A stretch of DNA of 64,000 nucleotides from Sabellastarte sp. h YS-2021 (Eukaryota > Annelida > Polychaeta > Sabellida > Sabellidae): positions 81,285,451 through 81,349,450 of the forward strand of contig OZ024932.1 of the NCBI GenBank assembly GCA_964017235.1, in the 5' to 3' direction. Positions 1 to 64,000 of the stretch are shown one piece after another. The stretch's first letter is position 1; each line of letters starts with the position of its first letter. Both the position numbers and the translations under genes were made by a program. Below the pieces are notes generated by a model, which saw only the letters and a program-made list of their open reading frames with translations, did no database searches and was not told the origin of the DNA.

Positions 1-2
1 CT

Positions 3-290
3 GCCACTATCTCTTCGTGGATTAAACAGACAGTTCTCCTGTGTTATCAACTGTCGGATGAGGATACGCAGAATTTGCTTCAGGTCAAGGCACATGATGT
101 CAGGGCTTTTGCGGCTTCCAAGGCTTTTCAAGGAGGAGTATCCTTGGATCAAATTCTCTCAGCCTGTCATTGGAAGGCCCATAATACTTTTACACAGTTC
201 TATCTGAAGGACCTAGCTTGGGCAGATTCTGAACTGTACCATTTGGGACCCATTGTGGCTGCTCAGCAGGTCCAGGATGATTGTAAATAG
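3..290 (+). CDS. Tyrosine recombinase C-terminus (DIRS copy 1), 5' end outside the window
   Basis: The frame is open from the window edge to a TAG at 288-290. It encodes the catalytic end of a DIRS tyrosine recombinase, which would integrate the circular DNA copy of the element. The HxxR motif is visible as HDVR, followed by the CHWKAHNTF segment (second His/Lys position) and the FYL tyrosine that would form the covalent DNA link. It aligns without gaps to the last 95 or so residues of copies 2 and 3. The box-I arginine lies upstream, outside the window. No stop or frameshift is seen in this part. Confidence 0.9.
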   Translation, partial: ATISSWIKQTVLLCYQLSDEDTQNLLQVKAHDVRAFAASKAFQGGVSLDQILSACHWKAHNTFTQFYLKDLAWADSELYHLGPIVAAQQVQDDCK

Positions 291-526
291 GTCCAATTCT
301 ATGTACATGCTGTAGATAGTGTTATAAAAAAATTAAAAAAAAAAAAAAAAAAAGCAAGCAAGCAAGCAGCATTTACCCTGGGATTGCCGTGATCCTAAGT
401 GGTTCCCGGGGTAGTTAGGTTTCTTTAGTTCCTGTTCTTCTGCCTCACTAGGTGACGAGCTCATCCCTCTCTTTCCCTCTGTACCCTCGCCTTGAGTTGG
501 TACAAGGAAATTTTCAAAAACAGAAG

Positions 527-549
527 GGGGGGGGGGGGGGGGGGGGGGG
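527..549 (+). repeat. Poly-G tract in the DIRS 3' spacer
   Basis: About 22 consecutive G residues follow AGAA. Shorter G tracts sit at the same place in copy 2 (about 14,452-14,466) and copy 3 (about 28,126-28,132), always between the recombinase stop and the internal complementary region. Confidence 0.9.
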
Positions 550-658
550 TCCTATGGGCTGGTTTATTTAACCATTGCCGGAATCACCCTATAGGTTTTA
601 GAGCTCTCTGGAATTCCCCTGTTCTAAGCTACCCTCCATCCATTGGGTAGTGATTCTG

Positions 659-752
659 CATCTGTCCACTAGGTAAGATGTATTAACGCAATAAAATGGA
701 AAATTTAATAGTAAATTAAATTTTTATAAGTTAATACCTTACCTAGTGGACA
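659..752 (+). repeat. Internal complementary region (ICR) of DIRS copy 1
   Basis: The first half is the reverse complement of the element's extreme left end (seen in copy 2 at 8,464) and the second half is the reverse complement of its own right end (962-1034). In the DIRS replication model this segment templates closure of the two ends into a circle. The junction lies in AACGCAATAAAATGG. Confidence 0.88.
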
Positions 753-829
753 AGGGGATTCCCAACCTACCTTCCCCGCTAATCTAAGCTCTAGGGGAAT
801 TCTAAGGTAGACAACAAAAAGAGGAAGAG

Positions 830-1034
830 CGCATGCGCGAGCATGCGCAGTATACCGGCAGGTTGGCTACACAGCCACCTGACGAATGAACAGGACACTA
901 CCGGTCCCGGCCAGAGCCCAGCTCAAGACGTTTTTTTCTAACGTTTGGCGAGACCGGCAAGGCGCCGGACAAATGCATCTGTCCACTAGGTAAGGTATTA
1001 ACTTATAAAAATTTAATTTACTATTAAATTTTCC
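830..1034 (+). repeat. Right inverted terminal repeat, DIRS copy 1
   Basis: It is the reverse complement of the left ITR of copy 2. It contains GCGCATGCGC-type palindromes, the ACCGGTCCCGG block and the ATCTGTCCACTAGGTAAG block that recurs at every end of this family. Confidence 0.88.
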
Positions 1035-2827
1035 ATTTTACTTTGTAGTTTTTCTTTACTCTGATCATGAAAGAGGACAACGTCTAAAGTTTAATTAACA
1101 CAAAAAAAAAAAAACATTTACAAATTATCAGAACTTGAAAGGTATATATCTTCCATGTTTTTGTATTAATTTTATTTCTGTGAATATATCATTATAACAT
1201 TTTGGCAACACAGGAGTCTCTCTGAAGACTTTCGGCACAATACTAGTCCAATTGATCCAAGTTTACACTAAGTTGTAACAGGTGTGTCTTTGATTGCAGT
1301 TCTGGGTTTCAGATGCAGTGATTACTATCAGTGATATTTCTTCAGTAAGGAATGCAGTATTTTGAACAGTTAATTCACCTTCAAATGGTTACGTCATCGT
1401 TAAGTGCAATATGCAATATTATAAGAGACTTTAAATCAAGACATGTCATGGGAACATGGATACTAATCACATGCAAACTAATCCATATGTTAGTAAATAT
1501 TGCACCCAGTGAGTACATGAGGAGACACTTAAAACTGCCAAATTGTTCAAAATCTTTTGGACAATTTTTTTATTTTATTATATTAATATTATTATTATTA
1601 TTTTTTTTTCAAAATGACACTTAATGAACATTGTTACTTTTATCATCAGTGGCAATATTAATGAATATATATTGGGCAATTAAATTGCTGGTAGTCTATA
1701 TTGGTCCTGTTAACAATGTGAGATTAGATAATCTTGCAGAGTGGTTTCATTCAAACTCTGGAGTAGGGGAAACCCTGTCTTCCATTTATTGAACATATTT
1801 AACCATTTGTAATTGAAGTAGGTTACTTAAAGTTAGGTCTAAAAATTGGGAACTAATTTATAATGATATAAAAGGTGGAGTTATACATTTTAGGAGGAAA
1901 ATATACAAAGGAATCAAAATATAATGTCTACATTGGGAAAAGAAAAACATTAACTGTATCAACATACAATTATTAAGGTTTTATTTTGGATGAGTTTTCA
2001 GATTTCCAATAATGTTCCTAGCTTTTGTCCAAAGCTGGAACCTGAAGTAAGATCATAAGTAAGTTAAAAAAGGACAAAGAAATTTGAAAACTTTCTCAGA
2101 CTTGTATGACACCTGCATCTGGCCTATTTTAACACACAGTTGCAGTGTCAGGGGCCATGAGAACTATCAAAATGAAGACAAAATTCATACAAGAACACTG
2201 TGATTTTACTCTAGAGTACATAGAAACGTACCAGTTGTGTTATTTTGGGTTGCCCAGATGATCCGGGTTGGCCACTTCCATAGTATAGGTTTTAATCTCA
2301 TTAGGATTGTTAAACAAAATTTGTCAAATCGAATCAAGTATTCGTATAATTTTTGAATAGAGCTCACAAAATTTTACATCTAACACTTAGGAGTGCTACA
2401 TACTCAGTGTATTAAAATCTTTAAATCTGACCCATTGTTTTGTTGATGGTGAAGAGGTAGCTCTTTCTGTTTAAAGTAAACTTTAAGAAATAATGCATAG
2501 CAAATGGTAATCTAAACTACCACCAAAAGCATATCCAAGAACATATTAATTGTTCAGAAATGCAACAAGAACAGAAATACCTGGAGGTTAACAAAGCAGA
2601 ATCTCAGCCATCTTGATACAGCCTGTACAATTTGTAGAAAACAATGTCAAATACAATGATGTAAAGAACAATTCCATTTTCACTAAAAGTAATGTTTTGG
2701 GTCCAAAGCCTGTCTTTGTGATTAAAACTTGCCACATCCTCTGATTTCCCAGTTAAGTATTTTTTTGTGGTTCCCAGGCATGGATTTGACAGGGTTCAAC
2801 TGTAGTCTATTTGTGCATCTTATTCAG
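1035..2827. other. No gene recognised; probable intron or intergenic DNA
   Basis: AT-rich sequence with short chance open frames only. If the exon at 2,828 belongs to a larger plus-strand gene, this is intron. No repeat family from elsewhere in the window was recognised here. Confidence 0.5.
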
Positions 2828-3040
2828 ACCAAACCAGCAGAGACGCCTGCCAAACCGACCAGTAACGGTGTACAGTCTAGTACTGCTCAGAATCACCCAC
2901 CCAGCAGTACCACTGCTCCGACCACTGCAACCACACCAGCCTCAAACACACCAGGACCCAGCCAGCAAACCCCCAAAAAGAAGAAAATACAAATCCCCGA
3001 CAAAGTACAGAACCTCACCAAAGTCTGTACCCTCTTGTAG
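2828..3040 (+). CDS. Terminal exon of an unidentified host gene, with CaaL-type C-terminus
   Basis: An acceptor (TCTTATTCAG) precedes an open segment rich in Thr, Pro, Ser and Ala, followed by PKKKKIQIPDKVQ and ending VCTLL with a TAG stop at 3,038-3,040. The C-terminal CTLL has the form of a CaaX box with terminal Leu, the type favoured by geranylgeranyltransferase I, and the lysine cluster about 20 residues upstream would suit membrane attachment. Candidate polyadenylation signals follow (for example AATAAA near 3,480). I cannot name the protein; a prenylated GTPase-like tail is one possibility. The reading frame was chosen because it gives a compositionally coherent tail. The exon could also belong to a non-prenylated protein with a chance CTLL. 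Confidence 0.5.
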   Translation, partial: TKPAETPAKPTSNGVQSSTAQNHPPSSTTAPTTATTPASNTPGPSQQTPKKKKIQIPDKVQNLTKVCTLL

Positions 3041-4345
3041 TATTTGTGTTCCTACAAAGACTCTTTTATATCAACATATATTTTTGTTACCGGTTTATTT
3101 TTTTTTTGACCTGGAAGAATATTTTCATCTTACTTTCAACAATGGTTTGAATAGAAACATGTTAAAGGTTACCTTTCCCAAAGATAAACAGAAGGAAAGG
3201 TAAAAATTGAAAAAAATATACATATATATTTATTTATTTCTCAATTAATTGTTTGTTTAATTCATCTCATCTTTTTATAATCATATTATCCAAGTTTCCC
3301 CTTTTTAATCATCATCCCCCCCCCCCCCCCAAAGGTACTGATATGGGAAACAAAAGTACAAGACTTCTTACATTGCTGTGATTTTATCTCCTTGTTGGGT
3401 CTTATTTACCTGCAAAGTATCTGTTAAGTTTGTCCAATTGCTGTAAGTTGAAAGGGCTACAACCAGTATTATGTATAGAATAAATGTTGTTTTATATTTA
3501 TGCAAAATATTTGTTATTATTAGATTGCATTTATTTATTCAATTCTTTTGCGATTCATAGAATCAGTGTGTTTTTCTCAACACAAGGTTGTACTTTGAAT
3601 ACTTAAAAGGTATCATTATAATACTCATCATATGAAAGATTTAACCATCACTCTGCAATTGCAGAATGATGTATTTTTGTTACAATGAAGTTGGGTTACA
3701 TTTTCAGGCCCAATGGGTGGACAAACTATGTAGTTTTCACCTTTTTTACCTGTACTATAGAAGAAATTCCAGTCAAGTCAAGGCAGGACACTTTTTCATT
3801 GTAGATTGAACAATATGTTTTCTGGAGTTTTCAGTTCGACAATTTTCATCTTTTGACACATTATAGAATTGAAAATGTTAAATTGATTTTATTGTTTTTT
3901 GCCCCCTCAAAATAAAGTAAAATTCATTCACTCACAGAAGTGTGAGCCTGCAATTAACTAAGCAATGAAAGATCTTCAAATGTGTGATATCCTAACTTTA
4001 ATACTTCAGTATCTTCCTAAACCTCTGTTTCGTAGGCCTTTTGATGGGAGAAATCCATTTAAATGAAGGACTCGATGAGTCACTTTTTAGCTATGCACAT
4101 CCATTGTATATATCGTGTTATTCATCGATGTTTCAACTATGCACATTATTAAACAAGTAGTACCAAATAAATGTTCTGAAGTTCAGTCATGTGTTGTTCA
4201 TCTTAACAGCCATTGAAAACCAGTTCCACTACCTACTTTATACCAAAAGTTTTCAAGTGAATCTTCCAATATAAAATATGCAACAGTGATGTCAATTCTT
4301 GGTGATGAAAATTATACTAAGCCAAAAAAGAAATGCAAGATATAT
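3041..4345 (+). other. Probable 3' UTR and downstream flank of the exon ending at 3,040
   Basis: AT-rich, with several AATAAA signals (near 3,480, 3,911 and 4,165) and a short poly-C tract near 3,319. No coding potential recognised. Confidence 0.5.
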
Positions 4346-4349
4346 GTGG

Positions 4350-5475
4350 TAGCTTATTATGTCCACCCTCCTGGGGGGGGTGGGGGTGGGGATATATTAT
4401 TTTTGCTTTTTTCGCCGTCCGATGTCACGCATGGTTTCCGCTCATTTAAAGGAAAAGTATTAGAGCTATTGTCACCAAATTTGGTATGCAGGCTTATTGG
4501 GTCAGTAGCTTGCTTGGGATTGCTTTTGGCTGTTGTACCTCTTTTGCTTACTGAGTAATACTTAAGTACAGCTATTTTCAGTACCCATTGGTTTCCGTGC
4601 ATTTAAGCCAAAATAATTAAAGATATTTTACTACAATTTTGAATACAAGATTGTTATGTCCATAGCTCGCTTGGTATTGCAATTGGGACTGATAGCTTTG
4701 TCAGTACATGAGTAATAGCCATTTAGGTACTTCATTGTGTATTTTCAGTACTACTTTTGAGTAATTTGCTAATATCTCAGAAACCGTAAGAGATATTTTC
4801 GACCCACTGGGTATCTAAGGAATGTAATATTTGCAATTTTCAAAAAATTTTCCCCTCCCCAAAAATGGCGGCCATTTTGAATTTTCGAATTTTTGCCAAA
4901 AATGGCAAAACACAAATTTGCTTCTATCTCCTTAACCATGCGAGATAGAGCGATTTCGTCAAAATTTTCGACCCACAGGTATTTCAGCATTGTATTCTTG
5001 GCAATTTAAAAAAAAATTTCCCCTCCCCTAAAATGGCGGCCATTTTGAATTTTCAAATTTTTGTTAAAAATGGCAAAACATAAATTTGCTTCTATCTCCT
5101 TAACCATGCGAGATAGAGCGATTTCGTCGAAATTTTCAACCCACAGGGTATCTAAGGAATGTAATCTTTGCAATTTTCAAAAAATTTTCCCCTCCCCAAA
5201 AATGGCAGCCATTTTGAATTTTCGAATTTTTGCCCAAAATGGAAAAACACAAACTGGCCTTAACCGTGCAAAATAGAGTTATTTCGTTGAAATTTTCGAC
5301 CCATAGGGTATCTAAGAAATGTACTCTTGGCAATTTTCAAAAAGATTTCCTTTTCCCAAAAATGGCGGCCATTTTGAATTTTCAAATTTTTGCCAAAAAT
5401 AGAAAAACAGGAATTTGCTTCTATCTTCTTAACCGTGCAAGATAGAGTGATTTCGTCAAAATTTTCAACCCAACT
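4350..5475 (-). mobile_element. Satellite-carrying repeat element with 169-bp monomers
   Basis: About four monomers of roughly 169 bp (4,790-5,470) each contain AAAATGGCGGCCATTTTG followed by AATTTTCGAATTTTTG and a conserved run ending GACCCACAGGGTATC. These are homologous in inverse orientation to the 169-bp monomers at 45-46 kb and 54-55 kb. Read on the minus strand, the satellite is followed by a unique tail that finishes in ATATCCCC, a CCACCC...GGGTGG hairpin and ACATAATA, resembling the 3' ends of the other satellite elements in this window. The outer boundaries are uncertain. Confidence 0.6.
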
Positions 5476-8110
5476 AATGCAAAAAGGGATGAAGCTGAAA
5501 TAACTTACATCTACACTAACAAATATTTAAGCATCATTGATATATTTTACAAATGAAACAGGGTCTTGTAAGACTACTGTACAATTTGGGCAAAAGGTTC
5601 ATGGGTGGACATTACACATGATAATGTGTGTTCTTCTATGCTATCCTGTTTCTATTCGCATCTACTATCAACAGGGCGTCCTATTTCTAGTTCTTCATAA
5701 AACTTGCGTTTCTTTTTGAGCAAGTATATAATTGTCATGCAGTTCCTGAATTTGTGAGCATCAAATAGTTGGGATCAATTTTGGGTCAAAGTTTAGTTAA
5801 TTATCCCTCTATACAACTTGGGTTGCCCATCTTGTATGAACCTATCACTGCTTGGGCAAAATATCATTGACTTCACTCGACTTGATAACGACAAGGCCAC
5901 TGCAGTACTACCGATAGATATACAGAAAAATTTGTCCACACTAGATTTCCTGTAACAAATCAGCAGTTAACTAACTCCACCTACAATGTAAAACAGTACT
6001 AAAAGTCCAATGTCATTTAACCATGACCTTTGGCATATTAAAACAAGAAAGTAATGCAAGTTAGGTTTATTAATGCTTCAGTAAACTTAATAGTGTATAA
6101 GATAAATGTTTGCACCATTTTAATAATATATTTAACAAGATTGAATAGCAGCTGACAATTTCACAACCAAATATCAAAAGTATACAATGCATTGACCACA
6201 ATTACAAAAAATAAACATAACATTGACATAGCTGATGGGATGCCATATTTCCAATGCTTTATTAAATGTATAAATATATTCAGACGGAAATGTTAAAGTT
6301 TTCACTTAAAAATTTATATGCACTTTTGGCGATTAATTTCACTATTGTAGTTGCAATGCTGAACCTGGAGAAAATGAAACAATCGGAACAAAACCTTTAC
6401 AGAGTATATTTTTGATTATTCCCACCCTCACCTTTCTATTAATATTAATTATCAATAAAACAACCTGGATCTGCTTACAGTGTATTTTTTACATCTGTAT
6501 AGAGGATTGTTAAACCTTGGCATAACCTTCATAAAGTTCACCAAAACCAATAAAGCATAAATCATAAAAGCAAAAAGTAACATAGTATATAAAAGCTATG
6601 ACGAGCAAACCTCTATTTTGAAGAACTATACTCTAGTTTACTCTTTTGAAATATACAATGTATTCTCCGCAAATTCTTTTGATTGTTTATGAAGAACAAA
6701 TTGCTTCATGTATAAACAAGAATGTAAAACTAATTTTTTTTTTTTTTAAAGTTCCAGGAACAGATACAGTGTTGAATCATAGTTTGTACACATCATAGTT
6801 ATTCTAAGTAGAAACTTGAGATCTTACAACACCCTTTACAAGGGCTTCTAGCTTTAATTGTATAATGTATTAAGGACCTTCTTAGGTTGTCATTAATCTC
6901 CTTTAGGTGGCAATATTTTGATAGCTCTGAGCCTTGGGCTCAGACCCCTTTCGTGATGGCCCTTGGGGCTTTACCCCACCTAAGTGTACTTCGAAGTTAA
7001 TACAAGTCCTTCAAATCCAGACTTTAAAAGATTCTTTTCCAAGATCTATATTTTATGAACCACCTGGTAAAAGCACTTAAAACTATTTTAAATTTTTACA
7101 ATTTACAAAAATATTAATCTAATTCTAAAAATTTGTAGCTATACTATAACTGTATTGAGTGAATTGTTTTTAGCTTGTTAGATATTTAAAGGAACTTATT
7201 TTTGTAAAGCTACAGCAAAAAAAAAAAAAGTTTTTCAATCATTACCAAGAGGGAAAGAAAAAAAGTCAGAAATTGGCTTATATCAAATTCAACCAAACAT
7301 AAAAATTGGATTCTTCATTTTTTAAAACATTTACAAACCACGGATACTGCTTTCGCAAACTAAAAAGAGAAATTATATAACCTTAATCACCTTTAACAAC
7401 AAAAAGATAAAATAAAAATTTGATTCATTATTTTGAAAACATCTATAAAACATAAACACATATTGCTCTATTATAGAATCCAAAAGATAATCAAACGGGT
7501 CCCATGGTATGTACATGCACCTGGGTACCGACTTGGCTAACTTTTTCAAATTCTGATCCAGTACTGTGTCAGAACTTTTCAGAAAACACATTTAATGGCT
7601 CCAGTGAATTAAATGTCCAGCACTACTGTATCTCTAAGCCCCTGTACACATTTTTTTCTGTAATTTGCCACAAAGCAGTCTGTACAATAGAGCATCTCAG
7701 TTTAATTGTAAATCTAATGATTCTAGGAACTAATTAAGTACGGTTAGTTAATTTCAAACATTATCTTAATACAAATGATTTAAAAGCTTCTAATTTGCTG
7801 GCTTCCATAAGTTCTCTTTCTGAACCTATTTCCTCATTTTCCCAAACCTAGAACAATTTTTTCTTCAGTTTGCAGGTTCTAATAATTTGAAAAAATTATT
7901 TCAATTTTTTTTATTCTCAAAAAAAAAAAAAAAACCCCGTTAAAAGTGAATTTCTGTTAACCCCTGGTCAGTATATATTTTAAGCACTATGCAAGCTTTC
8001 TTGTCGCAATTTGGCATTTTTGCCATTTGGCATATTCAGAAATTATTAAAAAAATGTTTCATAACTCTCTGTCCATTGTTTTCCCATTTTGGCCTCTGGA
8101 CACTGGCTCT
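5476..8110. other. No gene recognised; probable 3' UTR and downstream flank of the DyP gene
   Basis: AT-rich sequence with poly-A/T runs (about 7,215 and 7,918). On the minus strand it lies directly downstream of the DyP stop codon at 8,111, so part of it should be 3' UTR; several TTTATT (minus-strand AATAAA) motifs exist and I cannot choose between them. Confidence 0.45.
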
Positions 8111-8361
8111 CTATGCAAGCTTCTTAAGCTCATTGGCCCCTGGGAAGTAGAAGTAGGTGCCAGCCACACACCTGGTGAGCCTCATGATGTCATCATTGTG
8201 TGCATCTCCACCTGCCCCCACCATGTTGTTCAGCATGAACTCCAGGTTCCTAGGAGAGGCCGAGTAGCCAATAAAGAACAGACCTGCATCCCCACTCAGA
8301 CTACCGTAAGGCATGGATTGGCGGACAATTTCAAATGGTTTCTTCTGTTGAAAGGCATTAC
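8111..8361 (-). CDS. DyP peroxidase exon 7 (terminal)
   Basis: It begins after TTCAG at 8,362-8,363 (minus) and ends at a TAG at 8,113-8,111. It carries FEIVRQSMPYG, whose Arg corresponds to the distal catalytic arginine of the family, then GDAGLFFIGYSASP, the HNDDIMRLTRCVAG segment and the YFYFPGA motif near the C-terminus, in the order found in DyP proteins. The first two bases complete a Gly codon begun by exon 6. It lies about 100 bp downstream (gene sense) of the left end of DIRS copy 2. No damage is seen. Confidence 0.92.
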
Positions 8362-8463
8362 CTGAACAGAACAGAATAACATGATAAAACTTGTGTACTG
8401 AGCCTATAGTCAAAAAATTTGTACCTGATCACTTCTAAAAGTTCATGAAAACTTCATTTTTAC

Positions 8464-8655
8464 TGCGTTAATACATCTTACCTAGTGGACAGATGCATTT
8501 GTCCGGCGCCTTGCCGGTCACGCCAAACGTTAGAAAAAAACGTCCTGAGCTGGGCTCTGGCCGGGACCGGTAGCGTCCTGTTCACTCGCCAGGTGGCTGT
8601 ATAGTCTCCCTGCCGGTGTACTGCGCACGCGCAGCGCATGCGCTCTTCCTCTGTT
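8464..8655 (+). repeat. Left inverted terminal repeat, DIRS copy 2
   Basis: It starts TGCGTTAATACATC and runs through the CTTACCTAGTGGACAGATGC block and the CCGGGACCGG block to GCGCATGCGCTCTTCCTC. The reverse complement recurs at about 14,750-14,962, apart from a short indel in the GCGC-rich part. Confidence 0.9.
8621..8650 (+). promoter_or_regulatory. Candidate NRF1-like and ETS-like sites in the DIRS ITR
   Basis: CTGCGCACGCGC and GCGCATGCGC match the palindromic NRF1 consensus, directly followed by CTCTTCCTC, an ETS-like core. The same arrangement occurs in copy 3 (22,346-22,374) and, inverted, in the right ITRs. This is about 120 bp upstream of the gag ATG, with no TATA box apparent. Promoter function is inferred. 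Confidence 0.45.
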
Positions 8656-8771
8656 TGTTTGGCGCGTGAAGAATGCTTGGGATTTAAGAGAAACTTTTAA
8701 AAATTAATTTATATACTTCTTCTCAAGCTCTTTGTTTAAAATATTTGTGTTAGTTGTGTGTAAGAAGTGTC

Positions 8772-10962
8772 ATGGCATCTCCGGGCGATAAGAAGGGACA
8801 AAGAAGGGGTTCCTGTGGCCATGTTATGGCTCTTTTCGACTTACATGACAAATGTGCGCGGTGCCGCGAAAAGCTTATAGGGGAAGACAATTGTGTGAAG
8901 GACAAGCCGTGTAAGATTTGTGATGGCTTTACACCGGCCCAGAAGGATATGTTGTCTACTCCAATTTATAAAATTAGAAGAGACAAGAAAGCAGGGTTGT
9001 TAGTTTCCCCGAAGGAAGTTACTGTTTTACAGCCGGTTGAAGATATGGATAGTGAACCAACTTTTCAATCTCCTTCTGGCCAACAGGCTCAGTCTTCTGC
9101 TAACCCCCCTTCTACTCCACCTTCTTCATCTCAACAGACGGCTAGTTTTGTTACCTCAGACCAGTTAACAGCCATTGCAGATAAATGGTCAGAGCAATTT
9201 GCTAGGATGGAGGCACTTCTTTCTAGAGGTAACGTGTTTTCCACTCCTGTATCTTCAGTCAAGCCAGTCGACACTCAGAATCTCATTTCTGATAACCCCT
9301 TCTTAGCTCCAGCTACCCATCCCACCGGTCCGATGAAGGTACCGGTAGCTGTTGAGGCTCCACTTGCTGCTACCCCGGTAGATGCCAAAGATAAGAGGAA
9401 ATCTCACAAATCCAGAAAAGACAAACATTCTGATAAAAGTGACTCCAAATCTTCATCTAAATCTAAGAGCAGCAAGGATGTTTCCAAACCGGAGAAAAGA
9501 CGTGACCGGTCCCCCTCACCGGTGTCAAGGTCTAAAACTAAAGCTCCTTCTTCTTCCCCTTTGCCTGGTGCCAGCTCCGGTCCGGAGTCTGCTCATCAGT
9601 CAGTTGTTCCTAAAGGGGACAGGTCTAGCCAGAGTCAGGATTTAAAAAAGTCTTCCGGTTTTCTCCTTTCCAGTCTGCACCTTCCACTCCAATGGCTCCA
9701 CCGGAACAGGATACCAGTCTTGATTTTACCGGTGCCGGTGCATTTCCTCATGAACAGTATGAACAAGTATCTGACGATGATTTTGACCGGTCTGCTTCCA
9801 GTTCCGGTTCTGAGGACGGTCATTTTTCTGATGTTGCAGATCCACCAGAAGACGGTACGTTCTGTGAGAGCGTTTATGGGTTGGCACCACATTCCGGCCT
9901 TTGAAACAGACTTTTCAGAACCGGACAAGTCAAATAACCCTTGGAAAGGGAAGAACCCAAGAAAACCCACACGCATCTCAGTAGCCATGCCCCCTGATGA
10001 CTGGTTGTGCCAGAAGTTGGAAAGGTTAAATCTCACTGTCGCAGAGGGTTACCCCTCTCGCTCACAAGATTCCGCAGGTTTGAGACGTGACCAGTTCATC
10101 AAGGTGCCTAAGTCACAGGAGAAATGGTACAAGATGCACCTGATTAAATCTGACGGGCCACATCGTCCTGGTCGTTCTGTTTTCAACTGGAGAAACACTG
10201 AGGCAAAGGTTAATTCCCATTTCCCAAGGATAACTCGTGCCTCTGCTTACCCGTCCACAGGCCCTCCCTCCAGGCCTATTGCCCAAGAATCCCTGCGCAG
10301 GTGGGAGTGTGCCGCACGTGAAGACAGTTATATCATCAATCATGCGGCAGGCTTCAGTCGCTGTTCCACCGAACTTCAGGAGAAGATGTCACAGAATATT
10401 ACTCTGTTGTCCTCTCATCTTGGCAAAGGAAAGTGTTCGAAGGACGTGGCCAATGCTTTGAATGACCTGCGTGACCTCATGGCCTTTCATCAAAAAGTGT
10501 CGGTGGCCATGGGCACGTCTCTTCAGCATTTGGCGGACAGTTTGTTTGTGAATATGGCCAATCTAGTTCTGTTAAGGAGAGACTCGTATCTTGATTTTGT
10601 GAAGCAGGGCGTTAAACAGGATACTATGAATTTGCTGCGAAACGCTCCCCTTGTTTGGCTACGGTCTCTTCCCTGATGCAGCCATCATGTCTGCAGAGCA
10701 GGATATCCAAAAGTTTGAAGCTAGTAGCGTTGCTCAGAGGCCTGGACCGGGTGCTACTCAGCACGCAAGTTGGAAGAGTACCCAAAGATATAAGCCTTAT
10801 GACCATAAGGATAGGAAACAAACATCTTCCACTGACCAATCCTCTCAACAGCAAAGTCAGCCATGGAGACAGTTTGGCCGAAATCGTTTCAGAGGAAGGG
10901 GACGTGGTAGGGGTTCTAACCCCCGTTTTTCTAAAGGACAGTCCTTTAAGCCATATAAATGA
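8772..10962 (+). pseudogene. Gag-like gene of DIRS copy 2, frameshifted
   Basis: The ATG at 8,772 starts a protein with an N-terminal Cys/His cluster (SCGH, KCARC, CKIC within the first 60 residues), probably a zinc-binding fold. A low-complexity Ser/Lys/Pro region rich in CCGGT-encoded residues follows, then a conserved core beginning RAFMGW and a basic GRGRG tail. Compared with copy 3 the frame changes near 9,645, returns near 9,855 (compensating indels) and shifts again near 10,650, where one extra base precedes the GYGLFPDA motif. The final part runs 10,651-10,962 and ends at TGA. Gag would package the RNA. Copy 3 is the best comparison. Confidence 0.85.
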
Positions 10963-10968
10963 CAATTA
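10960..10968 (+). promoter_or_regulatory. Candidate stop-codon readthrough site, TGA CAA TTA
   Basis: The gag stop is followed by CAATTA, which fits the CARYYA hexamer known from tobacco mosaic virus-type readthrough. The same frame then stays open into the cysteine-rich and recombinase region. Copy 3 keeps an equivalent site. Function is inferred. Confidence 0.5.
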
Positions 10969-13900
10969 TCTAGGTGGTCCAACAGTCAAATTAGTACATC
11001 AGATTCAGTTGGATCCTCAGTGTCAGGACAAAAGTGTGTCTGCAAATCTAAGCTTAGACAATTTTTAGACAGTAAACAGTGTTCCATTGTTCCAGACCAA
11101 GAATCGTCTGGCTGTGTATTGTCCTGTTGTCAGTCCTGTTCGTTCTGTTCTTTCACACGGGCATCCGCAAAAGAAAGGAGTAAGCCCCGGCAATTGTCTG
11201 AACAAAATAAAGTCTGTAAAAAGTGTATTTTGTGTAGATCCTTGTGTTTTTGCCCCTGTTGTTCCCAGTGTCCCCAGTGCTGTCTCCGAACAGAATGTAG
11301 GGGGCAGACTTCAGGAATTTTGGCAAGTTTGGCAAGCCATGGGTTCAAATCCCCGGGTAGTCTCTATCCTAAAAAGGGGTTACACCTTGCCCTTCAAACA
11401 AAGACCGGTTCTAACCAGGTTCCCAGTGGTTCAAAGTGGTTATGCAAACCCATCCAAAAACATGCATCTCAAAGAGGCTCTTGTAAGTCTCATGCGAAAG
11501 TTGGTAGTAGAAAAGGTAGTGGTCAAGTCGTCCCTGGCCTTTTACAACCGCCTGTTCCTGGTTCCCAAACCAAACAGCAAATGGAGACCAATCTTAGACC
11601 TAAGTCGTTTGAATCTCTTTCTCAGTACCGGCACATTCAAGATGGAAACTCCGGAAACAATCCGCTTATCCTTGAAGACGGGGGAGTGGGTCACGTCGCT
11701 GGACTTCAGCGACGCTTACTTCCACATCCCCATAGCCCCAAGATCAAGAAAGTATCTCAGGTTCTTCCTGTTTCAGCAAACTTTCCAGTTCACAGCCCTG
11801 CCATTCGGACTGGCCACAGCTCCCCTGGAGTTTACCAAGGTGGTCAAAGAAGTGAAACTCATGGCTCAAGCGAGGGGTATCAGGATACACCAGTACCTAG
11901 ACGACTGGTTACTGAGAGCCCCTTCCCCGGAAATCTGCCTACAACATACCCAGACCCTCTTGGCCCTATGTCGGCAGTTAGGTTGGGTAGTAAATATGAC
12001 CAAATCAGAGTTAGTTCCCAGACAGGTCTTCAATTTTGTAGGTTACCGGTTCGACCTGATCACCGGCCGGGTTCTACCCACTCAGGACTGGTGGGAAACC
12101 CTTCAGGGGAAATTGAGGTTCATGAAAGACCATCACCAGTGTACGGTTCGACAATTCATGTCCTTGACAGGCCTCCTGACGGCCACCGAGAAACAAGTGT
12201 GTGCAGGTCGCCTTCATATGAGGCCCATTCAGTGGCATCTGAAGAAACACTGGCATGTCCCGGAAGTCCTAGAGAAAGTTATTCCGGTCCCTCAGTCACT
12301 CCATCCTCATTTGGACTGGTGGTTGGACGAAGCCAATGTGCTGAAAGGTCAACCCCTGCACCCTCTTCAGCACGCCGTTCAACTATTTACAGACACCTCA
12401 AATGAAGGTTGGGGCGCACACTTAGGAGACTTCACTGCAAGAGGCGTTTGGTCCCCTCTCGAAGGTCGCCTTCATATAAATTTTCTCGAGATGAAAGCAG
12501 TCCTTCTGGCCTTACGACAGTTGGAGCATCTGTGCAAGGATCAGATTGTTCTTGTGGCAACAGACAATACCACAGTGGTCTCTTACATAAACAAACAGGG
12601 GGGTATGAGGTCAGGCTCTCTCTGTGCCCTCCTTTGGAGACTCCTGTCCTGGTGCCATCACAGGGGCATAACGCTAAGGGCAAGGCACATTCCGGGTCGC
12701 TTAAATGTGATAGCCGACAAGCTTTCTCGGCACAATCAAGTGATTCAGACCGAATGGTCTCTCTCCCCTCAGGTTTTCAGTCAGTTGTGTTCCAGGTGGC
12801 CTCCACCGCTAGTGGACTTGTTTGCGACCAGGTTCAATCACAAACTGCCCCGGTTTGTGTCACCGGTCCCGGATCAGGCAGCCTGGGCAGTAGATGCCCT
12901 GAGCTTGTCCTGGGAGCATCTGAACGCTTATGCATTCCCTCCTGTCTTCCTGCTCCCTCAGGTAGTTTCGAAGATAAGGGATCAGGGTTGTCACAGGATG
13001 ATTCTGATTGCCCCAGGTTGGCCAAACATGCCTTGGTTTTGGGACCTGGTGGACCTATCCGTTCAGATCCCCTTCACCCTTCCTCTAACAAGGGACCTAG
13101 TGACTCAGCCTTTCAACGGGCTAGTTCACCGGAACCTTCAGAATCTCAATCTTCATGCTTGGCTCCTAGAAGCTCTACCATCAGGAAACACGGCTTCTCT
13201 GAAGAGGTGGCAGCACGAATTGAGGCTCCTCAGAGGGGGTCAACCAGAGCCGTGTACAAGTCAAAGTGGACCATATTTGTCAAGTGGTGTAAATCGAACA
13301 AGGTGGACTTCAGGTCACCCTCTGTGAATCATATTGCGGATTTTCTCCTTTACCTCTTCAAAGAGAGGAATCTGCAACCCAGCACCATTGATGGTTATAG
13401 GATAGCCATCGCAGATATGGTGGGTAGTGACAAACTCAATATAAGCTCAGATGAAAATCTTACCCGCCTGTTGGACAATTTTCATAGGGACAAACCGAAA
13501 GGTCGAAGAGGGGTCCCTTCCTGGAACCTTTCGCTAGTGCTCCATCAGCTTACCAAGGCTCCCTTCGAGCCTCTACGGAAGGCTTCGCTGAAGCATCTGA
13601 CCTTTAAGACGGTTTTCCTTTTGGCCCTGGGGTCAGGCAAAAGAAGAAGCGAAATCCATGCCTGGTTAGCTAAGAATATCAGGCACCAAGGGGACTTGTA
13701 TCCATCCCCCAGTTTCCTCTCCAAAAACCAGCTGGCTCGGGATGGACCAGCTTCAGTGGCTCCAGTAGTCATCCCAGCTCTAGCTCCAACGTTGGATAAG
13801 TCCTTGTCTGGGGACAGGTCTCTGTGCCCAGTACGGGCTTTACGTTACTACCTGGACCGGACCAAGGATTCCTGTCAGGGAAAGGAACTGGTCTTTGTGT

Positions 13901-14220
13901 ATTTCAAGACAGGTTTTCAGAAGGACATTGTCCCTGCCACCATTTCCTCCTGGGTTAAACAGACGGTACTGTTGTGTTATCAACTTTCCGACCAGAAAGC
14001 TCAGGATTTACATCAAGTCAGAGCCCACGATGTCCGTGCTTTCGCAGCCTCTAGGGCCTTTCAGGGAGGAATTTCTCTAGATCAGATCCTTTCCGCTTGT
14101 CACTGGAAGGCTCATAATACATTTACCCAGTTTTACCTGAAAGACTTGGCCTGGGCGGATTCTGAGTTGTATCATTTGGGCCCGGTGGTGGCAGCCCAAC
14201 AGATTCAGGATACACAATAG
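10963..14220 (+). pseudogene. Cysteine-rich plus tyrosine recombinase frame of DIRS copy 2, one in-frame stop
   Basis: In frame with the end of gag and separated from it by a single TGA. A cysteine-rich segment (about 11,095-11,300; patterns CPCCSQCPQCC and VCKKC) comes first, then about 300 codons overlapping RT, then a TGA at 12,403-12,405, then the recombinase region to TAG at 14,218-14,220. The recombinase shows GSGKRRSEI (box-I Arg), VRAHDVRAF (HxxR), CHWKAHNTF and the FYL tyrosine. At the internal stop, copy 3 has CGA where copy 2 has TGA, a change expected from CpG deamination. A few residues around the box following HAW are deleted relative to copy 3. The 3' part from 12,409 could still be translated alone. 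Confidence 0.85.
11087..13327 (+). CDS. Reverse transcriptase-RNase H with degenerate methyltransferase-like domain, DIRS copy 2
   Basis: An open frame of about 746 codons in +1 relative to gag. RT motifs are clear: SLDFSDAYFHIPI (first catalytic Asp), ALPFGLATAPLEFTK and QYLDDWLL (YxDD). RNase H follows, with LFTDTSNEGWGAH, HINFLEMKAVLLAL and ATDNTTVVSYIN. After it comes a segment VDLFATRFNHKLP ... YAFPPV ... LIAPGWPNMPWF, which I read as the Dam-like methyltransferase domain known in DIRS elements, with FPPV where an active enzyme would have a DPPY/NPPY motif. There is no ATG at the start, so it is probably reached by frameshifting or internal initiation. It overlaps the recombinase frame over its whole length. 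Confidence 0.9.
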   Translation: MFQTKNRLAVYCPVVSPVRSVLSHGHPQKKGVSPGNCLNKIKSVKSVFCVDPCVFAPVVPSVPSAVSEQNVGGRLQEFWQVWQAMGSNPRVVSILKRGYTLPFKQRPVLTRFPVVQSGYANPSKNMHLKEALVSLMRKLVVEKVVVKSSLAFYNRLFLVPKPNSKWRPILDLSRLNLFLSTGTFKMETPETIRLSLKTGEWVTSLDFSDAYFHIPIAPRSRKYLRFFLFQQTFQFTALPFGLATAPLEFTKVVKEVKLMAQARGIRIHQYLDDWLLRAPSPEICLQHTQTLLALCRQLGWVVNMTKSELVPRQVFNFVGYRFDLITGRVLPTQDWWETLQGKLRFMKDHHQCTVRQFMSLTGLLTATEKQVCAGRLHMRPIQWHLKKHWHVPEVLEKVIPVPQSLHPHLDWWLDEANVLKGQPLHPLQHAVQLFTDTSNEGWGAHLGDFTARGVWSPLEGRLHINFLEMKAVLLALRQLEHLCKDQIVLVATDNTTVVSYINKQGGMRSGSLCALLWRLLSWCHHRGITLRARHIPGRLNVIADKLSRHNQVIQTEWSLSPQVFSQLCSRWPPPLVDLFATRFNHKLPRFVSPVPDQAAWAVDALSLSWEHLNAYAFPPVFLLPQVVSKIRDQGCHRMILIAPGWPNMPWFWDLVDLSVQIPFTLPLTRDLVTQPFNGLVHRNLQNLNLHAWLLEALPSGNTASLKRWQHELRLLRGGQPEPCTSQSGPYLSSGVNRTRWTSGHPL

Positions 14221-14586
14221 CTCCTTTATCCTCGGGCTTGTACATATGTATATACTGTGTATTAAAAAAAAAAAATAAAAAAAAAACTTTCTTCCACTAT
14301 CCTGGGTCCTTAGTCTGCCGCGATCCAAAGTGGGGCTAAGGGCTTGATGAGATAGTCTTATAGGTCCTGTTCTTCCTCATTAGTCAGAACTTTTACCCTC
14401 CTCAGTCCGATTGTGCTCCTAGCGAGCCAGTACTGGACTTTTGAGAAAAGAAGGGGGGGGGGGGGGCAGTAGGTGTGATCCGAGGTATCTGGTTTCTAAT
14501 CATTCCGGATCCACCTTCTTATACATAGTTTGGAGTTCTGAGGAATTCCCCTCTTGGCTACCCTCCTTCCACTGGGTAGTTATTCT

Positions 14587-14682
14587 GCATCTGTCCACTA
14601 GGTAAGATGTATTAACGCAATAAAATGGAAAATTTAATAAGTAAATTAAATTTTTATAAGTTAATACCTTACCTAGTGGACA
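14587..14682 (+). repeat. Internal complementary region of DIRS copy 2
   Basis: The left half complements 8,464-8,500 and the right half complements 14,905-14,962; the two meet at AACGCAATAAAATGG, which is what a circle junction would look like. Confidence 0.92.
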
Positions 14683-14749
14683 GGGGGAGTCCCTCCCTAC
14701 CTTCCCCGCTATTTTTAGCCCTAGGGGATTTCCTACGGTAGGCAACAAA

Positions 14750-14962
14750 AAGAGGAAGAGCGCATGCGCTGCGCAGTACACCGGCAGGGAGACTATACAG
14801 CCACCTGGCGAGTGAACAGGACGCTACCGGTCCCGGCCAGAGCCCAGCTCAGGACGTTTTTTTCTAACGTTTGGCGTGACCGGCAAGGCGCCGGACAAAT
14901 GCATCTGTCCACTAGGTAAGGTATTAACTTATAAAAATTTAATTTACTTATTAAATTTTCCA
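14750..14962 (+). repeat. Right inverted terminal repeat, DIRS copy 2
   Basis: Reverse complement of the left ITR (8,464-8,655), ending TTAAATTTTCCA. The sequence that follows is a different, satellite-like repeat. Confidence 0.9.
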
Positions 14963-14984
14963 CTTCGTCCCTACCAAGTGCAAA

Positions 14985-15545
14985 CCTTTTACACCTTACA
15001 GTATCTGAGATATAGCTCAACCGTATTTTAAAGGTGAAGGTCACTACAGCAAGGTCAAAATTCAAATCAAGGTCATATCATGATGTTGCACACCTACACT
15101 CCCTAACCAATGTCCCAACCAAGTTTTGACTTCCTACAACTTACAGTTTCCGAGATATAGTCTGGACAAGATTTTAAAGTTCAAAGTCACTACAGAAAGG
15201 TCGAGGGTCAAATCAAGGTCACACCATGACGATGCACACCTACACCCCCAGCCAATGTCCCTTCCAAGTATCAACTTTGTACATCTTTTGTTTTCTGAGA
15301 TATAGCCTGGACAAGATAATAAAGGTAAATGTCACTACAATTCAAAGTCACACCATGACGTTGCACACCTACAACTGCCAACCAATATCTCTACTAATTA
15401 TCGACTTCCTACACCTTACGGTTTCCGAGATATTGCCCAGCAAAATTTTCAAAATCAAGGAAGGTCAAATTAAAGTCATCATAACATTGCACACCTACAA
15501 CACTTGCAAACCAATGTCAGTCCCATTTATCATCTTACAAATCAT
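14985..15545 (+). repeat. Satellite of about 127-147 bp with AGGTCA-like half sites
   Basis: Four to five divergent monomers share CAAGGTCACACCATGACG, GCACACCTACA and TTTCCGAGATAT. Anchor positions about 15,075, 15,221, 15,348 and 15,475 give the spacing. The same family occurs inverted at 49,426-49,680. The motif AAGGTCA recurs next to further AGGTCA-like sequence. Nothing coding is evident. Confidence 0.8.
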
Positions 15546-15599
15546 GATTCGCAACAGCCCTTACAGGCTGTGGGGTAAAAAAGTAATAATGTTCTGCAT

Positions 15600-15887
15600 T
15601 AGTCTTTCTATTATTATGTTTAAATAAAAATGTAAACAGACATTTTTATTTTAATGTGTATGAAAGTTAAAATTTTGTACATTTAGCTTCCCACTCCATG
15701 AAATAGTCAATAGATTTCTCGTCAATTTCATGAAATGGTAACTTGTTTTGTCCATTGCATAAAATGGACAGGTAGATTGTCGATTTCATGAAATATATGT
15801 TACAGTAAATATGTGAAATCAGTAATTAAGCGTATTTACTGATTTGGTCAGTAAATACGTGTATTCCCCAAAATTTCCAGTAAATTT
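15600..15887 (+). repeat. AT-rich palindromic repeat, left part of the target of DIRS copy 4
   Basis: Contains recurring TTTCATGAAAT palindromes and AGTAAATACGTGTATT. A closely similar uninterrupted stretch at 32,360-32,485 joins this sequence directly to the sequence found on the far side of copy 4 (from 21,397). Confidence 0.7.
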
Positions 15888-15924
15888 GGTTAATTTTATT
15901 GTAATTGGAATTTTTATAAATAAA

Positions 15925-16090
15925 AATACTTACATAATCCCAACAGAAGCTTACGTGACCTACCGTTCGGTCAAGGACACAGACAATGTGTCTCGCCATT
16001 TTTTCTCTCTTAATGTACACACGTAAACCCCAGCGGGCACCTGCTGGAGGTTATATCTCCACTGTAAGTTGCCATTCTAATTTTGACCCT
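15925..16090 (-). repeat. Inverted terminal repeat (3' side) of DIRS copy 4
   Basis: ACTTACATAATCCCAACAG then AAGCTTACGTGACC, through ACACACGTAAACCCC and GGAGGTTATATCTCC to GCCATTCT. It is inverted relative to 21,245-21,385, apart from the extra 44-bp segment. Confidence 0.9.
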
Positions 16091-16133
16091 ACCCCTCAGA
16101 AGATGGTAGAGGGGAGGAGGGTGGGACTCTCCC

Positions 16134-16225
16134 TGTTGGGATTATGTAAGTATTTTTATTTATAAAAATTCCAATTACAATAAAATTAACCAATTTTATT
16201 GCATAAAAACGTACTTACATAATCC
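16134..16225 (-). repeat. Internal complementary region of DIRS copy 4
   Basis: Joins the complement of the 15,888-15,945 end to the complement of the 21,358-21,396 end around AATAAAATTAACCAATTTT, as in the other copies, although the sequence is unrelated to theirs. Confidence 0.9.
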
Positions 16226-16729
16226 CAACAGAAGCTTGAATGCAGCCCTGAGGTCCATGGTGGGTAGACTTCTGAGGACTGTCAAGTGCTATAGGAGAGT
16301 TCTTTAGGTATACAGATACAAAAAAATGCATACACAATATGTTATACTACAAACACTGTAATATACTACATATATGAATACTAGTATCATTATTACTGTC
16401 ATAGTCTATACAAGTACTGTTAAAGTGAAAAGTAATTGTAATAAAGTAGCTGTAAAGTACTCACCCACTTATGAAAACAGCATGCTGTACTGTACATCAA
16501 ATAATATGTATGAAACCCTCCACCTTGTCTATACAGTAGTGCAGGGGTCAAAGGTCAGCTGTGCCCAGTTGAATAAAACTCCAACAGTCAGAGTGCAGCT
16601 GTCCCTCAAGCCAAGCAGCCATAACATGAAGTCTTATCCATATTCTTGTTCCACAAATCAAAGTCCTAGTACATTCCAGTCCAAATCAATACATCCTGAA
16701 AACATAAAGACTGATTATATTATTAAGTC
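16226..16729. other. 3' spacer of DIRS copy 4
   Basis: AT-rich non-coding DNA between the recombinase stop and the ICR. It lacks the poly-G tract found at this position in copies 1 to 3. Confidence 0.6.
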
Positions 16730-19663
16730 TCAATTGTTCACTACATGCTGTGCAGACACAATGGGACCTAACTTAAAGATATCATCATTTTCCCAGGAAA
16801 TATCCTTCAAATAAAAGTTTGTAAAGGTATTGTGGGATTTCCAGTAACAGGAGCTCAAGACCTGCTCTAAGGAGATACCTCCTTTAAATGCAAGTGATGC
16901 AGCCATAGCTCTAACATCATGAGCTCTAACCTGAGTGACCTGTTGATCAGCCGTATCTGAAGACTGATAGCAAGTTTGAATGGTGTGTTTGATCCACTGG
17001 GAAATGGTTATTCTTGTGATATCCTTAGAATAACCCTCCCTAAGGGATACAAAGAGCAGGGCCTTGCCCTTTCTCATGGATTTGGTCTTCTGTAAATAGA
17101 CCTTGAGGGCCCTAACTGGACAAAGTGACTTGTCCTCCACCAGCGAGCTGTCCAACATGGTAGTAAGGGCTGGTATCACTACTGGCTTAATGGAATCAGG
17201 GCCATCTGAAGCCAATTGGTTTTTAGCCAGGAAGGCCGGAGAAGGAGAGACAGTAACTTCTGACCAATTTCTCCTTGAAGAGACAGAAGAGTGAGTCCAT
17301 GCATGTATCTCACTCCTTTTTCCCGAGGCTAAAGCCAACAGGAACACTGTCTTGTAAGTTAGCCACTTCAAAGGAGCCTCTGACAAAGGCTCAAAGGGAG
17401 GTTTTGTCAAACCTAAGAGGACCAATGAGAGGTCCCATGTAGGTATGGACCTATTTGGTTTAGGTCTATCCCTGGTGAAGCTGGCAATAAGTCTATTCAG
17501 TTCTAGACTTTTTGAAATGAATTCACCCTGTGAACCCAAAGCATCAGCAATTGCTGTTCTGTAACCAGTGATTGTAGCTGGTTTGAGATTTTTGACTGTG
17601 AACAGGTAGTTTAAAAATTCTGCTACCTGGGGAACAGCTGTTGAGGTGATGTCCACCTTATTCTCTGTGCACCATTGCCCATAAATGGTCCACCTTGATT
17701 GGTAGACTTTTCTTGAGGATTCCCTCTGAGGTGCCTTAATTCTTTCTGCCACCTCAGATGAGAATCTTCCAGAATTGGATTCCTGGAATCCAGAAGCCAC
17801 ACATGCAGATTCAGGTACTCCACGTTGTTGTGGAACCTGTTGGAATGTGGTTGTTTCAGTAATGTCTTCCAATGAGGGAGCTGTAGAGGTACCCTGGTCG
17901 AGAGATCCACCAGATCCCAGAACCACGGCATCCCTGGCCACCCTGGAGCCAGTACTATCATCCTGCATGGGTATGTTATTATTTTTTGAATTACTTGTGG
18001 CAGGATGGCTACTGGACAGAAGACATAGCCGTCTAGGCCTTCCCAACAGATATTCAATGCATCTATTTTCCAAGCCTTTCTGTCTGGGACAGGAGATACA
18101 TAAATTGGAAGTTTGTAATTTAGATGAGTTGCAAAAAGATCTACCATTGGTGTGTGCCAAACTTTGCAAATTTGGTTGAATATCTGTTGGTGAAGTGACC
18201 ACTCCGTCTGTATGACCTTGTCCCTTCGTGATAGAGAGTCTGCTATGACGTTTAGGGATCCAGGTACGTGTCTTGCCCTTATCTGGATTCTTCTGGAATT
18301 TGTGAATGCAAGAATTCTCCAGATAAGAGCACACATCTCTATGGAATGTGTGCCTCCTTCTTTGTTCAGATAAGCTACTACTGTGCTGTTGTCTGAACAA
18401 ATGAGCACTGTTTGACCTTGTAAGTGTTCCTGAAAGCCCTTTAGGGCTAGAAGAACAGCTTTTAGCTCCAATACATTGATGTGGAGCTGGGCTTCCTTGT
18501 TTGACCAGAGACCACTTAACACTATCTCGTTTAAGTGAGCTCCCCAGCCTTTTTGTGAGGCATCTGTAAACACCAGTGTGTTGTGTACCTGAGGATGGAT
18601 AGGAGCACCTGCCATGAGATTTTTGATATCCTCCCACCACTTTAGGTGCTTCAGGAAATTTCCTGTTACTGGAATCCTTATGTCCAATGACTGGGGAAAC
18701 TTCCAGTGCGACTTTAGGTACCACTGGAAAGGTCTCATGTGTAACCTTCCTAGTGGCACTGTTTTTTCCAAGGAAGCTAAAGTCCCTATGAGCGACATGA
18801 GCTTTCTTGGAGTCAAGACTAATGACTTTCTGATGGAAACAGTCTGAGCGTTTAGCCGATCGAGTTTCTTCTGGGTTGGGAACACTAGACCCCTCTGAAG
18901 GTCGAAATAATAGCCCAGAAAATCCAGTTTTTGCGTGGGTATCAATTCCGATTTTTGAAAATTGATAAGCCAGCCTAGTTCTTGGACCAATTGAACTAAC
19001 TTTTCCGAATCTTTGAGACACTGATCTTTTGATGGTGACCGAAGAAGCCAGTCGTCCAGATATTGATGGATTCTGAGGTTCCTGGCTTGAGCTATGAGTT
19101 TGACCTCTTTGACAATGCGAGTGAACTCTAGGGGAGCTGTCGCGACACCAAAAGGAAGAGCTTGAAACTGAAAAACCCCTTTTTTGGTCTGAAATCTCAG
19201 ATATTTTTGAGATTGTGGATGTATTGGAACATGGAAATAAGCGTCTGTGAGGTCTATCGAGATGACCCACTCCCCTTTTCGAATCGATTTCCTGATAGAT
19301 TCGGCTGTTTCCATCTTGAATGTCGGTACATGTAAATGAAGGTTTAACATACTTAGATCTATTACTGGTCGCCAACGATTCATGGGTTTTGGAACCAGAA
19401 AAAGTCTGCTGTAGTATCCCAGAGTAGTGAGTTTTTTGACAGGAACTATCGCCTTTTTTGTAAGCATGGCCTGAACTGCCTCTTGGAGGGCGCCATCTTT
19501 GTTTTTGTTGTGATATTCGCTCAAAATGAGCGGAATTTTCGACAATTTTGGAAGAAACTTGAAGTCTAGGCGATAGCCATGTTGCAGTAAACTTACTACT
19601 CTGGGATGGGCGTGGTTTTTTGACCATACCTGCCAAACAGTCCGCAATCTTGCCCCTGGGAAG
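16730..19663 (-). CDS. Tyrosine recombinase frame of DIRS copy 4
   Basis: The frame is open from directly after the gag TGA (19,666-19,664) to a stop at 16,730. It is in the gag frame. The first 600 or so codons overlap RT and have a low-complexity Ser-rich composition. The recombinase region in the last 330 residues has LASGKRSEI (box-I Arg), VRAHDVRAM (HxxR), CYWKSHNTF and the NFYL tyrosine. The enzyme would integrate the circular cDNA. The codons after the gag stop are CTT CCC, so the CARYYA context of copies 2 and 3 is absent. Independent initiation inside the frame is possible. No break is seen. Confidence 0.9.
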   Translation of the reverse strand, partial: LPRGKIADCLAGMVKKPRPSQSSKFTATWLSPRLQVSSKIVENSAHFERISQQKQRWRPPRGSSGHAYKKGDSSCQKTHYSGILQQTFSGSKTHESLATSNRSKYVKPSFTCTDIQDGNSRIYQEIDSKRGVGHLDRPHRRLFPCSNTSTISKISEISDQKRGFSVSSSSFWCRDSSPRVHSHCQRGQTHSSSQEPQNPSISGRLASSVTIKRSVSQRFGKVSSIGPRTRLAYQFSKIGIDTHAKTGFSGLLFRPSEGSSVPNPEETRSAKRSDCFHQKVISLDSKKAHVAHRDFSFLGKNSATRKVTHETFPVVPKVALEVSPVIGHKDSSNRKFPEAPKVVGGYQKSHGRCSYPSSGTQHTGVYRCLTKRLGSSLKRDSVKWSLVKQGSPAPHQCIGAKSCSSSPKGLSGTLTRSNSAHLFRQQHSSSLSEQRRRHTFHRDVCSYLENSCIHKFQKNPDKGKTRTWIPKRHSRLSITKGQGHTDGVVTSPTDIQPNLQSLAHTNGRSFCNSSKLQTSNLCISCPRQKGLENRCIEYLLGRPRRLCLLSSSHPATSNSKNNNIPMQDDSTGSRVARDAVVLGSGGSLDQGTSTAPSLEDITETTTFQQVPQQRGVPESACVASGFQESNSGRFSSEVAERIKAPQRESSRKVYQSRWTIYGQWCTENKVDITSTAVPQVAEFLNYLFTVKNLKPATITGYRTAIADALGSQGEFISKSLELNRLIASFTRDRPKPNRSIPTWDLSLVLLGLTKPPFEPLSEAPLKWLTYKTVFLLALASGKRSEIHAWTHSSVSSRRNWSEVTVSPSPAFLAKNQLASDGPDSIKPVVIPALTTMLDSSLVEDKSLCPVRALKVYLQKTKSMRKGKALLFVSLREGYSKDITRITISQWIKHTIQTCYQSSDTADQQVTQVRAHDVRAMAASLAFKGGISLEQVLSSCYWKSHNTFTNFYLKDISWENDDIFKLGPIVSAQHVVNN

Positions 19664-19749
19664 TCATTTCCTCTTTCCACCTCTGCCTCCTCGCGATGCG
19701 CGCGCAGAGAAGTGGCCATAGGTTGAATTTTGCTGTGTTCGTTTGTCAC
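17623..19749 (-). CDS. Reverse transcriptase-RNase H of DIRS copy 4
   Basis: A frame of about 708 codons that overlaps the last 86 nt of gag in +1. RT shows SIDLTDAYFHVPI, ALPFGVATAPLEFTR and HQYLDDWLL (YxDD). RNase H shows VFTDASQKGWGAH, HINVLELKAVLLAL and SDNSTVVAYLN. The C-terminal Dam-like region shows VDLFATHLNYKLP and GYVFCPVAILPQ, where the motif has lost the PP pair kept in copies 2 and 3. It starts with GTG rather than ATG, again suggesting +1 frameshifting from gag. No internal stop is present. Confidence 0.92.
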   Translation of the reverse strand: MTNEHSKIQPMATSLRAHREEAEVERGNDFPGARLRTVWQVWSKNHAHPRVVSLLQHGYRLDFKFLPKLSKIPLILSEYHNKNKDGALQEAVQAMLTKKAIVPVKKLTTLGYYSRLFLVPKPMNRWRPVIDLSMLNLHLHVPTFKMETAESIRKSIRKGEWVISIDLTDAYFHVPIHPQSQKYLRFQTKKGVFQFQALPFGVATAPLEFTRIVKEVKLIAQARNLRIHQYLDDWLLRSPSKDQCLKDSEKLVQLVQELGWLINFQKSELIPTQKLDFLGYYFDLQRGLVFPTQKKLDRLNAQTVSIRKSLVLTPRKLMSLIGTLASLEKTVPLGRLHMRPFQWYLKSHWKFPQSLDIRIPVTGNFLKHLKWWEDIKNLMAGAPIHPQVHNTLVFTDASQKGWGAHLNEIVLSGLWSNKEAQLHINVLELKAVLLALKGFQEHLQGQTVLICSDNSTVVAYLNKEGGTHSIEMCALIWRILAFTNSRRIQIRARHVPGSLNVIADSLSRRDKVIQTEWSLHQQIFNQICKVWHTPMVDLFATHLNYKLPIYVSPVPDRKAWKIDALNICWEGLDGYVFCPVAILPQVIQKIITYPCRMIVLAPGWPGMPWFWDLVDLSTRVPLQLPHWKTLLKQPHSNRFHNNVEYLNLHVWLLDSRNPILEDSHLRWQKELRHLRGNPQEKSTNQGGPFMGNGAQRIRWTSPQQLFPR

Positions 19750-21208
19750 GAAACGACCTGTTACCTTCCTGTGAGGGCTTTGGATGTGAAAACCTCCCGA
19801 AATCGAAATTCTTCACAGAGTCTCTGTATGACTTGGAATCAGATTCCTTCATTATTGACAATCTTTTGATCATGTTATCCTCAACCTGGGATAAAATATC
19901 CGAGTTGAAGACCTCCTGTTGGTCAAAATGGTCTGTACGCAAGCTTGCCAAGTCCTTAAGACCTAATTTTGAGCTGCAGTCCTTCAATAAGCTGTCTCTC
20001 CTTGCAAGTAGCATATTGCAGGCCAGAGTCATATTCTGCTTGAGGACTGTATCCAGAGCTATTTCTAAGGAAGATGTGACAGAAGCCTGGAGTTGAGAGT
20101 ATTTGATCATGAGATCTGCTGATTCCCTGATGGTTTCCAGATCTTCTGAACATTTGATCTCAGTAGCTAACTCCTGGATCCTATTGTTGAGTTCCTCAAT
20201 AGCCATTTTAAACCATACAACATGGCCCAGGATTTGAACATTTTCTCTGCAAACTGTCTCCTGTACAATAAACTGCTTGGGAGGTACAGAGATTGAAGAT
20301 GACAAAGACTTTACTTTAGCTATGTTGAAGTATGAGTCAGGAAGTTTAGGAGCTTTCAGAGGAGTATTTTGAGGAGAAGTGGTGTAATAAATCATGTCAG
20401 GCCTCTCAAAGGCCAAAAACTGTCCCTGAGATAGAGATTCAGAGCTGGACTTGTCTTTTACTGTTGTTCCAGAGGCCTTTCTGTATCTATAGTCCCACAT
20501 GGACTGTATATCTTGAACAGGAGGTAAAGCCAAATTCTGTTTTCTGACCACCTGCTTTGAAGGTTTCTTAGAGAATGCAGAGGGAGCCACAAGGCACTCT
20601 ACTTGTGGTACCTCTAAATCCAACAGATTCCTGATGGCATTGAGCATTTCCACATAGGAAGGATCTAATTCCTGGGAATGAGTGTCTGAATCACCCTGAG
20701 GAGACCTGGATCTATGGCGTTTCGTAGCAGGTAAAGATGATTCCTCATCAGATAATTCCCCCTCTGAGGGGACTGGTCTGCTCTGGGAGGCTGGGGCACA
20801 CATACCCTGCTCCTGAGAGTGTGGAAGAGTTGTTTTGGAAGCTGAAGGTTTATCCCTGCGCTTAAACTCCTCAAATTGAGAAGCCAGGGAAGATAACTGA
20901 GAATTCATAGCCTTTAACATCTCCTGAAGAGATGAATCAGGAGTAGAAGTGGAGGAAGTTGAGGACTTTGAAGGAGTTGGCTCATCCAACAGCGAGTCAT
21001 CAAACTTGTCAGAAACTTTAGTTTTTGAAGATTTCTTTCTATGAGGAATTTTCAAAGCACCAGGACAAATAGTACAGTCACTTTCCTTACCAATCACACA
21101 CTTATCCTTCCCTTTCTTGTCGTTTCTGCATTTTAAACAGGCCTGATGGTTGTCCCAAGGCAACATATCACCTGCACAAATGGAGCATTTCCTTTGTTTT
21201 TCGGACAT
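19664..21208 (-). CDS. Gag-like protein of DIRS copy 4, intact
   Basis: An ATG at 21,208 opens a 514-residue frame. The N-terminus has CSIC, CLKC and CTIC pairs within 55 residues, matching the Cys/His cluster of the copy 2 and 3 Gags in position. A Ser/Thr/Pro-rich region follows, with the RHRSRSPQ motif near residue 170, then a conserved core containing MWDYRY and a basic RASRGGRGGKRK tail just before the stop. It would bind and package element RNA. Sequence similarity to the other family is limited to the N-terminal cluster and general layout. Confidence 0.88.
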   Translation of the reverse strand: MSEKQRKCSICAGDMLPWDNHQACLKCRNDKKGKDKCVIGKESDCTICPGALKIPHRKKSSKTKVSDKFDDSLLDEPTPSKSSTSSTSTPDSSLQEMLKAMNSQLSSLASQFEEFKRRDKPSASKTTLPHSQEQGMCAPASQSRPVPSEGELSDEESSLPATKRHRSRSPQGDSDTHSQELDPSYVEMLNAIRNLLDLEVPQVECLVAPSAFSKKPSKQVVRKQNLALPPVQDIQSMWDYRYRKASGTTVKDKSSSESLSQGQFLAFERPDMIYYTTSPQNTPLKAPKLPDSYFNIAKVKSLSSSISVPPKQFIVQETVCRENVQILGHVVWFKMAIEELNNRIQELATEIKCSEDLETIRESADLMIKYSQLQASVTSSLEIALDTVLKQNMTLACNMLLARRDSLLKDCSSKLGLKDLASLRTDHFDQQEVFNSDILSQVEDNMIKRLSIMKESDSKSYRDSVKNFDFGRFSHPKPSQEGNRSFRDKRTQQNSTYGHFSARASRGGRGGKRK

Positions 21209-21244
21209 GGTAAAAAATCTTTGAAGATCCGAAAAGAACGCGTG

Positions 21245-21385
21245 TGTACTTGACGGCGGTCAAAATAAGAATGACAACTTACAGTGGAGATATAACCTCC
21301 AGCAGGTGCCCGCTGGGGTTTACGTGTGTACATTAAGACGGTAGGTCACGTAAGCTTCTGTTGGGATTATGTAAGTACGTTTTTA
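21245..21385 (-). repeat. Inverted terminal repeat (5' side) of DIRS copy 4
   Basis: Reverse complement of 15,925-16,090 without the 44-bp insertion; it lies directly upstream of gag in element sense and probably contains the promoter. Confidence 0.9.
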
Positions 21386-21396
21386 TGCAATAAAAA

Positions 21397-22183
21397 CACA
21401 TATTTACTGATTTATGACCTGTGTTATTTCACAAGTTTACTGGTATGACTTTCAATAAATATGTGAAATGAAACTTTGATGTTTGTTGGTTGTAAATATA
21501 TAATACTGGACTGTAAACCAAAACATACATTATATTGGAACATTTTACTCTGTTATGTTGACTATTACAATATACTTAGCAATACATTACATGCAATAAT
21601 TTATGTCAAACAATAGCACTAGACTTTGATATATTTAAGTTTACAAACTTTGTGTATGTGCTTTCAGTAAATATTTCATTTAAGCCTGTATTATTTTCAA
21701 TCCCACAGCTACAAAGGACCTATGGCATCCCTAACAATGATTAAAGATCATTAACTTTTCTCCATTTTTATGTGAGTGATACATAAAAAGTGTTTTTATT
21801 GGCAGTAAATAAAAGTTTTAGAAATTAATTGAAATTTGAGTTTCAAAATTTTAACATATTTTAACTATACTTTCATTCAACAGAAATTTTGCCTGGTCAT
21901 TTAAGACAAAATGATTTGATGCCTGCAGGGTGGAGTGTAGGGAATGCCCAAATATAATATAGTTCTTGGCGTCTGCGCCTGGTGGTTGCTTTTGGGCTTA
22001 TTGGATCCCCCATCCAATGTAAGATGCTAAATTCCATGTTTTTCACAGAACGATTTTTTCTCTGTGAAATGCCTCGAAACTGGAGTGGCATTTTCAGGCT
22101 GGAATTTCTGAACACTGCTGTAGTGTTCATACATCCTGTTTCTAAATGGTATTTAAATGTTTTCTTGGTGTGGAAACTGGTTT
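21397..22183. other. Unassigned intron sequence between DIRS copies 4 and 3
   Basis: The first 70 bp continue the AGTAAATAC-type repeat interrupted by copy 4. The rest is AT-rich and shows no recognised gene. Confidence 0.5.
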
Positions 22184-22187
22184 TTTA

Positions 22188-22385
22188 TTGCGTTAATATA
22201 TCTTACCTAGTGGACAGATGCATTTGTCCGGCGCACAGCCGGTCCCGCCAAACGTTAGAGAAAAACGCCTCGAGCTGGGCTCTGGCCCGGACCGGTAGTG
22301 TCCTGTTTACTCGCCAGGTGGCTGTATAGCCTCCCTGCCGGTGCACTGCGCGTGCGCGCGCATGCGTACTTCCTCCTTTTGTTTG
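22188..22385 (+). repeat. Left inverted terminal repeat, DIRS copy 3
   Basis: Matches copy 2's left ITR with scattered substitutions (for example GGCGCACAGCCGG for GGCGCCTTGCCGG). It includes GCGCGCATGCGTACTTCCTC, an NRF1/ETS-like arrangement, at 22,355-22,374. Confidence 0.9.
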
Positions 22386-22498
22386 GCGCGAAGACGAAAG
22401 GTCGTCTGTTTTTTTTTGGAGAAACTTTTATTTTATTTTATATCTGTTACAGGATATATTTTGATAAATTCTTTGTGTAGAAGTGTTGTTTAATAACT

Positions 22499-24665
22499 AT
22501 GGATTCACCAGGACAAAGGCGGGGATCGTGCGGCCATAAGATGGCTGGATTTGATATGCATGAGAAGTGTGCTCGTTGTCGAGACAAAGGTCTGGGTAAA
22601 GATCCCTGCATTGTGGGAGGTGCGATATGCAAGATTTGTGACAATTTTACAGCAATTCAACGTGATATGCTGGCCACTCCACAGTATCAAATTCGCAAGG
22701 ACAAGAAAGCGGGTTTGCTAGTGTCACCACGAGATGTAACTGTGCTGTCTCCAGTTAATTCTTCTCAACAGCCAGCTAGTACTGCGCATGCTCAGCAGAC
22801 GATTTCTGAAGATGACAGTGCGCATGCGCAGGACCTCCCTGGGGGTAGCGATAATGAGAGTTCTTCAGATTTTGTTTCCAAAAAAGATTTTGACAAATTA
22901 AGTGACCAGCTAGATGAGAAATTCTCTCGTTTTGAAGCACTCTTATCAAGAGGCAATATATTTGCTACCCCCAAAGTACCGGTTCAGGTTTCAAACCCAC
23001 CGGTTTCTGATCAGCCATTCATAGATCCTGCCTCTGCCCGAACCACCGGTCCGGTGCGGTTTCCGGCAGTACAGGCTAGTACAGGATCAGATGGCAAGAA
23101 AGATTCAAAGAAGAAGCACAAGTCTTCTCATCATAAATCTTCCAAAGCAAAACCGGTTCCGGTTGAGGAAAATACCGGTCCGGTACAGAAAAAGCCCTCT
23201 GACACTGCACTTCAACAATCTAAACCGGTACCAGTCGGGGAGATGACCGGTCCGGTCAGGGCATACCAAACTGACACCGGTTCCGGTTGTGGATGGATCT
23301 TTTACCGGTCCGGAACCGGCTGCACCGGCTGGGGAGCCGTTTATTAGAAACCTTGCTTCTGCTGGTGGCTCAGATGATATGTCCAATGTTGAACACCCCT
23401 TAACAGATGTTTTGCCTGTGGCTTCAGACGAACCACTCTTTGGGGATCATACATCAACAGATGTTGTGGATAGGGATCATACATCACCAGATGTTTTGGA
23501 TAGCGAGGATGGTGAACTTTCTGAATCAGACACTGATAAACCAGAAAAGAATGAAGAAATGAGTTACAGGGAAACAGTTCGTTCCATCAGGGCCTTTATG
23601 GGCTGGAACTTTATCCCAGACTTTGAGTTTGAGTACAGTGACCCGGATAAGTCCAACAATCCGTGGCGTGGAAAAAATCCGAAGACAAGTTCAAAGGTGT
23701 CAGTAGCCATGCCAGCAGACGATTGGCTCTGTCAGAAGCTGGAGAGGATTAATCTGACTGTAGCTGAGGGTTACCCTTCCCGAAGTCAAGAAGCTGGTGG
23801 TTTGCGTACTGACCAATTCATACGCACCCCTAAACCACAGGATAAATGGTATCCCATGCATAAGTTAAAGACAGATGGTCCCCAGCGACCAGGTAGAAAG
23901 CTGTTCAACTGGCATGGTTCTGAGGCGAAACTAAATGCTCAATTCTCAAGAATTGTCAAACCAGCTGCATATCTCGCAACAGGTCCCGTGTCTCGTCCCA
24001 TATCGCAAGAAGTACTACGCAGATGGGAAAGGTGCGCCCGAGAGGGTACTTACACAGTGAACCATGCAGCTGGTTTCAGCAGATGCACTAGCGAGATTCA
24101 AGATCAGATGGCACATCACATAACTTTCCTACAGACTCATCTCAGTAAGGGCAAGTCAGCCAAGGAGGTGTCTGAAGCACTTAAGGAGTTAAGGGATTTA
24201 TGTGCTTTCCACCAGAATGTATCTGTCTCTCTTGGGACAGCTCTACAGCACCTGGCTGATAGCCTTTTTGTGCAGCTGGGGAACTTCATTCTGATGCGTC
24301 GGGACTCTTATTTAGATCATGTTCGTCCCGGTATGAAGATGGACACTTGGAATGAACTGAGGAATGCTGCTCTTTTTGGATATGGGTTATTTCCCGACGC
24401 GGCCTTGAATGTCGCGGAACAAGATATCAACAAGTTTGAGACACAACATGTGTCGGTCCAGTCTCGAGTTGGTCCCCAGCACCAACAGAAGACCAAGTAT
24501 CGCTATAAACCGTATGAGAAGAAGGAGGCTAAGACCATGGTTCAGCCGTCATCTGCTCCTCAACAACCTTGGCGACAGTTTGGGTCACGAGGTCGTGGCC
24601 GTGGGCGTGGTTCTACTAACCACCGTTTTTCCAAGTATGCCCGGGGTGGCAAAAATTATAAATGA
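22499..24665 (+). pseudogene. Gag-like gene of DIRS copy 3, one frameshift
   Basis: An ATG at 22,499 starts MDSPGQRRGSCGHKMAG with the same Cys/His cluster as copy 2 (KCARC, CKIC). A long Ser/Lys-rich region encodes repeated TGPV units from clustered ACCGGT motifs (22,975-23,330). The frame changes by +1 between 23,289 and 23,347, after which the conserved core (RAFMGW, FGYGLFPDA) and a GRGRGRG tail run to TGA at 24,663-24,665. The break lies inside the repetitive ACCGGT region, so polymerase slippage or a sequencing error is possible. RNA-binding Gag function is inferred from position and basic tail. Confidence 0.87.
22975..23335 (+). repeat. ACCGGT/CCGGT motif cluster in gag
   Basis: About fifteen CCGGT-type motifs, eight of them ACCGGT, occur in some 360 bp. 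A similar but looser cluster is present in copy 2 (9,320-9,925). They encode TGPV and PVPV units. Confidence 0.85.
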
Positions 24666-26964
24666 CAATCATTGTACAAACCCACACAACCAAATAATTC
24701 CAAAGATAGTGGGTCAAAACATCAGCCCTCAAAACTTTTCAAAGACTGTATACTCAAGAACTGCTGTAATTCCTGTTCCTATTGTTGTCGGTCCCGGGCA
24801 GCCGCAAAAGAAAGGCCTAAGTCCCGATCTTTGTCAGACAGAAATAAAACATGTCAAAAGTGCTTCTTTTGTCTCTCCTTGTCGTTCTGTCCCTCATGTA
24901 CCAAATGTCCACAGTGTTGCAGAAAATCCTCCTGTAGGATGCAGGTTGCACAGGTTCTGGGAAACGTGGCTCAGCCTGGGTTCAAATCCTCGGGTAGTCT
25001 CCATCTTGAAGGACGGTTACAACCTCCCTTTCAAGATGAGGCCCCCATTGACCAGGTGTCCTCTGATAATCAGCGGATACGCCAACCCTCGCAGAAACAA
25101 GTTTTTGAAGGAGGCGTTGCAGTCCCTGATTACAAAACAGGCCGTAGAAAAAGTAGTGGTTCGGGCTTCTCTGGCCTTTTACAACCGGCTGTTCATAGTT
25201 CCCAAACCAAACAGCAAATGGCGTCCAATCTTGGATTTGAGCAAACTCAATCTTTTCCTCCACTCGGAAACCTTCAAAATGGAAACTCCGGAGACCATCC
25301 GGCTATCCCTTCAAAAAGGCGAATGGGTCACATCGCTGGATTTCAGCGATGCCTATTTCCACATTCCCATCAACCCAAGGTCGAGGAAGTATCTCCGGTT
25401 TCACCTGCACGGTCAAACCTTCCAGTTCAGGGCTCTGCCGTTCGGCCTAGCGACGGCTCCTTTGGAATTCACAAAGGTGGTGAAGGAGGTGAAATTGATG
25501 GCCCAGTCCAGGGGTATAAGGATCCACCAGTACCTAGACGACTGGTTGCTTCGAGCGCCCTTTCGGGAGGCTTGTGTGAACCAAACGCGGACCCTGATGG
25601 CTCTGTGTCAGCAGTTGGGATGGTTAGTCAATTTGCAAAAGTCAGAACTTGTTCCCCAACAGGAGTTCAACTTTGTCGGTTATCATTTCGACCTCTCCAA
25701 GGGTCTAGTGAAGCCGACTCAGGAGAGGTGGCAAACCCTAACCCAAAAAATAAAGATGCTAATGAACAGAGACCATTGTTCGGTCCGAGAGTTCATGTCT
25801 CTCATAGGTTTGTTGACAGCCACAGAGAAACAGGTGGTTTCGGGGCGCCTTCACATGAGACCGATTCAGTGGCACTTGAAGAATCACTGGCACGTGCCAG
25901 AGGTACTAGAGAAGGAGATTCCTCTTCCCAGATCTCTGTACCCTCATCTGCAGTGGTGGCTGGACGAAAACAATGTGCTCAGCGGCCAACCTCTTCATCC
26001 TCTACAACATGCTCTGCAGTTGTTTACCGACGCCTCAAACGAAGGTTGGGGCGCGCACTTAGGAGACCACACGGCAAAAGGAGTTTGGTCGGACTCAGAA
26101 AGCCAGTTGCACATAAACTTTCTCGAGCTAAAGGCGGTCCTTCTGGCCCTCAAGAAGTTCGAGCAACAGTGTTGGGGCCAGATCATTTTGATAGCCACGG
26201 ACAACACAACGGTTGTCTCATACATCAACAAGGAGGGGGGTATGAGATCAGGCTCACTTTGTGCCCTCCTCTGGAGACTGCTTTCCTGGTGCAATCGCAG
26301 ACAGATAGTTCTAAGGGCCAGGCACATTCCGGGAAGGCTGAATGTGATAGCAGACAAATTGTCCAGGAGCACTCAGGTTATTCAGACAGAATGGTCCCTC
26401 CTGCAGGAAGTCTTCGACCACTTATGTGCCAGGTGGCACACTCCCCGAGTGGATCTCTTTGCAACAAGGTACAATCACAAACTACCCAAGTTTGTGTCCC
26501 CAGTACCCGATCCACAGGCATGGAGAGTAGATGCTCTCAGCCTGAATTGGGAGAATATGGATGCCTACGCGTTCCCTCCTGTGTCTCTTTTGGGCAAGGT
26601 GGTGTCCAAGATCCTAGATCAGGGAGTTCACAGGTTGGTTCTGATTGCTCCAGGGTGGCCCAACATGCCTTGGTTCTGGGATCTAGTCAGCATGTCTGTT
26701 CAGATTCCTCTCTCCCTTCCAAACGTGGAGAACCTGCTGACCCAACCGTTCAATCAGTGTCCCCACAGAGATCTCCTAGGGCTCAACCTCCACGCCTGGC
26801 TCCTAGAGCCTCTAGCATACAGGCACAAGGATTCTCTAATGAAGTGGCAACGAGAATTGAGGCTCCTCAAAGACAATCAACCAGAGCCATCTATGAATCG
26901 AAGTGGTCCATATTTGTCAAATGGTGCGAGTCACACAAGGTGGACTTCGGGTCACCTTCTTTAA
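24409..26964 (+). CDS. Reverse transcriptase-RNase H with degenerate methyltransferase-like domain, DIRS copy 3
   Basis: The frame is open from inside gag (+1 relative to it). The first 100 or so codons overlap the gag tail and are not conserved as RT. RT motifs are SLDFSDAYFHIPI, ALPFGLATAPLEFTK and QYLDDWLL. RNase H motifs are LFTDASNEGWGAH, HINFLELKAVLLAL and ATDNTTVVSYIN. The Dam-like end has VDLFATRYNHKLP, YAFPPV and LIAPGWPNMPWF. RT is about 85 percent identical to copy 2 by eye over the core, far more than the overlapping recombinase frame in the same region. No stops. No clear ATG upstream of RT, so expression by +1 frameshift is likely. Confidence 0.92.
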   Translation: MSRNKISTSLRHNMCRSSLELVPSTNRRPSIAINRMRRRRLRPWFSRHLLLNNLGDSLGHEVVAVGVVLLTTVFPSMPGVAKIINDNHCTNPHNQIIPKIVGQNISPQNFSKTVYSRTAVIPVPIVVGPGQPQKKGLSPDLCQTEIKHVKSASFVSPCRSVPHVPNVHSVAENPPVGCRLHRFWETWLSLGSNPRVVSILKDGYNLPFKMRPPLTRCPLIISGYANPRRNKFLKEALQSLITKQAVEKVVVRASLAFYNRLFIVPKPNSKWRPILDLSKLNLFLHSETFKMETPETIRLSLQKGEWVTSLDFSDAYFHIPINPRSRKYLRFHLHGQTFQFRALPFGLATAPLEFTKVVKEVKLMAQSRGIRIHQYLDDWLLRAPFREACVNQTRTLMALCQQLGWLVNLQKSELVPQQEFNFVGYHFDLSKGLVKPTQERWQTLTQKIKMLMNRDHCSVREFMSLIGLLTATEKQVVSGRLHMRPIQWHLKNHWHVPEVLEKEIPLPRSLYPHLQWWLDENNVLSGQPLHPLQHALQLFTDASNEGWGAHLGDHTAKGVWSDSESQLHINFLELKAVLLALKKFEQQCWGQIILIATDNTTVVSYINKEGGMRSGSLCALLWRLLSWCNRRQIVLRARHIPGRLNVIADKLSRSTQVIQTEWSLLQEVFDHLCARWHTPRVDLFATRYNHKLPKFVSPVPDPQAWRVDALSLNWENMDAYAFPPVSLLGKVVSKILDQGVHRLVLIAPGWPNMPWFWDLVSMSVQIPLSLPNVENLLTQPFNQCPHRDLLGLNLHAWLLEPLAYRHKDSLMKWQRELRLLKDNQPEPSMNRSGPYLSNGASHTRWTSGHLL
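24663..24671 (+). promoter_or_regulatory. Candidate stop-codon readthrough site, TGA CAA TCA
   Basis: The gag stop is followed by CAATCA, which also satisfies CARYYA. The frame continues without a stop for 1,066 codons. See 10,960-10,968 for the matching site in copy 2. Confidence 0.5.
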
Positions 26965-27866
26965 CTCAGGTAGCGGAATTTCTCCTATTCCTTTTCAAGG
27001 AGAAAAATCTTCAACCTAGCACCATAGATGGCTATAGAACTGCTATAGCCGACAAAATTGGTTGTGACAAGGTTAATTTTGGTAAAGACGAAAACCTTAC
27101 CCGCTTGCTAGACAGTTTCCATAGAGATAAACCCAAGGGTCTTCGAGGAGTCCCTAGCTGGAATCTGTCTCTGGTCTTGCATCAATTAACCCAGTCCCCC
27201 TTTGAACCCCTTCGAAAGGCGTCTCTGAAACATCTTACCTTCAAAACGGTGTTTCTCCTGGCTTTGGGCTCGGGCAAAAGAAGGAGTGAGATTCATGCCT
27301 GGGTACACAGGAACATTAGACATCAGGAAGATTGGGCTAATGTTTCTTTATTCCCTTCTCCTTGTTTCTTGTCCAAGAATCAGTTGGCTAAAGAAGGGCC
27401 TTCTTCAGTAGCTCCGGTAATTATTCCGGCCTTGGCCCCTACGTTGGATAAGTCTCTCAAGGAGGATAGAACCTTATGTCCAGTTCGGGCTTTGCGTTAT
27501 TACCTGGACAAGACCAAAGACCTCCGTTCCGGCAAACAGTTGGTCTTTGTGTCTTTCAAGAAGAACTTCAATAAGGACATCGCTCCTGCTACGATTTCTT
27601 CTTGGATTAAACAAACCATCTTGTTGTGCTATCAATTGTCCAATGAGGATGCACAACAATTACATCAGGTCAGAGCCCATGATGTGCGGGCCTTTGCAGC
27701 TTCTAAGGCTTTTCAAGGAGGTGTGTCCTTGGACCAGATCTTCTCAGCCTGCCACTGGAAGTCGCACAATACCTTCACCCAATTTTATTTGAAGGATGTA
27801 GCATGGGCTGATGCTGACCTGTACCATTTAGGACCAGTGGTCGCAGCCCAGCACATACGCGAGTAA
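24666..27866 (+). CDS. Cysteine-rich plus tyrosine recombinase frame of DIRS copy 3
   Basis: Same frame as gag, separated by one TGA, and open to TAA at 27,864-27,866. The first segment (24,750-24,950) has many cysteines with CxxC and CC patterns (CQKC, CPSCTKCPQCC) that align one for one with copy 2. About 600 codons then overlap RT. The last 350 residues are the recombinase, with GSGKRRSEI, VRAHDVRAF (HxxR), CHWKSHNTF and the FYL tyrosine. No conventional ATG stands at the start, so the product could be a Gag-readthrough fusion, a spliced form or an internally initiated recombinase. No stop or frameshift is present. Confidence 0.88.
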   Translation, partial: QSLYKPTQPNNSKDSGSKHQPSKLFKDCILKNCCNSCSYCCRSRAAAKERPKSRSLSDRNKTCQKCFFCLSLSFCPSCTKCPQCCRKSSCRMQVAQVLGNVAQPGFKSSGSLHLEGRLQPPFQDEAPIDQVSSDNQRIRQPSQKQVFEGGVAVPDYKTGRRKSSGSGFSGLLQPAVHSSQTKQQMASNLGFEQTQSFPPLGNLQNGNSGDHPAIPSKRRMGHIAGFQRCLFPHSHQPKVEEVSPVSPARSNLPVQGSAVRPSDGSFGIHKGGEGGEIDGPVQGYKDPPVPRRLVASSALSGGLCEPNADPDGSVSAVGMVSQFAKVRTCSPTGVQLCRLSFRPLQGSSEADSGEVANPNPKNKDANEQRPLFGPRVHVSHRFVDSHRETGGFGAPSHETDSVALEESLARARGTREGDSSSQISVPSSAVVAGRKQCAQRPTSSSSTTCSAVVYRRLKRRLGRALRRPHGKRSLVGLRKPVAHKLSRAKGGPSGPQEVRATVLGPDHFDSHGQHNGCLIHQQGGGYEIRLTLCPPLETAFLVQSQTDSSKGQAHSGKAECDSRQIVQEHSGYSDRMVPPAGSLRPLMCQVAHSPSGSLCNKVQSQTTQVCVPSTRSTGMESRCSQPELGEYGCLRVPSCVSFGQGGVQDPRSGSSQVGSDCSRVAQHALVLGSSQHVCSDSSLPSKRGEPADPTVQSVSPQRSPRAQPPRLAPRASSIQAQGFSNEVATRIEAPQRQSTRAIYESKWSIFVKWCESHKVDFGSPSLTQVAEFLLFLFKEKNLQPSTIDGYRTAIADKIGCDKVNFGKDENLTRLLDSFHRDKPKGLRGVPSWNLSLVLHQLTQSPFEPLRKASLKHLTFKTVFLLALGSGKRRSEIHAWVHRNIRHQEDWANVSLFPSPCFLSKNQLAKEGPSSVAPVIIPALAPTLDKSLKEDRTLCPVRALRYYLDKTKDLRSGKQLVFVSFKKNFNKDIAPATISSWIKQTILLCYQLSNEDAQQLHQVRAHDVRAFAASKAFQGGVSLDQIFSACHWKSHNTFTQFYLKDVAWADADLYHLGPVVAAQHIRE

Positions 27867-28247
27867 CTGGTATCCTTGAAAGGATAACTTGTATATAATG
27901 TAAAGCGTTTAGAAGGAGTAGTGGGTTGTTTTAGTTGGCTCCTTCTTTTTTAGTTATCTTGTTTTGTAACCCCAGCGCGCAGTTCTCAACCGGAAGGGCT
28001 GGTGTGGGGTATGAGTTATTTCTAGTTTATCCTGTTCTGCTTCCTTCGGAATCCTTGGGACTGAACTCTTACCTCCTCTCTCCTATAGTCCTAGCCCAGG
28101 TGGCTCGGTAGACGGCAAAAAAGAAGGGGGGGAACCAACTATGGTGTAGGGTATGGGAAGGATCCCTAACCCTTGGGCTGGAGGCCCAGAGTTCTGACAA
28201 GAGTCCCTGTTGAGTTTAGCTGCCCTCCATCCAATGGGTAGTTATTC

Positions 28248-28345
28248 TGCATCTGTCCACTAGGTAAGATATATTAACGCAATAAAATGGAAAATTTAAT
28301 AAGTAAATTAAATTTTTATAAGTTAATATCTTACCTAGTGGACAG
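28248..28345 (+). repeat. Internal complementary region of DIRS copy 3
   Basis: Complement of the left end (22,188 on) fused to complement of the right end (28,570-28,630), meeting at AACGCAATAAAATGG. Confidence 0.92.
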
Positions 28346-28394
28346 AGGGATTCCCACCCTGCCTTCCCCGCAACAAACATTCCCAGGGGACTCA

Positions 28395-28630
28395 AACAGG
28401 GTGCAAACAAAAGGAGGAAGTACGCATGCGCGCGCACGCGCAGTGCACCGGCAGGGAGGCTATACAGCCACCTGGCGAGTAAACAGGACACTACCGGTCC
28501 GGGCCAGAGCCCAGCTCGAGGCGTTTTTCTCTAACGTTTGGTGGGACCGGCTGTGCGCCGGACAAATGCATCTGTCCACTAGGTAAGATATTAACTTATA
28601 AAAGTTTAATTTACTTATTAAATTTTCCAA
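28395..28630 (+). repeat. Right inverted terminal repeat, DIRS copy 3
   Basis: Reverse complement of 22,188-22,385, including the GCATGCGCGCG block, the ACCGGTCCGGGCC block and the ATCTGTCCACTAGGTAAG block. Confidence 0.9.
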
Positions 28631-28773
28631 TTTCTTCCAGTTTCTTAATTTTGGGGCAGTAGGTGCATCTGCCCAATCTGGAGTAAATAGGTAGAAACTG
28701 GGTAGGGGGTACCAGGGGTTTTGGTACTGGTGGATATGAGATGGATATTCTTGCTAATTATTCGTCATTTTAG

Positions 28774-28990
28774 GTTACTCCTTGAAAAACTTAATCTCCA
28801 CAAGTCCAATCTTACTTTTCATGCCTTCCGACATTCAGGTGCCACCTACGCTTTTAATTTGAATGTGGCCCTTCAACATATTCAGAGCCATGGCACCTGG
28901 ACTTCGGAATGTGTATGGAGATACATCACACTTGATCATAATGCTTCAAGTGGCATTAGCTTTTCAGAAGCACTAAAAAATTTAAGTTAA
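28774..28990 (+). CDS. Terminal exon of a different tyrosine recombinase gene (Crypton- or integrase-like)
   Basis: An acceptor-like TTTTAG precedes an open segment ending at TAA (28,988-28,990). It contains LTFHAFRHSGATYAF (HxxR box), HIQSHGTWTS (the downstream His-Gly turn) and VWRYI, with the Tyr in the catalytic position. This is the C-terminal part of a tyrosine recombinase but is not related in detail to the DIRS recombinases here. A polyadenylation signal AATAAA is at 29,077-29,082, so the exon looks like a real 3' exon or a retained element end. Upstream exons were not found; DIRS copy 3 lies directly upstream and may have interrupted the gene. Crypton or related YR element origin is an inference. 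Confidence 0.65.
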
Positions 28991-29076
28991 GGTGGCCTCA
29001 ATCTTTAAGAGTATCCTTCTGAATCTCTTATCTTAGTAATTCTGAATGTATATAAATATTAGATGTCTTTAGTGTA

Positions 29077-29082
29077 AATAAA
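29077..29082 (+). terminator. Polyadenylation signal AATAAA after the recombinase exon
   Basis: Canonical hexamer 87 bp after the stop codon at 28,990. Confidence 0.5.
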
Positions 29083-29304
29083 ATTGTATATTTTACCCCA
29101 CATCTGCCTTTGATTAATTTATTCATCTTCTGGATCTGAGGCAATGTGGGAGTGTAGAACTAAAGTTCTACACAACTCATTGCAACGATTTAAAAAGTAA
29201 TTCTTGTTTTTTGTACCTAATTTTTCATTGGTTGACCTTTAACCTCAAGTCACATTTTCCCGCTGAAAAAGTAATTTCCATTCACTCTTGAGAGGGAAGT
29301 CTAA

Positions 29305-29975
29305 GGGATAGGACGCCACGCAGCTGTGTCGGTTGCCAATGCTTTTGTTAGTAGTCTGTTGGACTACGGTAACTCGCTTTTCAGGAGTCTCCCCAAATTC
29401 AATCTTCATAGATTACAGTCTATCCAAAATAGTGCAGCTAGAATTGTGACAAATTCAAGTAAATAACTCCGGTACTCGGGAAACTCCATTGGCTCCCTGT
29501 TCAGTTTCGCCCAGAGTTCAAACTGGTTACCCTGGTCTACAAGTTTATTCATACTGGTTTCCCTAAATATTTTGCTCCATATCTATCCCTATCCACATAC
29601 CACACTACTTACAATACTAGACGTAGTCAGAGTGTTGCCAATTTCCTTAATGTACCAAAATTTCAACCTACAATTCACAAGTCCACTAAACAATTTGGTT
29701 TCAGTTTTGCTTTTGATGCCCCCACTGTTTGGAATTCACTTCCTGAAGACATTCGTGCATCACCCACTATTGCCTCTTTCAGAACCAAACTCAAAACCTA
29801 TCTCTACGCAAAGGCTTTTCCTCCTTAGCTCACTTTCTCTTATGGCTTCTCCGTGGTGCCGACCTATTTCTGTCCCTGGACTTTGAATTTGCATACTGCT
29901 ATTGTCTTGTTGCGCCTTAGAGTCCACTAATCAGTGGAGATTAAGCGCTATAAAAGTTGAATTAGAATTAGAGAT
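29305..29975 (+). mobile_element. LINE remnant, C-terminal end of ORF2 and 3' UTR
   Basis: The segment reads as the C-terminus of a non-LTR reverse transcriptase: SLLDYGNSLFRSLP, LQSIQNSAARIVTN, LHWLPVQFRPEFK, DAPTVWNSLPEDIRASP and FRTKLKTYLY are the conserved tail motifs of many animal LINEs. A stop and frameshift occur near 29,462, so it is a dead fragment. It ends with a short 3' UTR carrying AGATTAAGCGCTATAAAAG and the repeat-like TTGAATTAGAATTAGAG, a typical LINE 3' terminus. The clade cannot be fixed. Confidence 0.85.
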
Positions 29976-30033
29976 GCTGCTACTCGTAAGCATGTCTTTG
30001 AGATTTGGTAATCTCCTATAGCCTATTAGTGGT

Positions 30034-30850
30034 TTGGTTTTGAAGATTTTGGTTAGTTCTTCTGTTTTGGATTATGCTCCAGTTATCCTTGACCAGAGAA
30101 CCTATTTTGGGATTCCTCAGGTTAAATTAGATAACCATGACAGGTACATATCTAGCACCAATCCATCATCACCAGACTATGACTCTGTGGATGAATTTCT
30201 CGACAGCTTGGTAAGCAATAATGTGGTACCTGCAACCATCACTGAGTCCACCACAGTGGAAACAAATTTGCAGTCAACTGCACACACATCCACTGCGCCC
30301 ACCAAAGTGGAACCAGTACTGAATTTCAACTACACTTCTGTTGACAACTTCTTGGACAGCACAGATGCGGCCTATACAACTCCCACTTTTAACTACCACA
30401 GTGGAATCAGAGGTACAGTCAACTTCTACTACCTTCTTCAAACCCACCAGGGTAGAAACAACACAGTCTAGTAACACAAAACTAGTGAACCAGGGAAGTC
30501 AAACAGACATCTGTACTCTCACAGCTGTGAAAAAGCCTGCCCACGTAGGCACCCCCACCACACCTAAATTCTTCAAGGATAAGTGTCAACAGTTCCAGGT
30601 TTAAAAGATGGACACTAACACTTCTCCACACATCAAGCTGGTCAATCACACCAAGATCTTACAAGGCTGGGACTCACCAGACATCAGCCCTCCCCTCACT
30701 TCTGATCTGGATATACCCAGATATTTTACCAGTGAATATCAAGCACAAATCCGCGCCTTGAACTTACTTGAGGAAGATTGTTACCAAGGACCCTCATACT
30801 CCATTATTGATGAGGATCCACCCCACCTATCAGACACACAATTGAAGTAG
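30034..30850 (+). other. Unrecognised broken open frame with internal duplication
   Basis: The segment reads as one Thr/Ser-rich polypeptide that changes frame near 30,400 and then meets a TAA at 30,602. Two related units occur: YDSVDEFLDSLV with TTVETNLQST, and YTSVDNFLDSTD with TTVESEVQST, so a unit of about 50 residues appears duplicated. The last part has WDSPDISPP and ends at 30,850. I do not recognise a family. Given the surrounding mobile elements it may be the remains of a transposon ORF1, but a host exon cannot be excluded. Confidence 0.35.
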
Positions 30851-30919
30851 GGACATACCACCAAGCATCAGTCACCCCAAGAGTTTTGACTACTGAATTA
30901 TCTAGAGAATATGTGTGCT

Positions 30920-30967
30920 AACACACACACACACACACACACACACCCCCCACACCCCCCCCCCCCA
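30920..30967 (+). repeat. (CA)n and poly-C microsatellite
   Basis: About twelve CA units followed by C-rich tracts. Confidence 0.95.
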
Positions 30968-30999
30968 CCTTCTACATAACAAACATAGATGCGACTCAG

Positions 31000-31279
31000 C
31001 AGGGTTCCCACTGCACAGGGAAAATTGTGAAAAGTAATTCCAGACAGGGAAAACACAGGGAAGTTGAAAATTTTGGGAAAACAGGGAATTTGAAAATTTC
31101 AGAATGATTTTGAAGAGTAACAGCCATTTGCATTCACGCGCCGCGGGTCGCGACTCGCAGGTCACATTTGATGTTTTGGCTTGATTGTGTTATTTTATTT
31201 ATAAAATCCACAGGGAAAAATATAAACTTCACAGGCAAAACACAGGGAATTTAAATTGGAAAAGGGAGTGGGAACCATG
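31000..31279. mobile_element. MITE with CAGGGTTCCCACT-type terminal inverted repeats
   Basis: Starts CAGGGTTCCCACT and ends AGTGGGAACCATG, an imperfect 13-bp inverted repeat. The interior repeats ACAGGGAA several times. No coding capacity. The TIR resembles that at 32,761-33,146 although interiors differ. A clear target-site duplication was not found. Confidence 0.7.
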
Positions 31280-32359
31280 ATGTGAAACTCAGTATAGTGC
31301 AATCCCACACGTCTAAGTGAGTCATAATAACCTGAAATTAGCATGTTTGCATGTCTAGTACATCAACAACTGGATAGTTGCTATCAAGTACCCAGAAGTC
31401 CAGACCAGCTGAGACAAATTAATGATTCAAAGTCCCAATTGATATCTAATGGAGTTAATAAGCTCTTACCACCCACTATCCTACCTTAAAAGCAAATCTC
31501 AGTCTAAATTACTGTGATTTATGCAGAACATGAATACCATAATCAAGACTGCCAAATCCATACTTAACATAGGAATAGCATTGATTCAGTTAAATTAGCT
31601 TTTATACTTTTATGTGCTTTCTCATCGAAAATAATAAATAATCTAGGTTTAAATCAGTTTAATCCCAATTTAACATAAAAAATTGAGATTTTAGCTCAAA
31701 TCCTCCTGATCCTCCATTTAGAGGCTCAATCCAGTGGATGATCCGCTCAAATTAGCGGATCATAGGGGATAGGTGTATTGCACCTTAGGATTAATGTGGG
31801 ATGGATCTTCAGCCTCTGATGAGAAAATTCAAATAATTTTTGAAATATTGCCAGCCATCTTGGTCAGTATAAGGCAGGTTATCTGAGGGAATAACTACTT
31901 AGTTACTGACACCAACACTTCTATTTACTTACATTGTTAAAATACACTGTCAAAACTACATTGAACTTCAGTTCTTAAACAGTAAATATATGTTAATCTT
32001 ATTACCTTGCTTGTTCTTCCTCATATGTAAAGTATCATAATTTGACAAATATTTGGATATTTAAATTTATAAACTTGTTGATTTACCTTACAATTTATTT
32101 TAAAAGAAAAAAAGAAATTATAAGTTTGTATCACATATCACATGCAACTGCTTTTGAAATTATAAAGTGATGTAAAATAGTTATCCCAGTGCTGGATTGT
32201 AAACAAGTATCAAACTATGAATATGACAAAGCCATTTAAAGTTTAAAACAACAGTTAAAATGAAGACATAGCAGATAACACCAAACTATTAAAGATATAA
32301 TGTGAAGACACGGCAAGTAACACCCAACTATTAAAGATATAAAATCTTCATTATGATTT
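31280..32359. other. DyP intron without recognised features
   Basis: AT-rich unique-looking DNA; only short chance open frames. A tract near 32,248-32,340 repeats GAAGACA...AACACCAAACTATTAAAG-like sequence twice. Confidence 0.5.
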
Positions 32360-32485
32360 TAGTAAACACGCGTATTTACTGGACCAAAAAAAAAATCAGT
32401 AAATACGCGTATTCACTGAAATTTTCAGTAAATTTCAGTAAATACACATATTTACTGATTTCGCATATTTACTCTAACATATGTA
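32360..32485. repeat. AGTAAATAC palindromic repeat, uninterrupted paralogue of the DIRS copy 4 target
   Basis: Repeats CAGTAAATACGCGTATT and ACATATTTACTGATTT. The order of blocks equals the left flank (15,845-15,887) joined to the right flank (21,397-21,412) of DIRS copy 4. Confidence 0.75.
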
Positions 32486-32538
32486 ACGACACACAAACTT
32501 CTGGTTTACCTAGACTGTATTCAAAGTACTGAACATAC

Positions 32539-32683
32539 CTCCAATCATCCTGGCTACATGGGAAGACACGGACTTCTTGCTGAGCTCTGTACTATCGGGC
32601 ATGGTCCTACCCACCCACTTCTCCATGGTGGCAGGCTTCTCTGAGTTAATCACCTTCATGTCATGGATCCACTTCTGAGTGAT
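32539..32683 (-). CDS. DyP peroxidase exon 6
   Basis: It starts after TTTCAG with ITQKWIHDMK, continuing the GGSYV end of exon 5 into the family's GSYV-x-QKW-x-HD motif. It contains EKWVGRTMPDSTEL, the conserved GRT/S turn, and SSHVARMIGG, whose His corresponds to the proximal heme ligand. It ends with the first base of a Gly codon and a GTATGT donor, completed by exon 7 about 24 kb away. All DIRS copies 2 to 4 lie in that intron. Confidence 0.92.
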
Positions 32684-32760
32684 CTGAAAGTACAAAATTA
32701 GGGTTACACATCCCTTTCGACACATTAGGTCATATCAAAACAATCCCTCAGTGAATCCTA

Positions 32761-33146
32761 CCGGGTTCCCACAGACTTTTGACAACTGGATTCAAGGTCT
32801 TTTCAAGGATTCTCAAGGCACGGCCTCCTTTACCTCCCCTTCTAGCTGTCCGTTCCTCCCACAAAATTCTTTATTGTCACATGATTTTAACATTTTATAA
32901 ACTCATTACAACGATGCTAGTTAACACATCTAATAATATTTTACCATAAACTTTGTTCAGACTAGATCATACTTGCTTTGCCGAGTCTGCCATAGCCGTA
33001 AAACTAGATGATGCAGAAGTTGGGCAATAACAAATTCAAGGACTTTTCAAAGTTTTTATTCAATTTTGGCCAAATTTGATGGACTTTCAAGCCCTTGAAA
33101 ATGGAGCAATTTTTTTTCAAGGATTTTCAAGGATGTGGGAACCCTG
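32761..33146. mobile_element. MITE with GGGTTCCCACA terminal inverted repeats
   Basis: Starts CCGGGTTCCCACA and ends TGTGGGAACCCTG. The interior has repeated CAAGGACTTTTCAA and TTTTCAAGGATT motifs near both ends. No open frame. Both flanks contain CCTAC, but an exact target duplication is not evident. Confidence 0.7.
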
Positions 33147-33154
33147 CCTACATG

Positions 33155-33225
33155 TCATGAGTTGGGTTCAAACCCACAATCACAGAGGTGAGAGTAAAGT
33201 GATTAGATGTCAAACTGAAAACCTA
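33155..33225 (-). mobile_element. tRNA-derived SINE head fragment
   Basis: On the minus strand, CACTTTACTCTCACCTCTG then GTGGGTTTGAACCCAACTC resembles the tRNA-like head of the SINE at 63,179-63,420, with a recognisable Pol III B box (GGTTTGAACCC). It is cut short next to the MITE ending at 33,146. Confidence 0.55.
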
Positions 33226-33510
33226 AACAACAGCCTGAGTTAAATTTAAAGAATATTATAAAGACCGAAAATGCCCAGTGAACGAAAACCCGTCTGTGCG
33301 CATAGAATCAGCACGGAGTAAAACCTCCAATAACGGCCCGCCGAGAAACGGAAGTGCTGTTTCGATTGCTCGTTTGTATGTCGCTAGTAAAATTGTCTGC
33401 CTTTACGAGAGCGATCATGCATTCAAAACAATATGGCAGCGTCCTTGCTCGTGTCACCTCATAAAAATAAATAGATATTTCTTTCAACCAGGTAGGCCAG
33501 TCTTTATAAT

Positions 33511-33671
33511 AGTAATAAATACCTCATGCTCGGGCGTTTGTTACAGGATATACGCCCGGCAAAAATTCCTTAATAATGCCTTCGCACCTAACGGCGCTCT
33601 GGCATTATTTGGCATTTTTGCCGGGCGTATATCCTGTAACAAACGCCCTCACACTCAGTATTTATTACTAC
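33511..33671. repeat. Long inverted repeat, 35-bp perfect arms
   Basis: Arms at 33,532-33,566 and 33,614-33,648 are perfect inverted copies (starting GGGCGTTTGTTACAGG and including ACGCCCGGCAAAAAT), separated by a 47-bp loop that itself contains AATGCC/GGCATT. Weaker pairing extends out to AGTAATAAATA at 33,511 and TATTTATTACT at 33,671. The transcript would fold into one long hairpin. Confidence 0.9.
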
Positions 33672-34022
33672 ATGAATATCTTCAAAGTAAAATATACTGG
33701 AACAGAACTTTCTAAATCCACAATATTTATAACTACAGGCATGTCCCATTAAAGTTGAATCTTACTGAAAAAAAAAGAAAGCAAAAAAAAAAAAAAAATT
33801 CCTTTTATTTATAGAAGATTTCTAGAGATCTGAGAAAACGAACACTGAATGGTTTCTTAGAACTAATACCATAATTTAAACAGAGAATTTCTTATTCTAC
33901 TGTGTGAAAGTTCTTCAGGTCCCCTTTTGTAACAGCCAATGAGGTAACTCCTAGTAATAACCATAGTATCTCTTCTACAAATTGCAATCTAATTAAGTAG
34001 GAGACATGTCTATGTAACTGAC

Positions 34023-34096
34023 CACATAACTACCGCCTGTCTCCTTTTCCACAGCAATGGCCTGCCTGTCATCATCATCTGCTGCATTCTCTGTAC
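34023..34096 (-). CDS. DyP peroxidase exon 5
   Basis: A 74-bp exon between TGACAG and a GTCAGT donor. Its first two bases complete the second Gly of GFIDG; it then encodes TENAADDDDRQ and EKETGGSYV. The TEN after GFIDG matches the family's GxxDGTxN motif and GGSYV precedes the heme-pocket strand. Phase fits exons 4 and 6. Confidence 0.9.
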
Positions 34097-34702
34097 CTGT
34101 CACAATGCAGTTATCACAAGGTTACCAGCCAAGAACAAAAGTACTTTCAAGGGATTGCATTTGGATGGTATTTATATCTGGCTTTGGAACATAGGTAGTT
34201 ACCCATATTTCCACTCCCTTGGACAGAATGCCATTCAATGAGTATTCTCTGTTCTACTGAAAATCCTACTAAATGATCTAAAGTACTTGTATCTCACCAG
34301 GGCTACATTTTGGTGTTAATTTAGGAGGATCAGGAACCATGTACTCCAAATCCCAACACTAAGTGAACAATTTGCCCTGTCCCTCCCGGGTTAAATGATA
34401 TACCTCTGGGTTGGGAGGTTTAGTTGTTCAGCACTAGAAATGTATCATCAAAACTAATGGAATGGAGAAATTAGGAAATCCTTACTTGCCGAATCCTCTC
34501 CTCCCAATTCTTAACTTATTATATTTGTACATCTGAACACATCTAATCTTTTATGATCACAACTGGAAGTCCTTCTTTCTAAGTAATAAAACTGAGACTT
34601 TCTTTATATTTTTTTACATTGTGCAAGGAAACTGTTCCTATCAGCCATATAAACCCACACATAAAAGCCATAAACATGCAAGAAATCACTCAAATGCCTC
34701 AC

Positions 34703-34864
34703 CATCAATAAAACCCGAGAGATCACGGCCATTCTTGTACACAAAGCTGTAGATGTCTTCAAACTTCTCCACACTTCCCTCGGGCATCTTGGACAGAATC
34801 CTTTGGGTCAGCTCGAACAGCTTGGACACTGTGTTGGACTTGGCATGGATAAAGATGTCCCCAC
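34703..34864 (-). CDS. DyP peroxidase exon 4
   Basis: It begins GGDIFIHAKS (with exon 3), a conserved DyP strand, continues FELTQRILSKMPEGS and FEDIYSFVYKNGRDL and ends in GFIDG, whose Asp is the distal acid/base residue characteristic of the family. Acceptor CTACAG, donor GTGAGG. The codon for the last Gly is split with exon 5. Confidence 0.93.
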
Positions 34865-34967
34865 CTGTAGTAAAACACGGTAATTGCTAATTTTATTTTT
34901 GCGGGTCTAACAGCTCGATACACTTGCAAAAGAGGTCGTTTTTTCAACACATAGTATAGGTAATATA

Positions 34968-35111
34968 GAAATAGACAACGACGAGCGAGGTGTTATAGGA
35001 GATTTTACAACGATTAGCGATATTAGGATCACGAAGGCGAAGCCTGAGTGATTCTAATGCGCTAATCGTTGTAAAATCTCCTATAACACCGAGCTCGGAG
35101 TTGTCTATTTC
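34968..35111. repeat. Imperfect palindrome of about 144 bp
   Basis: Left arm GAAATAGACAAC and TGTTATAGGAGATTTTACAA, then CGATTAGCG; the right arm is the inverse with a few mismatches. The loop includes TATTAGGATCACGAAGGCG. It lies directly next to the MITE beginning 35,112. Confidence 0.85.
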
Positions 35112-35514
35112 TATTCTAACATGACATTTTAAAATTATCTCATAAAAATTAGTTTTGAAGCTATTTTGTACAAAAATATACGAATATTCTATAAAGATTA
35201 TTTATCAAATGGTGCAGTTGAAATATTGGAAGAGCCACAAATAAAATAACCCTTTCTTTGTTAAACCTCCTTAAAATTTTGTACATTCATATCAGTATAT
35301 TCTATTTTCAAATGTAAGAATCCATAAATGTCGTATTTACCATTATTTGTTTATTTAATAACAAAAATCCAAGCTGTTACTTGAAGTTTTCTTTTTGCGG
35401 AGCGGCATTGTGAGCGATAAAATAGAACTAGGGATGTTATGCGGGGTTTTACAGAGCAACTTTTCGCGTCTTAGCCAATCAGAATCGCGGACACAGCCGT
35501 GTCATGTTAGAATA
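35112..35514. mobile_element. MITE with 15-bp perfect terminal inverted repeats
   Basis: Starts TATTCTAACATGACA and ends TGTCATGTTAGAATA. The right subterminal sequence AGCCAATCAGAATCGCGGACAC has a near match at 58,593-58,625, so the family is dispersed. No coding capacity. It may be one unit with the adjoining palindrome. Confidence 0.75.
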
Positions 35515-35776
35515 AGTTATTATACTAATAACAGGATGTGTGATTGGCATGGTGGAGAAAAATAGTGACTAATAGGTCAAAATCTTTTTCTATTACCAAG
35601 GGGGCACTGTCAAGTGACCAGGCTGAGAGCACTGACATGACACAACTAGTAATGAGAACACAAGAACTCTTGGAAGGAAGTAAACTTGGAAAAGTTGTCT
35701 ACTTTGAACAAAAAATAATCAACAAGTTCTCACACAAAGGTAGCCTGTCACACGTGTATTATATATATTTGAATAC

Positions 35777-35849
35777 CTGTGCTTGGCATCTCCCCAAGAG
35801 TTCCCTTTCTGTGAGGGTACACATAGTTCTCTTTGGTCTTCCCTCCAAC
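35777..35849 (-). CDS. DyP peroxidase exon 3
   Basis: A 73-bp exon between TTGTTAG and a GTATTC donor. It encodes VGGKTKENYVYPHRKGTLG then EMPSTG and leads directly into GGDIF of exon 4 with a split Gly codon. It links NFYAQ of exon 2 (phase 0) to the conserved GGD strand, giving normal spacing for the family. Identified by splice phase and by the expected missing linker. Confidence 0.85.
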
Positions 35850-36102
35850 CTAACAAAGATAAAGTGAGTGTAAGGGGTTGATTGTCAGCAGCTTACAGCA
35901 AATCATTCTTACAGAATCCAAACAGAAACGGGAAGTGTTGATAACCTGGTGTCAAGTTATAACTTAGCTGCCAAATTAACTACAATGAAAGGGCGATCAG
36001 TTGTAAATTTGGTTTCCATTGTTGTGACACTTCAGGATTATTTTGACATGTTTATGAAAGAAAAAACGCATTTGCAGGGCCTTGAAGTGGATCCATATTT
36101 AG

Positions 36103-36646
36103 AACTAGATTGGGCCAACTCGGCGCCAACATATCCCCAGACAGGTCATCACTCACGCCACAGGTTTTGATCGGGAATTTTTAAAAACATAATTACCCAT
36201 TATTATATGAACTTCAGCACATCAATCTACTCTGTTTATATCTTCCCAAGGAAGATGGTGTATCCCCAGACGCCGAATACATAACTCAAATTATATTTTC
36301 AATCTTCCTGCAATGATAACTCTAAACCTATTTTCAAAGTATTTAAATGATTGATGATTGAATGTCCATTCTAAAACTAGATTGGGCCAACTCGGCGCCA
36401 ACATATCCCCAGACAGGTCATCACTCACGCCACAGGTTTTGATCGGGAATTTTTTAAAACATAATTACCCATTATTATATGAACTTCAGCACATCAATCT
36501 ACTCTGTTTATATCTTCCAAGGAAGATGGTGTATCCCCAGACGCCGAATACATAACTCAAATTATATTTTCAATCTTCCTGCAATGATAACTCTAAACCT
36601 ATTTTCAAAGTATTTAAATGATTGATGATTGAATGTCCATTCTAAA
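36103..36646 (+). repeat. Tandem duplication of 272 bp
   Basis: 36,103-36,374 and 36,375-36,646 are nearly identical, differing by single-base indels in A runs. A third, partial, diverged copy of the last part is at about 36,729-36,840. Confidence 0.9.
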
Positions 36647-39600
36647 ATAATAATCCCAAAAGAGCATATCTGTTTCTATATTTGTTGACAAATAAAATAT
36701 TATTTTTAACTCAACTCATCATACTTTTCAATCTTCCTTCAAAGTATTTAAATGATTGATGATTCAATGTCCATTCTAAAATTCATAATCCCAAAAGCGC
36801 ATATCTGTTTCTATATTTGTTCACAAATAAAATATTATTTAAAAAAAAATTATTTATATTATTATTTTATTATATTATTTTTAGAATTTGCAAATTGTTT
36901 TCAGTTATTCATTTCCTCTATACCTATATATGTGGTCCATATATATGCAACCTAAATAAATATGTGACACAATCTCAGTTCTGACTCCCCTTTGTGTTAT
37001 ATGTAATGAAGCCCACCACCTCCCACCCCCACCCCTCTCCCCTTCTCCACACCTCTCTCACTATTACACAAGATCTGCAACCCCATTGAGTTCTTTGTTT
37101 CTCATCTGATATCATTAAATACCTTTGTTTATTTAGTGTCACTCAATATAGCTGGAGGTCCCAGAGGTGGGTGGGGGGAATCCGGGTGGGGGATGCATAA
37201 ATGGTAAACAAACAATCTATATAAAAGGGGTACTCAAATACAAAAAGAATTGAGAATTTTAAGTATGTGATTATCAACTGAAATGAGTTCATAACTGTAG
37301 GAGCTGTGTCAAAATTAACTGAGGCAAGTTGAATAAAACTGGGCTAGTTGAGGGTTAAAAATCCCCTACTTTTACTACATAAGGATATAATTTCATTAAT
37401 ATTGGGACTTAAAGCTCACTTAAAGTGTCCATTTTGTCTACTTGAATATGTTTAACCAGTTTCATTTTAAAAAGTTAAAAACTCAGCAAGCAGAGGTATA
37501 ACACACAAAAATAAGTTCTTAAAAGACTAAGATAGCCATAACATTATTAATATTCAAAATTTAAATAGACAGGCATTTCCTTTTAAAAATTCAAAGATTT
37601 CAGCTCTATAACCCACATAGTTTGACAGTTACTGGGCTTTAAAGTGGCATAATGTCCATAAATTGGGTTTCTGTGGGCATTTTACAATTGTTAAAGAGAC
37701 CTTAGCAATTAAACAACAGATCTGAAACTTTTTGGGGGACATACATAACAAACAAAAATTATATATAATACAGTTTAAGACTTGTCACACTAAGCATTTC
37801 CAAATAACAGGGCAAAATACGGAAAAAATGTCCAAAAAGGCACTTGGGCGAGTGTCTATGGCCCTCATACACAGGTTAAATGTCTACTAAAAACCTTGAT
37901 TTTCGGCATATGTAAAAAGGACATAATAATGCATTCCCAGATGGGATTTCAGCTCCATCAATCACATAGTTTAACAGTCACAGGGCTTAAAGGTGGTTAA
38001 AAAGTCCAAATATTGGGTCTCTGTGGGCCTTTTAGAGATCTCGATGTGGCTTTCAAATTAAAGCTTCAGACTTAAAATTTGTTACATACTAAGATTACAC
38101 ATAGAATATGTATCTAATAAAGTTTGAAACTTCTCAGACTTACCATTTCCAAGTTACAGAGCAAAATATGTGAAAAATGTCTTAAAAGGGTCACTCAGGT
38201 GGGTGTTTAAGGTCCTCATACACAGGTTAAATGTCTACTTGAAGCCTTGATTTTTGGCACATGTAAAAAGAACATAATAATGTATTCCCAGATGAGATTT
38301 CAGCTCTATCAGTCACATAGTTTAACAGTCACAGGCCTTAAAATTGGCAAAAAGTCCAAATACTGGGTCTTTATGGGGCCTTCTAGAGACCTAAATGTGG
38401 CCTTCAAATTAAAGCCTCAGACTTAAAATTTGTCACATACTAAGATTACACATAGAATATGCATCTAATACAGTTTGAAACTTCTTAGACTTACCATTTC
38501 CAAGTTACAGGGCAAAATATGTGAAAAATGTCTAAAAATGGTCACTCGGGTGGGGATTTATGGTCCTCATACACAGGTTAAATGTCTTCTTAAAGCCTTA
38601 ATTTTTGGCACATATATAAATAACATACTAATATCTTCCCAGATAGGATTTGAGCTCTATCAGTCACATAGTTTGACAGTCACAGGGCTTAAAAGTAGCA
38701 AAAAGTCCAAATATTGGGTCTTTGGGAGCCTTTTAGAGACCTCAATTTGACCTTCAAAATTAAAGCTTCAGACTTAAAATCTGTTACATACTAAGATTAC
38801 ACACAGAATATATATCTAATACAGTTTGAAACTTCTCAGACTTACCATTTCCAAGTTACAGGGAAAAAGATGTGAAAAATGTCTTATAAGGGTCACTCTG
38901 GTGGGTGTTTATGGTCCTGATACACAGGTTAACTGTCTATTAAAGGCCTAAATGTTGGGGCACATATAAGAAAACACATAGATATATTCCCAGATGATAT
39001 TTAACTTAGATGAGAGACATAGTTTGAAAGCTACAGTGCTTGAAAGTGGCAAAAAGTGCATAAATTGGGTCTCTGTGGGCACTTTTGAGACCTTAAGTCG
39101 ACCCCTTTGGGTAAACCTACAGCCCTAAAATTTTCTACAGACAAGGATTACATATCAAAGTTATACCTAGCGCAGTTTGAGACTCATCAGAATTACCACT
39201 TCCAAATTATAGGGCAAAATATGTGAAAAGTAAGTCAATCTTCCTGCAATGATAACTCTAAACCTATTTTCAAAGTATTTAAATGATTGATGATTGAATG
39301 TCCATTCTAAAATAATAATCCCAAAAGAGCATATCTGTTTCTATATTTGTTGACAAATAAAATATTATTTTTAACTCAACTCATCATACTTTTCAATCTT
39401 CCTTCAAAGTATTTAAATGATTGATGATTCAATGTCCATTCTAAAATTCATAATCCCAAAAGCGCATATCTGTTTCTATATTTGTTCACAAATAAAATAT
39501 TATTTAAAAAAAAATTATTTATATTATTATTTTATTATATTATTTTTAGAATTTGCAAATTGTTTTCAGTTATTCATTTCCTCTATACCTATATATGTGG

Positions 39601-41900
39601 TCCATATATATGCAACCTAAATAAATATGTGACACAATCTCAGTTCTGACTCCCCTTTGTGTTATATGTAATGAAGCCCACCACCTCCCACCCCCACCCC
39701 TCTCCCCTTCTCCACACCTCTCTCACTATTACACAAGATCTGCAACCCCATTGAGTTCTTTGTTTCTCATCTGATATCATTAAATACCTTTGTTTATTTA
39801 GTGTCACTCAATATAGCTGGAGGTCCCAGAGGTGGGTGGGGGGAATCCGGGTGGGGGATGCATAAATGGTAAACAAACAATCTATATAAAAGGGGTACTC
39901 AAATACAAAAAGAATTGAGAATTTTAAGTATGTGATTATGAACTGAAATGAGTTCATAACTGTAGGAGCTGTGTCAAAATTAACTGAGGCAAGTTGAATA
40001 AAACTGGGCTAGTTGAGGGTTAAAAATCCCCTACTTTTACTACATAAGGATATAATTTCATTAATATTGGGACTTAAAGCTCACTTAAAGTGTCCATTTT
40101 GTCTACTTGAATATGTTTAACCAGTTTCATTTTAAAAAGTTAAAAACTCAGCAAGCAGAGGTATAACACACAAAAATAAGTTCTTAAAAGACTAAGATAG
40201 CCATAACATTATTAATATTCAAAATTTAAATAGACAGGCATTTCCTTTTAAAAATTCAAAGATTTCAGCTCTATAACCCACATAGTTTGACAGTTACTGG
40301 GCTTTAAAGTGGCATAATGTCCATAAATTGGGTTTCTGTGGGCATTTTACAATTGTTAAAGAGACCTTAGCAATTAAACAACAGATCTGAAACTTTTTGG
40401 GGGACATACATAACAAACAAAAATTATATATAATACAGTTTAAGACTTGTCACACTAAGCATTTCCAAATAACAGGGCAAAATACGGAAAAAATGTCCAA
40501 AAAGGCACTTGGGCGAGTGTCTATGGCCCTCATACACAGGTTAAATGTCTACTAAAAACCTTGATTTTCGGCATATGTAAAAAGGACATAATAATGCATT
40601 CCCAGATGGGATTTCAGCTCCATCAATCACATAGTTTAACAGTCACAGGGCTTAAAGGTGGTTAAAAAGTCCAAATATTGGGTCTCTGTGGGCCTTTTAG
40701 AGATCTCGATGTGGCTTTCAAATTAAAGCTTCAGACTTAAAATTTGTTACATACTAAGATTACACATAGAATATGTATCTAATAAAGTTTGAAACTTCTC
40801 AGACTTACCATTTCCAAGTTACAGAGCAAAATATGTGAAAAATGTCTTAAAAGGGTCACTCAGGTGGGTGTTTAAGGTCCTCATACACAGGTTAAATGTC
40901 TACTTGAAGCCTTGATTTTTGGCACATGTAAAAAGAACATAATAATGTATTCCCAGATGAGATTTCAGCTCTATCAGTCACATAGTTTAACAGTCACAGG
41001 CCTTAAAATTGGCAAAAAGTCCAAATACTGGGTCTTTATGGGGCCTTCTAGAGACCTAAATGTGGCCTTCAAATTAAAGCCTCAGACTTAAAATTTGTCA
41101 CATACTAAGATTACACATAGAATATGCATCTAATACAGTTTGAAACTTCTTAGACTTACCATTTCCAAGTTACAGGGCAAAATATGTGAAAAATGTCTAA
41201 AAATGGTCACTCGGGTGGGGATTTATGGTCCTCATACACAGGTTAAATGTCTTCTTAAAGCCTTAATTTTTGGCACATATATAAATAACATACTAATATC
41301 TTCCCAGATAGGATTTGAGCTCTATCAGTCACATAGTTTGACAGTCACAGGGCTTAAAAGTAGCAAAAAGTCCAAATATTGGGTCTTTGGGAGCCTTTTA
41401 GAGACCTCAATTTGACCTTCAAAATTAAAGCTTCAGACTTAAAATCTGTTACATACTAAGATTACACACAGAATATATATCTAATACAGTTTGAAACTTC
41501 TCAGACTTACCATTTCCAAGTTACAGGGAAAAAGATGTGAAAAATGTCTTATAAGGGTCACTCTGGTGGGTGTTTATGGTCCTGATACACAGGTTAACTG
41601 TCTATTAAAGGCCTAAATGTTGGGGCACATATAAGAAAACACATAGATATATTCCCAGATGATATTTAACTTAGATGAGAGACATAGTTTGAAAGCTACA
41701 GTGCTTGAAAGTGGCAAAAAGTGCATAAATTGGGTCTCTGTGGGCACTTTTGAGACCTTAAGTCGACCCCTTTGGGTAAACCTACAGCCCTAAAATTTTC
41801 TACAGACAAGGATTACATATCAAAGTTATACCTAGCGCAGTTTGAGACTCATCAGAATTACCACTTCCAAATTATAGGGCAAAATATGTGAAAAGTATAG
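36571..41900 (+). repeat. Two-copy tandem duplication, unit 2,665 bp, nearly identical
   Basis: 36,571-39,235 and 39,236-41,900 match throughout the stretches compared; a single difference (C versus G in GATTATSAACTG, near 37,275 and 39,940) was noticed. Confidence 0.95.
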
Positions 41901-42200
41901 CAAAAAATCCCGAAGTGGGGGTATTTATGGGCCTCAAACACAATTTTCTCCTCAACTTAAAGTCGTGATTTTCGGCACATGTACTAAGAACATATTAATG
42001 TGTTGTCAGGTAAAATTTCAGCCAGCTGAGCATCATAGTTTGTGACCTACAGGGCTCTAAGTGGCCAAAAGTCCAATTTCTGACCTTAAGGTGGCCATAA
42101 GTTCTTTTTTACTGGGAGTTTAAGGTCACCTTAAAATAGGGATCTTCCTTTGGGCACCCTTAACATGTGTACCAAGTTTGAAAAAAAAATATTAATTTGT
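37350..42200 (+). repeat. Satellite of about 351 bp within the duplication
   Basis: The block CACATAGTTTAACAGTCACAG recurs at 37,614, 37,963, 38,314, 38,665 and 39,017, giving a 349-352 bp period. Each monomer also has TTCCAAGTTACAGGGCAAAA and a TGGGTCTCTGTGGG-type block. The five monomers repeat in the second 2,665-bp unit, and a further degenerate monomer follows after 41,900. Confidence 0.9.
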
Positions 42201-42232
42201 TTTTGAGTTATCGCGTCCACAAGGAAATTTCT

Positions 42233-42233
<1 letters not shown>

Positions 42234-42273
<40 letters not shown>
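42234..42273 (+). repeat. (GGC)n microsatellite, about 13 units
   Basis: Uninterrupted GGC units just before the terminal hairpin of element D. Element tails at 46,617 and 55,414 carry GGAGCCGGCGGAGCC at the corresponding place. Confidence 0.95.
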
Positions 42274-42275
<2 letters not shown>

Positions 42276-42596
42276 GACGGACCTGAATCCAATATATCCC
42301 CGACTTTCGTCTGGGGATATAATTAACATCCTTATTTATGGAACTGTGTGAAGTTACCAAAAAAAGAAGCAGTTTTTTTCTTCTTTTCAACATCAAAGCA
42401 AGCACTTTCCGCAAAACTGTTATCTTTAATCCCAAATAACCCCCCCCCACCCCCCCCACCCCCCACCCCCCCCTATTAACGAGAACACTGAAGTTGGTTT
42501 ACAAATATTTGTTTGAAAATTGATGTTGGGTCATAATGGTTCACCATGGTCTACAAAATCTTACCTGAAGACACAAGCTTTGTCATAATGGTTTAC

Positions 42597-42788
42597 CTGA
42601 GCATAGAAGTTGGGTCCGAATCCAACACCAGCCCAGATCTCATCATCCTCATCCCTCATGTCTTTAGGCACCACAATGTCCACATGAGTCTGCAGGCCAG
42701 CAACCACTTTAGCACAGGCCCTCACATCCGCCCCAGGTTTTAAGTGGATTGTCAAGTATACAGCATGGTTCTTTGTCTGAGAAAACAC
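42597..42788 (-). CDS. DyP peroxidase exon 2
   Basis: A 192-bp, phase-0 exon between TTCCAG and a GTAAAC donor. It encodes HAVYLTIHLKPGADV, then KVVAGLQTHVDIVVP and GVGFGPNFYAQ. The AVYLTIHL strand and GVGFG motif correspond to the first ferredoxin-like half of the DyP fold. Joined to exon 1 it reads FPESQPS-VFSQ. Confidence 0.88.
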
Positions 42789-43888
42789 CTGGAAATAACA
42801 ACAACAACAAACACATTATAAAGACCAGAAGTGTGCAGACTACACAAAACAATGCAGTGCGCATATTTTTGCATCCATTTATCTGAAGCAAAAATGGATG
42901 ATCGATAATAGAGAACCAAACGATGCAGACAAAATAAAGTGCGACAAAAATCATATTTATAACAATATACCTTCCTTTTATAGAGGTACTACTCACCCTC
43001 AGACTTTATTTCCACATTAACAGCTTAAAATAGGATGTTTGCACCTGGCTTCCAGCATCAGTTTAATCTGATACAACACAGGCGATTACAGAAAATGAAT
43101 GGTCTAAAAGAATCCGCATTAAGCCTCATATTTGTTGTGAGAAAACACCTGGAAATAATAGTATTAGCACTAGGACAGGGCTGCTACACTGGTATCAAGA
43201 CCGTTTTACTGAGAATACTTTACAATCAGTATCTCAAATGTCAACACAGCTTGACATGACACAGCACCCACAAAGAAAGGAATCTGGGTGTCATTTGTGA
43301 CAATTAAAACTATTTCTCTTCCCAAAGCATCCACATACAGTTTGCAAATCCTGCTATTACGATATTAAGGGCTTTTGAAGAATTTGTAAGCATCTGGATT
43401 TTAACACTGCAGTTAAGGTTGCAAATGCTATTGTTAATTGTAGATTGGGTTACTGCAATTCACAATATCTGATGTCAGTCAAGAAAACATACATAAAATT
43501 GGGAAAATACAACTTTTAAGTCTACACGTCCATTAACTTCAACCAACCCTCTACTTATCATCCCTGGTAAAATGAAGTCATGTTACTCAAGGTAAAAAAT
43601 TAGTATATCCTCCCTACCAAAGAAATATGCCGCACCACCTGAATGGAACAGACTTCCCTAGACTATCAGAGACCAACAGACTATAGCTGGTTTTGGATGC
43701 AAACTTAAACGTTAAAACGTACGAGTAGATCAGGAAATCCCTGTCACAATAATCCCCTGGTCAATGCCCACTTTTCTAATAATAATATTTGCCTGATATT
43801 AAACACTGCCTCTTTGGAGACTTACACTATGTTGATGTAAGCATCAAGTAGGCACTTTACAAATGTTTCAATTATAAATAAAATATAT
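42789..43888. other. DyP intron without recognised features
   Basis: AT-rich. The short block GAGAAAACACCTGGAAATAA, which includes the exon 2 acceptor, is repeated at about 43,139. Otherwise no repeat family or gene was recognised. Confidence 0.5.
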
Positions 43889-44404
43889 AACTAGAGGATC
43901 GCTCGCAAAAAAAAAAGATAATGTTTTTGCATAGCAAAAACAAAGCGTCCCGAAAAGGATATTGAGGAAAAGGAAGGTGAGTGCTAAAGTATTAAGAAAA
44001 TGCTTCGTTTCTAGCCTTATACTGTTGTGGCAACCAAAGTCAGCGCAGTCTGCTCTATCTAGCACAGTTTTCAAGATATAAGCATTTTTGTGTTTTGCAA
44101 AAAATAAAAAAATTAAAAATGTCCGCTATATTTGGCGAGACAAAAATATTTTGAAAATTGGCATGGCTACTCTGCAGAGATACCCAGCAGGTCCAAAATT
44201 TTGTTGAGTTCGCTCCATATAGCACGGTTTTCGAGATATAAGCATTTTTGTGTTTTGCAAAAACTTTGAAAATTCAAAATGGCCACCATTTTTGGGGAGA
44301 CAAAAATTTTTGTCAAGACCACTGCCGTGGTGTGTATCTCCCGCCGAACATTAAAGCAGAAGAAATAGCTTTTCCCGAGATATTCACAATTTTTCATTTT
44401 CGTG

Positions 44405-45345
44405 TGTGAAAGGTCTTCCAAAAGTAGGTGAATGAGTTATTTGAGAAAAATTGGCTATCTGCAATACTATTAAGAGATAATTCACATTTACTCATTTTGA
44501 GTAGGTGAATAATTATCTATGGGTCTGAAACTTCACCAAGTGAAAGCTCTCCCAAAAGTAGGTGAATGAGTTATTTGAGAAAAATTGGCTATCTGCAATA
44601 CTTTTAGAGATAATTCGCATTTACTCATTTTGAGTAGGTGAGTAATTAGCTATGGGTCTGAAACTTCACCATGTGAAAGCTCTCCCACAAGTAGATGAAT
44701 GAGTATTTGATAAAAATTGGGTATCCGCAATACTTTTACAGATAATTAGCATTTACTCATTTTGAGTAGGTGAATAAATAGCTATGGGTCTGAAACTTCA
44801 CAGAGTGAAAGCTCTCCCAAAAGTAGGTGAATGAGTTATTTGAGAAAAATTGGCTATCTGCAATACTTTTAGAGATAATTCACATTTACTCATTTTGAGT
44901 AGGTGAATAATTAGCTATGGGTCTGAAACTTCACCAAGTGAAAGCTCTGCCAAAAGTAGGTGAATGATTTATTTGATAAAAATTGGGTATCCGCAATACT
45001 TTTACAGATAATTAGCATTTACTCATTTTGAGTAGGTAAATAATTAGCTATGGGTCTGAAACTTCACCATGTGAAAGCTCTCCCAAAAGTAGGTGAATGA
45101 GTTATTTGAGAAAAATTGGCTATCTGCAATACTTTTAGAGATAATTCGCATTTACTCATTTTGAGTAGGTGAGTAATTGGCTATGGGTCTGAAACTTCAC
45201 CATGTGAAAGCTCTTCCAAAAGTAGGTGAATGAGTTATTTGAGAAAAATTGGCCATCTGCAATACTTTTAGAGGTAATTCGCATTTACTCTTTTTGAGTA
45301 GGTGAGCAATTAGCTATGGGTCTGAAACTTCACCAAGTTAAAGCT
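44405..45345 (+). repeat. 133-bp satellite, about seven monomers (element A)
   Basis: The repeated block is GGGTCTGAAACTTCACC, GTGAAAGCTCTCCC, AAAAGTAGGTGAATGAG and TTTACTCATTTTGAGTAGG, spaced about 133 bp. Confidence 0.95.
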
Positions 45346-46290
45346 CTTTGGGATAGCTGCTCTGCAGAGATACCCTGAAGATAAAAAATTTCGTTGAAAT
45401 CGCTCTATGTAGCATGGTTTTCGAAATATTAGCATTTTTGTGTTTTGCAATTTTTGCGCAAAAATTCGAAAATTCAAAATGGCCGCCATTTTTGGCAAGA
45501 CAAAATTTTTTTGAAAATTGGCATGGCTACTCTGCATAGATACCCTGTGGGTCAAAAATTTCGTCGAAATCGCTCTATCTAGCACGGTTTTCGAGATATA
45601 AGCATTTTTGTGTTTTGCAATTTTGCGAAAAATTCGAAAATTCAAAATGGCCGCCATTTTTTGCGAGAAATTTTTTGTTTGAAAATTGGCAGCTACTCTG
45701 CAGAGATACCCTGCGGGTCAAAAATTTCGTCGAAATCGCTCTATCTAGCAGGGTTTTCGAGATATAAGCATTTTTATGTTTTGCTATTTTTGCGAAAAAT
45801 TCGAAAATTCAAAATGGCCGCCATTTTTGGCGAGACAAAAATTTTTTTCAAAATTGGGATAACTACTCTACAGAGATACCCTGTGGGTCAAAAATTTCGT
45901 CGAAATCGCTCTATCTAGCACGGTTTTCGAGATATAAGCATTTTTGTGTTTTGCAATTTTTGCGAAAATTTCGAAAATTCAAAATGGCCGCCATTTTTGG
46001 TGAGACAAAAATTTTTTGAAAATTGGGAAAAGTATTCCGCAGAGATATCCTGTGGGTCAAAAATTTTGTCGAAATTGCTCTATCTAGCACGGTTTTTGAG
46101 ATATAAGCATTTTTGTGTTTTGCAATTTTTGCGAAAAATTCGAAAATTCAAAATGGCCGCCATTTTTGGCGAGACAAAAATTTTTTCAAAATTGGGATAA
46201 CTACTCTGCAGAGATACCCTGTGGATCAAAAATTTCGTCGAAATCGCTCTATCTAGCACGGTTTTCAAGATATAAGCATTTTTGTGTTTT
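45346..46290 (+). repeat. 169-bp satellite, five to six monomers (element A)
   Basis: Each monomer has GGCATGGCTACTCTGCAGAG, GTCGAAATCGCTCTATC, GAGATATAAGCATTTTTGTG and AAAATGGCCGCCATTTTTGG. The spacing is 168-170 bp. Confidence 0.95.
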
Positions 46291-46681
46291 CCTTATTTGG
46301 AAAATTCGTAATGATTAATTAATCATTAATTACTCGGCCATTTCTTGACCAATCAATGCCAAAATCTAATGATTTCCAGATTTTAATAGAATGAATGTAT
46401 TTGCCAAGTTTCAGGTGAATTGATAAAATTCCTTTCAAGTTATCATCCGGACAAGCTTCCCCATCGAAAAAAGACATTTTTGGTCATGTGACCTCTCTGA
46501 TTGGTTGAAATGTCACTGCAGCATATTCAAAAAAATTCCCCAAGGCTACTGCCTAAACCTGCCAAATTTGAAAAGAATCCGCCTAACGGTTACAGAGTTA
46601 TAAGGAAAACAAAATGCGGAGCCGGCGGAGCCAGAAGCTCTCCCATACACAAACAAGCGTCCCGCAAGGGACGCTTAATTA

Positions 46682-47182
46682 CGAGAAAACATACAATATT
46701 TATAACAAATCCTTAATCCTAAAAGAGGTCAGCAAAATGCTATCACCACATAATGCAAGTTTTACTGATGGTCAAATAACAAAATGACGGTTGCCCCACA
46801 CTGATGCTGATGTTATTGTGTTTCATGGATAATATTAGAACAGATAGAGTGGGAGACTGGGAATCATCCTTTTTCTTTTAACTCCATCACAAAAGAAAAT
46901 TGCTAAATTTAGCTTTTCAGCTTCTGTTAAATGAAATAATGGAAAAGCATTTTCAAGTAGATTTCCGGATATAGCAATTGGTGTCAAGGTGCAGGTGAAA
47001 TCACTTCATACTGACCCATCAACCCTCCCCCCACCCCCAAAAAACACACACACTATTTCTCACACACTGCTTCTCAGTCTTTGTGCTTTTTGTTGTATTG
47101 GGTTTTCAATTGGTAATTTACATTATGATGAATGGCCATGGCAGTAGGTGACTTTATGAACTCACATTAAAATCAGACTTAC
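46682..47182. other. Intron sequence between element A and DyP exon 1
   Basis: AT-rich, with a C/A-rich simple tract near 47,025-47,055. Nothing coding is seen. Confidence 0.5.
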
Positions 47183-47376
47183 AGAAGGCTGACTCTCTGG
47201 AAACTGGGCTGCGGCATGCACTACTTGTGCCCCAATGCTTTTGGTTAAGTCCAGCCCATTTGATTGTATGGTATGATACACTCCATAAGCACCAGCCACA
47301 GCAGCACCACCTAGAACAACTGGCACAAACCTTGCCTTTCCAGCACCAGCCTGTCTGCTGTATCCCCTCGTTGCAC
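47183..47376 (-). CDS. DyP peroxidase exon 1 (most 5' exon found)
   Basis: After AATAG the frame reads ATRGYSRQAGAGKAR, a basic, hydroxylated stretch, then FVPVVLGGAAVAGAYGVY, a hydrophobic segment of about 18 residues, then SIGAQVVHAAAQFPESQPS and a GTAAGT donor. Its first two bases belong to a codon begun in an upstream exon, so the initiator lies elsewhere. The pattern suits a mitochondrial presequence followed by a membrane segment, but an N-terminal signal anchor is also possible. It joins exon 2 in phase 0. This extension is absent from typical bacterial DyP enzymes. Confidence 0.75.
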
Positions 47377-47769
47377 CTATTTATATGACAAAGAATCCCA
47401 ATGTGCTAAAATGATCCTGGTGATACAGTAAAAAGAATATATTGAGCTAGACTGCCCCGACTCAACGACAACATATCCCCAGACAGGCCATCTCTCATGC
47501 CACAGGCATTCACTGGGTATTTTTATACCTCCCATTTTGTGTGATTGACAATTATTATAACTTATTTTTCATTTATTTTTTATTTATTTTTTTTAGGTCA
47601 AACCATTTTTTTTTCTCAATTTTTAAACAAGCAATCAGTGCCCGTGAACAGGCTCTGTGTCAGCTGACTGTGTATTTTGAGTTTCAGAGTAGAAGTGACA
47701 GAAGAACAGGACAGCAAAGTTGCGCCCTGAAAATAGTATTCAGAAGGAAAGTAAGAAGGTAACTGTTAA

Positions 47770-49140
47770 GGTGTAAAAAGTAAGTTAAAAACATATGTAA
47801 AGAAAATACTGCAAAGCAATAGTTTTCGAGTTACAACTGATTTACTCAACAATGAGAACCTCAAAGTAGCTATTACTCAGCTATGCAAGGAGCTACAGGT
47901 CTGCAATTATATTATTTTATAACTGACCCAAAAGTAGGTTGATACCTTATTTAAACAAAATACTGTAAATGAAATAGTTTTCAAGTTACAACTGATTAAC
48001 TGAACAGTGAAAATCTAAAAGTAGCTATTGCTCAGCTATGCCATGAGCTACAGGTCTGCACCTTTACTACATTAAAGCTGACCCAAAAGTAGGTGAACAA
48101 CATATTTAAAGAATTACTCTAAAGGCTATGGCTGTCAAGTTACAACTGATTTACTCCATAGTGAGAATCTAAAAATAGCTACTGCTCAGCTATGAAATAA
48201 GCTACAGGTCTGTAATTTTTCTATGTTGTAGCTGACCCAAAAGTGGGTGAATGACATATTTAAAGAAAATATTCTAAAGTCAATACTTTTCAATTTATAA
48301 CTGGTTTACTCAACAGGGATAATATCAAAGTAGCTCTTACTCAGCTATGCAATGAGCTCCAGGTTTACAATTTTACTATGTTATAGTTGACCCAAAAGTA
48401 TATGAATAACATATTTAATATTTATACAAAATACTGTAAATGTAATAGTTTTCAAGTTATAACTGATTTACTCAAGAGTGAGAAGCTCAAAATAGCTATT
48501 GTTCAGCTATGAAATAAGCTACAGGTCTGCAATTTTACTATGTTATAGCTGATCCGAAAGTAGATGAATCAGATGTTAAAACAAAATACTCTAACTACAA
48601 TAGCTTTGAAGTTACAACTGATCTACTCAAGAGTGATAACATCAAAGTAGCTATTACTCAGCTATGGAAAGAGCTACAGGTCTGCCATTTTACTGTTATG
48701 GCTGACCCAAAAGTAGCTGAATAACATATTTACACAAATTTTTGTAAATGCAATAGTTTTCCAATTACAACTGATTTACTCAACAGTGAGAACCTCAAAG
48801 TAGCTATTACTCAGCTATGCAATGAGCCACAGGTCTGGAATTTCACAATGTTATAGCTGATCCCAAAATAGAAGAATAACACATTCAAACAAAATACTCT
48901 AAATGCAATAGTTTTCAAGTTACAAGTGATTTACTCAACAGTGATAACCTAAAAGTAGCTATTACTCAGCTGTGTCATAAGCCACAGGTCTGAAATTTTA
49001 CTATGTTATAGCTGACCCAAAAGTAGCTGTATAACACATTAAAACGAAATTCTCTAAATGCAATAGTTTTCAAGTTATAAGTGATTTTACTCATGGAAGT
49101 TACTGAAAAGTCCAAAAGTAGCTATTACTCACTTAGCTTT
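47770..49140 (+). repeat. 155-bp satellite, about nine monomers
   Basis: Each monomer contains CAAGTTACAACTGATTTACTC, AAAGTAGCTATTACTCAGC and TGACCCAAAAGTAGGTGAA-type blocks; anchors at 47,879, 48,034, 48,188 and 48,343. Several blocks resemble the 133-bp satellite of elements A and B. Confidence 0.9.
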
Positions 49141-49208
49141 TGAGATAGACACCCAAGTTACCAACCATGTTGTAGCTATGGAAAAAAGTAGCTTTGACCT
49201 TTGATCTT

Positions 49209-49422
49209 TTTTTTTTTTTAATATGTTTATTGATTTTTCTTTCTATAATAACAATGACAATATACAATAGACGAAACAGAGAACAGACAATACAATGGTC
49301 ACATTAGACAATAAATAGATGTAATTACAATGGACAAGTTATAAAACAGACAGTACTTAGTAGTAACTTACTAGTTAAGACTTGAATATTCTCTGACATT
49401 TAAATATAAATTAATTTATAAC
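49209..49422 (-). mobile_element. Retroposed 3' end with poly(A) and 14-bp target duplication
   Basis: The direct repeat TGACCTTTGATCTT flanks the insert at 49,195-49,208 and 49,423-49,436. On the minus strand the insert ends AATCAATAAACATATT followed by a poly-A run, so it has a polyadenylation signal and tail. This is the mark of LINE-mediated insertion. The source transcript is not recognised. Confidence 0.85.
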
Positions 49423-49926
49423 TGACCTTTGATCTTGCTGTAGTGACCTTAACCTATAAAATCTTGACCGGGCTATATCTTGGAAATTGTAAGGTGTAGG
49501 AAGTTGATACTTGATAGGGATACTGGTTACGGATTGTAGGTGTGCCACTTCATGGTGTGATCTTGATTTGACCTTTGACCTTGCCGTAGTGACCTTGACC
49601 TTTAAAATCTTGTCTGGGCTATATCTTGGAAAGAGTAAGGTGTAGGAAGTTGATACTTGGTAGGGACATGCCGTTTTGACCTTGCCCATGATTTCCTGTA
49701 AGTTGGTTTGCCATCCCAAACATGTATGACCAATAATAAGTGATTTATAAACATTTTAAGTTTGGCTATCCTCATTTGTCATTGAAGGAGGAGTCCAAGG
49801 TCAAATCTGACAATATCAAAAGATCCCCAGCCCATGATTTCCGAAAAGTTGGTTTCACATTGCAAACCTCTAGGACCAATAATAAGCGAGTTATGAGCAT
49901 GAGTATTCGTTCGGGGATACAATAAT

Positions 49927-50454
49927 TCCCAACCTGATACACAAGGGCATCTACTAGTGGATTAGTGCATATATGAAAAATAGGAGAGAAACCGCTGGAA
50001 TAGCAATGAGAAAACTGTGATATAAACTGGGTGATAAAAGATCTTTTCCACATGATAAACTGAACTTTGAAGCAAATTTACTGAGCAGGATATGTTATAT
50101 TTGCTAAAATCACTGTATGTTTTACAGTTAAATAAATGACATTTTCCATTTCGACAAAAATTCAAGACCACTGTCAGAATTTGAAAATTTAATTTTTTCC
50201 CAAAGAAATAATCCTTACTACTAAGGGGGACAAAAAATCATAAACTTGTTAACCGAATAGATTTGTGACTCAAGTTTTGCAAACCAAATCAATTCCCAAA
50301 TCGACGTGGTGCAAAAAATTTTTTCAATCTTGATGATAAAATATTGTGCCAGAATGAATATCAATGTCTTACTAATATATCAGGCATTTAAAGGAAAACT
50401 TGCTAAGGGGCAAGTTGCAACTCAATAAAAGCCTTTCTCAGATTCTAGCACCTG
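49927..50454. other. No gene recognised
   Basis: AT-rich DNA; includes AACTTGCTAAGGGGCAAGTT near 50,397, a small inverted repeat that may belong to the adjacent satellite-element fragment. Confidence 0.4.
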
Positions 50455-50835
50455 TTTTTGATGTTTTTACCTCGCTCTATCTTGCACGTTTAGGAGATAC
50501 AAGCAATTTTAAGTTTTACCATTTTTGTCAAAAATTCAAAATGGCTGCCAAAATGGCTGCCTTTCATCCATATATCAAATTTCAGGTGAATATTTTAAAC
50601 GCTTCTTAACTTATCATCCAGACAAGCAAAATCCTGGTTTTGGTCATGTGACTTCTCTGATTGGTTGAAATGTCAAGGCACCAAATTCAGAAAATTTTCC
50701 CAGGGCTACTAAATATATGTACCAATTTTGACGAAATTCCATCCACTAGTAAAGATGCTATAGGTAGGCAAACTTGCGGAGCCGGCGGACCCTTCTGCGA
50801 GAATTCCTCCCATATGCAACCAACTCAGAATATTC
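50455..50835 (+). mobile_element. Diverged fragment C of the composite satellite element
   Basis: Carries one degenerate 169-bp monomer (CTCGCTCTATCTTGCACG ... AAAATGGCTGCC), then the arm GGTCATGTGACTTCTCTG, GATTGGTTGAAATGTC and CAGGGCTACT, and the GCGGAGCCGGCGGACCC block in the same order as the 3' arm of elements A and B. The terminal hairpin is missing. Confidence 0.75.
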
Positions 50836-51316
50836 AGTTTAAGTTTTATCTACAATTCATCCAAAGAATGGAGGACAAAAATGCATCATTATTGACTAAT
50901 TGTATTCATTGTAACTCTTGAGATCCCTAGTGCAGACAAAATTGTGGTGTAGGGATCTAGTGCCATGTTGAGGATCAATATCAAATGAAAATTTAGGGGT
51001 GGATCGATCAATCTTTCAATATCAGGACTGTTAACATAAGCCGTAGATGATAACATAGATTCTTTGAAAATTTCACAAAATTATCAAAACACACCATAAA
51101 AAATACATTTTTGCAATGTAAAATAAAGTATATTAAACAAAAATCACATAAAACAAGAGTTTTCATGCTTTAATGTGTACTAGCTGTCAGGTTTTATATC
51201 TCTTCAATGAAATAGGAAGTAGGTCACTGCCAATGTAAACAAACATGGCATCAGACTTGAACTAGTTTATTTCTGTTGTAACTGTGCTTTTTAAGGAGTT
51301 TATATAATAAATGTTA
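50836..51316. other. No gene recognised
   Basis: AT-rich DNA with a short GGATCGATCAATC motif. Nothing coding is seen. Confidence 0.4.
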
Positions 51317-51814
51317 AACTAGAGGATCGCTCGCAAAAAAAAAAGATAATGTTTTTGCACAGCAAAAACAAAGCGTCCCGAAAAGGATATAAAGGTGAGT
51401 GCTAAAGTATTAAGAAAATGCTTCGTTTCTAGCCTTATACTGTTGTGGCAACCAAAGTCAGCGCAGTCTGCTCTATCTAGCACGGTTTTCAAGATATAAG
51501 CATTTTTGTGTTTTGCAAAAAATAAAAAAATTAAAAATGTCCGCTATATTTTGAAAATTGGCATGGCTACTCTGCAGAGATACCCAGCAGGTCCAAAATT
51601 TTGTTGAGTTTGTTCCATATAGCACGGTTTTTGAGATATAAGCATTTTTGTGTTTTGCAAAAACTTTGAAAATTCAAAATGGCCACCATTTTTGGGGAGA
51701 CAAAAATTTTTGTCAAGACCACTGCCGTGGTGTGTATCTCTCGCCGAGCATTAAAGCAGAAGAAATAGCTTTTCCGAGATATTCACAATTTTTCATTTTC
51801 GTGTGTGAAAGGTC

Positions 51815-54285
51815 TTCCAAAAGTAGGTGAATGAGTTATTTGAGAAAAATTGGCTATCTGTAATACTATTAAGAGATAATTCACATTTACTCATTTTGAG
51901 TAGGTGAATAATTATCTATGGGTCTGAAACTTCACCAAGTGAAAGCTCTCCCAAAAGTAGGTGAATGAGTTATTTGAGAAAAATTGGCTATCTGCAATAC
52001 TTTTAGAGATAATTCGCATTTACTCATTTTGAGTATTTGAGTAATTAGCTATGGGTCTGAAACTTCACCATGTGAAAGCTCTCCCACAAGTAGATGAATG
52101 AGTATTTGATAAAAATTGGGTATCCGCAATACTTTTACAGATAATTAGCATTTACTCATTTTGAGTAGGTGAATAAATAGCTATGGGTCTGAAACTTCAC
52201 AGAGTGAAAGCTCTCCCAAAAGTAGGTGAATGAGTTATTTGAGAAAAATTGGCTATCTGCAATACTTTTAGAGATAATTCGCATTTACTCATTTTGAGTG
52301 GGTGAGTAATTAGCTATGGGTCTGAAACTTCACCAAGTGAAAGCTCTCCCAAAAGTAGGTCAATGAGTTATTTGAGAAAAATTGGCTATCTGCAATACTT
52401 TTAGAGATAATTCGCATTTACTCATTTTGAGTAGACGAGTAATTAGCTATGGGTCTGAAACTTCACCAAGTGAAAGCTCTCCCAAAAGTAGGTGAATGAT
52501 TAATTTGACAAAAATTGGCTATCTGCAATACTTTTAGAGATTCGCATTTACTCATTTTGAGTAGGTGAGTAATTAGCTATGGGTCTGAAACTTCACCAAG
52601 TGAAAGCTCTCCCAAAAGTAGGTGAATGAGTTATTTGAGAAAAATTGGCTATCTGCAATACTTTTACAGATAATTCGCATTTACTCATTTTGAGTAGGTG
52701 AGTAATTAGCTATGGGTCTGAAACTTCACCAAGTGAAAGCTCTCCCAAAAGTAGGTGAATGATTAATTTGAGAAAAATTGGCTATCTGCAATACTTTTAG
52801 AGATAATTCGCATTTACTCATTTTGAGTAGGTGAGTACTTAGCTATGGGTCTGAAACTTCACAGAGTGAAAGCTCTCCCAAAAGTAGGTGAATGAGTTAT
52901 TTGAGAAAAATTGGCTATCTGCAATACTTTTAGAGATAATTCGCATTTACTCATTTTGAGTAGGTGAGTAATTAGCTATGGGTCTGAAACTTCAAGTGAA
53001 AGCTCTCCCAAAAGTAGGTGAATGAGTTATTTGAGAAAAATTGGCTATCTGCAATAATTTTAGAGATAATTCACATTTACTCATTTTCAGTAGGTGAGTA
53101 ATTAGCTATGGGTCTGAAACTTCACCAAGTGAAAGCTCTGCCAAAAGTAGGTGAATGAGTTATTTGAGAAAAATTGGCTATCTGCAATAATTTTAGACAT
53201 AATTCGCATTTACTCATTTTGAGTAGGTGAGTAATTAGCTATGGGTCTGAAACTTCACAGAGTGAAAGCTCTCCCAAAAGTAGGTGAATGAGTTATTTGA
53301 GAAAAATTGGCTATCTGCAATACTTTTAGAGATAATTCGCATTTACTCATTTTGAGTACCGGTAGGTGAGTAATTAGCTATGGGTCTGAAACTTCACCAA
53401 GTGAAAGCTCTCCCAAAAGTAGGTGAATGAGTTATTTGAGAAAAATTGGCTATCTGCAATACTTTTAGAGATAATTCACATTTACTCATTTTCAGTAGGT
53501 GAGTAATTAGCTATGGGTCTGAAACTTCACCAAGTGAAAGCTCTGCCAAAAGTAGGTGAATGAGTTATTTGAGAAAAATTGGCTATCTGCAATACTTTTA
53601 GAGATAATTCGCATTTACTCATTTTGAGTACGTGAGTAATTAGCTATGGGTCTGAAACTTCACAGAGTGAAAGCTCTCCCAAAAGTAGGTGAATGAGTTA
53701 TTTGAGAAAAATTGGCTATCTGCAATAATTTTAGAGATAATTCGCATTTACTCATTTTGAGTAGGTGAGTAATTAGCTATGGGTCTGAAACTTCACCAAG
53801 TGAAAGCTCTCCCAAAAGTAGGTGAATGATTAATTTGACAAAAATTGGCTATCTGCAATACTTTTAGAGATAATTCACATTTACTCATTTTGAGTAGGTG
53901 AGTAATTAGCTATGGGTCTGAAACTTCACCAAGTGAAAGCTCTCCCAAAAGTAGGTGAACGAGTTATTTGAGAAAAATTGGCTATCTGCAATACTTTTAG
54001 AGATAATTCGCATTTACTCATTTTGAGTAGGTGAGTAATTAGCTATGGGTCTGAAACTTCACCATGTGAAAGCTCTCCCACAAGTAGATGAATGAGTTAT
54101 TTGATAAAAATTGGGTATCCGCAATACTTTTACAGATAATTAGCATTTACTCATTTTGAGTAGGTAAATAATTAGCTATGGGTCTGAAACTTCACCATGT
54201 GAAAGCTCTCCCAAAAGTAGGTGAATGAGTTATTTGAGAAAAATTGGCTATCTGCAATACTTTTAGAGATAATTCACATTTACTC
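51815..54285 (+). repeat. 133-bp satellite, 18 to 19 monomers (element B)
   Basis: GGGTCTGAAACTTCAC anchors at about 51,919, 52,053, 52,185, 52,318, 52,451, 52,581, 52,714 and 52,847 give a period of 130-134 bp. One monomer carries a CCGG insertion (near 53,359). Confidence 0.95.
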
Positions 54286-55095
54286 ATTTTGTTTGAAATT
54301 TTTTGTTTGAAAATTGGCATGGCTACTCTGCCGAGATACCCTGTGGGTCAAAAATTTTGTCGAAATCGCTCTATCTAGCAGGGTTTTTGAGATATAAGCA
54401 TTTTTATGTTTTGCAATTTTTGCGAAAATTTCGAAAATTCAAAATGGCCGCCATTTTTGGCGAGACAAAATTTTTTTGAAAATTGGCATGGCTACTCTGT
54501 AGATATACCCTATGGGTCAAAAATTTCGTCGAAATCGCTCTATCTAGCACGGTTTTCGAGATATAAGCATTTTTGTGTTTTGCAATTTTTGCGAAAAATT
54601 CGAAAATTCAAAATGGCCGCCATTTTTGGCGAGACAAAAATTTTTTCAAAATTGGGATAACTACTCTCCAGAGATACCCTGCGGGTCAAAAATTTCGTCG
54701 AAATCGCTCTATCTAGCACGGTTTTCGAGATATAAGCATTTTTGTGTTTTGCAATTTTTGCGAAAATTTCGAAAATTCAAAATGGCCGCCATTTTTGGCG
54801 AGACAAAATTTTTTTGAAAATTGGGAAAAGTACTCCGCAGAGATATCCTGCGGATCAAAAATTTTGTCGAAATTGCTCTATCTAGCACGGTTTTTGAGAT
54901 ATAAGCATTTTTGTGTTTTGCAATTTTTGCGAAAATTTCGAAAATTCAAAATGGCCGCCATTTTGGGCGAGAAAAATTTTTTTTGAAAATTGGGAAAACT
55001 ACTCTGCAGAGATACCCTGCGGGTCAAAAATTTTGTCGAAATCGCTCTATCTAGCACGGTTTTCGAGATATAAGCATTTTTGTGTTTTCCTTATT
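54286..55095 (+). repeat. 169-bp satellite, four to five monomers (element B)
   Basis: Same monomer as in element A, at exact 169-bp steps (equivalent positions 54,406, 54,575, 54,744 and 54,913), each with AAAATGGCCGCCATTTT. Confidence 0.95.
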
Positions 55096-55488
55096 TGGAA
55101 AATTCGTAATGATTAATTAATCATTAATTACTTGGCCATTTCTTGACCAATCAATGCCAAAATCTAATGATTTCCAGATTTTAATAGAATGAATGTATTT
55201 GCCAAGTTTCAGGTGAATTGATAAAATTCCTTTTAAGTTATCATCCGGACAAGCTTCCCCATCGAAAAAAGACATTTTTGGTCATGTGACCTCTCTGATT
55301 GGTTGAAATGTCACTGCAGCATATTCAAAAAAATTCCCCAAGGCTACTGCCTAAACCTGCCAAATTTGAAAAGAATCCGCCTAACGGTTACAGAGTTATA
55401 AGGAAAACAAAATGCGGAGCCGGCGGAGCCGCCGGAGCCTGAAGCTCTCCCATACACAAACAAGCGTCCCTTGTGGGACGCTTAATTA

Positions 55489-55968
55489 TTTAAGTGGAAA
55501 TATTACTATTTATCTTGTTTTTGTCTGTTTCTTATATGTGGTTTCAATATTGAAAAAACTCATCCCCACAAAGTTGGTCCTGCTCTTATAGTATTTAAGT
55601 AATTTACGGTGTATGTTATATCTGGATTTCAACTGCACATGAAATATGTTCTGAATTACATGATATCAATGGAAATGGTTTCTTGGAGGTAGTAATTTAC
55701 AAATGAAGACCACATCATTAAAATTGTTACCAATGGATTTGATAAAACACTTTTGAACAGATTACCCTGAGCAAACATGATTGAAGACGATGTCATGCAA
55801 TTGTATCCACAAATAAAAATTGTAAAATAATACATAGATTATCAAAATCCGTTCATATATAAATAATTTTTTTAATCTGATTTTTTAATTAAATGGGAGC
55901 AAGTCTGCATAGATGAGTTCGAGTTGGCAAAGGGTCGGAATAAGCAGAGGTCCGAAGTTGACCAGGGG
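55489..55968. other. No gene recognised
   Basis: AT-rich flank between element B and the MITE at 55,969. Confidence 0.5.
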
Positions 55969-56148
55969 CCGTATTCTACAACAATACTTGGATCATTTCT
56001 AATTCTTAGATTTCAAGTAAGAAATTATGAAACTGAATATTCCTTTGTTTTGTGAATACAAAGTGCAAGAAATACTATGGTGAAAAACCTTCACTTACTT
56101 AGATCTAAACTAGGTCACCTTATCTAAGTATATTGTTACAGAATACGG
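55969..56148. mobile_element. MITE with CCGTATTCT terminal inverted repeats
   Basis: Starts CCGTATTCTACAACAATAC and ends GTATATTGTTACAGAATACGG. The interior also has inverted AAGTAAG-type blocks (TTCAAGTAAGAA and TTCACTTACTTAG). It is 180 bp with no coding capacity. Confidence 0.8.
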
Positions 56149-57720
56149 TAAGTCTATTTACAACAAGGATTGAAATACTGTAAAGAGATTGAAATACCGC
56201 AAGGAGTTTTCATATCATCGTTCAGTATAAATATTGTGCACTGAACAGGTAATATTTACTGTTCGGTATGATTTACTTCCCCCAAATGACTTCTAATTAC
56301 ATATTTTTCACTTCTACATTGAACCTAAGTACCAATACAGTATATTCAATCAGTGGTTGCAAATATTTACTGTTTGGTGTCATTGTACTCACATTTTTAT
56401 TCCCAATGTCAATACTTAAGTATTTTCCTGGTATATACAAAGCACACAAGATAAATAAAAATGTGCTCAGTTATATTTTTATGTTTCATGATGAATTGAT
56501 CCCAAAGAAAGGTTAATTCTCAATTAATTTTTTTTTATTTCTCCAATTCATGTGGGGGAAGCCATATTGCGGCAATTTCTAAACCCCAGTTGTGATTGCA
56601 ATTGGGTTTGGTAAACAGAACCAAACAAACAGAATCACACACAATCGATTCAACTCGATTAAATATCTCTGGACTTTTCCAATTAATCGATTCTGATTTT
56701 TTTAAGTCCAATTCCCACCACTACTCAGTTGCCATTACAGTTACATGCACCTGTACCTGCACCCCAGTATTAATACTATTTTTTTGTAATATGATATTAG
56801 TATTTCTTCATTTTTGTTTTAATCTGTGAACTGTGTTACTTTTATATCTCAATTATAGTGTAGTCTGTTATTAGTATTCTTGTTTTTGTTTCATTATTTT
56901 GATGTAGTGTAGGCAGTTTTATTAGTCTTTATGTAGCCTAGTGATTATTAGTATGTCGGCTGCACTAGTAATCATGCTACTTAATCAAAAATATTAATAA
57001 ACTATATGATAAAACATATCTACAATAATAATATGTATATCGATATCAAACCATATTTTTACTTCTGTATCGATCGATATTGAAATATTGGGTCATGGGT
57101 GCTTTCCAAGAAAGAACTTCCAAACGCTTTCACGAGTTTTAGAAGTTTCCCGAAACGTAAACAAATATGGCGTTTCCGGTTTCACGGTAAGTGAAATTTG
57201 ACAAAAAATGATAGGCAAACCAATATATTTCTCAAATTTTATGATTTATTTACATGGAAAACAGCTTAATTGTGTCTATTTAGTAGTATGTTCTGATATT
57301 GATATTGTACCCTACGTTATCGATATCAGTATATTTAGCATGGATCGATAAATATTTCAATATCGATAAACAATACCAGCACTAATCTACATTAAGTTTT
57401 CTACAACTATAAAATACTGCAGGCATTATTTATGCCGAATTATGAGGAAACTATCACCTAAACTGCTGAAAAATATTTGTTTCATTCATTTAATTATGAA
57501 TGTCAAAGGTTATAAGTCACAGGGTTACTGACCTAGTTTTCATGATATCTGGAAGCTATGTTAGAAACTTTACAATTTAAGTAATTTTCACACAATAATA
57601 TACAAAAAGGACATAAATATTCGCAGTGGTTAAATCACGAGACATCTCGATATGTAAATTATACTGGCTAAATGTTGGGAAATAAATTCATTGGTTGATT
57701 TTCTTATCATTTTCCTGGAA
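56149..57720. other. No gene recognised; ATCGAT-rich repeat remnants
   Basis: Around 57,040-57,370, TATCGATATC and GATCGATATTGAAATATT occur in both orientations, suggesting an eroded inverted-repeat element. AATTCCCACCACTAC near 56,711 resembles the right end of the hAT element at 60,500. ATATGGCGTTTCCGG followed by GTAAGT at 57,166-57,193 looks like a tiny first exon but has no support. Confidence 0.4.
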
Positions 57721-58930
57721 ATCTGTGACCTCATATCTTCTCATGAATATTAATGAGTTGATGCTACTGCCATGAACTCTCGAGTTTAAGGTATTTGATC
57801 TTCATTAAGTTACCATTTTATGAAATATTGTTAGAAAAACCTCATATCTTCTCATGAATATTAATGAGTGGGTGCTACTGCCATGAGTTCTGAGTTTAAA
57901 GTATTTGATCTTTTTGGTGGCTTTCATTTTTTAAAATATTGCTACAATCCTAAAGCAAGGCATCCCTTGATACAAAGCACTTCCCTGATGAAGCACTTCT
58001 CAGTTCTCACGACTTAGCACTTCCCGACAAATAGCCAATGTGTTACATATCGGGACGTCCCGGTGTAAAAGTAAATCTACCCCCCCCCCCCATAAAATCC
58101 CCCTGGGGGGGGGATATTTTCTAGAATCTCCCCCCCCCCCCCCCCCCCTCACCTGTACCATCAGTGGAAAAATATAACTTTCATTAAATCTTTGTTTATT
58201 TTAACATTACTTAAAAGAAGAAAGTCTTCACAGAGAAAGAAGGAAATGTACACCAAAATTATTGTAATCAAAACATAATAAGGCTTTCAGATGCCTTTGA
58301 ATTGAGTTTTCCATTGCATAATTGCTGGCTGTAAAAAAATCCCATTTGAATAGGCTTCTGTCACGGAAATGTCAATATTCATTGACTGTTATATCAATTG
58401 AACAGGGATGATTTTTTTTCAGATATACTGTACTCTTTTTTGGAATTAAGATACAAGCAAACAGTTCAAAAACAATTATGAAAACAAACTTATAGACTTT
58501 TTTTTTTTTTACAGCCAGCAATTATGTATGGGGAAGTTGATGCAACAGCCATAATGTTGATGCAGAATTTTAGACGGTTTAGAAGTCACTTTCGACCAAT
58601 CAGAATGACGAACACATCCGCGTCATGTTCGAATTTAAAATATTTGATCTTCATCAAAGGTTCCATTTTATAAAATATTGTCAGAAAAACTCAGAAAATC
58701 TGTGACCTCATGTTTTCTCACGAATATTTACGAGATCTTCGTGGAGACGTCCATTTTATAAAATGACTTAGGTGCTACAGTATGGCCGTGAGTTCTGTAG
58801 TTTAAAATCTTCGTCTATGCCTCCATTTTTAGGAAACTACAGGGGAAATCTGTGACCTCATACCTTCTCAGGAATATTAACGACTTGGGTGCTATGGGCA
58901 TGAGATCTATAGTTAACTCCGGCAAGGCTA
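57721..58930 (+). repeat. Tandem repeat of about 110 bp, split by other insertions
   Basis: Units share CTGTGACCTCATATCTTCTC, ATGAATATTAATGAG, GGTGCTACTGCCATGAG and TTTAAAGTATTTGATCTTC. Two units lie at 57,727-57,960 and two to three at 58,630-58,920. Poly-C tracts (58,079-58,150), a foldback (58,316-58,527) and a MITE-like end (58,585-58,630) separate them. Confidence 0.75.
58316..58527. repeat. Foldback: CATAATTGCTGGCTGTAAAA inverted pair
   Basis: CATAATTGCTGGCTGTAAAA at about 58,317 is inverted at about 58,507-58,526, with about 170 bp between. Poly-A and poly-T runs extend the pairing. Confidence 0.8.
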
Positions 58931-59308
58931 AACACCGCAATGACGCAAACACCGAAAGGACACCGCAAGGCCCCAATTTACCTGTTACAAAATGATTTTT
59001 ACTTAATGACTCTTTAGCTTTCATTTTACGTCAGGTAATTACTGTCCTGGTTCACCATTGTACACATATTTTGATGTCAATTGCTGTTCTAGTCTGGTAC
59101 CCAATATTGTTTATTTGGCCTTATGCCACTAATTACTTTATTGATTACCCACTAATTATATTATTATTGTCCTGGTTGACCAGTTGTACTCTTAATTTGT
59201 TTTGATTGGTTATGTGAATTATATCACACCCTATTGGGTCAATTGCATTTCTACTGTGTAACCCATTGCCTTTCAAGACTGATAGCCCTAATTACCTTTA
59301 TTATGTTA

Positions 59309-60110
59309 GCCCAGTAAACATTAGAAATGTTTTTAAATGGTTTAAACGTTTACAAAACGTTTTTAAAACCTAATTAAACCCTATGTTATGGTTTTCCAAA
59401 CATTTCCAAGTAAATGTTTACGCTGTGACATTTAAAAAACATTTTATAAACATTCTCTATACAAACGTTTTTTACTGAAAACTTTTATTAAAGGATTACA
59501 AAATAACTCAAGAAGCTAGGTTCGACTGGAAACCTTTTTAAAACATTTATAAAATAGCTGGAGAAATGAATGTTTGGTTGGAAATGCTTTTCAAACATTC
59601 ATCATGAAATGTTTGATAAACAGTACACAAAAAATGTTTAAACAACATTGCTTGTCAAATGTTTTAAAAACATTCTATCAAAAATGTTTTTTAAACCCAT
59701 GTTTTTAAACCTTCACCTTCAAACATGTCCAAACAAAAATGGCGGTGAGCAACAATAGGGGATTTTAGAGGACTCTGTCAAAAATTGCCCAATATGCAAT
59801 CCCTAAAAGTAGGAATTAAATAGGGGCACAATTTCTAAGCCACTATCTTACAATTTTAGACATAAAAATAATATTTTCAATAGTTATATATGGTTATATA
59901 AAGATATTGAAATTGACCTCTGACCCCATTATTATTCAGACATTATATTATGTTCATTTATAACGTTTTTCTGACATTTATCGTTACACGTTTAATAAAC
60001 GGTATGCATAAAACGTTTTTAAAACATTCTATTTCTTACCCATCATTTTTTAACCTTTGCCAAACGTTTCCTTTCAAATGTTTGCAAAACCCAAAAATGT
60101 TTACTGGGTA
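59309..60110. mobile_element. MITE with CCCAGTAAACATT terminal inverted repeats
   Basis: Starts CCCAGTAAACATT and ends AATGTTTACTGGG. The interior contains many AAACATTT, AAACGTTT and TTTAAAAC motifs on both strands, so it is self-complementary at many points. No coding capacity. Confidence 0.75.
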
Positions 60111-60365
60111 CAGATGCCAAACAACAGGCACAGTTGGGTTGCTAATTACAATGACATTGGAAAGTTTCTTCAATTCCAGTTGGCATGTGTCATTTACACT
60201 GAGTTTTAGTAATTGTAATTAAGGCTAGCTTTTCTGTATGTAAGACCCCCACTTTTACTCAGTTTATCATTCATTCAAAGATACAGCATAGAGTTACATC
60301 ATGGGAGGATAGTCTTAACTTGCAAGATGAAGCGGAGGAGAGCTGCTAAAAGACAACTGCCAAAA

Positions 60366-61307
60366 AATTGAAAGAATACCTTCCAATATCAGTTGAAACA
60401 GTGCAATACCCCTGTTCAGTTTGTCATGCTGAGGTTGGGAATAATTTGATTGAATGTTCCTCTTGTAAATCCTGACACATGCTTCTTGCATGTTACTAAT
60501 AGTGCTGGGACGAGTTGACTGAAACTCGAGTCGCAACTCGATGGGCGATAATTAGGGGTCACATCGATCTGCGCAAGTGAAACTCGAGTTTTCGAAAACG
60601 TCAATATTTAAAGCTGACACTTCACCAACACAACAGAAATATCCAATATTTTCAAAAATATATTGCATTTTTACTTAATTCTGACCTAAATCAATGAAGA
60701 TTTAACATAAATTATATCGCGAACATATTTCCAGGTGAAAGTTTTGGCTAATGTACGGTATGTAAAATATTTACCATATATTAAAGGCTAATAAACGAAA
60801 TACATTATCCCGAAAATTACTCGAGTTTAACTCGAGTTCAACTCGCTTCTAACAGTTGATGCTCGATCTGCTATTTTAACTGCCAATCCCACCACTAGTT
60901 ACTAAGCCTTCAAGAATCGGAGACTAGTGCTATTTCCCTTTTTTGTCCCATGTGTGCATTCACAGAAGGTGGTTATAACTTTGGCGCTGCACTTAAGAGG
61001 TGTGTATACTAATACTCAATAAAAATAAAAGGACTATTAGTTACAACAAAAGTGTAATAACAATTGATTTACTATAATATAATCAAACCATTTAACAATT
61101 GATTTACTGTAAAAGAAAAGTGACTAGACAATGAATGTTATTTGTGATAATGTAAAATTACTGCCGTATATTCATTATTTTATTGTAGGTTGAATCTTGC
61201 TAAAGGTATTGACCGTGTAACAGCAGGAAAGCAAGAGAGAATGTTGCTAAAAGCACATAAGGTCCAGCTTCATATATTTTCCCTTGATAAAATAGATACT
61301 CTGTCTC
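60366..61307 (+). pseudogene. PHD-like zinc-finger gene fragment, interrupted
   Basis: The frame starting near 60,366 reads LKEYLPISVETVQYPCSVC, then NNLIECSSC, the Cys pairs of a PHD-type finger. A TGA at 60,473 stands where a Trp is usual before the His. The hAT element follows at 60,500. Beyond it the reading resumes with SLFCPMC, the closing Cys pair, then GAALKR and an AG|GTGTGT donor at 60,999; an acceptor TTGTAG at 61,188 leads to LNLAKGIDRVTAGKQERML. Such fingers occur in chromatin readers and in some transposon proteins. The stop plus insertion make it a pseudogene. The identity is moderately supported. Confidence 0.45.
60500..60897. mobile_element. hAT-type MITE with 8-bp target-site duplication
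   Basis: Terminal inverted repeats TAGTGCTGGGA and TCCCACCACTA enclose 398 bp, flanked by the exact 8-bp direct repeat GTTACTAA (60,492-60,499 and 60,898-60,905). Eight-base duplications and these termini are typical of hAT elements. The interior repeats ACTCGAGT several times. No transposase is encoded. Confidence 0.92.
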
Positions 61308-61519
61308 CTTGTGGTGCGAAAGGGGTCCTTGCAGTGTCCTTTCTGTGTTTGTGCCCTTGCGGTGTTTAGCCCGACCCGTTAACTCTTCGTCCGTGACATT
61401 AAAACATATTGGTCCGTGACACAAGACAAAAACTTTCCGTTAACGGATCCGTGACATTAGCCACTACGTTAAAAAATATGGGTTCTCTTGAAAACGGATA
61501 CAAATAAGGGTGAGGACAG

Positions 61520-61740
61520 GTGAGGTTCCTACACGGGTGTCATTAATGTTAGATGTCATTAATGTTACACAATGATAAAAAATAGGTAGCTAAACACATT
61601 TAATGTGATACATATACACGGATACATATAAACAAGGGATTGCTTATTCCATTTCTTAATAATTTAAGGAAGTAACATAAAACCAGACAATATAAAAACA
61701 ACTTGTCTAACATTAATGACACCCGTGTACTGAACCTTAC
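61520..61740. mobile_element. MITE with ACGGGTGTCATTAATGTTAG terminal inverted repeats
   Basis: GTGAGGTTCCTACACGGG then TGTCATTAATGTTAG at the left is inverted at the right end (CTAACATTAATGACACCCG, TGTACTGAACCTTAC). It is about 220 bp and non-coding. Confidence 0.85.
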
Positions 61741-63178
61741 GTAACTTTCAGCAATGACACGGCAAATGTTTATCCATGTTTAAATATAAACACTTATACA
61801 TCAACCTAAATATAACTGCTACAGTATACATCGATGTAAATATATTCCATACACTTTGGAGCGTATGTCTATACAGCTGTCATGTAAAACTATTTTATTA
61901 TTACCTCTAAATATAACATTCTTCACACTGAAAATTCGAGAAACCTGCCTTAAGGAAGCCATGATTGTTGCAAACACCAAATACCGAACAGAGGGTGACC
62001 TGGTTGGATCTAAAGCATGGAGCCTTTACAAACGTGTAGTTAGGTGTACTTGTGTGACGTGCCAAGGGTCTTGAGTTGAACTAATGTCAAGAGAAAGCCT
62101 TATGTCACATAATAGAACATTTATTTACAAAATATAACAAGTATTTTACCAGCAATTGCTGGGGCTGAATTGGTACAAGCACTAAAGTCACAAAAGTATC
62201 AACAATAATTAGAAATCACATTTATATTATATACATTCAAATAATTCCCCAGAATAATCTAAAAGAATTGAAAACAGGACATAACACTGGAAACCTACTG
62301 TCTACTAACACTTAGACCTTGGATCATACTCTATGTCAAAACACTGGTTCCATCCTTTATCAAATACCATAGTAGATTCAGTATCTAATGAAATGAATTC
62401 AATTAGTCATGGGTTTTACCCCATGAAACATTCATCAAATCACAGGCATTCAGCCTGAAACCTATAATCATATGACTGAAATCAACACATCATGCACAAT
62501 CAACCACATGCAATTATAACATTTCAGTCCATTCAATTCTTGCCAGGTTTTACCCTGACATGACTGTCTTCTGTTACCTGTACCAATTCAGCAAAGAGTG
62601 ACAGAATCCACCCTGCTTTTATAGAGAAATCCCAGACATGGGAGAATAACTCAAAGTCTGCATCTGTAAAATTGAAACAAGGAATCCTATTGGTTTAAAA
62701 TTTAGTATTCCCCCAGACTTTGAAGTTACAACTTCCTCTCTGTACATTGACATGAGGATACAATACAAACCATTTACAGCAATCATATACAACAAGGATA
62801 ACAGTATATGACACTAAAAAGGTAAATAAATACAAGTTACAATCATAATACATCAATTTCAAACTGTATCACAATGAAATGGTGAAAACGCAATAACGCC
62901 GATTTTGCCGATATCACCGCATGCTTCACTTGAAAGACCACAATGCACATTTTTTTATTTTTTTTGCATCCCTATACAGTTTATGTGTGAAACAAGACTC
63001 AGTGTAATAGCATATTTTATATTGGACTACACTGCTGCTAATATTGAAAGTAAGCAGTCTGAAATGATCAGTACCAGGATGTAGAGTTTAGTACTCTGGA
63101 GATCTGAACACACATACAAAGTTTATAAGGAAACTTTTGTCATGCACTGTGGATTTTAAGAAATTTATTTTCTTCCAT
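61741..63178. other. No gene recognised; possible minus-strand promoter or LTR remnant
   Basis: On the minus strand a TATAAAAG (about 62,622-62,615) precedes CTGAATTGGTACAG followed by a GTAACA donor-like site (about 62,575), and TTTATT at about 62,109 would be a minus-strand polyadenylation signal. The outer bases TGTCACATA (62,103) and TATATGACA (62,813) form a weak TG...CA pair. No target duplication was found. Confidence 0.3.
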
Positions 63179-63420
63179 GGTTTAGTTATTTATTTATTTG
63201 GGGTTTTATGTCATTTTCAACACTGTACAGGTCATATCACGATGGGTAGTTGGGAAGGCAGAGGAAACCAGTATATACAGTTGGTCAAGGTTCTGTACTG
63301 TAAACTGCCGACCAATGGCAAGCAACTACCAGCTTTCCCACTTGAGGTCAGGCCGGAAACTGAACCCTGATCTCAGAGGTGGGAGGCGAGAGTGTTACCA
63401 CTCTGCCACCGTGGCCCCCA
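63179..63420 (-). mobile_element. tRNA-derived SINE, full length
   Basis: On the minus strand it begins GGGGCCACGGTGGCAGAGTGG, with a Pol III A box (TGGCAGAGTGG), and has a B box GGTTCAGTTTCC about 35 bp on. The body follows and the end is ACATAAAACCCCAAATAAATA. The tRNA-like head, body and A/T-rich tail are those of bivalve- and fish-type SINEs. A related head fragment is at 33,155-33,225. Confidence 0.88.
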
Positions 63421-63574
63421 TTGAGTCTGGTTACATGCCCACCATTTGCTAGGTGGTGTGACTTCCTTCCTTCCTGGTTATAGAACACAACATCTTAGCA
63501 TCTTTTTCATTCTACTAACCTTAGATGAGCCCCGAGTAAGATAAATGTCGGACTGGTTGGGAGGGCCTCTCCTA

Positions 63575-64000
63575 TCTATTAGGTAAGGTATTAACTGATA
63601 CAAATTTAACTTAATTCTTAAATTTTCCATTTTTTGTTGCCTTAATTCAGCTTACCTAATGGATAATTAGCTGGAATACCTATCGTTTGGAAGGTGGGTA
63701 GCTTACTAGGGACTTTAAATTAAATTCAGTAGAGAAAATTTGTCTCAAAATTACACCAGTTGCTCCCAAAGGCTGGTTGCCTTCGAAGTGGTAAATAACC
63801 AGACCAGGTTGCTCCCCTCCGTTTTTTACCTCCCCTGATGTGGGGGAAGAGAGGTATGAGTTCAGTCCCTGGAGAGGCCCTCTTTGGAAGGAAGAGGAAT
63901 GGATCCAGTAGTATCAAAGCAGGACCTACCACATGGAAAGCCATGTTATGCCAGATGAGAGGTTGATTAGGTATGACTGCTAGTGGTGGATCCGCTGGGC
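63575..64000 (-). mobile_element. Edge of a further DIRS-type element (copy 5), diverged
   Basis: 63,575-63,670 reads ATTAGGTAAGGTATTAAC ... TTAAATTTTCCATTTTTTG ... CAGCTTACCTAATGG, the arrangement of the reverse complement of the copy 1 to 3 ICR, with many substitutions. GCTACCCACCTTCC (minus) next to it matches the GCTACCCTCCTTCC spacer before the ICR in copies 1 and 2. The recombinase gene would lie just past the window end. The right ITR expected to the left of 63,575 was not found, so this side seems lost. Confidence 0.65.

Follow-up and report, generated by a model that had tools for sequence, protein, structure and literature searches.

How do DIRS retrotransposons express a recombinase whose reading frame overlaps that of RT? 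Published accounts, in their accessible text, offered no explanation for the expression of these overlapping RT and YR (tyrosine recombinase) frames, and we found no account in the open-access literature of gag and recombinase being joined in DIRS elements by readthrough of the tobacco mosaic virus (TMV) type. The window analyzed here, the whole stretch of 64,000 nucleotides, contains the elements numbered copies 2, 3 and 4 (Table 1). We put a probability of roughly 0.8 on a reading, drawn from sequence comparison, in which TMV-type readthrough at the gag stop would make a Gag-Cys-rich-YR protein, with RT being reached in +1 by a second event.

Table 1. Positions of features of copies 2, 3 and 4 within the window.
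Feature	Positions	Strand	Remarks
Copy 2 left terminal inverted repeat	8477..8627	+	Pair I19, 100% complementary to 14770-14920
Copy 2 right-side inverted partner of left terminal repeat	14770..14920	-	Pair I19
Copy 2 gag stop in type I (TMV-type) context, AA-TGA-CAATTA	10958..10968	+	TGA 10960-10962, CAATTA 10963-10968
Copy 2 YR-frame extension from gag stop, in frame with gag and YR, overlapping RT	10963..12402	+	Ends at TGA 12403-12405
Copy 2 Cys-rich domain, gag/YR frame	11113..11298	+	Bounds by eye from translation; close relative P0019 aligned
Copy 2 RT/RNase H/methyltransferase-like region, +1 to gag	11300..13327	+	Conserved VGGRL motif to stop; RVT_1 on copy 3 counterpart
Copy 2 remaining YR frame, tyrosine recombinase domain at 3' end	12406..14220	+	Translation, alignment with relatives
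Copy 4 YR frame, open from gag stop to YR end, without Cys-rich domain	16730..19663	-	
Copy 4 RT-frame ORF 3' of gag stop, +1 to gag	17623..19663	-	
Copy 4 gag stop TGA-CTTCCC, without CARYYA	19658..19666	-	TGA 19666-19664
Copy 3 left terminal inverted repeat	22198..22385	+	Pair I6, 99% complementary to 28404-28591
Copy 3 right-side inverted partner of left terminal repeat	28404..28591	-	Pair I6
Copy 3 gag, 3' part	23289..24665	+	5' part 22499-23347 in another frame; no Pfam match
Copy 3 gag stop in TMV-type context, AA-TGA-CAATCA	24661..24671	+	TGA 24663-24665, CAATCA 24666-24671
Copy 3 YR ORF, 1066 codons, starts right after gag stop	24666..27866	+	Cys-rich domain, RT-overlapping stretch, tyrosine recombinase
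Copy 3 Cys-rich domain, gag/YR frame	24762..24935	+	ORF residues 33-90
Copy 3 RT/RNase H/methyltransferase-like region, +1 to gag	24937..26964	+	RVT_1 E 4.4e-22, RT_RNaseH 1.1e-6; Dam-like methyltransferase domain after RNase H, Dam 0.071 (below cut-off)

The RT and RNase H domains of copy 3 and the inverted terminal repeats of pairs I6 and I19 are those of a DIRS1-like element. The tyrosine recombinase of copy 3 scored below the cut-off (Phage_integrase, 8.1e-4), precomputed PF00589 was present on 4 of 120 relatives listed for the YR-frame ORF, and alignment with relatives displayed conserved HDVRAF and CHW...FYLKD blocks, which we take to hold the YR catalytic residues. Pfam returned no family for the Cys-rich stretches or gag, a PDB sequence search with query A3 gave no matches, and structure prediction of the YR ORF reached a mean pLDDT of 34, with only residues ~741-820 averaging above 60. 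Copies 2 and 3 are probably both decayed, since neither keeps gag in a single frame. The YR frame of copy 2 is broken once more, by a second in-frame TGA, and its RT frame is interrupted by a stop at 11066-11068.

The sequence-only reading had described a gag TGA followed by CAATTA in copy 2 and by CAATCA in copy 3, TGA CTT CCC in copy 4, the recombinase frame directly after the stop and RT in +1. Each of these observations was confirmed, the frames by reading all three copies. CARYYA thus directly follows the in-frame stop in copies 2 and 3, as in a type I readthrough site, but not in copy 4. The 11-mer AATGACARYYA occurs twice on the two strands of the 64-kb window, both times as one of these gag stops, against a chance expectation of 0.61; 14 of 100 shuffles reached 2 matches anywhere. 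Downstream RNA folding was weak (60 nt, z of -1.9 and -2.1; 120 nt, -0.4 and +1.3; copy 4, +1.1 and +0.3), and a stem-loop 3' of the stop was rejected as a stimulator given z scores that were weak and could not be compared across copies.

Is TGA-CARYYA conserved beyond its surroundings, as the sequence-only reading had asked? At the protein level the answer was positive. Relatives were judged from their RT-frame proteins, in which TGA-CARYYA, read in +1, gives N-D-[N/S]-[Y/H/Q] (N, AAY; D, GAY; N/S, AAY/AGY; Y/H/Q, TAY/CAY/CAR; i.e. AA-TGA-CAR-YYA). This motif lay upstream of RT in 53 of the 59 proteins with at least 100 upstream residues and in 28 of the 30 with at least 120, while shuffles gave a mean of 0.41 and a maximum of 3 of 59 (500 shuffles). 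The six misses include P0129 and P0134, neither of which could be judged. Freeing single positions yielded chance-level variants only: 4 other matches were added at position 1 (2.9 in shuffles), 1 at position 3 (1.4 in shuffles) and 0 at positions 2 and 4. The 60 motif carriers compared had a median RT identity of 0.69 (minimum 0.36) and fell into 29 clusters at the 90% level and 12 at the 80% level; of the 7 relatives' proteins in a third group, 6 have N-D-S at this place and 1 the full motif. For the relatives, the exact bases are predictions from the peptide, among them the first base of TGA and the C in position +4: the peptide would equally fit CGA, or a T at +4. A pattern search of viral and genome contigs for the relatives' DNA returned pattern matches and no relative. 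P0266, P0275 and P0280 were not upheld as gag and RT in one frame and look more like frame-shifted copies; their longest fitting run was 7 residues, a length reached by 20 of 2000 shuffles.

Since the counting was done in the RT frame, the motif might be conserved as RT-frame protein, leaving the stop context as a by-product. We find this scarcely credible, because the residues that recur (N or S; Y, H or Q) are those that nucleotide degeneracy predicts and appear to track a nucleotide signal rather than residue similarity; neither F in place of Y nor E in place of D was seen among the relatives' RT-frame proteins. Moreover, most flanking positions are free, with columns mostly at 2.4 to 3.8 bits among 31 flank-distinct representatives, suggesting flanks that are mostly unconserved, and the RT frame of copy 2 meets a stop 35 codons further on.

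Past the stop, the Cys-rich domain displays Cys and Lys residues that vary little or not at all across 65 aligned sequences. The same positions in the +1 frame read Val or Val/Ala (GTN/GCN), which looks like the pattern of a passenger; judged by this alignment, it is the gag/YR frame in which the domain is conserved. Codon positions over the 55 alignable Cys-rich codons favored the YR frame weakly and were indecisive. Such a domain could in principle be translated separately together with YR, through reinitiation, a non-AUG start or an IRES past the gag stop. In 7 of 64 relatives a non-initial Met occurs before the Cys-rich domain ends, a Met lies 13 codons past the stop in copy 4, and the database is silent on the sequence upstream of each predicted start. 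However, the other 57 relatives carry no such Met in the part covered, the first in-frame ATG past the stop lies at codon 92 in copy 3 and codon 207 in copy 2, and separate translation predicts neither the conserved hexamer past the stop nor the conserved AA before it, making this route very unlikely. A spliced transcript that removes the stop is more doubtful still, to the point of being hardly conceivable: splicing provides no reason for six conserved bases past the stop, and in P0238 gag continues directly into the Cys-rich domain with a single codon, G, at the stop's place. Among the 120 relatives listed, a lost stop is rare, since not one is longer than 1106 aa, and gag together with the YR-frame ORF would need more.

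Over RT/RH/MT, the YR frame has 1, 0 and 0 stops past the gag stop in copies 2, 3 and 4, respectively. Synonymous permutation of the RT ORF led us to expect 31.2, 31.4 and 35.1, and 0 of 2000 permutations were as low as observed for each copy, under a null that is not perfectly calibrated since the third frame in the same test shows stops above expectation (58 vs 42.0, 56 vs 40.5 and 60 vs 51.7). An open frame with conserved coding lies past the stop, as in a type I site. Because copies 2 and 3 are 77% identical over RT in the RT frame and 43% in the YR frame, with differences mostly at RT third positions, the bridge over RT does not appear to be conserved as protein, and on this evidence selection would act only on its openness. 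The YR frame of copy 4 is also held open, despite the absent Cys-rich domain and hexamer, so that the claim that copy 4 fits the fusion scheme stands for the open frame and fails for the other two features. Families of the copy 4 type may likewise make a Gag-recombinase fusion by readthrough, at UGA-CUN.

We also considered whether UGA-CARYYA is mainly a +1 shift site leading from gag to RT, on the model of antizyme-like stalling at UGA, with Cys-rich-YR made by other means. RT does sit +1 relative to gag, 85 codons of the +1 frame are free of stops ahead of the gag TGA in copy 3 and 115 in copy 2, and the RT-frame ORFs of relatives span the gag stop. However, chance would leave the +1 frame this open around the stop (0 to 1.5 stops expected), and its openness was for that reason rejected as evidence of frameshifting. 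In copy 2 a stop closes the +1 frame at 11066. CARYYA, in the accessible text of PMC3542737, is a readthrough signal, and a shift site would leave the Cys-rich domain still in need of an ATG-less entry. We therefore regard a mainly frameshifting site as unlikely.

Taken together, the motif in relatives, a Cys-rich domain conserved in frame with gag and YR, and the open YR frame lend support to the Gag-Cys-rich-recombinase fusion by readthrough that the sequence-only reading had proposed. We infer ribosomal readthrough, the fate of its product and the route to RT as follows. The gag stop would be a programmed readthrough site, AA-UGA-CAR-YYA, of type I, the TMV kind but with UGA. Most ribosomes would terminate there to give Gag, while a fraction would insert an amino acid at UGA, continue in the same frame into the Cys-rich domain and then traverse the frame overlapping the RT/RH/MT ORF to arrive at the tyrosine recombinase, the product being Gag-Cys-rich-bridge-YR. 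This would keep production of the recombinase at a low, fixed level and bring it into Gag particles. A second event would be needed for RT/RH/MT, which lies in +1; the simplest candidate is a +1 frameshift close to the gag stop or beyond it. It is fairly probable that a whole DIRS clade produces its integrase as a Gag fusion via UGA-CARYYA readthrough and keeps the overlap open for ribosomes to reach the recombinase, with one mRNA and one start codon yielding Gag, Gag-RT (+1 shift) and Gag-YR (readthrough) in set ratios. If true, a leaky gag stop that is conserved would account for the expression of YR as well as for a YR frame that stays open through all of RT, YR would be a Gag-fused particle component, and a natural UGA-CARYYA site would be available for readthrough studies. 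For annotation, a simple marker is RT-frame N-D-[N/S]-[Y/H/Q] ahead of RT.

In gammaretroviruses, readthrough of the Gag-Pol stop employs UAG-G plus a pseudoknot. These viruses and the Ty1/Copia elements Tca2 and VdLTRE5, the latter two with UGA, share with the present copies one in-frame stop between gag and an enzyme gene; they differ in that their readthrough reaches pol, whereas here the recombinase is reached, and in that the UGA of Tca2 and VdLTRE5 lacks CARYYA (PMC3441728, accessible text). With DIRS1-like elements, as portrayed in the available portion of PMC3266345, our copies share the gag, RT/RH/MT and YR ORFs and the inverted terminal repeats. In that source a long pol-YR overlap is found in half of 28 DIRS1-like elements, with the catalytic part of YR in the non-overlapping 3' end, and overlapping ORFs are also described in the accessible parts of accounts from Xenopus (PMC9210276) and Dictyostelium (PMC5633606). 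The terms readthrough and stop codon are absent from the main text of PMC3266345 and from the accessible text of PMC9210276. What sets the present copies apart from the known overlap is that a conserved stop context links gag to the entire RT-overlapping frame. An Ectocarpus ALOG-type DIRS element offers a possible parallel to the Cys-rich domain: its YR protein has an N-terminal zinc ribbon, although the ribbon is of the FCS type and accompanied by an ALOG domain (PMC3537659, accessible text). Type I readthrough, defined as UAG-CAR-YYA in the accessible text of PMC3542737, shares with our sites CARYYA directly after the stop, an open frame beyond and a conserved domain in the extension. According to the same text, natural CARYYA cases generally have UAG, and CARYYA is also functional on UGA. 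In contrast to TMV, the stop here is UGA and the host element is a tyrosine recombinase retrotransposon.

Four DIRS-type elements or pieces were found in the window. Pfam searches of copy 3 returned RVT_1 (4.4e-22) and RT_RNaseH (1.1e-6), as well as sub-threshold matches to Dam and phage integrase. The 351-bp repeat blocks contain several 118-300 bp stretches at 100% identity, and reflect a recent duplication or else an artefact of the assembly.

Coordinates of DIRS-type elements, their stops and other repeats in the window
Feature	Position	Strand	Remark
Copy 1	up to ~1043		only 3' end
Copy 2	~8475-14920	+	long inverted terminal repeats (pair I19)
Copy 3	~22198-28591	+	long inverted terminal repeats (pair I6)
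Copy 4	~16500-21400	-	
Copy 2 gag stop	10960	+	TGA, then CAATTA
Copy 3 gag stop	24663	+	TGA, then CAATCA
Copy 4 gag stop	19666	-	TGA, then CTTCCC
Copy 2 RT-frame stop	11066		
Copy 2 further in-frame TGA	12403		
Possible short stems (copies 2, 3)	10963-11022; 24666-24725		start ~13-14 nt past gag stop
Tandem arrays	43973-46306; 51392-55104		133-bp and 169-bp units
169-bp unit type	4792-5472		inverted occurrence
351-bp repeat units	36570-39534; 37596-42071		two blocks, 2665 bp apart

The sequence-only reading had proposed that gag and the tyrosine recombinase (YR) are joined by readthrough of a gag TGA followed, in copies 2 and 3, by CARYYA. This stop context is real: the only 2 matches to AATGACARYYA in 64 kb, searching both strands, are the gag stops of these copies (0.61 expected by chance; at least 2 anywhere in 14/100 shuffles). 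The different hexamer claimed for copy 4 was likewise observed, and in copies 2, 3 and 4 the gag frame past the stop is the YR frame while reverse transcriptase (RT) lies in +1, as had been described. The further in-frame TGA of copy 2 looks like decay, since copy 3 has a sense codon there and the RT-frame reading is synonymous (Asn in both). Folding z scores over the 60 nt after the gag stop were -1.9 and -2.1 for copies 2 and 3, too weak to claim a stem, and RNA structure downstream of the stop is at most weak. Openness of the +1 frame around the gag stop, considered as a clue to RT entry, was uninformative.

Since RT is +1 to gag, the gag-stop region of relatives can be read from their RT-frame proteins, in which AA TGA CAR YYA encodes N-D-[N/S]-[Y/H/Q]. 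We pooled 239 proteins from two lists of the relatives nearest to copy 3 (best 120 of 1198 and best 120 of 3230 matches); 121 carry the RT core pattern, a few others being missed, and 114 of these also have a conserved RT-start motif. The tetrapeptide, a motif chosen after both copies and the first relatives had been viewed, lies upstream of the RT-start motif in 61/114 proteins, many non-carriers having a short upstream stretch. Among proteins with at least 100 upstream residues it was present in 53/59, and with at least 120 in 28/30, rates that apply to the relatives nearest copy 3 rather than to the whole superfamily; over 500 shuffles of the upstream sequences the count averaged 0.41 and peaked at 3 of 59. 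The six misses among the 59 were P0129, P0134, P0137, P0161, P0195 and P0238. P0129 and P0134 are ambiguous cases; judged by their relatives, P0137 and P0161 probably start downstream, and P0195 looks like a deletion chimera. Freeing the first motif position added 4 other proteins (shuffles 2.9), the third 1 (shuffles 1.4), and the second and fourth none.

In 31 flank-distinct representatives, flanking columns mostly measured 2.4 to 3.8 bits (exceptions -7, -3, -1 and +4, at 1.3 to 1.9), compared with 0 to 1.24 bits for motif columns, which are low partly through selection by the pattern itself. At the protein level, the encoded context is conserved beyond its surroundings. RT identity among 60 carriers had a median of 0.69 and a minimum of 0.36, and these formed 29, 12, 6 and 2 clusters at 90%, 80%, 75% and 70%, respectively. 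A relative's protein does not tell whether the stop begins with T or C, nor whether C or T comes next; for the YR frame past the stop to be open, that next base has to be C.

The query behind the 1198 matches was copy 3's YR-frame ORF of 1066 aa, and 114 of the best 120 are 950 to 1106 aa long, some being RT-frame or chimeric proteins. A Cys-rich domain between the gag stop and RT has Cys and Lys residues that are invariant or nearly so across an alignment of 65 sequences, made up of copy 3 plus 64 relatives picked from the best 120 for reaching into the domain. The domain belongs to the gag/YR frame: at the Cys places the +1 frame shows Val or Val/Ala mixtures (59 of 61 motif carriers), a passenger pattern. 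No non-initial Met precedes the domain's end in 57/64 relatives, a count covering only the part present in each protein, whose first residue is written M regardless of start codon and whose upstream sequence is not visible. The first ATG past the gag stop is codon 92 in copy 3 and codon 207 in copy 2; in both, the Cys-rich domain requires a route different from ordinary AUG initiation. Loss of the stop is rare among the best 120 of 1198 relatives, because none exceeds 1106 aa although lengths up to 1865 aa were admitted and gag plus the YR ORF would be ~1790 aa. The miss P0238 is informative: its gag continues into the Cys-rich domain, where the stop is replaced by G and the next two residues, Q-S, are a pair that CAR-YYA can specify; further on this protein is chimeric.

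Tork et al. are said to have found in 2004 that two adenines preceding a stop raise readthrough, and N (AAT) at the first tetrapeptide position fixes two adenines there. Programmed readthrough at the gag UGA, which would yield Gag-Cys-rich-bridge-YR (the bridge being the YR-frame stretch overlapping RT), is our best reading because of these adenines, the CARYYA signal and the C after UGA; it holds on the best protein-based test available. The available text of PMC3542737 gives CARYYA as the type I readthrough signal when it follows a stop, and adds that it also stimulates UGA, though natural cases are generally UAG; that of PMC12233894 states that C immediately 3' of UGA favours near-cognate tRNA binding. 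In the accessible portions of the open-access literature, none of the work on DIRS elements described a gag stop that is leaky; an earlier mention may exist elsewhere.

Openness of the YR frame was evaluated by permuting synonymous codons within the RT ORF (2000 permutations per copy). Expected and observed stops were 31.2 and 1 in copy 2 (684 codons), 31.4 and 0 in copy 3 (671 codons), and 35.1 and 1, the gag stop itself, in copy 4 (708 codons); 0/2000 permutations were as low in any copy. Third-frame stops were in excess (58, 56 and 60 observed versus 42.0, 40.5 and 51.7 expected in copies 2, 3 and 4), indicating an imperfectly calibrated null whose deviation is opposite in direction to that of the YR frame. 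Because observed stops fall so far below the permutations, the YR frame is kept readable through the RT, RNase H and methyltransferase-like ORF by selection, not chance, in two distant families (copies 4 and 3 share 36% identity in the YR frame). For the overlap itself the evidence is openness only: between copies 2 and 3, identity is 77% when read in the RT frame but 43% when read in the YR frame, and changes fall mostly at RT third positions. This open frame agrees with the long pol-YR overlap that the available text of PMC3266345 describes in half of 28 DIRS1-like elements.

The claimed Gag-Cys-rich-recombinase fusion is thus retained as the best reading on the strength of stop context, Cys-rich domain and open YR frame, but does not extend in that form to copy 4, which lacks both the Cys-rich domain and CARYYA while its YR frame is open under the same selection. 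A third list (best 120 of 1813 matches) added 45 new proteins, and the RT-upstream stretch was obtained for 25. Six of these 25 fall in a separate group of 7 proteins without the Cys-rich stretch (P0260, P0263, P0266, P0267, P0275, P0280 and P0283; consensus PL-x-N-[D/Y]-S, with D in 6/7), in which 6/7 have PL-x-N-D-S-[S/Y/L] before the RT start, corresponding to TGA-CAG if the gag stop lies there, and P0263 only (1/7) has the full tetrapeptide. In P0266 and P0280 the gag tail is joined to the RT frame, probably via a frame change. Outside this group, 13/25 new relatives carry [N/S]-D a short distance ahead of the RT start, followed by S in 2/13 and by F, W, Y or C in 11/13; the latter correspond to TGA-CT[A/G/T] at the presumed place of the gag stop, and would lie near the type II readthrough signal, UGA-CUA.
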